From Apostichopus japonicus (lineage: Eukaryota > Echinodermata > Holothuroidea > Aspidochirotida > Stichopodidae): DNA of 64,000 nucleotides. Each line of letters opens with the position of its first letter. Position 1 is the first letter of the stretch. The position numbers and the translations under genes are program-made. Below the pieces are notes generated by a model that saw nothing but the letters and a program-made list of their open reading frames with translations, did no database searches and was not told the DNA's origin. The DNA lies in assembly GCF_037975245.1 (NCBI RefSeq), contig NC_092576.1:11043111-11107110 (forward strand). Reading direction: 5' to 3'. Positions 1-64,000 of this stretch are shown here, in pieces.

Positions 1-757
1 CATGGATGAACACACTAACTTCAGTTTGTAAAATTTAAGTGCAGGTAAAATCATGGACCATTTTATAATGTACAAATATTAAGTATAATATTAGTAATTC
101 ATTTGTACAAGAGTTACGGAATCATCGTTGTAGTATATTTCAGATAAGGCATGTGATATTCAAAAACGTTAAGTTATACTAAAACGCAGTCGACTGTGAG
201 TCTCTGCTTCCTGCTAGCAAATGTTTAAGTGATATGTAGCATAAATCTTGCAACAAAGACGATGACGAAAGAGTTCATCCGTCTCTTTCGTCTGAAGTGT
301 GATGCCTTGACAACATCAACATTTTCGTCAATACTGTTTACAGTTTTAACATTGAAAGCTACATAAGGGTTGAACGATAGTAAGGTTATTCTTAATTTAC
401 AGTCACTGGAAGTTGCGAAGTAATACACCAACGATCGTTGCACATTGGTAAACAGCCGCCGTCAGACAATGCACTTACAAGGTTTTAGTTACATTCTATA
501 TGGTTTTGATATCGAGTCAGGAAAACGGTTTACCTCACAAAAGTTTATGCTAAAATTGTGATATATTAAAAGTGTTGACGTGATATACTTGTAACCAACA
601 ACAAAGGTGAATCACCGACGTCAACATGCTTCCGATAAATTTGAGGAAGACTAAATTTCTGATATACACTTTATAAAGCGAAATAAATGACATTGTAGAT
701 GCTGGATAATATTCATTACAATATTAAGAGCAATGCCATATGTTTCTTCTTTTATAG
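1..757. other. Upstream/intronic stretch before gene A
   Basis: No coding exon is recognisable on either strand. In particular there is no death effector domain like those of genes B to E. The last 17 bases are a strong polypyrimidine tract ending in TATAG at 757, so at least the right part is probably intron of gene A, whose DED exon would then lie outside the window. Confidence 0.5.
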
Positions 758-2229
758 ATGGTGGTGCTGCTAATTCAACATGTGTTCACGAAGAAAGAGA
801 ATGTACGTATTTCTGTTTGTCGTGCAAATCCAAAGCGTGTCCCAACTGTGTCCGTTCTCAACACAGTCAGCCTAATTGTGACTTTTTTGTACTAGCCGAT
901 ATTTCAGAAGAGAGATATAAGCGTCGACATAAACTCATTGAAGAAATATCGTTAGAGAAGCAACACATCGAAGGCCTGGAGAAACTACGTATGAAAAGGG
1001 AAAGTCTTATCAAAACATCTTTATCGGAAACGCGAGCTAAGATAGATCGGGACTTCGAGGAACTGAAGATAAACGTAAAAAGGGTGGAAGAAGGTTTAAT
1101 ACGAAAAGTGCAGGAAAAACAAGAGTTCCATGAAGGGCAACTGAAGGGAAAAAGGGCGGAAATTCAGAAGTTTAGTGCGGAAGTGGACCGTTTCTCGCAG
1201 AAGGAGAAAGGTTCATTTGGTGACAGTTTAAGACAATACCTACAGTTAAAGGAAGGATTGAAAGTTATATCAAATGTTCAGACCGAGGCTGTCAAAAAGA
1301 ATGAAATATTAAACAAAATGAATGTTAGTTTCCTGTACAAGAAGTTGCAGCATGACGGAACATTTGGTACTTTTACGGAACGTACATTAATTGGTAGTGT
1401 ACTCGTTAATTTCCAGACACTGTTGCACTTCTTTGATAGCAGAAGAACAAAAAACGGTATCCTTCTTGTTTCAGTTGACTGTAGTGTTCGTAAAAAGGAG
1501 GTTTGGACACACCTCGTTAAGATTGACAATCCAACTGATCCAGTAGTCATATCGAATTTAACGATGCTTAATGGTGAAAGACATCATTCATGTTTTGCTG
1601 TAGGTAAGATGGTATTCATCACAAAACATCAATATTCACCATTGGGGAATGCCTGTGTAGAATCAGTAGCATCATTGGTAATTGATACGGTGCGTGAAGG
1701 GTGCTGGATTACCAGTATTAGTACACACTATTCGACGGATGGTCCCAAAGATCGCTTTGTCATCTCTACCAGCTTTGACCAAGCAGTGCGAGAGTACAGT
1801 GTCGCTGGATCTGCACTTAGGGTAATAGAGACACAAGGTATCGTCTCCACACAAGTCACTAGAGTCGCATATTGTAACAACAAGTTTGCTATCATAAGTC
1901 AAGATTGTAATGATATAATTATCGTTGATTCAAACGGTACAGTCAAACAGTGTGGTGTATTCGTACGTCCATCATCTGTATCAGGGATGCTACCGATCGA
2001 TGTTTTATGGACGGGATCTAGTTGGTTAGTGTTGTACATCACCCATGGCGAAGACAAGGAGTGGAGGGTCATACACTATGCACCAGATGGAACATTTGAT
2101 AAGGAGTGTGATGTAGGAGCATATTCTTCTCCGAATGATGTCCCTATAAGTGTTACACGATGGGGTTACACTGGCTGTGTCACATTTGCCAATACTAGTT
2201 TCCGTACATTTGGTACGGGTTACAACTAA
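758..2229 (+). CDS. Gene A: B-box / coiled-coil / propeller exon (5' DED exon not in window)
   Basis: Long terminal exon of a TRIM-like gene. The exon is taken to start after the acceptor tttcttcttttatag (AG at 756-757). There the frame is split G|AT, the same phase 1 as the B-box exons of genes B to E. An in-frame ATG at 733 just upstream could only be used if the intron is retained. Numbered from that ATG, zinc ligands C17, H19, C28, C31, C36, C39, H44 and C49 form a B-box. A charged coiled coil covers about residues 57-195. The C-terminal domain runs from about 202 to 498 with the family motifs GTFGTF, DPVVISN, GCWITSIS, FDQAVREY, SGMLPIDVLWTG and GCVTFAN. There is no RING. Oddity: the first Cys sits one position closer to the His (C-x-H) than in the other copies (C-x2-H). 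The DED exon is presumed to lie left of the window. Function is inferred as a death-fold adaptor/sensor. Confidence 0.85.
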
Positions 2230-2281
2230 CATATTTCTTGGGTGATCTGCTCTTCATCTGTAATAGTTGTATGGAAATAGA

Positions 2282-2287
2282 AATAAA
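2282..2287 (+). terminator. Polyadenylation signal of gene A
   Basis: A canonical AATAAA lies 53 bases after the gene A stop codon, a usual position for a compact 3' UTR. The cleavage site itself cannot be seen. Confidence 0.6.
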
Positions 2288-2784
2288 ACTGGTCAGCTGA
2301 ACATCTAGATAAAGGTCGAATTTGAGATTAAATTTGTCAAAGCGTTGATACCTATTGTGTGAATCTCTGGCTAGTGCTACAGACGGTATACCTTTTTATA
2401 AATCAGCTGTATTAGTATTTTAACTTTTGCATCTATTTTGAAAGAAAAGAATGCTCTACGTTGGCATCAGCCATACACAGCGACACATGACGGAAACGCC
2501 CACAAACTGCTTTACATATCTTTTTGCTATAGAATTTACTAGCTCTATCTTATTTCTATGGGTTATTGTATTTTCTTCCTCTCATTAAAATGTATGTAAA
2601 ATACTTTTTCTGTTCGTTTTACCGGGTTCATGTAAATTACTTCACGTCATACATATTTACATATCCTTCCCTTCTTCAAAAGAGCATGGTGTCAGTGCCT
2701 TAAAACTCTCTAAATATGTCAACAACGGCTCATGTGATGGATATATGATATATGCAACAGGCTATGTCTTTATTTAGGGAAATG

Positions 2785-3070
2785 CAGTGGTGTCACCAGC
2801 AGGGCGAGGGTTCAGGGGGCCACGCCAAGTAAAACGTCACCCCAACTGCCCACCCCCCCCCTCCCACAAAGGACATGCTGGGCAAAATAATATTTGACGA
2901 AAACTTCAAAACGTATTTTGCCTCAGTTAAACCAGTTCGCCATTGAACTATCAAATTAATACCAAATATCAAATTAATACCAGCCAATTGCGTCACAAGA
3001 AAAATATTATTCTACAATGTTTATGTCATCGCTCCGAGAACTCCCCTCCGTATTCCACACCCCTCGCCAC
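2785..3070. mobile_element. hAT-like terminal motif, unpaired remnant
   Basis: The stretch opens with CAGTGGTGTCACCAGC followed by G- and C-runs. This is the same style of end (CAGTGGCGTAGCCAG) as the hAT element found intact at 28560. I could not find a matching second terminus with a target duplication. The extent is a guess and any transposase is gone. It may be a solo end or a decayed MITE. Confidence 0.3.
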
Positions 3071-4470
3071 ACAAGCTACCCAACAAGATAATCTGCTACC
3101 ATGATTGTTATATCATTTGTAAGCTTATAGACTGATCAGTCGTTAGATTAGACCTAACCGAAATATTGTTTTCAAATTTGCAGATGCGTTGGACAGACAG
3201 TTTTGTAGTAGCTTAATGAATCAAGCCTTAGTAAACGATGTAACTGAGCTTCATATACATTTTTAGAAATCATAATTAAATAATAAACTGTACTGTTGAA
3301 AGAATAGTCCAGACCAAAATGAGAACTTCAGACAAAACAATTGAAAAGACGAAACACTGAATCCAAATGTCAAGATCCTATCGCTATACAATTCTAGATT
3401 GTTTATGTTTAACCAAGTTTAAATTTGAATCAGCAAATAACATTTTTACTGTAAAAATGAACCATCTAATGTTAGAGAAATACATTGGATTTTGTAGACA
3501 AAGTCTGAACGATACATTTATCTATTGCAAACTGTATGAGAACAGAGCCCACAGGGCTATCAGCTAATAGTATATATTGACTTTCTCCATGCGCGTTGCC
3601 AGAGGTTGGTTCCCCCCCCCCCTCCCCCAATGAGAGAAAACAGAGGGAGAGAGAGGGTCAAGATAGATGTAGAGAGAGTGAAAAGCAGACAGAATACACA
3701 GAGTTACCTTATCGCAGAGGAATGCAAACTTGCACATTGCATGTTACGTATTCAGGGGCAGAAATTGAACAAAAGTGTTTTTAGCTTTATTCACTCGATT
3801 TGACCTTTACTTTCTTTAAATTTGACCAAATGTGTTACAGAAACACTGGCAACACTGCTGTAAACTTCAAACTGGTATCACACCTTGACACCATCGTGTT
3901 GTTTGCTTTGTATTACTGGCTATACTGCCACAGTGCCACGGATTTCACTAGAGCACCCTAGAATTAGCTCCGATTTTAAGTAAGTAAACAGATCACCTAC
4001 TTGAATAATTTCTGACCAACGAATCAATATTAGGCTAATCCTTTGAAGTATTTTGAACATGTTAATATAATTTTACATTGCTAAAATCTCAGCCGATTGG
4101 ATAAACTTTGAAGCTCGAAACCTCTAAATTCACTATATCGTATAGCTTCTAGAGGCCGCATGGCGGGCACAGGACCCATGCATATAGAGAAAAGTGTTCT
4201 CGTTGACAAGTCAATAAATTGAATCCGCCCACCCCGAAGATGAAATGCTCGCTACGCGCTTGGCATTCTCTACAATAATTATAACAAGTTCATATATTAT
4301 ATATATATATAAGTTTATATTTTATATTACCATGGTTTCAAGTGTTTGGAAATGGGGCATATTGCAACAGTACCTAAAATGACCGAACTGGTCGCGCGCG
4401 AAACTTGCCCCCCTCCACACGAACTGTTTTCCCCCTCGTCGCCCCCCCCCCCCCACCCACTATAAGAAAG
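3071..4470. other. Non-coding, simple-sequence-rich stretch
   Basis: No recognisable gene. It contains a poly-C tract near 3615, a GA-rich run (about 3640-3690), a short TA run near 4295-4315 and a poly-C tract near 4441-4455. Short open frames here have repeat-like composition and no family motif. Confidence 0.5.
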
Positions 4471-4486
4471 TTTGATTACGCCACTG
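4471..4486. mobile_element. hAT-like right terminus, unpaired
   Basis: TTTGATTACGCCACTG is the reverse complement of CAGTGGCGTAATCAAA. It resembles the right ends of the elements at 30228-30242 and 58621-58634. It is preceded by a C-rich tract as in those elements. No partner with a matching 8-bp flank was found. Confidence 0.35.
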
Positions 4487-7400
4487 CAAATTAGCTAACA
4501 ACTGAAACTAAACTGAAACAAACATCCCCATGAAATTTGAACGTAGGCTATGGTATTATATGGTACTATTGAACGGAATCTGTACGAAACCCTAGAAAAT
4601 GCTTAATTTTTGAGGAGGATATATGTGCCAACATGTACCTTTCCTTCAAGCTTTTCTTCATAGTAGAACTTTCAAATAGCAAAACATGTGCAGCACTTGC
4701 CTTTAGAATTTTGGAATGGAAACGGTGGTAAGAAGACCCACAAATATAAATAAACACAACATATCAATAAGTGGATCTATTCTATTTATAAACTTCAGCC
4801 AACAGCTAGCATTGAAGTCTGTTATGCAAATTTCTGTCACGTGCAGTTTCGATGTACCTATTTTTTACCAAGGTCGGTGCTTATATTCTGCTGAAGTTTC
4901 TCTCCGTTTTTGCTATTAATTCCGCTTGGTGGTACGTGCAAAACAAGTTACCATTTAAGTAAACGCGAGCTTTTTCGGATCTTTGTTAAGTCTCCTTCAA
5001 TAGAAAATTGTATTTTTCTAATAATCCTCTGCCATATTTGCAATGTGGATGTCACCATTTACTACAAATGTTGTTGGTTTTTAATTTTGATCGACGGGTT
5101 ATGACTCATCTTAAGCATTTTTTAAACGAAATTTGATGAAAGTTTAGGCTTTACAAGGATACCTCGGAAATGAAGTGTACCGGTTTTGTTCGTGGTCATT
5201 GGAGGTCATCATAAAATATCATTTGAAAACACCCCTAAAAGCTGTCCCTCTCTTAATGTGTATCAATGAACCCATAGTTGGGCATCATAATAAATTTTCT
5301 GACACCGAATGCGCAGGGATTTTAAAGTTTCGTTTCGGCAAGGGTTGTTTTTTTTATATGTATTACTTCATTGTCTTTGACACTTTTAACTTGCTGAAAA
5401 TGGAAAACGCATCCACCAAACCCCGCTGCAATTGTTCTGTTTTTACACTAAAGTCATTAGTTTGTGCTATTCATGGTATTTATTACTTTATTTTTGTTTC
5501 TGATTTTTTACACTATTTCTTTTTACAACTTCAAGCTTTTGTTCTAAACAGTCGTGTCCATCAGAGACATAAGCAAATGCAGTTCAAACTATCGTACGTA
5601 TTACTTTCTATGCTACATTCAAGCCCTCGTCAGCCGACTGGAGCATATGTTTGATTAGCCTGGTTGCGAAAAAGACTGGTAAGAGCTTTCGACTGATTTT
5701 GATTTTTCTCCATTGACGATTACAAAATGGACAAATAAATATCTTATTGTATATAATTTCAGTGGTAGTAAATGGCGTGTCGTCCTAATTCTCCCGACCT
5801 CTTCGATCATTTTATAAGTGCTATTTCTATATAAAAAAAAATTAGGGGGTGATATGCTGGATCAAACTTATAGCCAATTTATTAAATTATTAGTAACTCT
5901 ATAAGTCGCGTGGGGGGGGGGGGGGTTAAATGTTGTTTACTGGAATAGCTTTTATCGCACATTCAATGTGTAGTTGTTATAACGATATGACAGGAAGCTG
6001 TTCTTTGGTATTCATCACGGTCAGTTTGGTAACTGTTTTTTTTAAATGTAATTGTAAATCTGCTAATATTAATAATCTCAATGATATCTTTACGGAGAAA
6101 CGTTTCTATAGGCTCCAGACAGTCCCTTCGGAAATATTGAAATAGTTTTAAAACTATAATAAACAATGAGATTATGTGATATCGCTTTATGCTCGAGAAA
6201 TGTGTCTTCAGTTTTCCGTATCAGTTTTTTGAAGTATTTTAACTCTAATAGTGTCATTTACATGCAAACGATGATAACATACATGCAGGAACAACTAATA
6301 CAATTTGGGTATTAAAATGAATGCAATAAAAACTTGCCTTGTATAAAGAGGAAAGTGTTGAGCAATAATATTAAGATGAGACAATCTAGTAACCCGTAGC
6401 CAGAACCTTTGAATAACTGTTGTTAAAGCTCTGTTTGCGTCAATACAGACTCAATCGTTGGACAAAATCGTCAATTTTTTTTTTGTTTTTTTCACTGATG
6501 CTTACAGTACCAGAAATAATGAAAACTGTATCAACTGTTTATCTCAAATCTAGCTGAGAGGTCATTATTAACTTTCATTTGGCTTGAGAAGCCTTGAAGA
6601 TAGTCTTCCAGCCAGTGAATAAGCTGTTGATCTTCAATGTTATGACAAATGAAAAATCTACGAATAAAAACCTAATACACTGTTACGTCTCCTGTATTTA
6701 ACCCTAACACAATAACATGAACAAGTGCACACAGGAAAGATGCTCTTTGTAAGCAAACGCATTCTTATTACCATGTAGAACAATGGCTTTCATTATGAAC
6801 GGGAGTAAATTTTCTGCATACAATTAAACAGCCATGTACGGAGTTCAATTGGTCTAAAATCATAAATGGCGGTAGGAATACGTGTTTTGGAACATAGGAA
6901 GTTACAGAACTATTTAAAAAGAATGATGCACCCGAGTTATTAATTTTTTAATTATAGCATAAAGGTCTCTTAGATTGTTTACAATATGTATATTTCAAAT
7001 ATATATTCTTTCTTTCTTCTCTCCATCCCTTGTCTACTAATCCCCTTACATCTATCTCTTTGTGTTCACCGTGCTCATTAACCTGTCTGTATTCTGTGCG
7101 TGTTTTTGTCCCTTCTGTTACTGTTCCTTGTCATTTAGCCTTGGAAAAAGATCCTGCTATGATCGAAACGTCAGGCGAATTTACTTTTACCCATTCTTTT
7201 ACATAGGCTCTCTAGTGGATAAGCAGTTTGCTAACAGTTTTATTTTATTTTTATTTATTTTTATTTTTATTTCAAATCTAAGTAGCAATCCTGTGAGAGT
7301 AGATGAATCGAACACTTCTCTCCATTTTATGATGTCTGGTGTACAATTTTCTCCGTGCCCATGGAAGTCAATTAAGGAGGCAAATCTCCAATACTTTTAG

Positions 7401-9084
7401 GAATCAGTATAGTATAAAGGAACAGACTCTTATAAGGTTAATTGAGTGCCCATTATCTACTGGTGATTGTTGATGTTTAAGTATGTATTATATTATCTGA
7501 CCTTCTAGTATATTTGACCATTAACCTACTATTTCTTTACCGTTCGTGTAAGAACATGGGGATCATAAGGGCTGGGATTCCCCCAATAATGGAAACGGGG
7601 TAGGACAGGATGTTTCTACCCACACAAAACATTTATGGCAATGCTGTCAGTTTCGGCGCCAGGGGAAAATTGGGGGGAGTTGCCCACTCATAATGGTTCC
7701 CCTCCTGCTGTAATCAATCTCTGCAGTCAGGTGCGATAGAGCGAAATACTTAAACTGAAGCTCTTCAGATCCCTACATGGAGCCCGTATTGTAGCGTATA
7801 TTGGCACTTTCAAAATGTACGTCCTACTCTAAAATGTTTCTTGTCATGCACTTCATATCCCTACTCTGGAAATTTTGGGGTCGTCACAGGTTTTGCCCAT
7901 TTTTCTCTTGATATTGCTGCTGCCTTCTACTTCCACGTTTTTTTTTCTTACCTCTTGTTGTTGTTTATTTGTTGTTGTTGTTGCTGTTGTTTTGTGAAGT
8001 GCTTTGGAGTAGATGAAATTACAGGCGTAAGAGAAAGCTAAACTATAGTACTTAACACTATAATCCACGTTTGCATGCTTTAATTACAAATAAAGTCAGC
8101 TGATGCATGTGAGTTGGTAGCACAGTTGTAAGTGTTGCTTGGTTAGACAATATATCTCGGACATTTGTAGGGAATATGTTTTACCTGTAAGGCCAAACCA
8201 TAAAGTATTTCGGTTTTTTCGGTGTTTTTGAGGAATTTGCAGAAATAGAGAAGAACGAACCACCAGGAATACTGCTTGAAATAATACCAAACCAATCAAA
8301 CCATGGTTGCAAAAAGTATGTTGTGCTTACACAACATCATACATTATATCACAATGTTACTTGCATGTCAACAACAAATTCAGAGACCAGACTGCCAGAG
8401 TCCAACAACGAAAAAAAGGAAAAATATCGATTAAGCTCATCCGTGTGCAAACATTGTTAGACATGATGAAGAGGCATGTGCAACTGTGACGATTTTATTC
8501 CGATGATAATGTCCATCACTCACTCTAAGTCCACCTTTGACTATGCTATTTATCCTATAACTTACACCAGAGCAAAAAAATATCATCGGTTATTTAGGTG
8601 GACTTGAAGTGTCATCGAATACAATATGGTTCTCAGTAACAAGTTTTAAGGACAGCATTTGTTAACAACATTTCTTGACGTTAAGGCGTTTTTACTTTCG
8701 GCGATGAGTAATGTTAACCAATTTATAGATAAAGGAGATGGAATATTTGTTCCGTTTCCTTCGAAAAGCAGTAAGAAGGGTAGAAAGAAGTAATTGATAC
8801 CTGGCAAAGCATACCAAATGTATATTTTCGCAAATCCTCGTTTCCATTTGTATACTAATCATTAAGTTCCACGACATCTTATTATACAGGTATGAGAGGC
8901 TACATGTATTTTTGCTCAACATTTCGGAATTACAAATTAAAGTAACAAGCTGACTTACTGCAAATAAGTATATACATGAAGTTAGTACTTGAAGCAATAA
9001 TTAATGTTACTTAACAAAGTAAAAACAGACAAGACATGTTAAGTACTTCCCGTACAACATGAGGAACCGCAAATTTTTCTATAA
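4487..9084. other. Intergenic, no gene recognised
   Basis: AT-rich sequence with scattered short open frames, the longest at 5175-5654 (159 codons, +). Its translation is rich in hydrophobic and aromatic residues and shows no domain, splice context or homology I recognise. A poly-G run lies near 5913-5926 and a TTG repeat at about 7956-7996. Around 7140-7180 a stretch containing GATCGAAACGTCAGG resembles the tail region of Penelope-like or other retroelements, but this is a weak call. Confidence 0.45.
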
Positions 9085-9311
9085 TGAACAACATGGGCGG
9101 ATTCCAGGGGTCGTGTAGGTTGCCTTTTCAACCTTGTTTCTAAAACAACCTGGCGTGCAGACATTATCGTAGATCTAATATGTAGCCAATATATGCCTCA
9201 GCATGCCCCATTTTAAATAAAACCTTGATGTTGATTTGCTGGAAGAGAATCGACAACGATCCCAGGGCCGTACCTCTCCATTTAAAAATCCTGAATCCGC
9301 CCCTGAACAAC
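9085..9311. mobile_element. Short MITE, hAT-like
   Basis: The left end reads CATGGGCGGATTC and the right end reads, on the opposite strand, CAGGGGCGGATTC, an imperfect inverted repeat about 13 bp long. The 8-mer TGAACAAC occurs at both edges (9085-9092 and 9304-9311). It would be a target-site duplication of the size hAT elements make, although it overlaps the expected first or last bases of the termini. The interior, about 210 bp, has no coding potential. Confidence 0.45.
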
Positions 9312-12300
9312 GATTGATGATATCTTCACAGTAATGAAAAAGACAACATTTTACACTGCTTTATTTTGGGCCCCAATTTGACACATTTCTAACTTGTTAT
9401 ATAGACTTTGGATTCAAGTTACCTCTCGATATCTCTGGAAACCGGTAGAAAGGTGATGTGGTGTTTAGATTAGATTGTCATTGCATATTTATTTTAAACA
9501 TATCTCATCTTTGATATTTCTCAACATTTTTAGTGCACAACTTGCCAGTGTTTTAATGACCAGACACGTGTTGGCTTCGTTCCCGTTAGCCTCTTCTGCA
9601 AGTTTAATTATTTCCGGCAGAGTGCTACATCTTACCATCTTTAGGATATTTCTTACCAGTATTAATACGTGGTGTCTGTAAATGAAATCTAGATCAGCTA
9701 GTAAGTAGTGAGTGCCATAGATACAAATATTATTTTCAACACCAAAATAAAAGAGATAACATGACCTAAGTACCCAGCCACTATAAATTGATTGTTTCTC
9801 GTATCTATGACAGTGATTGTGTATTATTTTGATCTTCTCAGAGTTGTTGTTGGGTTGTTGAGGTTTCAATAGAAGCTTCAAGACAGAATGAAGATGTACG
9901 TACTAGAAACTCTATATTGACATGTATTTGAACTAGTGTGAAAAGTTAGTGGCAACACGACATATAAACCATAACAACTGATTTATATTACTGCTATATT
10001 TAAATGTAATTTAACTTCTTTCTTTTTGTGTTGATAATTAAGAGTGACTCATATGACTCCTATGAAGGATGATATATGTCAAAACGTAAAATTGGAATGT
10101 CAAAAACGTGACAACCTCTAACAGAATAACGTATCCAGCATGTCCCACGAGCACAATAAGTTTCAGTACCTCGATGTATGAAGTGTAAAATTTGCAGAGT
10201 AAATCCGGTTAAGATTTGAGCAATTGATGTCATGATTTGTCATGTGACTACACAACATTTAGATGCAGACGAATTTGAAATTCTCCTTAATTATCATTGG
10301 TAATCTTATAGGCAGTACTAAGGCCTTGTCTTAGTTTAACAAGGTAATAGAATGTAGTTTGATTAATTGTTCAAACATTGGACAGCTTTCTAAGCAGCAG
10401 CTATGACCAAATCTATTGGCTTTTCTTTTCTTAGTTACTCTTCTTTCTATTTTCCTTGTGCTTGGAATGTTACTCATTTTCGTGCAGTATCCCTTACACA
10501 GCTTAACATCATCACATATTGTCATACTGCATCATGTTCTGTTTTGAATTTTTCAATGGACTTCTTTCAATTAAGGTTAGTGTTATGGAAATGTTCAAAA
10601 TCCTGTTTTTTCGAAGTATAACACGAAAGCAGCTGTTGGAGGAATGGAAATAACCGAATGTGACACAAAGTTAGGACGTATAATGAAAAACAGAAAACAA
10701 AATTGTCGAACCTGCCAGCAATCGAAAACATTTGTCAAAGATACCCTTAACATATTCAACCATTAAAATTTGCTAATGAAAGGCTGCAGCGAAGATCCAA
10801 TTCAAATATCTTAGTTGATAGCGCATATAGTTCACGATGAGTATATTAAAAAGATGGTTTGATATCATCAACTATGTGCTAAAGAAGGAAAGCAACAGTG
10901 AGTTAGGATCTTACAAAGTTTAAAGCTGCGGAATTGCTGTGGTTATAGCCATCATGTCATCACTAGTTATATATACATTTAAGGCGTCTAGTTACGGGAG
11001 CTCAAACTCACATTTTGTGTTGTTGACATTTAGTAATATGGAAATCCATATTTGAGACTTCATCTCCCGGATAGCATGGTGATACAACAAAGTTTGATTA
11101 ATTCTGTGAAAGAATCTTTCACGGTTGTTCCAAATTTGTAAAATGATCTCAGCACTACGTACTTTGCACTGCATAGCAACAAAATCAGGACACCTGGAAA
11201 CGTCAGTGCAGTACTATTTTGCATCGAAACGTAGAACGTAAGCACCAATGTCTCTATTCGTACATATGGAGAGTAAACTACAAGTAACCATGAAACAGAT
11301 GTACAAGACAAGTAAGTCAACCTTTGCACCAATTCCTGAGACAATGTCAACACAAATGCAGAGGGGCTCACTGCAGTTCATCTACACAAAGCACCACTTA
11401 TAACATTACTGTTATATATAACGTGAAAACGATCAGATGTTACTTAGAAGGTAAGATAATTTGATTAACATTTTCAGAACGAAGTACTCAGTGGAGAAAG
11501 TTTTATTTTATGTTTTCGTATCACATCCATTTATTCTATACTTAGAGAGACCAGTACAAACAATTACTTGATGGTTTCTGTACGCATAGCTTACACTGTT
11601 AGCCAAAAGTTTAAGTTTTCCGCTGCTTGCATTCATAATTATTCAACAAATGTATTTATCCCTTGTTGCTCGAATTTGCAGATAAGATATATCGCTGTTC
11701 AAGTAGTGTTCCGTTTCACATATAATCGAAGTATAAAGCGTGCCACTTAGTACAAGATAATAGTTTCAAATGTATATTGCGATACTACATTCGGATTTAA
11801 ACGAGCTACGCAGATAAGTAGACGCATCGCAAATCTTCTGCATATTTGCAATGTCTCTGCGTATGGAGTCTATGTTAAGCCCTGTTTCCAATATGAAATG
11901 ATCCATACAGCTTGTCTTCGTCTAATGAAATAAAATAGGGCTGCAATGCAAATCAATTTGGGTTGCGTTGGCAATGTCTTCGAAGTCAGCGTTGCAGTCT
12001 GAGGCATGTAACTGCTAAAAATGTAGATTGTTGAGTTGGCTACAATTGTTTTAGTCAAATCGTTACACTATATAATGCAAATTGATTTTACTGTTTGGTT
12101 AATTTGAGATTGGTTAAAAAAACGATCTCATCGTATTATCATTTTTACCAAAATAAATGAATTTTGAAAAACAAATGAAAAGGAAGCTAGCAATTTCAGA
12201 AAGTAAAACTTGATGTAATTTTCATCATACAATTTCAAACAAAAAGATGATATATATTAGCAAGTACCTCTCCCGCCCCCACTCCACCCCCTCTATTACA

Positions 12301-13740
12301 AGGAAGTTACCTTTAATCATTTGATAATTTTTATTCATCAATTTTTTCATCATTTCTACAATTCCGCAATACAATTTGTAGACACTTCCCTTGGTACTAA
12401 TGACTGGACATATTTGGTTGGTCGTTCTAAACTTCTATAACACTTTCTGTAGTTATATCATTGTTATATTTGTTATTATTTTACTCTGTGGAACAGTATA
12501 CCTGTCGTGTTTGCGTACTTTATGTTGTAACCTCATCGCGTAAGTCTGAACACCATCAAAAATGGGAATGTTATGTTATGAAAAATGCTTAAAGGTAACA
12601 CTGTTAACACAGCCGACAGGTAGAATATCGCTTGGAGTCAAGTGTATGCTTCACCACACATATACCTATACAACAAAGCTTATTAAAAACCATACTCTAG
12701 TGCCTGAACGAAATAACAAATATAAAGGCGTGCAGCTTTCGTTACCACATCATTGCAACGATTGTATTCCACGACATACAAAGTGCGTGTGTATAGTAGA
12801 GTATTATACTGTTTGACTTCTTTCGCCCCCAAGTCTCCCATTTTAAACACGTTTTCAGTAGTCATGATGACAAGTTGAAGGGAACACGTCCGTACTTACT
12901 CACATGATTACATATACGATAAGAAAAGTGATCATTTTTAAATTGAGTTACAACCAGATTGGCTACTGTCTCCAATCTCCCTTTTTGATAGACTGATTAT
13001 AACGTGTGATGTAAACTAAGTGTTACATAAACTACCAATGTAATATCAGTTGAATATTTTTCTTTTACTTTTTCTTTTATCTAACATCATGAGGAACAAC
13101 GAAGCACTACTTTCATCTTTTGAAAAAGGCATTGATGTAGTTCATTCATCCACAATGTGTTACATTAGTTAAAAAATAACTGTGTGGTTATCAATTCTTG
13201 GAGAATGCGAAAACATGTTATCCTTAATAGTGAACGCTATTTCACAATGTATTTCCGATGTTGGACCTGTTTGTTATCATCTGGGTAAAAGAATACAAAA
13301 CGTTATCGTTTCCTTCAAATTTAAATCATGTTTTTTTCAATTTCAAAACCATGAAAGCATACTTTGTTATAGCTCAGTTCGCCCAAAGGCGACTATGAGA
13401 ATACATAAACCCTCAACAATATGCTTTATTGCCGAAGGGAACCTTAGCATTCAAGTAGGCGTTCGTGTGGTTTCAAATATGTGAGTGCTTGGATGTGCCG
13501 GACACCTTTACTTTGTAAACACGTTATCTGAAAACAGAACAATATTATATTTGTTGCTTTAAACACATTGTGAGTAGATGAACCATGTTGTTTAGGGGTG
13601 AGTTCAAACTTTGCATTTATCGTCAGGAATATTGCTTTAATGCTGTTATTAGGTACAGAAGGTGATGTGTATATCACATTTGCGAGATAATTATTCCTAC
13701 CAAATAATAAATGAATATGAATATCGTGTTTTGTTCACAG
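9312..13740. other. Intergenic region upstream of gene B
   Basis: No gene recognised. A leader exon of gene B probably lies somewhere here, because its DED exon is preceded by a splice acceptor. A possible weak donor, CGC|GTAAGT, is at 12540. Short open frames on both strands (for example 9489-9881 minus) lack family motifs. Confidence 0.4.
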
Positions 13741-13758
13741 CAATTGCAGGAATCCATT

Positions 13759-14038
13759 ATGGCGTCTCGTGTTTCCACTTCAGATTTTAGAACTTGCCTT
13801 CTTAAGATTTCTAAAATATTGACAGAGAAAAATGTTAAAGAAATAACTTTCCTCTGCAAAGATATAAGTCCAGCTAGGAAGCAGCTATTATCAACCGCAA
13901 GTGATCTTTTTGTTGCTTTGCAAGGTCTTGACTTGCTTCACGAGAGAAAAACCGATGTATTGATTGATTTGTTAGACAATCTACAGCTGGAAGAGGCCTC
14001 AAAGTTAATGAAGGAATACAAAATGCCACACCTCCAAG
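13759..14038 (+). CDS. Gene B exon: death effector domain
   Basis: Starts at the ATG of MASRVSTSDF, 18 bases after a good acceptor (ttttgttcacag, AG at 13739-13740), so a non-coding leader exon is likely upstream. It encodes about 93 residues of DED fold: FLCKDISP after helix 2, then DLFVALQGLDLL and VLIDLLDNLQLEEASKLMKEY. The exon ends CTCCAAG|GTAGGT with donor GT at 14039-14040, leaving one base of the next codon (phase 1). This matches the phase-1 acceptor of the B-box exon at 15644, so the codon is G|TG (Val). DEDs mediate homotypic contacts in apoptotic and inflammatory complexes (family knowledge). The partner here is unknown. Confidence 0.8.
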
Positions 14039-15643
14039 GTAGGTTCGTGGTAAAACTAATATAGATGCTACAAGCCACAGTATTACACTTTTTCTCTCTA
14101 TGTTATTTATTATACTCAAGTTATACTGTGAAGCAAAAATTCAATGGGTATATTGTTATCGCAATAATATCGGATGTAAAAGAATGTTAAGACACCTTTG
14201 CTCACCGTTTCGGTATTTCGAAGTATGAAATATGTCAACTTTAAGATGTTGCTACTGTCAGTACCTACATGCTAAAATATAGAAACATGTCCAAACAGGC
14301 TAGAGAAAATAGTCATCTTCAGGCCATTACCTGAAATAGTTTATGGTGAACTGTGTATTGTCAGTATGGACTTTAAACACCATGAGCTTGACTACCGTGT
14401 GTTGTAGTGTGTTTGTAGTTGAGTTTGATTATTCGAGTAAATACAGCAAAAGGAAGAAATGTTTTATCACCAAATTGCTTCATGTGTAAACCCAATCATC
14501 ATCAATAAAATTCTCCCAAAGATGGGTTATCCTTTATGCAAAGCATGTAGTGTATATATTGCAACCGCATAGGAAACATTGTTAGAACTCTAAACCTTAG
14601 CCGTACTAATGTTATATCCCAACCGCTAGAACATGCCACCAGGAGAAACGCGATTAACATACACAAGTATTTCCTTAACCTTGGAAAAGTAAAAAATCTA
14701 TAACAATCAATGAAACTTTAGAATCTCATTTTCTTACTCAAAAAAGACGATACAATTGCCACGCAATACATTGCCAATCATTTGAATAACTTTCACAAGC
14801 CCTCATTTGATAAACTGGCTTCGGATATGCGCTTTATGATTAAATTAAAATTAATGTCAGACAGATTGAGCACATATTGAAAAGAGATAAGATTTCGAAG
14901 AGCTTCATTTGTCTTAAGTTGAGAAAGTTGTAACCGTCTAACATAAGACTATTTAGAGAATACTTACCTTACTAGCATTAATTTCATCCAAGAATTTCGG
15001 CTTGGGAGTAGACATTTTTACAATAATAATTCCTCCTAAATCTCAGTTATAGTTTGCTATAAAACTAAATTCAGAGATTCGAGTAGGTTGCAGAAAAGGT
15101 GTCAATTAAGCCATATTGTATTGTTACTTACCCAGAAATCTAAATGCAAAGAAAACCAAACGTGTACATTGTAAACAGAATATTCTCTAATTCGAGTTTC
15201 TAAGGGTTACAGTTATGCTAAATATACCCCCCATTATCGCCCAAAATTCCAACACCTTCAGTTTTAATTACAATATCAATAAAATTCAATTGCTATGTTT
15301 TCATCTTGGACCTTTAACACACAGTGAGGAACCATTCAGGACTACAAGTCGATTGTTGTCGCATCCGAGAATTGATTCATTGGTTTGTTGCAACATGACC
15401 CTTTGATCGCATATTAATACGTCTTTGCTGTCTTTCTGGGTACTATTTAGAGTAATGTAGAGTCCACTAACGAGGGTTCGTTATAAAATATGACATTTCA
15501 GAAGAGGTCTTATGTATACATGTAATAAAATAAATCATCGATTTTAGCAAGTTTCGCAGTACCAAATTATCAAACGTATGATTTTAAATGTTTTTTGCTG
15601 TTTATTATTTCCAGTTTAAAATTATGTTTTATACCGTTAACAG
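14039..15643 (+). other. Gene B intron
   Basis: A 1,605-bp intron bounded by GTAGGT and accgttaacAG. It links the DED and B-box exons in frame (phase 1). A second possible acceptor, tatttccag, ends at 15614. No other gene is seen inside. Confidence 0.6.
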
Positions 15644-16293
15644 TGCCTGAGAAGTTTGCTGTAAAATGCCAAAATCACAACGACCAGAATGTGAAGCATT
15701 TCTGTACATCTTGTAACTCTAAGATGTGTGATATTTGTACTCACAATGCGGCTGCCGGTTGTAACGTCATTAGCTTTGATCACATATCAGAGGAGCTTTC
15801 AAAGTGTCGTGAGAAACTGACCAAAGACACAGACGCAGCAATAGAAAGTATCAGAAGAAATGAAAAATTATTAGAAGAAAGAGATGCCTTTTTCAGTAAG
15901 TGCCGAGAAGATATTCGATCCAAGATTAGTAAAGACGCATCTGCATTGATAGGAGAAATAGATATGAGGAAACGAAAGTTGTTGCAGAAGCTCAATGATA
16001 AAGAGAAATATGCCACAACACAAATGATAGAGGCTAAAAAGTCTATTACAATTCTTTGTGATAAAATAAGACGTTTAGCGATGTTCGACATTTCGCCCGA
16101 AAATAATGCGGTTGACAAGCTTTCAGAGATAAATATTTTAATGAAAGAAACAAGAGCTATCGAGGCAAAGATTATGTTTCAGAAAGAAACATTAAGGAAG
16201 AACAGTGATGATATTTCGTACGAAAAAATGGATAACACCGGAACATTCAGTAGCATTGAAGAAGTTATACCAGAAAGTGCTAAACGAAAATAA
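15644..16293 (+). CDS. Gene B exon: B-box and coiled coil, propeller truncated
   Basis: Begins G|TG CCT GAG AAG after an acceptor at 15642-15643. The B-box starts CQNHNDQNVKHFCTSC and continues CDICTHNAAAGC. Compared with genes C to E it lacks three residues in the last loop, and the His four residues after the final C-x2-C is not in its usual place, so zinc binding may be impaired. A long coiled coil follows (about 150 residues, rich in K, E and R). The frame enters the first strand of the C-terminal domain (NTGTFSSIEE), then diverges and stops after AKRK. The rest of the domain is absent from the following sequence, and a (TA)n array begins 80 bp later. Either a decayed gene or a short DED/B-box/coiled-coil form that could act as a regulator. 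Confidence 0.7.
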
Positions 16294-16369
16294 AAAAGGA
16301 GACAATCCGTGGGTGGTAAAAGAAGTGATAATTCCCATTGTCCTGGATTTCTTTCCATAACTACATAAA

Positions 16370-16485
<116 letters not shown>

Positions 16486-16629
16486 ATTTGCCTGGTCGTC
16501 TATTTCTTATACATATATAACATCTTAACACCCTGATAAAATCACCTGTCATATTTAGATATTGATGAAAACAACAGAAGACTCAAGTATCTTTCTATTA
16601 CTCTCAGGAATTGATACTCATGTGGAGCA

Positions 16630-17110
16630 TCTTTTAATTTCACTTAGCATTGAACCCTTTACTAGACAATATCTCTCCTTATATACAGGACACCTTCTTG
16701 ACCATTCTAACTAATATTCAGGTGTTACCGATTATTTCTTTACTTGAAACCATGGACTTATCGTCTTTATATATTGATATCCCTTATGATGAAGTTCTTT
16801 GTATGTCATCAACCCCAAATTGGGGGATGATCTCGGAACTATTCAGATTTTAATTTTAAATAAATTTTGACCTTCAAATCACAGGACCGCTATGGGCAGT
16901 AAAATGGCACCACGTTATGCCAACATATATATGGACAAATTGGAATAGGAAAAGCTATCCACTCTACCACTTAAGCCGCAACATTTTCAAATGATATCCT
17001 CCAGATTTCACACCCAGTTTCCACCACCACAGACAATTACCGTTTGGATAAACCTCATTGTCAAATATGTCCTCTCTTTTGTGGTTCTAGCAATGTGATA
17101 TAGTTGAACA
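16630..17110 (+). mobile_element. Penelope-like element reverse transcriptase fragment
   Basis: One frame reads ETMDLSSLYIDIPYDE, matching the Penelope-type motif around the first catalytic Asp (MDVTSLYTNIPH style). About 110 bp on, another frame reads TAMGSKMAPRYANIYMDKLE, the next conserved RT block (GTAMG.KMAPSYAN). Further on KPHCQICP resembles the connector after RT. The blocks are in different frames with stops between, so this is a dead fragment. Clade assignment is from remembered motif style. Confidence 0.6.
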
Positions 17111-19320
17111 GGTTCTTGGTTCCGCTTTCGTTTTTAGAATTTAATAGTAATTTTGTTTGGAGTATACCTTGATTTTTCTATATAATACACTCAAAACCAG
17201 TTAGGAAGGAGGTCATTCCACCGAAAACATTTGTTAAATAATATATGAAACAAAATCAAAGAAGTAAGATTTGACTCATTATTGGCAAATAAGGAGTGCT
17301 GTATCCGGAAGTATATTGGTGTTTCCTATCCCCCTTGGACCTTTGTCAGCAATACTTGGCAGTTGCATGGAAAGGAAGTGTGACGTAACTAGGTGCGAGT
17401 GGCACTGTTGGAACTATAGTACCGAATAATCCATGACTATTAGAATACATTTAAGGATTATTAAAGAATGCCTAGGAACTTTAACTGTTCCGAAACGGGA
17501 AGTCTGCAAAATTATCACAGATTGACAAATTTCGTGATTTTCAAAACGTAAGCGGAACCAAGAATCTGTTTTCCTACATAATTACCCTCTCTACAAAGAC
17601 CACAGTAGTAAAGTAAATGACAATGTTAGAATCACAAGAGAGGAAAGAGTGCCTACCAAAGATACATGTATCACATAGTACTGCTGTTTACAGTGTGATA
17701 TAAATGATTATTAACGTTTCAAGAAAGGAATCATTACTGTGGTATTGACGAGTTATTAGTGAAATTCAACCAGCAAACATGTATGTGTTTTCTAAAAATA
17801 ACATTCTCTTTCTATTAACCGTACATATCTTGTTCAGAAATGGTATATTCTTTATAAGAATTGACTGAAACAGTTCACACAATTTTCAGTGTAAAATACT
17901 ATTTAAATATCTATTTCGTACTAGAATGGGAAGTCTATTATTTCAAGGAGAGCTTCTTTTCAGAGTAGTTCATGATGTAGTTGGGGTGTGTTGTAATATA
18001 GCGGCAATCTCATTGAATCATTTCATAACTTCATGAAAAATGGACAAAAGAAGATACAAATGAAAGTGCTGTAATTTACATTTATAATACATGTATGTAC
18101 AACAAAGTGTGAAATCAAAACATTCCATACAAATATTTAACCATACGTTGGAATTGCTCATTAGCTGCCAACAAGTCATACCTGTATGCTTAAATTTTTC
18201 AGCAAAAGGTGTGGGATATGATAATGTATATAATATATTGAATGACGTTTGTCTTTAGCAAATTTCTGCTTAAGGACAACACAAAAAAAGTACATTATTT
18301 TCTGAGTGAACTCTTTTCTAGATTTATTACGTTATCATTACATAAACTGCTCACATTCGAGTCGGGGTCAAGTCTTAATGCAGCTAATACCGTAGTAGAT
18401 GGAAATGAAGACTCAAGAAAGCTGTCTTTTTAGAAATTGTTACGGGGCATCAAACTTACTACGGTTAAGACATGTGATTAAAGTGAATACCTGAAAATTA
18501 CCTTTTTGTGGAGTGGAAGAAGAAAAGAAATATTTCGTTACACAAGTTTCCGTGTTGTACGCTGCATGCAAAACGCTGACAATCACCGGACTACTACCGC
18601 TTAATATGACACAGTGGCAACTAATCATAATTTTTGACGTTTCGCAGAGATAAGGTTGTTGTTATTTTTTCGATTTGGACTTCTTGTAAGTTTTGAGGTA
18701 TGTTAAAATTGAAACGATTGTGCAAGATTGTTTTTATAATATTTGTTGGAGTTTTATGCAGTTAGTGCATTTCGTTGAAACGGTAATTTTAGACTACCGT
18801 TGACGCTTTGAAACAGTAGTGCAAAAGATGTCACATTTCTACCTTGTTCAATGAAAAGGGTACCTCGAAAAGACAGTAACGTTCAAATGGTTATCAGTTT
18901 ACTGTCATTTCATGTCCTTTACATATCCGTTCGTTGGTAATGTAAACAGTTACACTGATGTTCGATTAATACAGTGACCCTAATACTGCATTTTAATGGG
19001 CAAACCTAAAATATGTCATTCGCTTTAAAACTATTAAGCATAAGCTAAAACCACCCATAAGAGCGAAAAAAATACACAGTACTTCCAATCTTGAAAGAGA
19101 GTTGTTTGAAAACAATTCCGCTGTCATTCGTCAAGTTTAGACATGCCTGTATTCAATTAAAAGGTGTATACCATGATAAGCTACATGGCATTATTGTTCG
19201 GTCGAGGGCTCGTTGGATTGAGGCTGGTGAAATATTTTCTGAATTTAGAAACGCGCAACAAAGCAAACAACAGCATTTTTAGTTTAAACGTGACTGGGTC
19301 CATGTCACCACTAACAGTGG
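17111..19320. other. Intergenic, no gene recognised
   Basis: AT-rich, no coding exon or clear repeat boundary recognised. The left part may include further decayed sequence of the Penelope-like element. Confidence 0.4.
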
Positions 19321-19329
19321 AGATATTCT

Positions 19330-20540
19330 TTGTGATATACGTTTGTTTTATAGTACTTTATACTCTCATTCACAATGTCATCCTTCATATTTTAGTAGAG
19401 ATTTGTCTGGATTTCACTCTGAGGAATCTGACTCCAGTTCTTACGAGGGGCCCATTACTTTAGATGAATGTCATAGAGCCATGTGCTCATTGCCTAACAG
19501 TAATCTCCCAGTAGTGATGGTCCCTCTACTAAGTTTTATAGACATTTTTGGTCTTTTCTTGGTCAGCTTTTTGTCGATTCCTTGAATTTGTTTTTTTTAA
19601 TCGTTACTCATTACACAGTGAGCAAAGTAGAAGGGTTATTACTCTAATCCGTTAACCGGATAAGTCCTCTAAGTTTATAACTTTTAACTACATGCCAGTT
19701 TGTCTTCTTAACACCGACTACAAGATAGGAGCAAAAGTATTGGCTAACAGGTTAATACGAGTTAAAACTGGTTTTATTAAACAGAAGTTTATTGGGGAAA
19801 ATATTCGTTTTGTGTTGGACTTTATTGATCACAGTACCACAAATAACATTCCGGGTCTTCTGTTCTTTGTTGAGTTTGATAAAGCTTCGATTATATTGAT
19901 TGGGATTTTATTGACCACACTCTTATTTATTTTACCTTTGGGAACAGTTTTCGCCGGTTGGTCAAAACACTTTACACTGGTAGTTCTTCTTGTATTCTCA
20001 ATGATGGATATTCTACGGGTTTCTTCCATTTCAGAGAGGAGTTAGACAAAGTTGTTCACTTAGCCCTTACCTCTATATTCTTGGTACAGATATTTAGCCA
20101 GAACAATTATACGTGACAACAACTCATTGAGAAACATATAAGGTAATGAAATTTAAGTAGTGCAGTGTAACAACGACCCCACTTTTTTCTTAGACGGTAC
20201 CCGCAACAGTGCTGTTAACGTGGTGAACATATTAGGGAATTTTCGAATCTTTAAATTAATTTAAACAAATCCAAGGTTTTTTTTTTCTCCTGGATCCTTT
20301 TATTTTACAGAATCCAGCTCACGTCACGGAATCCATTTTTTTATTAGCAACGGTCCTATCAGGTATCTCGGCAAGCTGGTAGCAGATTATGAACCACTGA
20401 AATTTGTTTTGTCCTCCATATCAAATACTTCCATTGTAAGCAAAACAATATTAAACCTGATTGCTATCATTTCTTCTATAAAAGGTATTCTTAACGTTGA
20501 AAAGTTGATTGCTTCGAAGCGACACTCTACTAGCTGATCG
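19330..20540 (+). mobile_element. L1-like LINE reverse transcriptase relic
   Basis: Successive frames give EGPITLDECHRAM (the region before RT), PVCLLNTDYKIGAKVLANRL, KFIGENIRFVLDFID and LLFFVEFDKA, typical of L1-clade reverse transcriptase with the first catalytic Asp still present. After DKA the frame shifts. The motif expected to be Y/FADD reads CNND (20166-20177) before PTFFLDGT, so the polymerase site is destroyed. Later NKSKVFFSPGS-like and NGPIRYLGKLV blocks follow in shifted frames. No endonuclease or ORF1 was recognised. This is a 5'-truncated, inactive copy. Confidence 0.75.
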
Positions 20541-20703
20541 TAGAAAATAAATTACGTTAAGGACTTGTTTTTCTCACTCAATTAATTAACTTTGAGTTTC
20601 TTATACTATCCTCTTCCTGTTGTCTACTTAACTTTATTTCTTTTTTGTTTTGCTTGGGATTTCATGGTATTGTTGTTTAGACATTCTCTGCTGTTTCTAG
20701 GTG

Positions 20704-20830
20704 TCTTTGTGTGTATGCGTATGTTTGTTATGTATTTGTATATGTATATAGGTATGAATATGTGTGTATGTGTTTATGTATGTATTTATGTATGTGCAGT
20801 TGTATTTATATGTGCATATATATATATATA
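20704..20830. repeat. Degenerate TGTA/TG-rich microsatellite
   Basis: Imperfect repeats of TGTATG and TTTATG type, leading into TATATA. The apparent protein (Met/Tyr/Val/Cys rich) is a repeat artefact. Confidence 0.75.
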
Positions 20831-20901
20831 GCATCATATATGGTTAGCATCATTGTTGATCTCAAGAGTAAGGCAAAATATGTTACCAAAAACAGAACTA
20901 G

Positions 20902-21025
<124 letters not shown>

Positions 21026-21699
21026 AGAAGATAGGAGGGAAAATACTTAATTTTGAAACATTTTACTCATTATGTAAAGAATTCCTTTGGAACATTGAGC
21101 TGGCATAACAAGTTAGTTATCAGTTATAATTGTTAATACAATTGTGTATCACATATATAGTACTCTTGAATAAATGCGATGGGGAAAACAGACTATTATT
21201 GAAGTAATTTCTATCACAAAACTGAATGTAATACGCTCTGCTGAAGAGAAACTAAAATAATCTTAACTTAAGTGTTCATTAAAGAATCTGAAAATCTGAG
21301 GCGTTATATGAGTAATACATACGCTAAGTGTTGTTTATGACGTTATACAACAGGATTTCAACGACATGTTAAATACGATGCCAACCACAAGAGCAAGTTC
21401 GAAAACACGGGGTATGCACTTTAATCGTCCATTTTCACTCCATTTGGCAAGTTTGATAAGAAAACTGCCGTTGAACATAGTTATAAAGAAGCTCATGAAA
21501 TAGCATAGGATAACGATATGTTGTTTAATTAACTACTTTACTATTTGTTAAAAGTCAACATGATTATAAAAATATACCATTTTGCGTTGTTTTGCTGATT
21601 GCAAGTGATTGAATTCAATTTCAGTCTTTTTCATTCCCAGTCAACTCAACTCAGTCAACTCATAAGCATAAACTATGCTCAGATATAACGACATTCGAC
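21026..21699. other. 3' flank of gene C
   Basis: Downstream of gene C on its strand. No AATAAA is seen close to the stop. A weaker ATTAAA on the minus strand lies near 21525. No other feature. Confidence 0.4.
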
Positions 21700-23159
21700 T
21701 CAAATGTGCAAATATTTACGAACACTGCTATTAGCAAAAGTGACGTATCCGTCGTAACCACTTCTACAAATGCTGACAGGAATATCAGACTCGTTAGCCG
21801 CTACGCCCTCTGCACAAACTACACCCAACATATCAGTCACGAATTTTGCATAAGAAGCAATCTTCCACGTTATGTCTGCGCCATCTCCAAAATACAGCAC
21901 CGCCCACTTGTTCCCCGTCCAGATGATGTTCATTGGTAGCAAACCTGGTACAGATGACCGTAGAGATAGTACACCAGACTGCTTTGGTTTGTCCTCTGTG
22001 TCAATCAGTATTACGTCACTGATGCCTTTACAGATTATAGCAATAACATTTTTACAGTAAGCCACTTTGATTATTGGATTAGATATAATATGTTCTGTAT
22101 CTATTACCCTTAGGGCAGATCCGGATATATTGTACTCACGAATTTTGTGATCAAATGTTGTCGTGATGATAAACTCTTTGTTTGAATCATTGTTTGAGTG
22201 GTGAGCAGTAATGCTGGTAATCCATGACCCTTCTTTGACCTCGTTGATCACGACGGATGACACTGATTCTATAGAATCATATTGTTTGTTTTGTTCTACA
22301 GTAAAAACCTTGCCACCTATTGCAAATAATAGGTGATTTTTCTTAGAATAATACAGTGCTATATTCGACATAACTACAGGATCATTGTGATTATCAATCT
22401 TCTCCAGATATTCCCAGTTACCTTCAGTGTGATTTTTCTGATCACATGAAACGAGAAGAACACAGCCGCTACTGTGCCTCTCGTCATACAAGTGCATAAG
22501 GCTATGCTGAAGTATAGCTGCACTCCCAATGAGTGTACTTGATGTAAGAGTAGAGAATCTTCCATTATTAGAATTTGTTGTATAAAAGAAATCAACGGGC
22601 ATTTTGAAAATTTTCTTATGATAACGTTGACGATACCGAATATTTTGAACAGCTTCCAACCCTTTCTCTATGTTGTAAAGTTCGTTTAAGGTATCGTCCC
22701 TGGTAGCTTTAGGTATTAAATCCTTCAAGTCTTTACTTAGGTCGTGGATATCTTCCTTTGCCTTAATCATTTGTGTATGGTAGTACTTTTCCGTCACATC
22801 TAATTGCTGCAATAATTGTTCTTTTCGACAATCTATTAGTTTATTCAATGAAATCGAATCGTTGTGAATCTTTGATTCCACTCCTTTATGATACTCGTTG
22901 AATAAACATTCCTTTTCTTGCAATAGTTTCTCAACAGCTGTTATGCTTTTTCTGGCTGATGTTATTTCTTCGTCTAACTTTGCTTTAGCTTTTTTAATTT
23001 TATCTGGAATGCTCGGAGGTGGAATAACGTTGCAAACTGATGGTTTGTTGTGATCAGACACGATGCATTCTGGACATCCTGTAATGTTGCATGACTCACA
23101 AAGGTACTTAACGATTTGATCTTCATGAAAACGACAGCTTTCAGGAGACTCCACGTGCC
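21700..23159 (-). CDS. Gene C exon: B-box / coiled-coil / propeller
   Basis: The exon begins at 23159 after acceptor cttacttttatAG. The frame is phase 1 (G|GG CAC GTG GAG), matching the gene C DED donor. There is no in-frame ATG near the exon start, so splicing from the DED exon is required. Numbering from the GTG at 23154, zinc ligands are C7, H10, C19, C22, C27, C30, H35 and C41, an intact B-box. The coiled coil is about residues 50-170. The C-terminal domain is about 195-484 with LIGS, LMHLYDERHSSG, NDPVVMSNIALYY, GSWITSITAHH, FDHKIREYNISGSALR, LLPMNIIWTG and GYVTFANSS. No RING, no B30.2 and no NHL repeat was recognised. This is the best-preserved member and a good family reference. Confidence 0.88.
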
Positions 23160-23374
23160 CTATAAAAGTAAGAAAAAAGGTACATCTTCCTCATCTAAGT
23201 CGTAATTACAAAAAAAAAGAATAAGCAAAAAGGTCAATGATATAAATAGACATACCAAACACACTCACGCATACACACACACACATGTTTGTGTTTCATT
23301 AAGACCGAGGACCCCATTGTATTTTCCATTGTTCAAATCCACGTACCCTAACCTTAACAATACCCCATACAATA

Positions 23375-23470
<96 letters not shown>

Positions 23471-24470
23471 TATATATATACATATATATATATATTTACA
23501 TTACTAAACCCACGGGCAAGTGCTGTAACGAAACGACTCATGAACCCAAATTGACATTATTTGTTAATTTCCATACTTCAGCTTGTCTCTTGATTCGATG
23601 TTTACTAAATGTGACATTACTCGTAAGATTAGATCATACTCGTAAGATGAGATCATCGAATGATTCACCCCAATATCGATACCACACGTTTAATCTCCCT
23701 CGAATATATTTCTAAAAAATGCTTCGCTGATGCAAGTAGGTTGCAAATGTACGTTACGAGATTAATTGTGTTCAATGTTTAAGTTTACATGATACCTTGA
23801 ATGTATTATGGCATACGGGAAAGAATATGACTGTGACACTACTATGATTGTCAGTATAGGCAAACGACAAATGAGTAAGTAACATTTCACGGCAGAAGGG
23901 GTTACCTAATGCCTTATTTCTTCACGTTACGGCCAAGGGTGGATACAGGGGCAAATGGGGGAAGTTGCATCCTCCCCCATCACAAGTTTGGCGTCCACCC
24001 ATTTTAAAACACATGCACCCCTTGACCTGTTTCTTAATCTACCCACCCATTTTGATGAACTCCTCTGCAGTGTTAGGCTGGCCCTTGCGTTACGGCACCT
24101 ATATGATAAGGCATTGGGTACAAATACTGCAGTATGGATACTACAAAATTTGACTTTAAATACCTCTTTTACCTCCATTTCGTAAACGAAGCAGTCTATA
24201 ACATCGTGTTTATATAAGTGTTTTATACATCATTTGACGCAAATACTCAGGCAATACTATCATATTGTTTTCGTTACATAATTTCGTTTTTTCGACATCT
24301 AAAAGCTTATTGTGAATAGAAAACATTCAAGTTTTATTTATTTAATATACATATTAAATGAGTTCGACACATCTAGTTCACTGAAATTATTTTGTATGAG
24401 CAGACAATTGGGAGCTGATGTGGGACGCATTCAAAGAGTTTAACAATTGGCAAAACACAAAAAAGCATAC
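23160..24470 (-). other. Gene C intron
   Basis: A 1,311-bp intron between the DED donor (CTAACAG|GTATGC) and the B-box exon acceptor, phase 1 at both ends. It holds a (TA)n array. At about 23934 it also holds a CAAGGGTGGATACAGGGGC stretch with G- and C-runs that looks like a decayed hAT end. Confidence 0.6.
23376..23496. repeat. (TA)n microsatellite with interruptions
   Basis: TA dinucleotide interrupted by a GA step near 23416 and by ACAT steps near 23467-23482. It lies inside the gene C intron. Ile/Tyr open frames here are artefacts. Confidence 0.9.
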
Positions 24471-24741
24471 CTGTTAGGTGTTCACACTGATAACTTTTCA
24501 GGCATTTGAAAGCCTCAGAAAGTTGGAGCTTGTCTAACCAACTAATAAGCAATTCAACGTGATATTCACTGAGCAGTTTTCGATCTTGTAAAGCATCGAA
24601 TACATTTCTAGCATTCGTTTTCGTGTATAGAGTTAAATCTGGAGTCAGTGCAAGTAACTTCCGGGCATCGTCGTCTGTCAAATGCTTTGAAACATTTAGT
24701 AATGTGAGCCTGAATCTTGACTTAAGGCTGATTGACGTCAT
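24471..24741 (-). CDS. Gene C exon: death effector domain
   Basis: Chosen start is the ATG at 24741 (MTSISLKSRF), matching the MTS/MAS starts of the other DED exons. Seventeen bases upstream is an acceptor (tttatgacag, exon from 24758), so the leader is in a separate exon. About 90 residues: LLNVSKHLTDDDARKLLALTP, then NVFDALQDRKLLSEYHVELL and ISWLDKLQLSEAFKCLKSY. The FLCKDISP-like loop of genes B and D is replaced by LLALTPDL, so this is the most divergent DED here. The exon ends ACAG|GTATGC, phase 1. Confidence 0.72.
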
Positions 24742-26618
24742 CCTGAACGGGTTTTTTCCTGTCATAAATGAATAGTAAAGACGGTACTTTCATAAGAATA
24801 TTTTAACTTGTAAAATAGCTTTAGAAAAGTTTTTAAAGTATAATATAATATATAAAAATCGATGGTCAACGATAAACGATTAATAGAAACTGATGTGATA
24901 CAAAAGTTTTGAAAAGACAAGCCATAGCCGAAAGGAAGGCACTGACATTTGAACTGTAAATAATGCATTGTAGCAACTGACCTTCCAATCATTAAAGCAT
25001 TAGGTACGATTCAGTAGGCACAATATTTTACATATTGTATAACCAGGATTATTTCTATGCACTCAAAAAGCAGCATTGTACTAATTTTAGGAAAATCTGG
25101 AAAATCCCTATCATGTAAACCTAATATGCAAAAATATGGACAGAAATCTGACTTGCTCTTCCAAATTGCCAACAAAATTGTTTGTATATTCCTCACATTG
25201 GTTCCGTAGATTATGTAATAATGAACTATATTAAATTAAAAGTTGCCAATAAAGTAGAGCTCATTTTTTAGCGATCACTAAGGAATAACTCTGAATATAC
25301 ATAACTATACACTAGCCACAGGGCTACTAATCACCACTCCATGTGAACTTGTAAATACTTACCTTCGAAGGAAAGTAACCCGTTGTGTTCTGGGAGAAGA
25401 GACACTCAGAAGAGAGGTTCCTGTATCTAAACACCAGTTATGTATGCAAAGATCAGTTAGGTAGCAGTCTCGGACTGATTGTATATGAATTTGCACCGAG
25501 TAGGAGGTGGCACTATGACACATACATTGTTCAAAGGTCAACAAACACGGCTTTGTACAAATCTCATACACGGGAGTTTTTAAGCGTATATTGATGTCGT
25601 TCCAGCTGTCTATGAGGACAGCAGAGCACTAGGGAATTCTCGTAAATTCATAGTTCGTAACTACTTAAAACTAGTTGTAAACTACTGAGTATAACACAAA
25701 ACATTTTTTTCTGCCGACACCCAAGTTTAAATGAATAACTATTTTAATTCAATTTAACAGGGTGTTGGTTGGCTCTACGTGATAGTTATTCATCCATTTT
25801 TTCGTTTGCACAGACAATTTATCTAAGTTTAATAATATAATAAGATAGTTGCTGATTTAAGAAGTTCTCAGCAAGATTTAGCCTTAACACTATCGAAACT
25901 TGGCAATCACCATTTTGCTATACATTTTGAAGACAATAAATAATAAATGAAATAAAAAACAAACTGTTTGTGTTAGCATAGTTTGCTTAAAGCACTACAT
26001 TGAATTCCTTTACACTCAGAGCATATTTCATGAGCCACATTTGGTCACCTGGATTCACATTAGCTCAACCATTGTAACATTCATTACTACAGCAAAACTC
26101 CTCCCTGGTCATCGGCATGCTGACCAGTTTCCGGCAGGTTTCTAGCAAGGTGAGAAATTGATACCTAGTCGAATACCGCCAAGCCAGAAATTAGAAGGTG
26201 GTGTATAATATATTTGTTAAAATTCCATTCTCTCCGGTCTACGAAGACTGCTCTGACGACGAAGTGCTCAGGATACAACTCATGTTAGTTCAGAGAAGGC
26301 ATGGCAACAACTCCGGGTAGAAGAAGTTACGTACAAGAAAGTGTAAATCTACGTCAAAGTCATGGCAAAAGAAAAGACACCAACCGTACAGGAATTACTT
26401 AAAAAACCAACGCCAAGCAGTTCTTTTAAGTATATCAAATACTCCAGAAAGAGGATAATTTCTCTTCCTTAAAATTGCATTTATCTACTGTTTCATCTTT
26501 ATCAAACCCTACTGATAAATGCAAACCGTAAATTAACCCGAACAATAAAGCTCATAAAACATTAAAAATTCCATGTCCGACAAAGGAAAATTAAATACGA
26601 TACATAGTATCCATAAAC
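24742..26618. other. Upstream region of gene C
   Basis: No coding exon seen. On the minus strand a consensus donor CTTCGAAG|GTAAGTATTT ends a possible non-coding leader exon at 25363, about 600 bp upstream of the DED acceptor. The remainder is AT-rich without recognisable genes. Confidence 0.4.
25361..25370 (-). promoter_or_regulatory. Candidate 5' splice donor of gene C leader exon
   Basis: CTTCGAAG|GTAAGT on the minus strand, exon end at 25363. It is a near-perfect donor in the right orientation upstream of the gene C DED acceptor. The transcription start is not visible. Confidence 0.35.
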
Positions 26619-26724
26619 CATAGGCGTACGAGGCGGGGGCAGGGGGCAGATTGCCCCCCAATTTTCCAGAGGACAAGAAATTCGGGCAAAAGTCCTGAAA
26701 AATTCGGGCAGCCTAAGAGGAGAG

Positions 26725-26769
<45 letters not shown>

Positions 26770-27519
26770 GTAGCTTGCCCGAATCTTTTTCAAATTTTTG
26801 CCCGACAATTCCATGTTTTCTTTATTTAGCATCATGATGCCCGAATATTTCCGTGTAACACCACCGTAAGCGCATCTCATCTGGGCTACCACGCTTTTTG
26901 CACGATCAAATATTTTTCTAACTTGCTAACTGTATACCTGGACATCTCCGACATGAGTGTATATAAGAAACATTTTCTTTTTCATGGATGGTGAGGGGGG
27001 GGGGGGGGAGTGCCTACAAGCCTAGAAGTACAGGTTTATCATATTCTTTGTTATATTTTATACTTTTTTGTGAGACAAATTGCAGTCTTACCTGACACAG
27101 CGACATTATCCCGCCTACGTGTCGTTGAACAATGTATGTTTTTCTGGAGGTAGCTGAGTACTGTGTTAAAATAATAAATACGGTAACTAAATAGGAGCTT
27201 AAAAAATAGACTGTCCTATTTTTCCCCTTCAAAGTGGTGTTACCATTTTTTCTTCTTCTAATTTAACAAATTTTTGGGAAAGTGTAAATTTCTAAAACGT
27301 GAGATTATAAAATAAAGAATGTTTAGATGCAACATGCAAGGCCTCAGAAGTGCCGTTTCCGGCAATCTGAGAGGCATTTTTTGCCAAAAATTTTATTGTA
27401 CGCTACGCGGCAACCGATGGTGGCCCTCCGCTTAGATAGTTCACGGGAAGTTCACGGGAACTTTCGGGCACAAAAATGTCTGCCCCCCCCCCAAACTGAA
27501 TTGGTCCCGTACGCCTCTG
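26619..27519. mobile_element. hAT-like non-autonomous element (901 bp)
   Basis: Left end CATAGGCGTACGAGGC; right end, reverse complemented, CAGAGGCGTACGGGAC: an imperfect inverted repeat of about 16 bp. G-runs follow the left end and C-runs precede the right end. Flanks are CCATAAAC (left) and CATAAAAC (right), a decayed 8-bp target duplication. The interior holds a (TA)n run at 26732-26766 and several GCCCGAA repeats. No transposase is recognisable. Confidence 0.6.
26732..26766. repeat. (TA)n microsatellite
   Basis: About 35 bp of TA inside the hAT-like element. Confidence 0.9.
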
Positions 27520-27719
27520 CATAAAACCCGTGATAAAACAGTACGCCAAAGTCTGAATGATAGAAAATTATTAGTCATAGAAATAATTGTTTGGAAAAAA
27601 GGGTTTCAATTGATAACTGAACTTGGGAAACCAAACAGAACTGATATTCTCTAATCATTCAAAAAGTTTACTATTAAAATTGGAAAAACATCAATATGCG
27701 AGACAAAACACTCAAATTT

Positions 27720-28340
27720 ATCAGTAGATTCTGATTACCCTTGACTTGGTTCCTTAAGATGAAAAAGAGGTATAACAATTCCTAATAGCCACGAATACCA
27801 AGCAGAGAGTAAAAGGCAGTGAAAAGACACCTTTTTATTAACAAAATAGTGACATAAAGTTTGGTCCAGGAGAATCTTCAAGATATGCCTCAACAAAGAT
27901 ATGAGTGAAACAACCCTGATGATATGCCCAAAAGTACACAAACCACTCACAATGTAACTGCTGACCAATACTCAGTGGTAATTGATTAACCACAGAACAT
28001 GAATGTCAGAATTTGTGTAACACTCTCATCGTTGTAAGATATCTAACCCAACCTATACAAATGATACTTACGACAGCCTAAGATTTTTTGAAACAATCCT
28101 CTTACCAAATAATGTGATTCATTCTACACTAGATTTAGTATCTTTGTAACCAAACACTCTACAAGAGGTAGCCTTAGAGATTGTTTCACAGGCATACTCA
28201 GAATAAAAACAGAGCGTAGAAGATAACAATAAAGTATCTTCTACTTCTAAGCGCCCCATGGTCACACTCATCCTTCCAGGGAACTGCTTTAAGCTCAACG
28301 ACCATTTATATCTAACACAAGTAGGTTGCGCCATGAGTAG
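27720..28340 (+). mobile_element. Penelope-like reverse transcriptase relic
   Basis: Frame blocks read MICPKVHKPL (compare LPKIHKP), LDLVSL-stop-PNTLQEVALEIVSQAYSE (compare DVTSLYTNIP, with the Tyr codon now a stop) and FKLNDHLYLTQVGCAMSSQV (compare FNNKYYLQ.GTAMGS.V). The order and spacing fit Penelope-like RT. Stops and shifts show it is dead. The hAT element at 28560 lies 220 bp downstream. Confidence 0.55.
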
Positions 28341-28551
28341 TCAGGTCTCCCACAGAAAATATGTGATATCGTTGTGAATCCTTTAGAGAAACGCTAGTTA
28401 TCAACAGATCCGCATTAATCAGATATTGCTACGTTAATTGCTACGTTTATTTTCTGTTGTACAATGGGCACCACTTGGAAATTTCAAACCTTGGTGCCAA
28501 AGTAAACTCACGAAAAGTAGAAATCCATCAAACATTCTCTAATTGAAGTTA

Positions 28552-28559
28552 CATAGTTT
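28552..28559. repeat. Target-site duplication, left copy (CATAGTTT)
   Basis: The 8-mer CATAGTTT lies directly left of the hAT element and recurs exactly at 30243-30250 on its right. Confidence 0.9.
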
Positions 28560-30242
28560 CAGTGGCGTAGCCAGCGGGGGGCAGGGGGCGGGAGCACCCC
28601 AGTTGAAATGCTCGCCCCCCCCCCACTTGCCCCCCTCAAATGGAATTATTGACTGAGAAAAAAATACTTGAATGCACACTAAATATGTTACTGGGCCTAT
28701 GTGCATATTACCATGGTTTTTATGCAATTTTTATTCTTTACCTTTTACCTAATTCTCTATCTGCGAAATTGGGTGGCCAAAATAAAAATCACTTCCATGG
28801 GAACATTGCCTTGAAAAAGAATTTGACCCAAGCAGCAGCGCAAAAAAAGCCGCTGTCTCTGTATTGTCAAATGTGGAAACAGGTTGGCAATTTAATTAAA
28901 CGGTCTCCGCGGCACTCACAAGCGGAGGCTACGTTCAGTTTATGTTCACATGGTTATCCCTGATCCCTGGATTGTGTTCCGAAATGATTCACACGTAAGT
29001 GACGTGTATGGCAGAATGAATATCACAGTATTTAGAAACAATTTGCATTTTGACTGAAACTTACAACATGATTTGCTACGCCTACGCGACCAACCGCGAT
29101 GTGTTTCTTGGGTATAGGTACATTCAACACAGAACAGCCTAGTAGTCTATATACGTTTGTGTTCCGTAGTGAGCTCATAGGCCCGATGTTTTCGGGGACA
29201 GTCCCCGATTACAGTGTGCTGTCCCCGATGAACAAGTGTCCCCGAAAATGTCCCCGATTCGTCAAAATGTTCAGGAATTTCAAAAATATCCCACATTATT
29301 AGTAAAATAATTGTAAAAACAAAATTTAGTCAAGTGTGCAGTCGCAGAACGGAACTTATAACCAGTATTTCAGGTGGGCCAGTGTAAAGTGGAAACACTG
29401 TTAAAAATATGCTAGATCGATTTAGCCTAGCACTCTTTCGACCGTATAAATGGCAACTACGGCGACACAACGACACTTATAGTGTGAGCATGAGCAAATC
29501 ACAAGCTCTCAAAGAACCACATAAAGTAAGTGGATTTCATTTAAGAAAAAGCTACATTTTTGAAAATAAAATTGGTTTAAAAAGTGTTTCAAAGTATCAC
29601 CATTTTACATCTAAGCACCTTAGGTACTTGAAAATTTTCCAAAGGGGAGAGGGACAGCCCCTCCCCTTAAACCCTCCCCAATATCAGTCACGCAATAAAT
29701 GTCCCCGATTTCAGTCACGAAAATATGGTCACCTTATTTAAGTCTGTCTGTAATAGGGCGCGAAATTCGTCGATAAGTTCGCAGACAGTCATCAGAATAG
29801 GCGAATTAACCTTCGCTAGACTGTTTGAGTGAGCCCTAGAAAGTGCAAAAGAAGGGCCCGAAGGGGGGATGATAACATCTTTTGTTGATTGGGGAGGGGG
29901 GGGGTGGTTACACTCCCAGGCAAGTCAGATATCATGCTGATCATCTTTAAATACTGACAGAAAGAGCATAGTCTATTCAGATTTTTAAAGAGAATTATCG
30001 ATGACTTTTTCAGTGATCTGTTTTATCGTTAATAATACCTATGTGGAAATAACATAAAACGTCAGCTAACTAGAGTGACCATCTGTACCCTACATTGCTG
30101 ACACAATACCCGATTTGCTACAGTTTGTCATGCAAACTGTTTGGTATGTCTTTTGTACTAGCTTAGTCTGCCCCACCAATCAGACCGTTCGCCCTCCCCC
30201 CCCCCTTTGCCCCCCAGATGGAAAAGTCTGGCTACGCCACTG
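28560..30242. mobile_element. hAT-superfamily DNA transposon copy, non-autonomous (1,683 bp)
   Basis: Perfect 15-bp terminal inverted repeats, CAGTGGCGTAGCCAG at 28560-28574 and its complement at 30228-30242, are flanked by perfect 8-bp direct repeats CATAGTTT. The 8-bp duplication is diagnostic of hAT-type insertion. Both subterminal regions are G- or C-rich. Internal open frames (28640-28963, 29409-29741) show no transposase I can recognise, so it looks non-autonomous. The inner segment 29170-29740 repeats the phrase TCCCCGAT several times and may be a second nested element. Confidence 0.88.
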
Positions 30243-30250
30243 CATAGTTT
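30243..30250. repeat. Target-site duplication, right copy (CATAGTTT)
   Basis: Exact copy of 28552-28559. Confidence 0.9.
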
Positions 30251-32519
30251 GGTCCTAAAATCCATAAAAGTTAAACATCTTACCAAGTGCGGCATACTAG
30301 AAACTATCGTTCTTGCAAACCACAAACACCTACTATTACCTAGAACGCAACTCGGAGAGACCTTAGACACTAAAGGGGAAGTACTCAAATACGCCCGTCT
30401 GTGCAACAAAGAGTCTGAGAAGAAAGTTTCCTGCAATTAAAAACTACTTCTGAGACATTACTATGTCGAAATAATAACCCATGTCTTTCCAAACATAAAC
30501 CATGCCGACACAGATACTATCTCCACCGTGAGAATCTCAGAGTTCCAAAGTCACCTTTTACTGTTCAAATTAATATAAACCCCGGATACGAAAACAATGC
30601 ATATAAAACAACATTTAAGAAAGCACTGGTACCTAATTGCCTAAAAACAGTTATTATCTAACTTGTAATTATCGTACTCCTACCCGATTGTTGCCTACAG
30701 GTCAACAAATCTTACATATCTTCTTGTGAGATTATAGATGAGATCGACGATACACGTAGACCCAAGATAACTGTAATTAAGTGTAGTATACTAAAAGTAA
30801 GTAAACCTAAGTATATTCGCCATACATGGTGAAAGGGGAACAAACCAAACAGTTAAAACTCGGAGTACTCAAAAAGACTTATTCCATTCGAAAAAAAATA
30901 CCTAAGATGACTATAACAAGACCCTATGTTATTTACGGTCAGCATATTGTGATTTACAGTTGTGTAATATTAAAAGTCGAGCAAAGACCACAAATATGGA
31001 TTATTTTGTACCATATTTGGTAGAAAGTTATCAACGAGTTTAGCACGTTGTAAAATACACCTATTCATATGTCCTAAATTTGTTGTTGGCATGCACCTAA
31101 ACACAGAAGATCGAAATATTGTCAAACACACTTTTATGATTTAAACATATGCTGTTTCAATTTTGCATAAAACCATCGAAGCAGTTGTTAAACAGTATTA
31201 TATTACCGACTACCAGTGTAATCATATACCAAGCTTATTAACAATAAAGAGGCTCGAAGCCATTACAATAATCTCAATGATAAACTAACGAACGTTAAAC
31301 AAATGCATCGGAAGAAGTATCGTCACTACATGTGCGAAGGCGTTCCTGTGATATTGGGCCTCACCGTAATAATAACTCTCTCCAACCCCACTCTCCTAAA
31401 CCACCAGACTTTTTTCTTTTTGAAGTGCTCTGAGAAGCTTTTGAATCTAACTGCATTCTCAGCGTGCTTTTAAGAACATACAATTTGACCCTTGAGACTA
31501 CCGAGCCTTATCAGGGTAATATTTTTATGGTGACCGTCCTATAACAAGTGGAGTACACCGACTTCAACCATACTGCAAAATCTAATATGGACATTTAGCA
31601 GTTTCCAGGAAGATTTGGTGAGCATTTCGAATGCACGTCATCCGAGCCCGGAAGCAGGTCCTTACGTCCAATAGCGAGTCTTAAGTGACTGAGTCCGAGT
31701 TGAGTCACCGAGTCAAAAAAAAACCCCGGAAAAACAAACACTGTTAAGTGTATTCATTGTTTATTTAATTTATTTGATAGATATACCGAACAGCAAAAAC
31801 ATGATCACAAAGAGGAGCCCCACCCCCCCCCCAACACACACAAAAGACACACACCGCATTCACACACTTACGGGGTACATCCCTTACGAGACATTTCTAT
31901 GAGTTCAGGATATGCCCTAGCAGTACCAACACACCAACAAGATTTTGTGAAAACCTCAAAGGTGCAGATTTTCATCACGTTTTATAATTAAATGTATTTT
32001 TATCCATGTTTGAAATCAGATAGGGTCCTTAACTTGAGAACTTGAGAGGAATACAATAAGAAGGTGCTCTTTTGTTGCAGAAACATTCCAGCATTAAAAC
32101 TTGTTGTCAACATGAACATATAATCTGTTTTGTGCCTCCTTCTCTCTGAAAAGAAATTAGGCCGCATCAAAATACGGTTACAAGTGATTTGCCCGTATAC
32201 AGAATATCTCCGTACCTTGGAAAGTAGGTGTTTAACTTGTATCTATGAAAGTCTTAGTAGCCTAACCAAGCTAAGGTCTGTTTGTCAAGAGACAGGTGAC
32301 GACTAACTTTTTTCATGGAAGACCAAACTCACCATAATATTCTTAGTCAACAACCATGTGTTCACATTTCCATGCAACTGGAATAGGCTTAGACATGCGT
32401 GGTAGTTCTATTACAGAATACTGACAGATTTTACATACCAAGTTCAATTTGTAATCTCATATATAACTTTATGCGGATGAAAAAGCATTTGTATTTTCTA
32501 CAACGGAATATGATCATTA
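30251..32519. other. Intergenic, no gene recognised
   Basis: AT-rich with short open frames lacking motifs. It may include further decayed Penelope-like sequence right after the hAT insertion. At 31677-31717 a short GAGTC-rich run (gagtc repeated about five times) matches the style of the GAGTCC-rich run at 63.4-63.75 kb. A C-run lies near 31820. Confidence 0.4.
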
Positions 32520-32525
32520 TTTATT
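32520..32525 (-). terminator. Polyadenylation signal of gene D
   Basis: AATAAA on the minus strand, about 118 bases after the gene D stop codon. Confidence 0.5.
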
Positions 32526-32642
32526 ACTTTGGCTTGAGTATCCACGAATGGAAGACTGTAGACAAGCTTTGTCCTGTTTAAATATAAAATAATGAGTTAA
32601 ACTTTAATAGGTCCATTGGCCTCAGCGACAGAAGGATTGCCC

Positions 32643-33955
32643 TTAAATTTCAAACATTAGGAAATTCAAGTTAGCGGAAACGCCATACCCATCGTTACCC
32701 CATCGTGTGATACTAATAAGAACGTCCATTTGATATGAAGATGTTCCCTCATTGCAGACATTGAGAAACTTTCCGGTCCGCTCATATTGCACAACCTTCC
32801 ACTTGTTGTCATTTCCATAACTGACATACAACACCAACCATGTACTACCCGTCCAGATGATATTGATCGGTAGCACACCAGTTATAGATGACGGGAGGCT
32901 TAAGGTACCAAACTGCTTGACTGTTGCTGTAGCGTCCACCAGGATGACATCTTTACGACCGCGAAAAAGCAACGCAAAAATGTTCCGACAATAAGCAACT
33001 TTATATATAAACTTGAACGGAACTTGTTCTTGTATATCTATTGTTCGGAGTGCAGATCCGGAGATTTTATATTCTCGTATCTTGTGATCAAAGCTGGTAG
33101 AGATAGCAAACTCACTGTTGAAATTATTATCTGGAAAATGTGCCGTCATACTGGTAATCCAAGAGCCTCGAGGTACCTCTTGAATCACTAATTTTGAAAC
33201 AGATAGTCGAAAACCACTCAAAGAAACTGGCATTTGAGGAGATAAATCAAAGACTTCATTGCCTACAGCAAATAGTACATGGTCTACACTGCCATGATAC
33301 ATTGTTATATTTGACATAACTACGGGATCAATGTGATTATCAATAGTCACCTCTTCCCTCAAAATATCTTTACTATTATCATCGCTAGTAAAACATCGCA
33401 AGACAACTTTCCCATTGTTTTTTCTTTCATCATATATATGCACCAAGATTTTACCTGGCACGACAACGATTCCTATCAGGATACTTTCCTCAACGCTACC
33501 GAAAGCTCCGTCATTTGGTACTCTCTTATACAAGGGATTTTGAGTATTCTTTTCCGGTGTTTCCTTCGGTAGATCACGATCACGTCTTGTCATTTCTACT
33601 CTCTCTATTAGCTTTTGCTTTCTCTCTTGTACAATTTTTTCGAGTGATGAAGAGTCCAGAAGGATCCTAGATCGTGCTTGTTCTCGACATTTTGCTACAA
33701 ACTGTTCCTTAAATTTCCATAGTTCCTTGACGTATTCAGCTTTTACTTTAACATTTTCTTTTTCCTTTGAAAGCTTCTGGCGCCGCTTACTAATTTCTTC
33801 TGATATTGTGCTCAAGTTAATGACGTCGCAGTTTAAAAGCTGAATGTGCGCAGAAACTGCACAGTCTGGACAGACTTTAGTGTTACATGATAAACAAAAA
33901 CACTTGAAAACTTGGTCTTCGTGGATAAAACACCTAGTTTGAGCGTTTTCGTTTT
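32643..33955 (-). CDS. Gene D exon: B-box / short coiled coil / propeller
   Basis: Exon start follows acceptor ttatctcatcAG (AG at 33957-33956), phase 1 (G|AA AAC GAA). An in-frame ATG at 33995 lies within the intron and would only serve an unspliced message. Numbering from it, zinc ligands are C22, H25, C34, C37, C42, C45, H50 and C56, an intact B-box. The coiled coil is short, about residues 62-140: roughly 100 residues separate the B-box from the C-terminal domain, against about 140-150 in genes A, C and E. This looks like an in-frame internal deletion. The C-terminal domain (about 155-450) has ESILIG, LVHIYDERKNNG, DPVVMSNITMY, GSWITSMTAHF, FDHKIREYKISGSALR and GVLPINIIWTG. It ends DGYGVSANL instead of GYVTFAN. 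Confidence 0.86.
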
Positions 33956-34334
33956 CTGATGAGATAAAATGAAATTTGACAGGTAAAACAGCCATTACAC
34001 CGATTGATCTGTACTTTACAACTTATATTGAGTGTTCACGCGACCACCAGACAACGTTTACATATTGCACATTAAGCAATGTGTATGCGCTGCTTGTGTT
34101 CTGCATGCCTTCTCTAAGACACAAACCCATAATGTAATGTCATTTTACCAGCGATGACCAGGTGTCTTATTGCAATTAAAGAGAAACTGAGATGATATAA
34201 CCGGAGCAAGTCTTGTGAGCCTGTGGTTATATCACAGGGACAAGCCTACTGAGAGGGGGAATGACTGTAGGGACTGGAGTCACTAAGGGTGTCTAAGAAA
34301 ATGTAATAACAATTCGATTACAATAACCTCTCAC
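33956..34334 (-). other. Gene D intron (379 bp)
   Basis: Shortest DED-to-B-box intron of the cluster, from GTGAGA to TCATCAG, phase 1. Confidence 0.65.
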
Positions 34335-34614
34335 CTTTAACATGTGTTTTTCTGTATTCCTTCAAGAACTCAGACGCTTGAGAAAGACCAAGCTGGTCTA
34401 ACCAAAAAATAACTGCATTGATCTTATGATCCTTCAGTAAGTTGTGATATTCCAAAGCATCAAACAATTCTCCAGTGTTAGTAATCGTGTCCCTTTCTTC
34501 TGGAGATATATCTTCACAGACAAATGTCAAATCCTGGACATTTTCCTGAGTCAATACTTCAGCTACCTTATCTAGAGCAAGCTTCAATTGTGAGGTATTA
34601 CTTTGTGACGTCAT
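34335..34614 (-). CDS. Gene D exon: death effector domain
   Basis: Starts at the ATG of MTSQSNTSQL, one base after a possible acceptor (gtttctccAG, exon from 34615). About 93 residues: ALDKVAEVLTQENVQDLTFV, CEDISPEERDTI, then ELFDALEYHNLLKDHKIN and VIFWLDQLGLSQASEFLKEY. The loop CEDISP matches the CKDISP of gene B and is typical of DEDs. It ends TTAAAG|GTGAGA, phase 1, and joins the B-box exon 379 bp downstream. This is the clearest complete two-exon gene in the window. Confidence 0.83.
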
Positions 34615-34615
34615 A

Positions 34616-36429
34616 CTGGAGAAACTAGAAGTTAGTTCTGTTCTGTTCTATTCTGTTTTAAAAGTAAAGTGCAAAACGTTGTTGTATGTCGAAAGATATA
34701 TCAACACATGAGTCACATGAATGGAATCGATATTAAATTTGTTAAAGCTAAAATACTTATCAAGAGTTACTTCAATGCTTATCATTACCATCTAAACGCC
34801 TTTTCTTAGCCTTTCATTGTACATAATCAGTACACATGTACTATTGTTACTGTTTGCAAGGAGATTCTACCATTATTATAGTGAAAGGAAGATTATGAAA
34901 ACACTTCGAACACAAGGTTTGCCACAAGCTTTATATCGACAGAAGGCCTACAATAAAATACAACGTACTTGACATAGACTGCAATACCGAACCTATATCT
35001 TAACATTTCAGTTATAACATAGCACTTCAATGGAAACCTCACTTGCTCACTTAATACATCTACTGCAACGAATACAATTATGACAATTATATTTGTTGTT
35101 GCTTTTCACCTACGTTTGAAGAAAGCATGTTGGCAATGGCAACAACGAAACATAACTCACTGTGAAAAGTTCACATCCACAATGAGTAGTTTAGAAGAAT
35201 CAACAAGTCCAAGTTTACTGTAACCAGCTTACTAGTGCTATACTGGATTTAACCTATAAAAGCCTGTGTAATCGCTATGTAGTCAATAGCTTCTGTGAAC
35301 ACTTTCAATTTACATTTAGCAGTGTAATGTTATTCATTCATACTGATTTGACTCCATTAATAAATTGATCATACACATTTCTGTATTCTATAGTATTTTC
35401 ATGTGTGGATATCCCTAACAGAAAAAGGGACTAACGATAAACAATAATAACTGCAGGGTTCTTCAAGCTAGTTACCATATAGTCTACTACTACCTTTTTC
35501 TTACCTTTTCAAATCAACCCAGGTTCCGAGATTCCAAAGGCAATCCACATAATAATTACCATAGCTGAAACTAGAGGGACACATTCACGTACCGTACTGA
35601 ACGTTTCACTGATTGCATCTATATGATATAACAAGTAGCTTAGTCGGATTGGTTCAAAGGTTATTATCTCATTCCTACTGTTACGTACTGGGATGCCAAA
35701 TTTTACTGCATGGGTATTTTAAGTCAAAATGAAGTCAAAATGATAATGCTGCCGACCTCATACCCCTTTTGCTGGACCAGATATGGAATTGTGTCAAGTA
35801 ATCTGTGTAAGTAAGAGAGTGAACAAAATGGCGTTTTAATAAAACGTCATACCGCTTGACTTTAAACTTTGTAGAATTTGTGAGCGCCTCTGTGACGTTT
35901 GGTCTCATAAAGTAAACATTCAGACGTTAGGGGTACAACCCAAAGCGTACCAAAGAGAAGAAATAGACATTACTCCAAATCCAATAAAGACATTACACTT
36001 CCAGAGTAAATGTCACGTGATCAGATAAGATGATGATGATGATGTTGATCACTAAGACCGTCCGGTTTACAATTGTTTCATGTTAAAAGTATGTTTGGTC
36101 CTGAATACTCATATTTTGTCTTGCCTATATGCTGTGTACAGTTGAATGACTCACTATTAAAATAAACCCTGATAGAAACCGAAATTATGTTACATGGTAG
36201 TAGATCTATGCTGAATCGGGTGTGGATCCGTAGTGCTTACATGCCAGGCGGCCATTTGCTTTAGTATTGTAGTTTATGAGCTTGGGATTCTTATTGACTA
36301 TCACTTTTCATCAAATCAAAAGGTAATAACACAGTTCCACTAGTTTCAGGATGATACAATATATTCAAAGCTCTCTGCAACCCTCATAATCGCACTCTTT
36401 ATTAACTGAATTGATATGTGCAAGTCTCA
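34616..36429. other. Upstream region of gene D
   Basis: No gene recognised. The promoter and any leader exon of gene D should lie here. A short GAT repeat occurs near 36030. Confidence 0.4.
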
Positions 36430-36880
36430 GTACTACGATATTAATGCCAGTCTCAGCACAAAAATACAATCTCTATAAATTAGTGCGGCAAGAGTTATTT
36501 ACCGCCATGGAAAGGGGGATGATGTCTGTACCATTTGTAAAGAGTTTTGTGAACGTTGATCACAATGCTGCTCCTGATTACCCTAAAAACCTTATTATTT
36601 TTGCTCGCCCGGCTACCTTGTTAATTTTTGTACCACGGGTTCACCATGTTTGGTTCTGGGGCCTTCCCCTTTTATCCCCTAAACTTTGGAACACTGTTCC
36701 TATTAACATCCTCCTGATAAAACACATTGATGAATTCAAAGGTAATCTTAAGCACATGTTAGGTTATTTACGTAAGTTTCATCTTGCTCGTATCATAACT
36801 TGTTTTGCACCAGCCCACTTATGCACATGTATGTCATCTCGGCTAAGATAGAATGGGCTATACAAATACCATAATCTATA
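36430..36880 (+). mobile_element. LINE reverse transcriptase C-terminal fragment and 3' end
   Basis: An open frame includes FWGLPLLSPKLWNTVPINIL followed by KHIDEFKGNLKHML. This is the conserved tail of Jockey/CR1-type retrotransposon ORF2 (WN.LP then a FK..LK motif). About 20 bp after the stop, GGGCTATACAAATACC resembles the common LINE 3' end GCGCTATACAAAT. It is a short 5'-truncated insertion. Confidence 0.55.
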
Positions 36881-39800
36881 TATCTAGCTTTTAGAGGATC
36901 AAAAGCTGATCTACCAGAGGCCCTCTTCAAATTAAATATAAATGATAATAAAATAATTTAAATACAACGAAATAAGGGATAACAAAATAACAAATACATT
37001 TTAACATTTTTATCCCGTTAAGATTACTCTTAACAATATGAACAACATATTCATTTTTGCATTAAGGGACAGTTGGTTCCATTCTATTCCAGGAAGATAC
37101 GAAAATCAAGAAAATAAGCTACGTGTTGACATTGACCGAAGGGAACGACTATATAGCACCCACAAAAGTAAACATATCTGTAGTGCACTTTGTTTTTTGC
37201 CATGTAAAGATTTACCAGTCATAATTAGTCTATTTCCGTATATTTCATTGTCAAACGTAAGGAATCCTAAGAGTTTAAACATATCTTTAGATCTTTATTC
37301 GAAAGTTTCCATTTGTAATATTCTAGCTGCTACCTTTTGTAGTTTCATACCCATTTGTATTTCACCAGTATTGTAAATAATCAAAACCGCAGTAATCTGA
37401 AACTGGTTTAATATAGACAGAACGATATATATACTAATGGTTTTGTTCGCCTTAGTAATGTAAGTAATCTATTAACCGTTATGCAAAAGGAGTCCATTTG
37501 CCCATACTGTTATAAGATACTGTCATCGACAGGGTTTCAAATATCAAATTCTCAGCAGATTCTAATAGTGACACATTATCGTGATTCATTGTGGCAAGTT
37601 TCTACTTTTGTTTGCATTTATCATCATTTTATTATCTTACATTATCTTACATCATCCACTCGTGATGCTTGTATCCTCAGTCGACCTAGGATTAATGTCT
37701 ATATTGTCGTTTCCTGAAATGAAGAAATTTTATCTCACCGGCATACCTATCTGCTGCATCATGTGTTAAACATAAATCCATATCATGTATGTGTATCGAA
37801 ACCAATGGACCACGAATTGTCCTTAGAGCTCTCCACGTTTCAAATCATTAACAGCGGATTGGAGGTTATCAACATGAATGCAGTGATGTATGTTTGTAAG
37901 ACACGGCTTAAACCATTGCAGAGCATTGTTTGATAAAACGTACAATTGCTTTTGTTTAAATAAGATTTTATGGTAAACTACATCAAATACATCACTTTTT
38001 GTACAGCTTTTCAGCTACTCATGATTTTAATTAGCGCTCTCTCACACGAATGCTTTGTTCTGAAGCCTGATTAGGAAGTACATAACAGAAAACATCGTGC
38101 TGAGGGTTAATTCATACATTACACAATGTAAATGCTTGTCATTGACAGAACAGGTAGTATTCAAATAGGCCTGCAATTTGAAGCCTCCTGCCTATATTTA
38201 CTTTTAAAATCCGACTATCATTTGCTATTTTTCAACGTAGTGGGAAGTGTATAATAACAAATCCTTTTGATATACTTTAAGACATGTTGTTACTTAAAGC
38301 TTGTAGGTAAAATATAATATTTCATATAATCCATGTAGTTGGTACTCTTATTACTAGTAATTAAATCGTTGTTTACATATTTGGGTCCTTCAATAACAAA
38401 ATAATATTTTTAAAGCATTTAATAGTTGCAAGTTAAACAAATATGCGAACAAAATTGTAAATTATTAGTTTGTGATATAAATGGAATCATTATTTTGTGT
38501 AAGGGCGTTTGGAAAAGCAGTTCTTTAATCTAAAAATTTTATTATTTAATTTCGATCAACGTTTTAAAATTTCATTGAATTATTTAACATTTATCTTTAG
38601 ACGATAAATCTCAAAATGTTGCTATTTAGCCCAAACATCCAAAATTTTCGTTCCCAATATTAAAGGTTCGTCTTGAAATTGGGACATCCCATGACAATTT
38701 TCCGAGTTTTACCTAGATATTTTGGCGTTGTATCTCTAACTTTCGATACTTGTCTCGGAAAGTGTTCCACTGTAGTGACTGTGCCTTGAGGTTTTTTCAT
38801 TCTCTCATACCTTTTTAGGTTTATCACCGAGATCTCAACACCGAAAATTTAACTGACAAGTTTTAGTTCAATTTTAAGTCTGTGCTGACACTAAAATTAT
38901 ATTACAATTAAAATATAATATTAAAAAACTCGCACTCGATGTTTGTCCACAGAGGATTTTAAGTGTTATAGATGCTAGGGTGGCCGCCTGGTAATTAATT
39001 CTACGCTTCATTTTCCAATGTTGTCGTTTTAGCAAGTGATATTTTGACGCTAAATTGACGCTTTATTTGGAAATTTTGAATAGTAAAATTCGAGATGCGA
39101 TGTTTTATATCTCAGTGTTTTAAGACTTTTACGCTTTACCTTCACCGTTTGACGGTTGAACTCGCAAATATAGTATAGTATAGTATTTTTGCTATTGTGG
39201 AGTCTCCGTTCAACATTTTGAGGTTTTATCACCAACTGTACCTAAATTTTACCGTTCATGTAAAGTATTTGTGATGTCTTAATTTAAAGTTCGACATATT
39301 GATCATCCAATTTTGAATTTGTGTCTGTAATTCTGACACTTCATCGAGGCAAGAATTCGTGACGGTTTTTGTATGATGAGGTAGTAAACGTTAATTTGAA
39401 AGTTATGACATTCCATCCCGAAATTTGACATTTTATCATAAAAGCGCTGTATCGTATTTTTGTCATTTCGACGGTACACCTGTCTCGTAGTTTAAACATT
39501 TGAAGATTTCGTCTAAAAAACTAAACATGTTATATTATGACGACATGGTGCTATTCTAACTGTGAATTTCCATAAATATTGTTTTTACCTTTTTTTAAAT
39601 ATTGACATATTATGAGAGTATATATGGATTACAAAGTGTGATGTCAGTTTCGATTACGTTTGTGAGTAGGAACAATAAGAGATTTTCATCCGAAAAAAAT
39701 ATCACCCCCCCCCCCTTGGCACGGGTATCGAACCTTGATGACCTTGGCAAGAACCGATGAAGATCTTATTAGTTCAATTGATAATTTGTTACGTATTTTG

Positions 39801-40628
39801 GGGTGCTCCGGCAGAGATGAAAATAAACTCCAAACATAAGACTAACTGTACCTTTCAACTTTATTCTTCGATACTTTATGAATTAAAAGCAGACTGATGA
39901 TAAGAGTATGAGCGAGTTCTAAAACTTATCAAATACTTACATTAAGCAGGATACGTTATTAAAATAAATTTTGCATTTAGCAGGCGCACTAAACTTTCTA
40001 TAACTCAACATCTTCCAGAGGAAGACGGGGGGAACGTGTTGAACTAGAATGTCTTTAGCAAGGGATTCAGTACAACACGTCCTTTTTTTCATGTGGTTTT
40101 GCGGGAGGAATTCAAAGAGGAGAGTAATTATCTGAAGTGGGTGAGGGGTGCATAAAGTAGAAAGAACGAAGTACGTGATAAAACTGATTAGACAAATGAG
40201 TGGAGTTAAAATTATAGTAACAAAGAACGTAATGCTACATAGCGAAAGAACCGAGTTATTGCATCTCGGCAACAATATTAACTGATGATACATTGTCTAT
40301 ATCCTGTCCCTGTCACTTACTCGTCAAAGATGTTATACTGTTTTCACTGGACATTCTTGTGAGAAACAAGTTTTATTCAATTGCATACACGGGTGTAACC
40401 CTAATGTTAAAATATTACCCATACTGGTTATGAACACCGTCTGAATTTTATATCGCATTTTTGGCAGCGAGAATCTTCCTCATGTTTCTTTCAGCGAATC
40501 AAGGATACTAAACCATTAATAGAGGACCCTGGTATCCAAATTGAACTATAACATTTGATCACAGAGATTTTCAAGTGAAATTTCTTCTTACGGCAACATT
40601 AACATATGCAGTAGTCGGATACTTCCTT

Positions 40629-40631
<3 letters not shown>
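36881..40631. other. Intergenic, no gene recognised
   Basis: AT-rich. Open frames 37038-37376 (+) and 39937-40293 (-) show no domain or family motif. At 39697-39732 a C-run is followed by a sequence whose complement contains GGTTCGATACC, similar to a tRNA B box, but no convincing A box accompanies it. Confidence 0.4.

Positions 40632-40723
<92 letters not shown>
40632..40723. repeat. (TA)n microsatellite
   Basis: About 92 bp of pure TA, some 330 bp downstream of gene E. Confidence 0.95.
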
Positions 40724-40725
<2 letters not shown>

Positions 40726-41049
40726 CCGAACACATAATGTCATGGAACTAGTGACAAAAGTTACCCAACCCAGACTTTTTGGTATCGTTTAAAAAGACAA
40801 CTGGTGAAAAAAAACATGCCTTCTGAGCAAATATAGACAATTCTATTTGTTACCAAAGAAAATAAGCAGGCTCTACCTTACTTTACCTTTATGATTATTC
40901 CCCTCCCGAGAATCTGAGAATGTTTCCTTTAAGGAGAAATTGATCAGTCCTCAAACACATTTAACATTTGATGGTTCTTCGTAACATCTTCGTATAAAAG
41001 AGAGTGACATAAATTTTGGGTTTACTCGACTCGTTCATCGATAAGAAAT

Positions 41050-42539
41050 CTACGAATACCCTAATAATGAATTTAATACTGAAAGGTAATCTGTTCCACC
41101 AGCAACTGAGCGTGACGGATACTGAAATTTTCGAGTCGTACAATTTGCGAAACTTACATACCCGTGGGTACTACATCGAGTGACATTCACAGCAACATCT
41201 TTTGGATTATCAGATGTTCCCTCGTCACCCAGCTTATCCACAATCGTTCCTAGGTCGAGGTAATAGCTCACAACCTTCCACTTGTTCTCTTCCCCTTTGC
41301 TAATGTACAACACTAAAAAATGAACACCCGTCCACACTATATTAATTGGTACCATATGTAAAACGGTGTTCTTAGGCTTTAAAGAGCCCAGTGCATGAAC
41401 TGCCCCTTCAGTAGATATCATTATGACGTCGTTCACGCCTTGCACAATAATAGCAAAGAACGTCATAAAGTACGCAACTTTCGATATTTTATTGCAAGGT
41501 AAAAACTGTGTGGCATCTATCGTTCTTGTTCTAGATCCAGAGACATTGTATTCACGAAGTATGCAGTCACTGTCAACAGAGATGACAAACTCTTTGTATG
41601 AACCCGTGCCTGGATAATGTGCGGTAAGACTGGTTATCCAAGAGCCTTCAGGTAGATCATCAATCATCAAGGATGAGACTGATCCTACAGAATCATACAA
41701 CGAACCTGTCCATTGAGGATGTACAATGAACACCGTATTACCTACAGCAAACAATTGGTGGGATCGTCCCTCATAATACATGCCTATGTTGGACATAACT
41801 ACTGGATTGCATCGATTGGCAATCTTCACATGATGCTTAAACCGCTCGTTGCTTGTATCATTCAGATCAACAAAAACAAGCAGAACATTTCCGTTTAAAT
41901 GCCTTTCGTCATGCATGTGTAGTAAGAGGGTTGCTGCAACAGTTGTAGTTCCTACCAGGGTGCTTTCTGCTATGGTACCAAATAGTCCATCATTTGGTAT
42001 TTTCCTGTACAAGAGATCATCTGAAATGATATCCAACAATACACTGTGACGATCTAATTGTTTCTTAAAATATATGGTCTGTTTCATTGCTGCGTTTATG
42101 GTTTGAAGCTCTTGCAGTGTGCTTTTCGCAGTTAAGTCATTTAATTTACCCAAATGCTCCAATTCCTCCTCGAGAACTTGAACATCTCGTTTTGTCTTCA
42201 TCATCCGTTTTTTGTCCGATAATTCTTTTCGATCTACCTCTGCTATAAGGTCTCTCTTGCATTTACTTATGTTTTCCATCAAGTCCAAGCAATCCTTTCG
42301 AATTAGTGATGGTATGTCTTCTCCATATTCGTCAGTGATATTTTTCCTTTTATTCACTAAATTTTCAACGGATTTGGGATTTTCCTTAATTGACTCAATT
42401 TCTGTTGGGTTACCTGCAATCAATTTGTCGTGCTTGTTATGCTCAATAGCATAACATTCGGGACAGACTTTGGTGTTACATTTTACGCAGAAATGTGTCA
42501 TAGTTTGATCCTCGTGAATGTGACAAGATGACCTGTACT
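41050..42539 (-). CDS. Gene E exon: B-box / coiled-coil / propeller
   Basis: The exon starts at 42539 after acceptor tttctttgcAG, phase 1 (G|AG TAC AGG TCA TCT TGT). This adds about 12 residues before the first internal ATG (42501), including the first B-box ligands C-x2-H (CHIHEDQ). The B-box continues CVKCNTKVCPECYAIEHNKH with a His rather than Cys as last ligand. Coiled coil to about residue 160 (numbered from 42501). The C-terminal domain from about 163 has STLVGT, LLHMHDERHLNG, CNPVVMSNIGMYY, GSWITSLTAHY, REYNVSGSRTRTID, PINIVWTG and GYVSFAN. The protein then runs about 20 residues past the usual end (to LGYS). The nearest compatible DED exon is 44377-44644; a second DED exon sits at 47509-47776. 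Confidence 0.87.
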
Positions 42540-44376
42540 CTGCAAAGAAACCAAAAACAAGATTAATAGAATTGATTTAAGTGCACAACTGGATGCAAAC
42601 AATTATGCCACATTTTTTTTTTTTTTAAGAAGAAACAATGTAATGTATGTCAATCTATGAAGTGTGTTTACCTTAAACGTATTTTATCACGTTTGAACAA
42701 GCTTTTGAGGTAACCTATGTTGGTAAATTAACCTCTTTTTTGATAATTGGATAGACAGTATTATTTATACTGAGTGGTCTATGTTCAGGTTGAAACTTGA
42801 CTGCTAAGTGTTCCGATTACATTACATAGACTACATAAATAACAGTAAACAATACGAATGGACAATTTTGACATAGACATTGAAGAAGCATTGGAATTAA
42901 TTTCGATGCTTTAAATTCCCATTGTATGTAGTTTATTAGATTGGCTGGTTCAAATTAATGTCAAATCATACACAAGTTAGAAATAATATACTCTGCGTGC
43001 TAAATATAACTTAATTTATACTATTCTCTCTTTTGTGTTTCCTTCCTTCTTTTTCCTTCATCGTTTTTTGTTTGTTTTGGCCTTGTTCCGGTGTTTCTTA
43101 TTTTTAGCGGGCCCTTTTTCCTTGTATCTTGTTTTGTTATTTGTTCATCAAGATACTACAGAACAACACAGACGTATATTTCAGCAAATCGATATTGTCA
43201 TGTTAAGTAGTTCTTTTATTGAAGTTTTGACAGGGTTTCATTTTATCATGTTGCCATATGTTATTAGGTAACGTGGCAACGGAAACAGTCTGCTCAGCGT
43301 GTTCCAGCTTTTGAATTTCATCGCAGTATGAAAATGAATATTTATTTGGAATTTGATATCGCTGATCTCTCACTTAACCATATAAAACTGAAATGATGGG
43401 GTCAAATTCTCGAAGGAATAAAATGAAACTTAAACTATTAAACTGTTATCAAGTCAGCAGAAATACGAAAATAAGATGAATGATTTTAGTTATGCTTTGC
43501 ATTTGCATTCATACAGTATTAATTGTTAGAGGACATTGTCTTCCAAGGGTTATGTGCTGTTAATATGAGTTCATGGAACACGCTTTGATTGAGGTATAAG
43601 AAGTTATAAAAAATGGACTGACATAAACAGTTATGCATCTACTGAGGACCCGTATGTCCATTATCATCCATAATCCATTATGTTAATACTTGCTTAAAAC
43701 CTTGCGAATAATTCTAAAACGTATTGTACTCGACCTAATCGTTCAATGTTGAACGTAATACCACAATCTTCAATACGATTCAGGGGTCTAAAATGTAATA
43801 TAAACTATGAGATAACTCAACTTTCGATGAGCCTTCACTGATATTCGCTCACGTCATAAATGTTGATGTCATGCCAAAAAGACGGAACAGTTAAATGCAA
43901 ACATTGGCTATTGATAATGCCCTGCCTTGAAACATAAACATGGATGTCGGAGTGAAAAACTAACATTGCATTGACATGCCCTGTTGGGTCCATTCCGTTT
44001 ACAACATTGTTTACAATACTTGTTCACCATACGCAATACACGTTCAGTAGATTTGTAAAATATTGCATTGATAATAACATCATTTCTATATGGTGCTTTA
44101 CTGGTAGATATATTGACATATATTGAGTTTGTGGCATATTAACTTTAAAGCGAAAGACTTTCAATATCAATTTTTTCGAATTCTTCGTTTTCAAAAACCA
44201 ATATTTGAAACTCAACCTTTTCTGATATCGCTGCTAAATTGTCGTTGAATGTTTGTTTTTACGAGAGACATTTAGTTGACCAGCTATGATCAAATCCTGA
44301 TGTATGATACACACGTAGATGTGCCCTTTGCAAATCTGTAAGGGATCAAAACCTATCAAAATCTATAAGGACCTAC
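42540..44376 (-). other. Gene E intron
   Basis: 1,837 bp between the DED donor (GTAACAG|GTAGGT) and the B-box exon acceptor, phase 1 at both ends. Its upstream half is part of the segmental duplication. Confidence 0.6.
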
Positions 44377-44700
44377 CTGTTACATGTAACGTTTTGTAAT
44401 CCTTCAGAAACTTTGAAGCTTTCGAGAGCTCAAGTTCGTCCAACCAATCAATAAGTACGTTGACTTTTCGTTCACTGAGAAGGTCTTGATCTTGCATTAC
44501 TTCAAATAATTCGTTGGCGTTGGTAACACCCTTCACTAAACTTGGACCATCACATAGAAAGCCTAGGTCCTTCACATTTTTCTCTGTCAAAACGTTAGAT
44601 ACCTTTTGAAGAGTATCTGTATACTGTGACCTGGATGACGTCATGGTGGAATCTATGGTTTCTGTGGAGAATAGTTTGCAACTCGTTACTGAAATATACA
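43141..44700. repeat. Segmental duplication, copy 1
   Basis: Nearly the same sequence recurs at 46241-47831 in the same orientation, offset about 3.1 kb, with scattered substitutions and small indels. It includes the gene E DED exon. The shared left part holds an identical-looking open frame end (TTEQHRRIFQQID...) on the plus strand. Confidence 0.9.
44377..44644 (-). CDS. Gene E exon: death effector domain
   Basis: Start at ATG of MTSSRSQYTD, 17 bases after acceptor attctccacAG (exon from 44661). Eighty-nine residues plus one base: TLQKVSNVLTEKNVKDLGFL, CDGPSLVKGV, NELFEVMQDQDLLSERKVN and VLIDWLDELELSKASKFLKDY. Ends GTAACAG|GTAGGT, phase 1, compatible with the B-box exon at 42539. The 17-base leader between acceptor and ATG is itself open in phase 1 (ETIDST), so an upstream phase-1 exon could be spliced onto it in frame. 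Confidence 0.8.
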
Positions 44701-45398
44701 TTTAAAGATGCTTTCCAACATTGACCATGCCTATTAACATTCCAGTAAACACAATCCATTTGAACACAAATGATATGACTTGAGTTGATAATTTTGTTAA
44801 CTGTAAGTAACACAAGTTACAGTAGAAACTACTACAAAAGAGCATGTACCAATTCCTCTCCCCCACCCCCCCCCCCCCTATTCGTCAATGACTCATATAA
44901 GTATCGGGTATCTTAATAACTGAACTGAAATTTAAAATTGAACACTTTTATTTTTAAAATGTTTCAGAACAGAATAAGGAATATTGTGAACTTTGAATTC
45001 TTATCTGCTTTGTACTAGAATATATTTTATCCGCATTGACTAACTGTACCATCAAGTAGATCTTAATTGAACAAAACGATATTTTCTATATCCTCTTTAT
45101 TATTTTCTTTATATAACTTACTTCATGTGATATTGCAGAGACTGGTGTGACATGTTTTCAACGCAATAATACATTTCCTGTTCCAAAGCTATAGAAAAAG
45201 TCACTGATTGGAAAGATTGCTACTGCGAAATGGTACACAAAGTTCAAATTTCTTGAATGGCGGATGGAATCTAAACTTTTGTGTGAAAATTAAATGCACA
45301 CAAGCTGTAGACCCCTTCCTAAATAATTACTTAATCTTGTGTAGTGCATAAAGTCTTAAACACACTCTCAATAATGACTAGTTGACGCAACATCTCTT
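44701..45398. other. Between duplication copies, no gene recognised
   Basis: Unique AT-rich sequence with a poly-C run at about 44861-44878. Confidence 0.4.
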
Positions 45399-47831
45399 TT
45401 ATCTTTATCGTCATCACTTTTATGATTTCTGGTTACAAGGGATACTTTTCCTCGTCGCAATGGATCATACCAATGACGGGTGCAACGAGCATGGCACTCT
45501 GTTTCCAGCTAGTTGGGACAATTTCCTAATGCTAATCTCTCTAAACTGTCCTCTCATACCATGCTTCAAAGCCCTCGTATTGACAAACAGTTCCTAACCT
45601 TTTTCTGATTGAAACATGATATTCGCACTGCTCATGCTGACACTACGAGTGCTCTGAAGCGGGACAAGGCAGAACTCAAGAATCGTACACTCTCGTCACT
45701 CTCGATGGACAAACAGGGATAAGTAATATACAATGATTCATTCTGTTTTAAGCAAATGAACACAAGAATTGGATATTTGCAGTTCACGTCTTGTACGCAA
45801 CTTATTTTTAATATAAGCCTTGTTAAACTTGCATCAGTTCTTCATAAACTAATCACGATACTTTTCTTGTCTATCCAAACAATATTTGTAAAGAGAAAAA
45901 TTAACAATTTTGTAAGGGAGCATCGTAATGGCCGCTGAAATGATCCATTATAAAGTTTGGAGGGCTCACAATTTCAAGTAAAGACTTCATTGAATCTGGA
46001 AGTTGTGTTGGCTTACGGTTTCATAATGTCATTACTTCAATGAAAATTAAATACGTATACCATATGAAATAGTGAAGTACAATAAGTAGTTGTGTCTTTT
46101 CGAAGATGTTTTCTGTATAAAACGTTTTGACCGGCATATTTGTTTCCACCTGGCTAGGGTGGCCGAAATGCTGGTGTGTTTCTGTTTTTCCTGTTTGTAT
46201 TTAAACTTCAACTCTTGTTATCTTGTTACCGCATTGTTACTTTTTCATCTAGATACTACAGAACAACACAGACGTATATTTCAGCAAATCGATACTGTCA
46301 TGTTAAGTAGTTCTTTTATTGAAGTTTTGACAGGGTTTCATTTTATCATGTTGCCATATGTTATGAGGTAACGTGGCAACGGAAACAGTCTGCTCAGCGT
46401 GTTCCAGCTTTTGAATTTCATCTCAATATAAAAGTGAATATTTATTTGGAATTTGATTTCGCTGATCTCTCACTTAACCATATAAAACTGAAATGATGGG
46501 GTCAAATTCTCGAAGGAATAAAATGAATCTTGAACTAGTTAACTGTTATCAAGTCAGCAGAAATAAGAAAATCAGATAAATGATTTCAGTTATGCTTTGC
46601 ATTTGCATTCATACAGTACTACTTGTTAGAGGACTTTGTCTTCCAAGGGTAATGTGCTGTTAATATGAGTTCATGGAACACGCTTTGATTGAGGTATAAG
46701 AAGTTATAAAAAATGGACTGACATAAACAGTTAGGCATCTACTGAGGACCGTATGTCCATTATCATCCATAATCCATTCTGTAAATACTTGTTTAAAACT
46801 TTGCGAATATTACTAAAACGTACTGTGTTAGACCTAACCGGTCAATGTTGTACTTAATACAACAAATTTTAATACAATTCGGGGGTCTCAAATGTAATAT
46901 AAACTATGCTATATCTCAACTTACCTTTATGAGCCTTTACTGCAATTCGCTCACTTCATCAATGTTCATGATATGCCAAATGACTGAACAGTCAAATGCA
47001 AACATTGGCTATTGAGATGATCAGCCTTAAAATATGAACATGGATGTACTAGTGGAAACATACATTGCATTTACATTTCCCTGTTGCACCATACTTGTTC
47101 ACCATACGCAATACACGTTCAGTAGATTTTCTAAAATATTGCATTGATTATATAACATCATTTCTGTATGGTGCTTTGCTGGTAGATATATTGACATATA
47201 TTGAGTTTGTGGCATATTCAATTTAACGCGGAAGACTTTTATAAGCCATCGTAGTACAACATATCAATTTTACTACAATGGTAACAAGATTTTTCGAATT
47301 TTCTTCTTTTGTTCTTCGTTTTCAAAAACCAATATTTGAAACTCAACCTTTTCTGATTTCGCTGCTAAATTGTCGTTGAATGTTTGTTTTTTACGAGAGA
47401 CATTTAGTTGACCAGCTATTATGAAATCCTGATGTATGATGCACACGTAGATGTGCCCTTTGCAAATCTGTAAGGGATCAAAACCTATCAAAATCTATAA
47501 GGACCTACCTGTTACGTGTAACTTATTGTAATCCTTCAGAAACTTTGAAGCTTTCGAGATCCCAAGTTCGTCCAACCAATCAATAAGTACGTTGACATTT
47601 CGTTCACTGAGTAGTTCTTGATCTTGCATTACTTCAAATAATTCGTTGGCGTTGGTAACACCCTTCACTAAACTTGGACCATCACATAGAAAGCCTAGGT
47701 CCTTCACATTGTTCTCTGTCAAAACGTTAGATACCTTTTGAAGAGTATCTGTATACTGTGACCTAGATGACGCCATGGTGAAATCTATGGTTTCTGTGGA
47801 GAATAGTTTGCAACTCGTTACTAATATAAAC
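45399..47831. repeat. Segmental duplication, copy 2 (longest)
   Basis: The right two-thirds (46241-47831) match copy 1 at 43141-44700. The left third (45399-46225) matches copy 3 at 49649-50370. Together they define a unit of at least 2.4 kb carrying one DED exon. Confidence 0.88.
47509..47776 (-). CDS. Extra death effector domain exon (duplicate of gene E DED)
   Basis: Near-identical duplicate of the gene E DED: MASSRSQYTD, NVLTENNVKDLGFLCDG, NELFEVMQDQELLSERNVN, DWLDELGISKASKFLKDYNK. Intact frame, same acceptor (attctccacAG) and same donor (GTAACAG|GTAGGT, phase 1). No B-box exon lies between it and gene E's DED exon 2.9 kb downstream. It could be an alternative first DED for gene E, could splice in phase onto the gene E DED exon to give a tandem-DED protein, or could be an unused duplicate. 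The frame has stayed open despite several residue changes. Confidence 0.72.
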
Positions 47832-49648
47832 ATATTCAAGGAGCTAAAATTGGACCAATATCATATTTCGTGAATAGGAGGACCACATACAGGAGCAAAA
47901 GCCTATAGTTTTGTGTAGAGGTCCAAGTCCATTTGGGGTCACAAGAGGTCAATTGTGAAAACCTTGTAAACACGATAACAAAGAAGGAATGGTTGGACGA
48001 ATCTCATATTTAGTATGTAGTTGTGACACGTTCAGTACAAGATTTTATTGAGGTCAAAGGTTATTTGGAGTCACCGGACGCCAAATTGTGGAAATCTTGT
48101 TTATAAGCTACCGTATCTCCCACCACCAGCCTATCAGATAGCATGTGCGTTACGCCTCATACGAAAAGGAGGCTATTGGCAATTGGAAATGAGCTTATGG
48201 GCATCCATAGAATCTAAAACTCGAAACTCGACCATATTTGCATAGGCTTCAACGTGCCGCTCGGAAGCCTTACTTTGCGTGCAAAAAAGTGTACTCTTTG
48301 TAGTACAGCGGTTCTATTGGACGTTTGCCGTCGTATTTATTTCAGGTTGGATGTAGTTTCGTTGAGACCAGGCAGCGTTTATGAAACTTAACAGTTCGTC
48401 TAGGTAGATTTTTTACTATGAACAATCTCAATGCGAAATAATTGTGTAAGACGGTCTTATAGTTTGGCAGTGAGTTAACGAGCTTTTTTTTCTGGATCGG
48501 CTTATTATCTCAGTTTGTGTAGACTCTTCCACCAGTTTCAGCATAGCTATAGTACTTAAAAGTAAGGTTCGACTTTCGTCACGTTTATGAGTAAAGGACA
48601 ACTTGAACAAACTGGCTTAGCCTGTGAGCAAATGTATGTTGCCTAGGTCAGCAACGGTTGGATAGAATAGGGTTCGTTAACACAACAACGTGAAAAATAC
48701 CAATCAGAATACAATATACTTAAGATGGCAAAACATCCCCTTACATATTTCTTAAGCCATTTTCGTACTGGCTACCAGTCATTATTCGCAAAGTATAGAA
48801 CAATTCAAGTAGTATCGCGGTTCAGAGTAGCAGTAAGGTACTGTATAGGCTTGGGATTCGCACACACCTAGCTACTGTATATATAGCATATACCTAGTAA
48901 TATAGGAGCCATAATGTAACAGAAGCCAAGCTATCTTCGTAAGTGTTTTTACAGACGTTTTACTTTTCATTGTTTAAGACATAACAGTAGGCCTAGCTGC
49001 TCATATATGATTCTGCGGCATGTTTTAATTTGTTCAACACTTACTTTTGGTGGAAAAAGTTTAAATTTTATACTGCAAAGAACATGACTTTCCAATGAGC
49101 AATTACGTAGCACCATGTATCTGCCTAACCTTTGTTCATAGAAAGTATTGATGTTGCAATTCTGTACTTTGGAGACTTGAACAACATCATAGGCCTACTG
49201 GCGATGAAAGTTGGCGAGTAGATTTTTAGTCACGGTCGCCAAGTAGCGAGTACTTTTAAAAATATTTGTCGAGGCCTGAACACCTTGAAAACATGATTTC
49301 TCATGGTAGAAATCATGGATACTTTTCATACATTGTATATGGATTTGCCATAATGAGTGCAAGAATCCTATTGCTTGTGAGGTCAAATATCCTAACGATG
49401 GAAATCGTGGACACCTCTAATATTTAGTGTGTAGATTATTAACATTGAGTACAATACACCTATTGTTTTTGGTGGAAGTGTGTATAGCCACGTACAGTAG
49501 ACTGACCAGTGTTTGTCATGCCATTGTGTTATTGTATCAAAATGGTGGTTCGGACCATTTCTATTGTAACAGCTAGTTCTGGTTATACTAACAACCAGGA
49601 ATATAGTGCACTGAAGTCGTTGAAACCTCAATGCATTTTGCATTCTGG
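47832..49648. other. Intergenic with decayed minisatellite
   Basis: No gene recognised. Around 47910-48110 two decayed units share AGGTC(A)AAG(G)T..ATTTGG.GTCAC..GA.G(T)CAAATTGTG, and related fragments occur near 49180-49480. It looks like a dispersed or tandem repeat with a unit of roughly 130-150 bp. Confidence 0.4.
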
Positions 49649-50370
49649 TTTATCTTTATTGTCATCACTTTTATTATTTCTGGTGACAAGGGCTTCTTGT
49701 CGTCGTCTCAACGGTTCATACCAATGACTGGTGCAACGAGCACAACACTCTGTATCCAGCTAGTTGGGACAATTTCCTAATGCTCATCTCTCTAAACTGT
49801 CCTCTCATATCCTGCTTCAAAGCACTCGTTTTGGCAAACAGTTCCTAACCTTTATCTGATAGAAACATGATATTCACACTGCTCATACTGACACTACGAG
49901 TGATTTGAAGAGGGACATGACAGTACACTATAGGGAAATTTGTCCCAACTGGGTGCTATATCATGTCGAAACACACTCTTAACAGAACCGTTTACTCTCG
50001 TCACTCTCAATTGACAAGCAATGATAAGTTACATATACAATGATATAACCAGAAAATTAACAATTTTATAAGGGAGCATCGTAATGTTCCAATCCGAAAT
50101 GTTCCATTATAAAATTTGGAGGGCTCACAATTTCAAGTAAAGAACTCATAGAATCTGGACATTTTGTTGGCTTTCGGTTCCATAATGTCATTACTTCCAT
50201 GAAAGTAAATTACGTATCCCATATGAAATGGTGGGGTACAATAAGTTATTATGTATTTTTTCAAAGATGTATTCTGTATAAAACGTTTGACCGGCAGGTG
50301 GTCGAAATGTTGATGTGTTTCTGTTTTTTTCTGCTTGTATTTAAACTTTAACTCTTATTATCTTATTTAA
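49649..50370. repeat. Segmental duplication, copy 3 (truncated, without DED)
   Basis: Matches 45399-46225 in the same orientation, including CCAGCTAGTTGGGACAATTT and GGAGGGCTCACAATTTCAAG. Similarity ends before the part that carries the DED exon in copies 1 and 2. Confidence 0.85.
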
Positions 50371-51811
50371 TTCCCACTCTCAACTGTCAGAGCGTAATAT
50401 CTTAGAGAGGATTATTTCTAAGAAGAGTTTGAAAGGCTCAAAATGAGGGTCCCCAGGTATTCGTCAATATTGTGCTCTAATGTTGGAATATTTCTATGGG
50501 TTTGAAGAACATTGTGGAATCTTTGTATAATAATGGTCAGTTTAGATTTAAATTAAATAAGTTACTTTTGGGTCACTCATAATCTGATGCGTACCACAAT
50601 TGGTGCAGTGTGGGTTGTTTGAGACGTTTTATATGTTTTATCAAAATTGTGTAAGTATATGACATGATTAACTTGTGGTTAGCTCTTTCGTTGTGATATT
50701 TAGAAATGTTAAGATGTGCTTATTACTAAAGTTAAGTACTGATGCCTATCGTGAACGTTTATTATGATTTTAAAATCTTTATTTACATGTTCTTAGTCAA
50801 GCAATAGGCCTAATTTTTGGTATAAAGACCTACCACACACAATGTAATCATGCATTGTGTGCGGTTAAGTATTTGTCATTGATGAAACAAACCCAATAGA
50901 AGTACGTACAGTTTGTTATATGAAACTTATGTTAATTTTCAGTGTCATGTTCGCTTACCTTCACCTTCCAAATGTTACAAAGAAGTAAAAACAATGGAAA
51001 GCATATGTTTTATCGTCACTGAGACTATAACATCATATTGGAAGTATGGCAGCACATGGCATATCTCCCAACCCTCATATTCCCTGAGCAGCAAACCGCT
51101 GTGTTTCTATAGATACTTAAGGAAGTTGGTAATCACAATGCTCTTCATCATGTAATCTGAAGAGGATGGTTCAGGTTTGGTCTCCTTTGTGTTAAATATC
51201 GTCAGCTCAACATATGGAGTACACCATAGATAGAATATGTGCAAGAATGGGATAGAATACTAGCAATGGACGGTCCCTTGCCGGTGGGCCTCTCCTAATT
51301 CATTTATATGTTTTGTTTTGTTCTGTTCTGTTCTCTCGCATTAATAAGTATGAAAAATAGATAAAGAAACGAAACGTACACATAGTAAAAATATTTTTCA
51401 TGTCTCAGTTGCAAATCGTACAAAAAATATAACATAAAAGTAAAAAGAACAACATGTGACATTTTTAAGCACACTAAAAGAAAAGGAAAGGTTTGTCAAC
51501 CAATGATTTTTAGAAAGAAGAAAGTAATGTAGAAAGACAATGGGGGGGGGTGAGACAAAACCGAGGAATATGCTCGAAGTATAACGTCGATTTTGCACTG
51601 ATTAATGAATGGTGCACACAAATTTTAGTCTACTGTGTACTTTGACGATTACTTAAATAAACGCCTTTTTAAATCAAGTTGTATTAAGGGTTTTAGCACT
51701 TATTTGTCATATCATTAACTTCTTTGCCATATTCAGACGATTAAAACGACGGATGTGCTATTTCACAATTTAAATATTGGTAGGACGAAAATATACAATG
51801 ATCTTCCAGAT
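50371..51811. other. Intergenic, no gene recognised
   Basis: AT-rich, with a TGTTCTGTTCTG run near 51310 and a poly-G run at 51541-51550. Confidence 0.4.
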
Positions 51812-51817
51812 TTTATT
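51812..51817 (-). terminator. Possible polyadenylation signal of small gene
   Basis: AATAAA on the minus strand, 33 bases after the stop codon of the 51851-52150 open frame. Confidence 0.35.
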
Positions 51818-51850
51818 GTAACCAATGTACTGACGAAAGAAATGCAGTCT

Positions 51851-52150
51851 TCATGAAACATGTCTATATAGGCCCAGTTCGACAGTTGATGTTTTAAAGA
51901 CTGACAATTGGGAGACAAAGTCCTGCACTGCTATTCTTATCGTTATAGCATTCACAAAAATATTGATTGATCCATTTCCCTTCCGGTTTATCCCGAATAA
52001 TTCATTGGAAGCTAGATACCCTTTTACTTTCTTGCTTCCTTTTTCTAGCAACTGTTGATAATAATCCTGCGTTAAAAACTTTTGTCTGTCATATTCTGCT
52101 GTCCTTAAACTTCTATCTATGCGATTAACTTCCTGTGGTATATTTGACAT
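51851..52150 (-). CDS. Small hypothetical protein (99 aa)
   Basis: ATG-initiated frame with protein-like composition: MSNIPQEVNRIDRSLRTAEY at the start, then QKFLTQDYYQQLLEKGSKK and GYLASNELFGINRKGNGS. Predicted soluble, helical first half (charged) and beta/hydrophobic second half. No signal peptide. I do not recognise the family. Support for a real gene: an acceptor just upstream (aaggtttAG, 3 bases before the ATG), a strong donor at 52487 that could end a leader exon, and AATAAA after the stop. It may instead be one exon of a longer gene or a conserved repeat-derived frame. Confidence 0.4.
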   Translation of the reverse strand: MSNIPQEVNRIDRSLRTAEYDRQKFLTQDYYQQLLEKGSKKVKGYLASNELFGINRKGNGSINIFVNAITIRIAVQDFVSQLSVFKTSTVELGLYRHVS

Positions 52151-52480
52151 ATTCTAAACCTTGTTATGTGAAATAATGAGACATAAATTAGTCTTTAATA
52201 TGCCTTCACACCTTTTTTATAAGCAGTAATGAAGACATTTATCACCTTTAATTCCTCATTTAAGTTCATCCGTAAGGAATTCCACTCATAACAAAACATT
52301 TCAAAAATGGCGAATGGCACGGAAAGCTACGAGACCATTGTTGTTCTTATGACAAAGCGGCAATGATCATGGTTACTTGGAGTTCTAGCGAGTAACCTAT
52401 ACAACTAAATTTGTAGGTAGAGGACAGGGCATGTCGTTACCATACGTGTAATGTAGTGAAACTATCCTCGTTTATATAAG

Positions 52481-52490
52481 ACTTACCTGA
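52481..52490 (-). promoter_or_regulatory. Candidate splice donor of a leader exon
   Basis: TCAG|GTAAGT on the minus strand (exon end 52487), a consensus donor 330 bp upstream of the 99-aa frame. It could belong to that gene or be a distant leader exon of gene E. Confidence 0.35.
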
Positions 52491-53539
52491 TACCGAAATC
52501 TACTGCTTTTGTCGTTTTGGTCTTCTAAAATTACTGATTTCTCTTGATCTGCGTCATTTGTGTGGCAAACTGCTACACTGTAGTGCTGTACCGACTCTGT
52601 ATGTACTTTGTCGATAGCAGTGGTTGTATTCAACAGTTAGAATGGTTGAAAGGTTATCTCCAGCTGTCTGTTCAATCAAGTTGAAAGATGTATATCACAA
52701 GTATTTGGATGTGTACTACTTGTCATATACAAGCATAGTGGGACTTGTCGTGGAGTATGATTACCCCTCATTTTCAGCTACATGTGCATTCCACGGCTGT
52801 GCTTTAGTCCACTCAGTTGGATCCAATGCATTAGGCATATTTTCACGGTATTCGAAAAGTCGAAATTATGACTTGTAAGTAAAAATTTGATGAAATACCA
52901 CCAATAGTTCATGTGGAAGTTTCGTCATGAAAACAACCATCGAATCCAACGGAAAGCCGTAACAAGCATGTTGAAAAAGTCCAGACAAAGTTCAAAATGC
53001 TGCAATGAAGCATATCTTAAGCCCTCGACATAGAAAGTAAACAATTTCTAAGAACAACTCAAAGTTTAATTAAAAACGGTAAACATTAAAATTTTAAACT
53101 GAGATAAAGTAGTCAGAATTTTTAGTTCAGTTTACTTTCAGTTTTTTTTTTAATTCATTTATTTGTTTTATCGCCAATTGTGTACAAAGGGAAAGGAAGT
53201 CTCCTAAAAAGTCATAAAAGACTTAACAAGGTAGGAGACTCCCTGGGAGAAAAGAAAAGAAAAATGTTGAAAAAGAAAAATGTACAACTATTTTTCGGTT
53301 TCAACAACTATATTTCGGTCGCGTATTTTCAGTACGTTTACATTTACAATGTGCATACAGTGAGAGACCGGGAGAACCCACAAGAAGCTTAGCAAAGCTT
53401 ATAAGCGTGGATACCCCCTAGAACGGAAAGTGTATAACGTATAACTAAACTTAGTAGATGGCATATAAGAACAATAATCGAAAACAAAATAACACTTAAC
53501 ACAAAACAAAACACAACACAACAAAACAGAAAGTGCAAA
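52491..53539. other. Intergenic, no gene recognised
   Basis: Open frame 52624-52878 (+, 84 codons) has no recognisable motif. The right end from about 53160 is A-rich and may include the 3' tail of the LINE at 53.54-56.06 kb. Confidence 0.35.
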
Positions 53540-56060
53540 GGCCTATTAAACATAACAAAAATTGTTACAATCTTGCGGACATTAAAGTTTACTTTTAAAG
53601 GTGTAAGAGGAAGCATACTGGTAATGCGTAATATAAAAAAAAAAGGGAATCTAATTCCAAACATGGGGAGCAACATAACGAACACTGTGAAGGGATGACT
53701 GGAGTCTGCACAACGGTGTACTTACAACGTTAGCGGATCGGGTTTGGTAAGAATTAACTTCACTAACACATCTTAAAGAAATCTCTAAAGGTATCAGGTA
53801 ATTGTCTTTTTATAAAAATTGTACACAAGTATACCACATTGATAACGATTGAAATCGTAGATTGATAGAATATTCAGTTTTACAAAGAGAGGAGGGTGTT
53901 AGAGATGATAGGTGTTAAAAATATAACTCTTTTTTGTAGGATGAATAATTGCTGTAACTTGGACGGATATGTGGAGCCCCGAACAATATTACAATAAGAT
54001 AAAAAAAAAAGGTAGAATGAGAGTTTTGTAAACAGTGATAAGAACTTTCCTATTTAGGGTTGAACGGATACGACCGATGATCGCAACACTCTTAGATACT
54101 TTCTTAGAGACTACAGTTATGAGATCTTCCAAAAAAATCCTATCGATTAAACTCCCCCCCCCCCCCTTGGCAACATTAGAATGTGGTATTTAGGTATTAC
54201 AGAGATTAATTGAATAGATAGTTGGATCAATTGCTTTGTTAATTTTACTAAACAATACGAAAGTAGTCTGCTTAACATTGACGTAAAGCATATTTAAACA
54301 CAATACCACCTGTGAACCTTCACGAAGTCCGTCTGAACAATTTCAAATAGACAATTGAAGTTATGACTCTAATAAAAGAAGTTTGTGTCATCGGCGTAAC
54401 TAATAATATGCAAGTTATCACTAGCCCTAAGTATATCATTAACATATATTACGCAAAGAAGTGGGCCCAAAATAGACCCTTGTGGGACACCACATCTTAA
54501 ATTTACGATAATGAGAATTTACATTTCTGATTGCAACAAATTGTTATTTATCAGAGAGATAGCTTTTAAACCATTCTAAGGCGTTGCCTATTACTCCAGA
54601 GTGTTCAAGTTTACTGAATAAAATATTATGATGTATCAAACGCCTTAGACAAATGCAGAAATGTGCGCGAAACAAATTGTCTCTTTTCAAATGCATTCGT
54701 AATCATATCAGTCAGATGGAGTAGGGCATGAGAAGTTGAACTTACAGGAAGAAACCCGAACTGGTAATTATAGAAAACGTTATGCTTCATTAGAAAGCTA
54801 TGTAATCTTTGAAATATTATTTTTTCAATATCTTAGAGAAGCATGGAAAAACTGGAACAGGTCTGTAATTTGTGACAAGTTTATTGTCTTCATTTTTAAA
54901 AATAGGGACTACAAGTAAAATTTTCCTGCGTGTAGGAACAATGCCCTGGTCTAATGATAGATTAAATGCATGATATAAAGGCTTACAGATAGAATTAGCA
55001 ACATACTTAACAACAACATGTGAAATTTCATCATAACAAGCGGAAGGGTTTGTCAATGACATAAGTTATTTGAAAATGTCATCACCCGTTACTGGGTGGA
55101 AGAATAAAGGGTTGGCCACAGGATCTCCTATATAGCAATTGTGGGTAACTGAGTTAACTTTTGGAACAATATCAGTGAAGAAAATATTAAAGACATTGCT
55201 TATTTCACCAGGATTTGATACTACATTACCATCATGTCGAATTTTATCGATCTGGTCAACAGAAGACTGACCGTTCAGGAGAGTACTAAAAGAGCCCCAT
55301 GTTTTCTGCACATCATTATCACAATTTCAAATAAGTTATGATAACATAACCTTTTGGCACATCTTATAACTGATGTTAACCGATTACGAAAACGTTTGTA
55401 GACAGTTAACTTTCGGGAAAACGACGTTTCATGTACTTTCTATATATAACTTTTGTTTGGTATGACAAGAATTGAAAATAGCTACGGTCAGACAAGGTTG
55501 CGTTTAAAAATTTTCTTGGGCCAATAATTGACAAGTGGGAAGGATTTTTCATAGTAGTCACTACATAATACCAGGTAAAGGTGTTATAGGCACCGTTAGG
55601 ATCGTTCTTACTATAGACATCGGCCCATTGTTCACTTTACATAATCGATTTAAACTTGTGGAGTTTTTCAGAGGAGGTATTTCTATGAGCGGCCAAATTA
55701 GTCTCTGTGGAATTACTTCGACTAGGAAGATGAACATCAGAGGGTACAGTAACAGGTAGATGGTCAGGAACATCGTCAATGAGTATACCAGGATGACAGG
55801 GTTTGTTATATATATTGTTCATGACCATATCAAGAAAGATGGCTGAAGTAGGGTCACCAGGGTAGGTAGATTGTAAAGTGGCAAAATAGCATTAGAGTAA
55901 ACAAGATTCATGAACTGACAAGCAGTGACATCATAACAATCCATTAAGTTACAATTGAAGTCACCAATAATAAAACAACCTTTGTTCGTAGCATTTATAG
56001 CAACAAATAGTTTGTCTAGTGAATCAGATGCAATAACATTGAAACCTTTAGGGCATTAAA
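53540..56060 (-). mobile_element. CR1/Jockey-like LINE: endonuclease and reverse transcriptase, decayed
   Basis: Read on the minus strand from the right: GCFIIGDFNCNL (apurinic-type endonuclease, GDFN at 55965-55954), DDVPDHLPV (endonuclease end), ISNVFNIFFTDIVPKVNS, then the RT blocks CYDEISHVVVKYVANSIC, LVVPIFKNEDNKLVTNYRPV and FSKILKK. Next come FSKLEHSGVIGNALEWFKSY, YVNDILRASDNLHIISYADD (catalytic YADD at 54398-54387) and YCNIV...YPSKLQQLFILQK, ending near SLHSVRYVAPHVWN. The order is that of ORF2 in CR1/L2/Jockey elements. Several stops, frameshifts and a G-run insertion (about 54156-54168) make it inactive. The endonuclease N-terminus is missing, so it is 5' truncated. Confidence 0.85.
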
Positions 56061-57883
56061 TGAAACATTCTTGGTAAAAATATCGATAAAAAGTGACTCA
56101 AAATACCTTCTGACATGCTTACTTTGGAACATAAAATCGAAATTTGGTTGTAAAAAGCTGTATTATCGAGCGTGTAGTAGATATTTCGGCAGTTATTGGA
56201 ATTTTCAGATGAAGCATTTGTATACAATATTGAAACTTGTGTGTGAATTAAGTAAATTAAACAAATACTACGGAAAACGACAACTTAAACTGTTTTATTA
56301 AGGCAATCTACCAGTAAGAGATGATTTCATTTTAAATTAAAACGAATTACATCTGTCTACATTAAACAAAAGATTGGAAAATAAGAATTTAAATAATTTG
56401 AAAATGGATATCAGGACGTGCTTATATAATTTTAGATGCTCCATTATGCATATTTACAGCAATTAAAAGTAATTGATAATTCACTACTTTTTTTAATTTT
56501 AGTTTTTTATTGTTTTACAACTATCTACACGGGAATTCTTTCTCTTTTATTCTCTCTCTTTTGTGTGTGTGTGTGTTTTTGTTGCAGTAGATACCGTACG
56601 CGGTTTTTTAACATTTTTTTTTTGGGGGGGGGGAGGTGATTTATTTAACAGCTATCTCAAAACGAGACAATGCTTTGTTACTATTCAAAAGGTTTTGGAA
56701 ATGAACCCAAAGATATTTTTACAGCTACAATGCATGTCATTTGCTGATTTGTAAGAAATAAGAATGCCATATCTTAGTTGTTTCATTTAGTCGTTGTAAT
56801 AAACATTACATCAGTTAGTTATCAGAGTTCAAAAAAATGTCCTTATATTTTGTGTTTTTTACTTGTCAAAAGTTTCAAGTCATCTATAAATACTCCAGAT
56901 GTTCTCATGCCATAATCAATGAAATATGTAATATATATACTTGAGGGGTATCCTTTCCAAGTGACGGCCTTGACAATTCTTACACAAAACGATTTTCGTT
57001 GCATATGCATTCTATTTTGACTAAAATGAAACAAAGCATTAAGTGTTTATGTTTCCAGAGAACCAAGTACTACTGTTCATCCTGTCATCGAGATTGCCAT
57101 TTGTGTGTTGACTAATTGTTGACTTCTCTATGATGCAACCTTGTTGAAGACTTATCCACTTCTCTCTTCTTCTTCCTGTTTTCTCTCCCTCTCTCTACTT
57201 TTCTCTCATTCTCTCTCTATGTTTGCAACAAAACGTTACAAAGTCTGTAAGAATGATGCAAGTCAAACATTGTTACAAAGAGACAAAATCGTTCTTTTAA
57301 AGTAACATTTGACACTGTCGACCACTTCCTAAAATGCCGCAAGGTGGTATTTTCAGCTATCCCCGTTCTGACGAAGCTGATATAATTGACTTTCAGAGAG
57401 GTGGAACATTGTTCATTGACCCATTACTCTAAAATAGATTGGAAATTTGCCTTTAACGATTTCCTTTTTTAAAACACAAGTCAAGCAATGCTGGAAAGAT
57501 TCTAAGCAAATTCTCAGACGGTGCCCAACCGAAATGCTGACCAAAGACAGATTGCCTCACTGTTCCAATGTCGGTCATAAAATTATGCATCTTTCGTATA
57601 TTGTTCGGCTCAGTTGGACATTCCGGTACAACTAATAGCATTTTTAGTACATCACTACGACATTAGGATCGAAAGAATACATTAAAAGAGGATGTACAAC
57701 ACCGCATCATTCATTCCATGATTCAACAAGATTAGTGTGTGTATACATAAATCGAACGACTGTTCTAATGTTCTTGCTCAAAGGATGATGTATAGAAAAG
57801 TTCTTCATTGTTTACTTTTTTACTTCATACCTGAGTTCATATGTGAACACAAAAAAACAGCATTTCCGTTTTTTAATTAGGTG

Positions 57884-57885
<2 letters not shown>
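56061..57885. other. Intergenic, possible piggyBac-like trace
   Basis: No gene recognised. A TG repeat near 56560-56575 precedes a T-run and a G-run (56611-56633). At 57056-57110 a frame reads RTKYYCSSCHRDCHLCVD then stops. This resembles the cysteine-rich C-terminus of piggyBac-type transposases, but nothing else of one is seen. Confidence 0.3.

Positions 57886-57923
<38 letters not shown>
57886..57923. repeat. (TA)n microsatellite, SINE tail copy 1
   Basis: About 38 bp of TA directly next to the tail of the SINE on the minus strand. Confidence 0.85.
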
Positions 57924-57926
<3 letters not shown>

Positions 57927-58050
57927 GAAAATCATAATGATTTGGAAAATCAAGAACAGTGAAAAAACTTTCAGCCTCCACCGGGATTCGAACCACCTGC
58001 CTTCCGCTCTGTACGCGGACACCCTAACCACTAGGCTATGGACGCTGATT
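57924..58050 (-). mobile_element. tRNA-derived SINE, copy 1
   Basis: Minus-strand unit: a 72-nt tRNA-like head (58045-57974), a body that includes GAAAGTTTTTTCACTGTTC and GATTTTCCAAATCATTATG, and a (TA)n tail. The head has an A box (TAGCCTAGTGG) and B box (GGTTCGAATCC). A second copy of the body and B-box side is at 58644-58732. Confidence 0.75.
57974..58045 (-). tRNA. tRNA-like SINE head / tRNA pseudogene
   Basis: Folds by eye as a tRNA: acceptor arms GCGTCCA and TGGAGGC pair at six of seven positions (G-G mismatch at position 3). The anticodon stem is CCGC/GCGG with loop GTACAGA (anticodon position ACA). The T arm contains GGTTCGAATCC. Because it is attached to a repeated body, it is most likely the head of a SINE rather than a working tRNA gene. 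Confidence 0.55.
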
Positions 58051-58283
58051 GTATGTCCAGAGGTTCGAAACCGGTAAGGAAGGTCGTAATTTCACTGTAG
58101 GCGTTTGTCACCTGTATCGAACAATACTAGTTCTGTTTTTTGGTGACATATTTTTGCCTTACTCAAGAGATCAAACATGATGCTGACCAACTCGAAATCA
58201 TTTGTGATTCCTAAAGCCGGATCTCTAAAGAGATACTTTGAACAGTCTTTATGTTAATGTAATAGAGGTAAACGACAAAGGCA
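58051..58283. other. Short unique stretch
   Basis: Nothing recognised between the SINE and the MITE. Confidence 0.4.
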
Positions 58284-58291
58284 AATGACTA
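58284..58291. repeat. Target-site duplication, left copy (AATGACTA)
   Basis: Exact 8-mer repeated at 58635-58642 around the MITE. Confidence 0.9.
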
Positions 58292-58634
58292 CAAGGGCGT
58301 AGGAACCGGGGGGGCTGGGGGCGCCAGCCCCCCCAGTGAAAAATATGGGGGGCGGAAGTATCGTTCCGCCCCCCGCTCCGCAAGTCAGAAAACCCCTTTT
58401 TCATTTCCAAATGAGAAAAAAATCTCATTTGAAGCACCAAATTGCATCTAAGGCCAGGTGAAAATGCAAAATTCTTTACAAAATGGAGTGGGTGTTGAAG
58501 TGTGCTATATTGCACCAAATTGCATCTGAGGCCACCTGGAAATGCAAAAAAAAATCCAAATTAGACCCCTCCCCCAGGCCGGCCATCAGTCTTCAGCCCC
58601 CCCCCCCACTCAAAAGTACCTTCCTACGCCACTG
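58292..58634. mobile_element. hAT MITE (343 bp)
   Basis: Left end CAAGGGCGTAGGAA and right end (complement) CAGTGGCGTAGGAA form a 14-bp imperfect inverted repeat. The flanks are perfect 8-bp direct repeats AATGACTA. Subterminal G- and C-runs are as in the 1.68-kb element. Internally the phrase ACCAAATTGCATCT.AGGCCA occurs twice (about 58436 and 58515). Non-coding. It inserted next to the second SINE copy. Confidence 0.88.
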
Positions 58635-58642
58635 AATGACTA
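58635..58642. repeat. Target-site duplication, right copy (AATGACTA)
   Basis: Exact copy of 58284-58291. Confidence 0.9.
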
Positions 58643-58643
58643 T

Positions 58644-58731
58644 ATATAAATGAAAATCGTAATGAGTTGGAAAATCAAGAACAGTGAAAAAACTTTCAGC
58701 CTCCACCGGGATTCGAACCACGGGCCTTCCG

Positions 58732-58732
<1 letters not shown>
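58644..58732 (-). mobile_element. tRNA-derived SINE, copy 2, truncated
   Basis: Matches the copy 1 body (CAGTGAAAAAACTTTCAGCC on the plus strand) and the B-box side of the head (GATTCGAACCA). It is cut off at the anticodon side by a (TA)n array. Confidence 0.7.

Positions 58733-58824
<92 letters not shown>
58733..58824. repeat. (TA)n microsatellite
   Basis: About 92 bp of TA replacing the rest of the SINE head. Confidence 0.95.
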
Positions 58825-58829
<5 letters not shown>

Positions 58830-58874
58830 CATTATATAAATATATATATAAGGTACATTATATAAATATATATA

Positions 58875-58967
<93 letters not shown>

Positions 58968-58990
58968 ATGTGTGTGTGTGTGTGTGTGTT
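58825..58990. repeat. Compound repeat: AAGGTACATTATATAAATATA duplicate, (TA)n, (TG)n
   Basis: A unit containing AAGGTACATTATATAAATAT occurs twice (58824 and 58850), followed by (TA)n to about 58945 and (TG)n with one TA step to about 58989. Confidence 0.85.
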
Positions 58991-59139
58991 ATAAAGAAAA
59001 TCCACGTATACTCCAAAATGAAATATTATTAGAAAAAGCAGAGATATAAGATTTGGCTTAATGGACAAATAAGGAGTATTGTTTTAGAAAATATATTGTA
59101 ATTCTTTTTACGAAAATGACGCTATAATAGTATTGAATG

Positions 59140-59540
59140 GTTTAGAAGTTACTTTGCTTATCTTCCTTTGATTCACAAAGTTTCTTCACCTTTTTTGTGT
59201 TTTTCTTCTTTTTTTTTGGTTTACGTGATCTTTTTACCAATTTATCATTTGTAAACTACCTGTTCCATCGTTAGATTTCCCTCTGTCTAGTTAATTATTA
59301 CTACATTATATGTAAGTATATGATGTTTTTTTATTGACTGGTATTGACTGGTTTAGAAGTTACTTTGCGTATCTTCCTTTGACTCACAAAGTTTATTCAC
59401 CTTTTTTTCTTCTTTTGGTCTACGTGATCTTTTTACCAATTTATGTTTTGTGAACTATCTGTTCCATCGTTAGATTTTTCTCTGTCTAGTTAATTATTAC
59501 TTCATTAAATGTAAGAATATGATGATTTTTATTGACAAAC
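59140..59540. repeat. Local direct repeat within the array (about 213-bp period)
   Basis: GGTTTAGAAGTTACTTTGC through TTAATTATTACT(A/T)CATTA occurs twice back to back (from about 59141 and 59350). Confidence 0.85.
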
Positions 59541-62349
59541 CATCGCTCACCAAACTGAAAGTAAACAAATGTATGGCGACGCAGAACACAAAGCTTCGTA
59601 TCTTGTTTGCTAAGTGTACGCGTTAATTACCACATTGTTATTGAGGTGTTTAATTTATTAGGTTAATGCACTCTGACGATATTGCTTTGTGATTCATTAA
59701 AATATACAGTTAGTCAAGATCGTTCGTAAAAAGTAAGTTTCTATGTGGAAAGATGCCTTGAGATTCAACTGATATTTCTCAGACTCATTATGAAACCAGC
59801 AAATAATTGACATTGCTACTTGAATTCAATCAATTTTCATACACGATTTTAGGAAACACTGAAGAAAGAACGACAAGAACAGAAAAACACTTTTATACAT
59901 ATACAGTTGCAAGTGTGGATCATCGCGTGGGTTTTATCAATAATGGCGCTATATGATGATACTTAATGGTTCTCAGGTGACGTTGCCTATCTTTCTCTGA
60001 TTCAGAAAGTTTTAAAAAGCTGTCTATGTGGTTCATTGCCTTCACAGGAGCTATTTTAGTACCGAACAATTCAGAGGAGTCTTTACTAATCTTACAGAAA
60101 TGTTCTTCACCAGTTTTTTGGCCTACGTGATCTTTGTCGCCTGTTTATGAAACACTCGCCCAAAACTTAGATAAGCATCTGTATACTTTATCAATATTCC
60201 ACTATCTTTTTAATGACAAATCATCTATCACCAAACTGAAACTAAAGAAACAGATAGTGATTGTTAACCCAGAAGGGCGTAACTTGTTTGTTAGATTCAT
60301 ATTAAATGCACGAACCTCTATGATCAATGTGTGTTCGATGTATTGGGTTTCAACATACAGTATAATTATATTTTGCGATGCATCAATATATATTGGTAAC
60401 GAGAAGTGAGATATTTGAAAAGAACGTACCATACGCTTCCACTGGTTTTACTCTAGTCTGAGCCAAACCAATGGAGTGTGGTAAATTCGGCAAATAACCA
60501 AACCTCATTTGTTGAGCTGATACATTTTTCTATAAGATTATGAACACGACTGTCCAGTGACTGAAGAACAAGTCATACCGAAAGAAGAAAAAACACATGG
60601 CGGTATGGTGCTATTGAGTGATTTGAAGGGGAATTGCTAATCTTTCCTTGATAACCCCCCAAAAATACCGTCTTTTTTCAACGTAAGTTTTTCGATGAAC
60701 AATTTATGAACCACTGGTCCCCAGCCTCAGAAAACACGCTATATTTGCTTTATCAAGTTTCCGTTATCTTTTAACTGACAAATTGTCTCTCACCAAACTG
60801 AAAGTAATCAAACCATGGTACGCTGTGTAACGTGTAACTCACTTGCTTATTATCATCGTAAGTTCCCACGACAGATAATGATCGAAGTGTGTTTTATGCT
60901 TCGGATAGCTGTAATAAATAGTTGCTTTGGGGTACATTAATGAAGATTGGTTACGACCTGCAAGGTTTATTTCGTTGATTTATTTAAAATTAAAGGATAA
61001 CTAACATGTGCTTCGATGGATAGGCTATTACTCTACGCTCTTGGAGTTAGAATTCAGTCAAAAATCAATCCTCACTTTTTGAGTTTGATAAACTTCGATG
61101 TACGATTTTAAGTCCGACAGAAGAATGAATGATAACGTACGAAACCACTTTTTATATAACTACAGTATATAAGTGGTGTGAATCGTGTGCTTTATCAACA
61201 ACGGCACTATAGTACTATTGAAAGATTCAGGGGCAACCTTGGCTGGCTTCCCTTGAATCAGATAGTTTCTTTACCCTTTGGATTGACTCCGTGATCTCTA
61301 GTGTCATAATTAATCATTGCATTTACTATCTGATCCAACCATTGAAAACCTTCTGCCTTATCAATATTCTGCAATCTTTTGATTGAAACAATATCTCTCA
61401 CCAAACTGAAAGTAAACAATTACGTATTGACTCTGAACCCAGGCGGGTAAAACTCGTGTGCTAAATATAATCGTAAATTCCACAACAGGTTATGTTTGAT
61501 GTGTGTTTCATATATTAGGTCTATGGGCAGATATTACCGCCAAAAAAGTGAGAAATGATAGCATTCTGTCATTTATATTGAAAAATCAACCATCTGTTCA
61601 TTTTATTGAGCAAATACTTTCAATACAACATTGGTTTACGACGTATTATAATGACTGTTACGAAAAATATAGAGATGATACTTGTTATTAACTGTCTTGG
61701 GCTTCGATGGCAACTTGAGATACACTAGTCTGTGGGGAATTCAGCATATAACAAAAACTTCGGATGCATTTGATAATCTTCACATAGGATTTTAAGTAAT
61801 ACTGTAGTCTATCTGACGATAACAAAAAAAAAATCCCAATTTTACTGTCAAACCAAAACCATGCAGTCAATTAGTACATTGACTGCTTTTAATATGGATG
61901 CAACTTCTACGATCACTACTCGCCAGAAAATTTGAGATTACCTAGTTTAACTAAGTAATCTCTCAGTTACTAATGAGTAGTGCATGAACTGTTTGATTAT
62001 TGTTGTAAATTAACGTTGGAGAATTTTTTATTGATTAGAGATAAATACAAGGTTTAAATAGAATGAGGTCTTCACTCAAAACCCTTATTTTGCCTTCTTG
62101 TCTACCTAGTGATATCCTTCGCAGTGTTTCGGCAATGCCTGCCAAGGTTTAAACCAATCATTCATCGGGTTTTATATTTCGAGAGATGTTTGCGACATAT
62201 TTTTTCCGTTCTTTTTTTTTGGTTTTGCCCAGATTTGGTTATTTGGACTTTGACTTACAGTGAGCGATCTTTGACGACGTATTACTTTAATTAATAAGAT
62301 TAACAAGCGGTGAAATGGTTTTAATGACTTGGATCATGACGTTTCAAAA

Positions 62350-62665
62350 GATCTATGTGAGAAATTCTATTAATGAAATGATAATTCAAAAACTGATGAC
62401 TGTTTTATTGAATATAATGGATAATGATATAATTGTTTTATTGGAACGGGTATTCCTCCACTCCAGCCTCCCCCACCCCCACCCCCACCTCTCCCATCCT
62501 CTCACACATGCAAACTTACATGCTTCACCAATTTCCATAAAATGTGAGAAATTCTATTGATGAACTGATAATTCCCTGCAAAAACTGATGACTGTTTTAT
62601 TGAATATATTGGATAAAGATATAATTGTTTTATTGTAACGGGTACTCCAGCCTCCCCCACCCCTT
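62350..62665. repeat. Local direct repeat (about 186-bp period)
   Basis: TGAGAAATTCTATT.ATGAA through AACTGATGACTGTTTTATTG and a C-rich CTCCAGCCTCCCCCACCCC end occurs twice. Confidence 0.85.
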
Positions 62666-62834
62666 GTTAAGTGGTTCGTTACATGTTTTATTAATAGCGG
62701 CGCTATAGTAGTATCGAATGGTGAATCTTGTTAGTCCTCCTTTAAGGCTCGATTGAAAAGTTCTTTCACCCCTTTGTGGCCTTTATTACAACAAACCATT
62801 TAATAAATCGTCGTGTTAAAGTTTATCAGCTTCA

Positions 62835-63115
62835 TAAAACCTTATATCTCTCCTAAATCAACAATTAGTTATCTATTATTGACAAAACAAGTTTGCACCA
62901 AACTGAAAGTTAAGATAATAATGGAGTCTCCTATCCCAGGATGGTACGCTATGTTTACCATCCTACGATATAAGCTTCACTTAACCTTATATCTCTCCGA
63001 TATGAACAATTAGTTATCTTTTATTGACAAATTAATTTTGCACCAAACTGAATTTAAGATAATAGTGGAGACTCCTAACTCAGGATGGTACACTTTGTTT
63101 GCTAAAATAATTGTA
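62835..63115. repeat. Local direct repeat (about 147-bp period)
   Basis: ACCTTATATCTCTCC through GGATGGTAC.CT.TGTTT occurs twice (from about 62840 and 62984). Confidence 0.85.
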
Positions 63116-63410
63116 AATTTCATTAGACGTGATCATAGGCTGTGTGCATTGGATTGCTGCCCTCAACACCTGTTTTTATATCTAACTTGACAATTAAAAA
63201 GCTGGAAGTAATTATCATTGATGGAGACCCTGGAATTTTATACAGTATTATATGATAATTTGACCTTCTTGTGTTTTTCATTGCATAACTGTTTTATAAT
63301 TAGTGGCGCTAGAGTGGTATCGAATGATTCAAAAGCAATCCCGCTTTCCTACCTTGTTTTGCCACTCATATCTCTATGTTATATTTACCTACGTGTTTTA
63401 GGCAAGGTCG

Positions 63411-63760
63411 CAGAGTTGGAGTCGAGTCTACTTAACCAGAGTCCGAGCCAAGTTTGAATATATATATGATATCTGATAATTCCATTGTTCCTACTGTAAA
63501 AGATATATGATGAGATGTTGTACAGTTAAACATGCAACATTTCTATTAAGAATACAAGCATATAATGAGCCTTCCATTGAAGCTGTGGCAAAAATTAAGG
63601 TAATACAAGACAAAAACAAAAATTGTCATTGTCGTCATGTGTGTATTTACGGACTCAGATGGACTCGGCCAAGTCCAATTCCAGATGATGTCGAGTGTGA
63701 GTCATGTCCGAGTCCAAAGCCCTTCGAGTCCGAACCAAGTCCGAGTCACATAGAAATTGA
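63411..63760. repeat. GAGTCC-rich repeat stretch
   Basis: Two clusters (63411-63455 and 63650-63755) of GAGTCCGAG and AAGTCCGAGTC-like words. The open frame across the second (SPSPSE-type Ser/Pro/Glu) is a product of the repeat. A similar short cluster lies at 31677-31717. Confidence 0.6.
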
Positions 63761-64000
63761 ACTCGTCCAGCTTTGCAAAGTAGCATTGTTTGTTCGTTCG
63801 ATTGTTTCATTTATAACAGTGTACAACAGTTGGACAATCCATTCAGTTGCCAATTTTCCCCATATTTGCTATATGACCTTTGCCGTTGACGACATATTTA
63901 GTACTTGCGTTTGAGTGGGATCTGCCCATGCACTGCATAACATAAAACAAGTTCAAAGAGTCCAATATACGATAGGATTGTAATTCCCTGGAGGTCTTCT
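63761..64000. other. Right edge, nothing recognised
   Basis: No gene or repeat boundary recognised. Confidence 0.4.

Follow-up and report, generated by a model that had tools for sequence, protein, structure and literature searches.

The 64,000-bp stretch of the Apostichopus japonicus genome analysed here (contig NC_092576.1, positions 11,043,111 to 11,107,110; hereafter the window) forms the edge of a tandem cluster of about 0.85 Mb with 27 B-box/C-terminal domain loci, plus scattered relatives, whose putative products carry a death effector domain (DED), a B-box, a coiled coil and a C-terminal domain of about 295 residues. The family members are probably cytosolic sensors which would cluster their DEDs to recruit DED-bearing caspases, a reading we favour on balance. 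The tandem expansion proposed in the first-pass annotation of the window is borne out and extends far beyond it. The mitochondrial code of this genome indicates an echinoderm.

In the window there are five exons coding for a B-box and a coiled coil, together with five that code for a DED (Table 1). All five of the former were annotated at first as sharing one C-terminal domain; the B-box and the coiled coil are indeed found in each of them, but the C-terminal domain is common to four only (genes 1, 3, 4 and 5), with the exon of gene 2 stopping where this domain should start. Likewise, the same-strand position and the matching phase of the DED exons held, but their number, given as four, did not, as there are five, one of which is a duplicate, and the DED exon of gene 1 is located just outside, with its donor about 475 bases to the left of the window start. 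The predicted joined proteins of genes 1–5 have a length of 584, 309, 576, 530 and 585 aa, respectively, when the outside DED is used for gene 1 and either DED for gene 5. The Rfam search returned a tRNA match and nothing else.

Table 1 Exons and duplicated block of the five genes (window positions unless stated otherwise).
Feature	Position	Strand	Details
Gene 1, DED exon (L036)	outside the window; open frame from G000:C16:11042345, donor after 11042636		
Gene 1, B-box + coiled coil + C-terminal domain exon	758..2229	+	acceptor TTTTATAG^AT, phase 1
Gene 2, DED exon	13759..14038	+	likely ATG to donor CCAAG^GTAGGT, phase 1; PF01335 E 1.4e-12
Gene 2, B-box + coiled-coil exon	15644..16293	+	ends before C-terminal domain
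Gene 3, DED exon	24471..24741	-	donor ACAG^GTATGC, phase 1; PF01335 E 2.9e-6
Gene 3, B-box + coiled coil + C-terminal domain exon	21700..23159	-	
Gene 4, DED exon	34335..34614	-	donor AAAG^GTGAGA, phase 1; PF01335 E 8.5e-7
Gene 4, B-box + short coiled coil + C-terminal domain exon	32643..33955	-	
Gene 5, proximal DED exon	44377..44644	-	PF01335 E 3.3e-9
Gene 5, distal duplicated DED exon	47509..47776	-	phase-1 donor intact; PF01335 E 1e-9
Gene 5, B-box + coiled coil + C-terminal domain exon	41050..42539	-	
Duplicated block with the proximal DED of gene 5	43121..44701	-	copy 46214-47833, 87.75% identical, about 1.6 kb

Profile searches support the domains named at first sight. The Pfam DED profile (PF01335) matches all five DED exons of the window with E-values from 1.4e-12 to 2.9e-6, three of them above the gathering score, and no PYRIN match was reported for these exons at E ≤ 10. 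The B-box profile (PF00643) matches all five B-box exons (E-values from 7.8e-5 to 0.0046), each individually below the gathering score, and is found at E ≤ 0.01 in 20 of the 20 family members scanned, the best value being 6.9e-7. Six Cys/His columns (C, C, C, C, C, H) are invariant and one further His is nearly so; four of the five window B-boxes fit the strict pattern, with the sole exception of gene 1, in which the first Cys and His are one residue closer together. The B-box is of type 2, one per protein. A profile of the long exon aligns with the solved chains of TRIM3, TRIM28 and TRIM5 over the B-box and the coiled coil, TRIM3 being the best match. The heptad power of the coiled coil was reached by 0–29 of 500 shuffled sequences in five of the six members tested and by 116 of 500 in the remaining one (L009), and residue propensities are helix-like for the coiled coil and more strand-like for the C-terminal domain. 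In agreement with the initial description of the genes as RING-less, no RING consensus was found in the six frames of the window or at 25 cluster loci (L001–L024 and L036).

The DED and B-box exons probably belong to one spliced gene, as far as this can be read from genomic DNA. In all five window genes they can be joined in frame by a phase-1 donor and a phase-1 acceptor. An AG at phase 1 precedes the first B-box Cys in 24 of the 24 B-box exons examined, by exactly 23 bases in 22 of them and by exactly 14 in two, and a phase-1 donor occupies the homologous place in 24 of 25 DED exons (20 found by pattern, plus those of L001–L004), the exception being a copy on C1 (L025) with a stop inside the DED and no clear donor. 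It is very improbable that the two exon types are instead separate genes which are never spliced together. This would be compatible with the fact that some B-box exons contain their own ATG close to the acceptor, but it is at odds with such conservation of splice phase and place, with the same-strand DED exon lying no more than 12 kb upstream at 22 of the 27 cluster loci, with the gene 4 intron of merely 379 bases, and with the same DED-then-B-box order at the dispersed loci L026 and L037.

Gene 5 possesses two DED exons, the distal one being a recent duplicate of the proximal one: 257 of their 268 coding bases are identical, and the pair shows no clear constraint (dN 0.039, dS 0.054). On paper the splice phases of the tandem exons are compatible, so an isoform with a double DED, resembling caspase-8, could be produced.

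Across the cluster, the frame is open through the C-terminal domain at 18 of the 27 loci, four are broken or shortened (L005, L013, L015 and gene 2) and five further loci could not be assessed. The search of the genome for DEDs gave 52 matches at E ≤ 0.01, of which 32 were counted over the cut-off, one of these just together with its neighbours.

The C-terminal domain is probably beta-rich and perhaps a beta-propeller. Sub-threshold WD40 matches were obtained for seven of 22 related members (best E-value 0.023), and one member each gave sub-threshold matches to DUF5128 (0.025) and the IFT80 propeller (0.027). Only one of 16 segment comparisons for internal repeats exceeded its eight shuffled controls, which is about chance. 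PDB profile searches with 4 and 22 sequences of the domain produced no significant match (best E-values 0.42 and 0.55), nothing came near the cut-off in NCBIfam for nine proteins, and neither SPRY/PRY (B30.2) nor NHL or filamin was matched in Pfam among the members scanned. Open frames of 1768–2076 aa beside some C-terminal domains, which at first looked like giant exons, were rejected as runs of N.

A receptor-like evolutionary pattern was added to the first-pass picture by comparisons of dN/dS and dS in two sub-clusters, A and B. In recent copies the DED is under constraint, with a dN/dS of 0.2–0.3, and the C-terminal domain is at about 1. For group A the values are 0.31 (0.15–0.65) for the DED, 0.51 (0.36–0.75) for the B-box with the coiled coil and 1.08 (0.83–1.44) for the C-terminal domain, with the difference between the last and the first amounting to 0.35–1.16. 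The contrast is weaker in group B (0.22, 0.66 and 0.87, respectively), where the short stretch of the B-box, taken by itself, has a value of 1.17. The DED set consisted of seven of eight rows, L010 being omitted, and the groups comprise the chosen copies only; the others were broken or masked, lacked a clear DED or were not selected (L019 and L023, which have open B-box exons). A C-terminal ratio that does not significantly exceed 1 is by itself compatible with relaxed constraint, in which case the copies would be decaying after duplication and the pattern would say nothing about sensing. The broken frames in three copies (L005, L013 and L015) agree with that, but we regard it as rather unlikely, given the intact C-terminal frame at most loci, the constraint persisting on the DED of the same genes, and the unevenness of the domain itself, in which constraint is seen in some 20-codon stretches (SVSSLVIDEVPEGSWITSIT, pN/pS 0.26) and values above 2 in others, albeit on few changes.

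When the two sub-clusters are compared, the C-terminal domain proves to be much younger than the coiled coil, and the change is abrupt at the domain border. The A × B dS is 0.17 for the C-terminal domain, 1.46 for the B-box, 2.1 for the coiled coil and 0.71 for the DED (the DED of L010 being taken in shortened form), and base identity in 30-codon windows is 0.48–0.69 before the border and 0.79–0.91 after it. On the grounds of this dS contrast and the break point, the domain has probably been exchanged between the sub-clusters as a cassette. Tree topology plays no part in this conclusion: the C-terminal domain tree is star-like, and the AU test rejected neither A (p 0.31) nor B (p 0.175) as a clade.

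The mode of action proposed for these proteins, from their expression and cellular location to the recruitment of caspases, is an inference. The coiled coil would dimerise the protein and the C-terminal domain would bind a pathogen or damage ligand, upon which clustering through the coiled coil and the B-box would bring the DEDs together; these would then recruit DED-bearing caspases, either directly or via a FADD-like adaptor, leading to cell death or inflammation. Signalling through DED partners had been suggested at the outset, and possible partners are present in the genome. DED, DED and caspase matches follow one another on the same strand at C17:33.75–33.76 Mb and C23:17.47–17.49 Mb, the order DED, Death, caspase occurs at C16:1.87 and 1.89 Mb, and a same-strand DED and Death pair at C3:15.60 Mb makes a FADD-like protein a candidate product of this genome.

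DED assembly by the usual interface is uncertain because the RxDL of the E/D-RxDL charge triad, a motif of many DEDs, is not seen in the window DEDs, which when aligned by eye read LQLEEA, LQLSEA, LGLSQA, LELSKA and LGISKA at that place, whereas the DED in L031 reads R-T-D-L there (GRTDLVEA, likewise aligned by eye). Some DED proteins, such as cFLIP and PEA-15, bind DED-caspases or FADD without activating them, and the family might consist of similar decoys or brakes in which the C-terminal domain targets inhibition. Both proteins are also matched by the DED profile. This appears unlikely to us, as the caspase-8 pro-domains (E-value 5.4e-8) come ahead of cFLIP (0.009) and PEA-15 (0.03) among the solved structures, and as a sensor fits a fast-evolving, exchanged C-terminal domain better than a brake does.

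Quite unlikely, too, is a TRIM-like scaffold that lacks a RING and has nothing to do with cell death, in which the DED would recruit some other DED protein, e.g. a ubiquitin ligase or a MAPK regulator, for a role in trafficking, transcription or ubiquitination. The B-box and coiled coil do match TRIM3, TRIM2 and TRIM28, and many relatives of TRIM have roles other than immune sensing, but tandem expansion with a constrained DED and a C-terminal dN/dS near 1 is unusual for housekeeping scaffolds.

Lineage-specific DED-TRADD-N expansions in oysters, lancelets and other marine invertebrates couple the DED to variable domains including beta-propellers, and in Crassostrea virginica the B-box is among these domains (PMC8195603). 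The sea cucumber family resembles them as a marine expansion of this kind, but no TRADD-N match was obtained in the exons scanned, the short gene 4 intron leaves little room for an additional exon such as TRADD-N, and the DED is followed directly by the B-box and the coiled coil, in TRIM order, an architecture not described in the passages of that work on these expansions. Sea urchin, lancelet and sea cucumber also have DED-NLR proteins, an expanded receptor family with an N-terminal DED signalling module (PMC2575513, PMC8913654), whose sensor half is NACHT-LRR instead of a B-box, a coiled coil and an unnamed C-terminal domain. None of the open-access matches listed describes a DED-B-box-coiled-coil family, although one might appear in the surveys of sea urchin immune genes (2006) and of sea urchin apoptosis, which lie outside that scope. 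What is new here is the constrained DED beside a C-terminal domain at a dN/dS of about 1, together with the contrast in age between this domain and the coiled coil.

With the NHL class of TRIM/RBCC proteins (TRIM2, TRIM3) the cluster genes share the B-box and the coiled coil, for which TRIM3 is the best match of known structure, and plausibly a beta-rich C-terminal domain, but they possess a DED in place of a RING and show no match to NHL or filamin.

A parallel in layout is vertebrate pyrin (TRIM20/MEFV), which has a death-fold domain in the RING place followed by a B-box, a coiled coil and a C-terminal domain, the same order as in the cluster genes. It is, however, a single gene and not a tandem family of about 27 loci, and the cluster genes carry a DED instead of a PYD and no B30.2/SPRY match. 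No sign of common descent was seen, and the initial view of an independent assembly fits the different death-fold and C-terminal domains, although it rests on these differences and not on a tree. More tentatively, a distinct type of diversifying cytosolic receptor may have arisen in echinoderms and converged on pyrin, with the death-fold domain in place of RING and the B-box/coiled-coil lattice for multimerisation, in which the C-terminal sensor cassette is passed among paralogues by gene conversion with its border at the domain junction, so that the signalling half stays constant while recognition diversifies. If the proposed mechanism holds for these proteins, the union of a TRIM-type multimerising scaffold with a cell-death domain has come about on no fewer than two occasions, with a PYD in pyrin and a DED here, and B-box/coiled-coil lattices would be a general means of setting off death-fold assemblies. 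Furthermore, the cluster would be a natural experiment in receptor diversification, with an exchanged, fast sensor half and a constant signalling half, from which ligand-contact positions and pathogen pressure could be read in the sequence of an animal without adaptive immunity. The family is most likely a functional analogue of pyrin and not its relative.

The four long open frames and the one shorter frame located in the window by a stop-to-stop scan (genes 1 to 5 in the table) are mutually related on sequence comparison, with the first long exon sharing 33–41% identity with the other four. Profile searches bore out the B-box and the death effector domain (DED) named in the first-pass annotation: all five frames match PF00643 (E 7.8e-5 to 0.0046, all below the gathering score), and five short frames match PF01335 (E 1.4e-12 to 2.9e-6), three of them above gathering. 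Against solved structures, the long-exon profile matches TRIM3 (3.7e-9), TRIM28 (8.8e-5) and TRIM5 (0.0045) across both B-box and coiled coil, and the DED profile finds caspase-8 pro-domains best (5.4e-8), followed by cFLIP, FADD and PEA-15 (0.009 to 0.03). The RxDL charge motif of many DEDs is not present in the window DEDs.

In all five window genes the DED-exon donor leaves one codon base and the B-box-exon acceptor supplies two, and the exons, joined by script, gave predicted models that are open and in frame, as expected from the matching intron phase proposed earlier. The DED exons are indeed on the same strand and phase-matched, but their number in the window rises from four to five and that of gene 1 lies outside it, at locus L036 (PF01335 1.7e-7). 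Likewise, the C-terminal domain described as common to the five exons is present in only four, as the frame of gene 2 ends exactly at its expected start and a search downstream found no remaining stretch of it. Gene 5 possesses a second, distal DED exon within a duplicated block, the donor of which is also predicted to join the B-box exon in frame. Since CACAG precedes the proximal DED exon, where splicing would be phase 1, a transcript including both DED exons could in principle arise. The two copies differ in 11 of 268 CDS bases, and with dN of 0.039 and dS of 0.054 no constraint is evident on the extra copy.

Features located in the window and related or potential partner loci elsewhere in the genome
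Feature	Position	Strand	Remarks
Long open frame, gene 1	window 691-2229	+	joined protein 584 aa, intron 1231 bases
Shorter open frame, gene 2	window 15529-16293	+	309 aa, intron 1605 bases
Long open frame, gene 3	window 21700-23190	-	576 aa, intron 1311 bases
Long open frame, gene 4	window 32643-34022	-	530 aa, intron 379 bases
Long open frame, gene 5	window 41050-42576	-	585 aa, intron 1837 bases
DED frame	window 13711-14061	+	PF01335
DED frame	window 24376-24789	-	PF01335
DED frame	window 34321-34647	-	PF01335
DED frame	window 44366-44701	-	PF01335
DED frame	window 47498-47860	-	PF01335
tRNA-like	window 57972-58046	-	ARAGORN tRNA-Cys, anticodon aca; Rfam tRNA 35.3 bits
Repeat	window 57916-58008		copy at 58641-58733, 95.7% identical; TA repeats adjoin
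Broken frame	window 54629-56055	-	by eye
Broken frame	window 19656-20113	+	by eye
Broken frame	window 36390-36848	+	by eye
L025, DED then B-box	C1		DED has internal stop
L026, DED then B-box	C16:8.05 Mb		DED 8.5e-6
L037, DED then B-box	C10:19.63 Mb		DED 1.7e-5, B-box weak (0.024)
L030	C16:3.5 Mb		upstream DED match weak (0.0088); no B-box in Pfam results
L040	C11		clear B-box (8.2e-7); DED not recognised
DED, DED, caspase	C17:33.75 Mb	one strand, in order	second DED weak, E 0.001
DED, DED, caspase	C23:17.48 Mb	one strand, in order	second DED weak, E 0.006
DED, Death, caspase	C16:1.87 Mb	one strand, in order	profile matches
DED, Death, caspase	C16:1.89 Mb	one strand, in order	DED with internal stop
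DED then Death	C3:15.60 Mb		FADD-like candidate; DED match weak, E 0.0044

The C-terminal domain, about 295 residues long, gave no Pfam family above cut-off, no significant match in a PDB sequence search and no NCBIfam match near cut-off. It may be propeller-like: Pfam matches below threshold point towards propellers (WD40 in 7 of 22 members, which are related to one another; DUF5128 and IFT80 once each), but the signal for internal repeats did not exceed chance. The domain also occurs in frames of 320–369 aa without a B-box by eye (L027–L029).

The window spans C16:11043111-11107110 of the 671.6-Mb assembly (35 contigs). Searches of this assembly with the window exons as queries substantiated the tandem expansion, placing the family cluster at C16:10.24–11.09 Mb with at least 27 B-box/C-terminal loci, a lower bound as are all cluster locus counts, and two fragments (L011:5604-6035 and L024). 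A full open frame is retained by 18 of the 27 loci; of the others, three are broken (L005, L013, L015), one is short (gene 2) and five are partial or border N stretches (L006, L008, two in L020, L021). A DED exon lies no more than 12 kb upstream on the same strand in 22 of the 27 and 34 kb away in L023, and none was found for L006, L013 and the two L020 loci. For L006 and the first of the L020 loci, the preceding 5 kb consist of N. The B-box exons examined, all phase 1, have the acceptor AG 23 bases (22/24) or 14 bases (2/24) before the first Cys, and a homologous phase-1 donor is present in 24 of 25 DED exons examined. N blocks of 2.5–5 kb occur inside the cluster at L005, L006, L007/L008, L020, L021 and L023, near or abutting family exons.

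Two sub-clusters of recent copies, group A (8 copies, 10.60–10.78 Mb; 7 rows in the DED set) and group B (4 copies, 10.24–10.27 Mb), were compared by domain. The dN/dS values for DED, B-box plus coiled coil and C-terminal domain are 0.31, 0.51 and 1.08 in group A and 0.22, 0.66 and 0.87 in group B; the group A difference between C-terminal domain and DED is 0.35–1.16 by codon bootstrap, and the B-box stretch alone in group B (34 columns) gives 1.17. Between the groups, the coiled coil shows 33% identity (dS 2.1) and the B-box 52% (dS 1.46), whereas the C-terminal domain shows 75% with dS of 0.17, near the within-group values (0.11 in A, 0.18 in B). Measured over 30-codon windows, base identity lies at 0.48–0.69 before the coiled-coil/C-terminal border and at 0.79–0.91 beyond it. 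Each group is a clade with 100% bootstrap in the N-terminal tree; the C-terminal tree is star-like, with neither clade rejected. As protein-level selection would not cut dS that far, the simplest reading is that the C-terminal part was exchanged at least once between the A and B lineages. The four window genes compared are too diverged for such a test (mean dS 1.3–1.95 by domain).

The order of DED and B-box recurs beyond the cluster (see the table), so the architecture probably predates it. At C11:4.23-4.24, 7.36-7.37 and 10.93-10.94 Mb and at C16:28.63 Mb, a B-box-to-C-terminal match is accompanied by a C-terminal-only frame 6–13 kb away, and the three C11 sets look like mutual copies.

Possible DED partners in the genome are listed as positions of profile matches, not gene models. 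The best DED of the genome search (L031, C10:3542561; E 4.3e-17) lies 5' of frames resembling by eye a STAND/NACHT-type NTPase (GMPGAGKT), making it a DED-NLR-like gene candidate. At 19–34 Mb, C12 carries dozens of matches to the Death domain (PF00531), probably another expanded death-fold family; across the genome, 150 of 204 candidates for this domain were scored.

No match to the family was found in the window at 48–64 kb. The tRNA-like element and its copy probably represent a tRNA-derived SINE, the broken frames are candidate pieces of non-LTR retrotransposon reverse transcriptase, and window 59130-63100 contains three close duplicate pairs (130–209 bases, 85.7–86.6% identical) plus weaker ones. 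COX1 is carried by contig C35. Translated with genetic code table 9, its AAA codons yield Asn at sites where Asn also stands in the best PDB match (7o37_a), whereas table 5 yields Lys at these sites; frames resembling, by eye, nad4L and cox2 come after it. Table 9 is used by echinoderms and flatworms, and the gene order agrees with that of echinoderms; by its COX1 sequence the host may be a sea cucumber. Partial COX1 matches at C29:15228-15854 and 30842-31219 may be mitochondrial DNA inserted in the nuclear genome or pieces of the mitochondrial genome left unplaced.

The best-supported picture is that of a tandem family of putative sensor-like proteins in which a TRIM-type scaffold carries a constrained DED and a C-terminal domain that changes fast and is exchanged. 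No paper describing the combination of DED, B-box, coiled coil and this C-terminal domain was found in the open-access literature among the matches listed. The proteins would resemble pyrin, on paper, in how they work, but having neither PYD nor B30.2 they do not belong with it, nor are they TRIM proteins in the strict sense, as no RING consensus was found in the window or in 25 loci of the cluster. Known parallels are the expanded DED-based families of oysters and lancelets that include propellers or a B-box (PMC8195603), the DED-NLRs of echinoderms and lancelets (PMC8913654, PMC2575513) and the purple sea urchin's large set of genes annotated as TRIM, 140 in number (PMC13043383).
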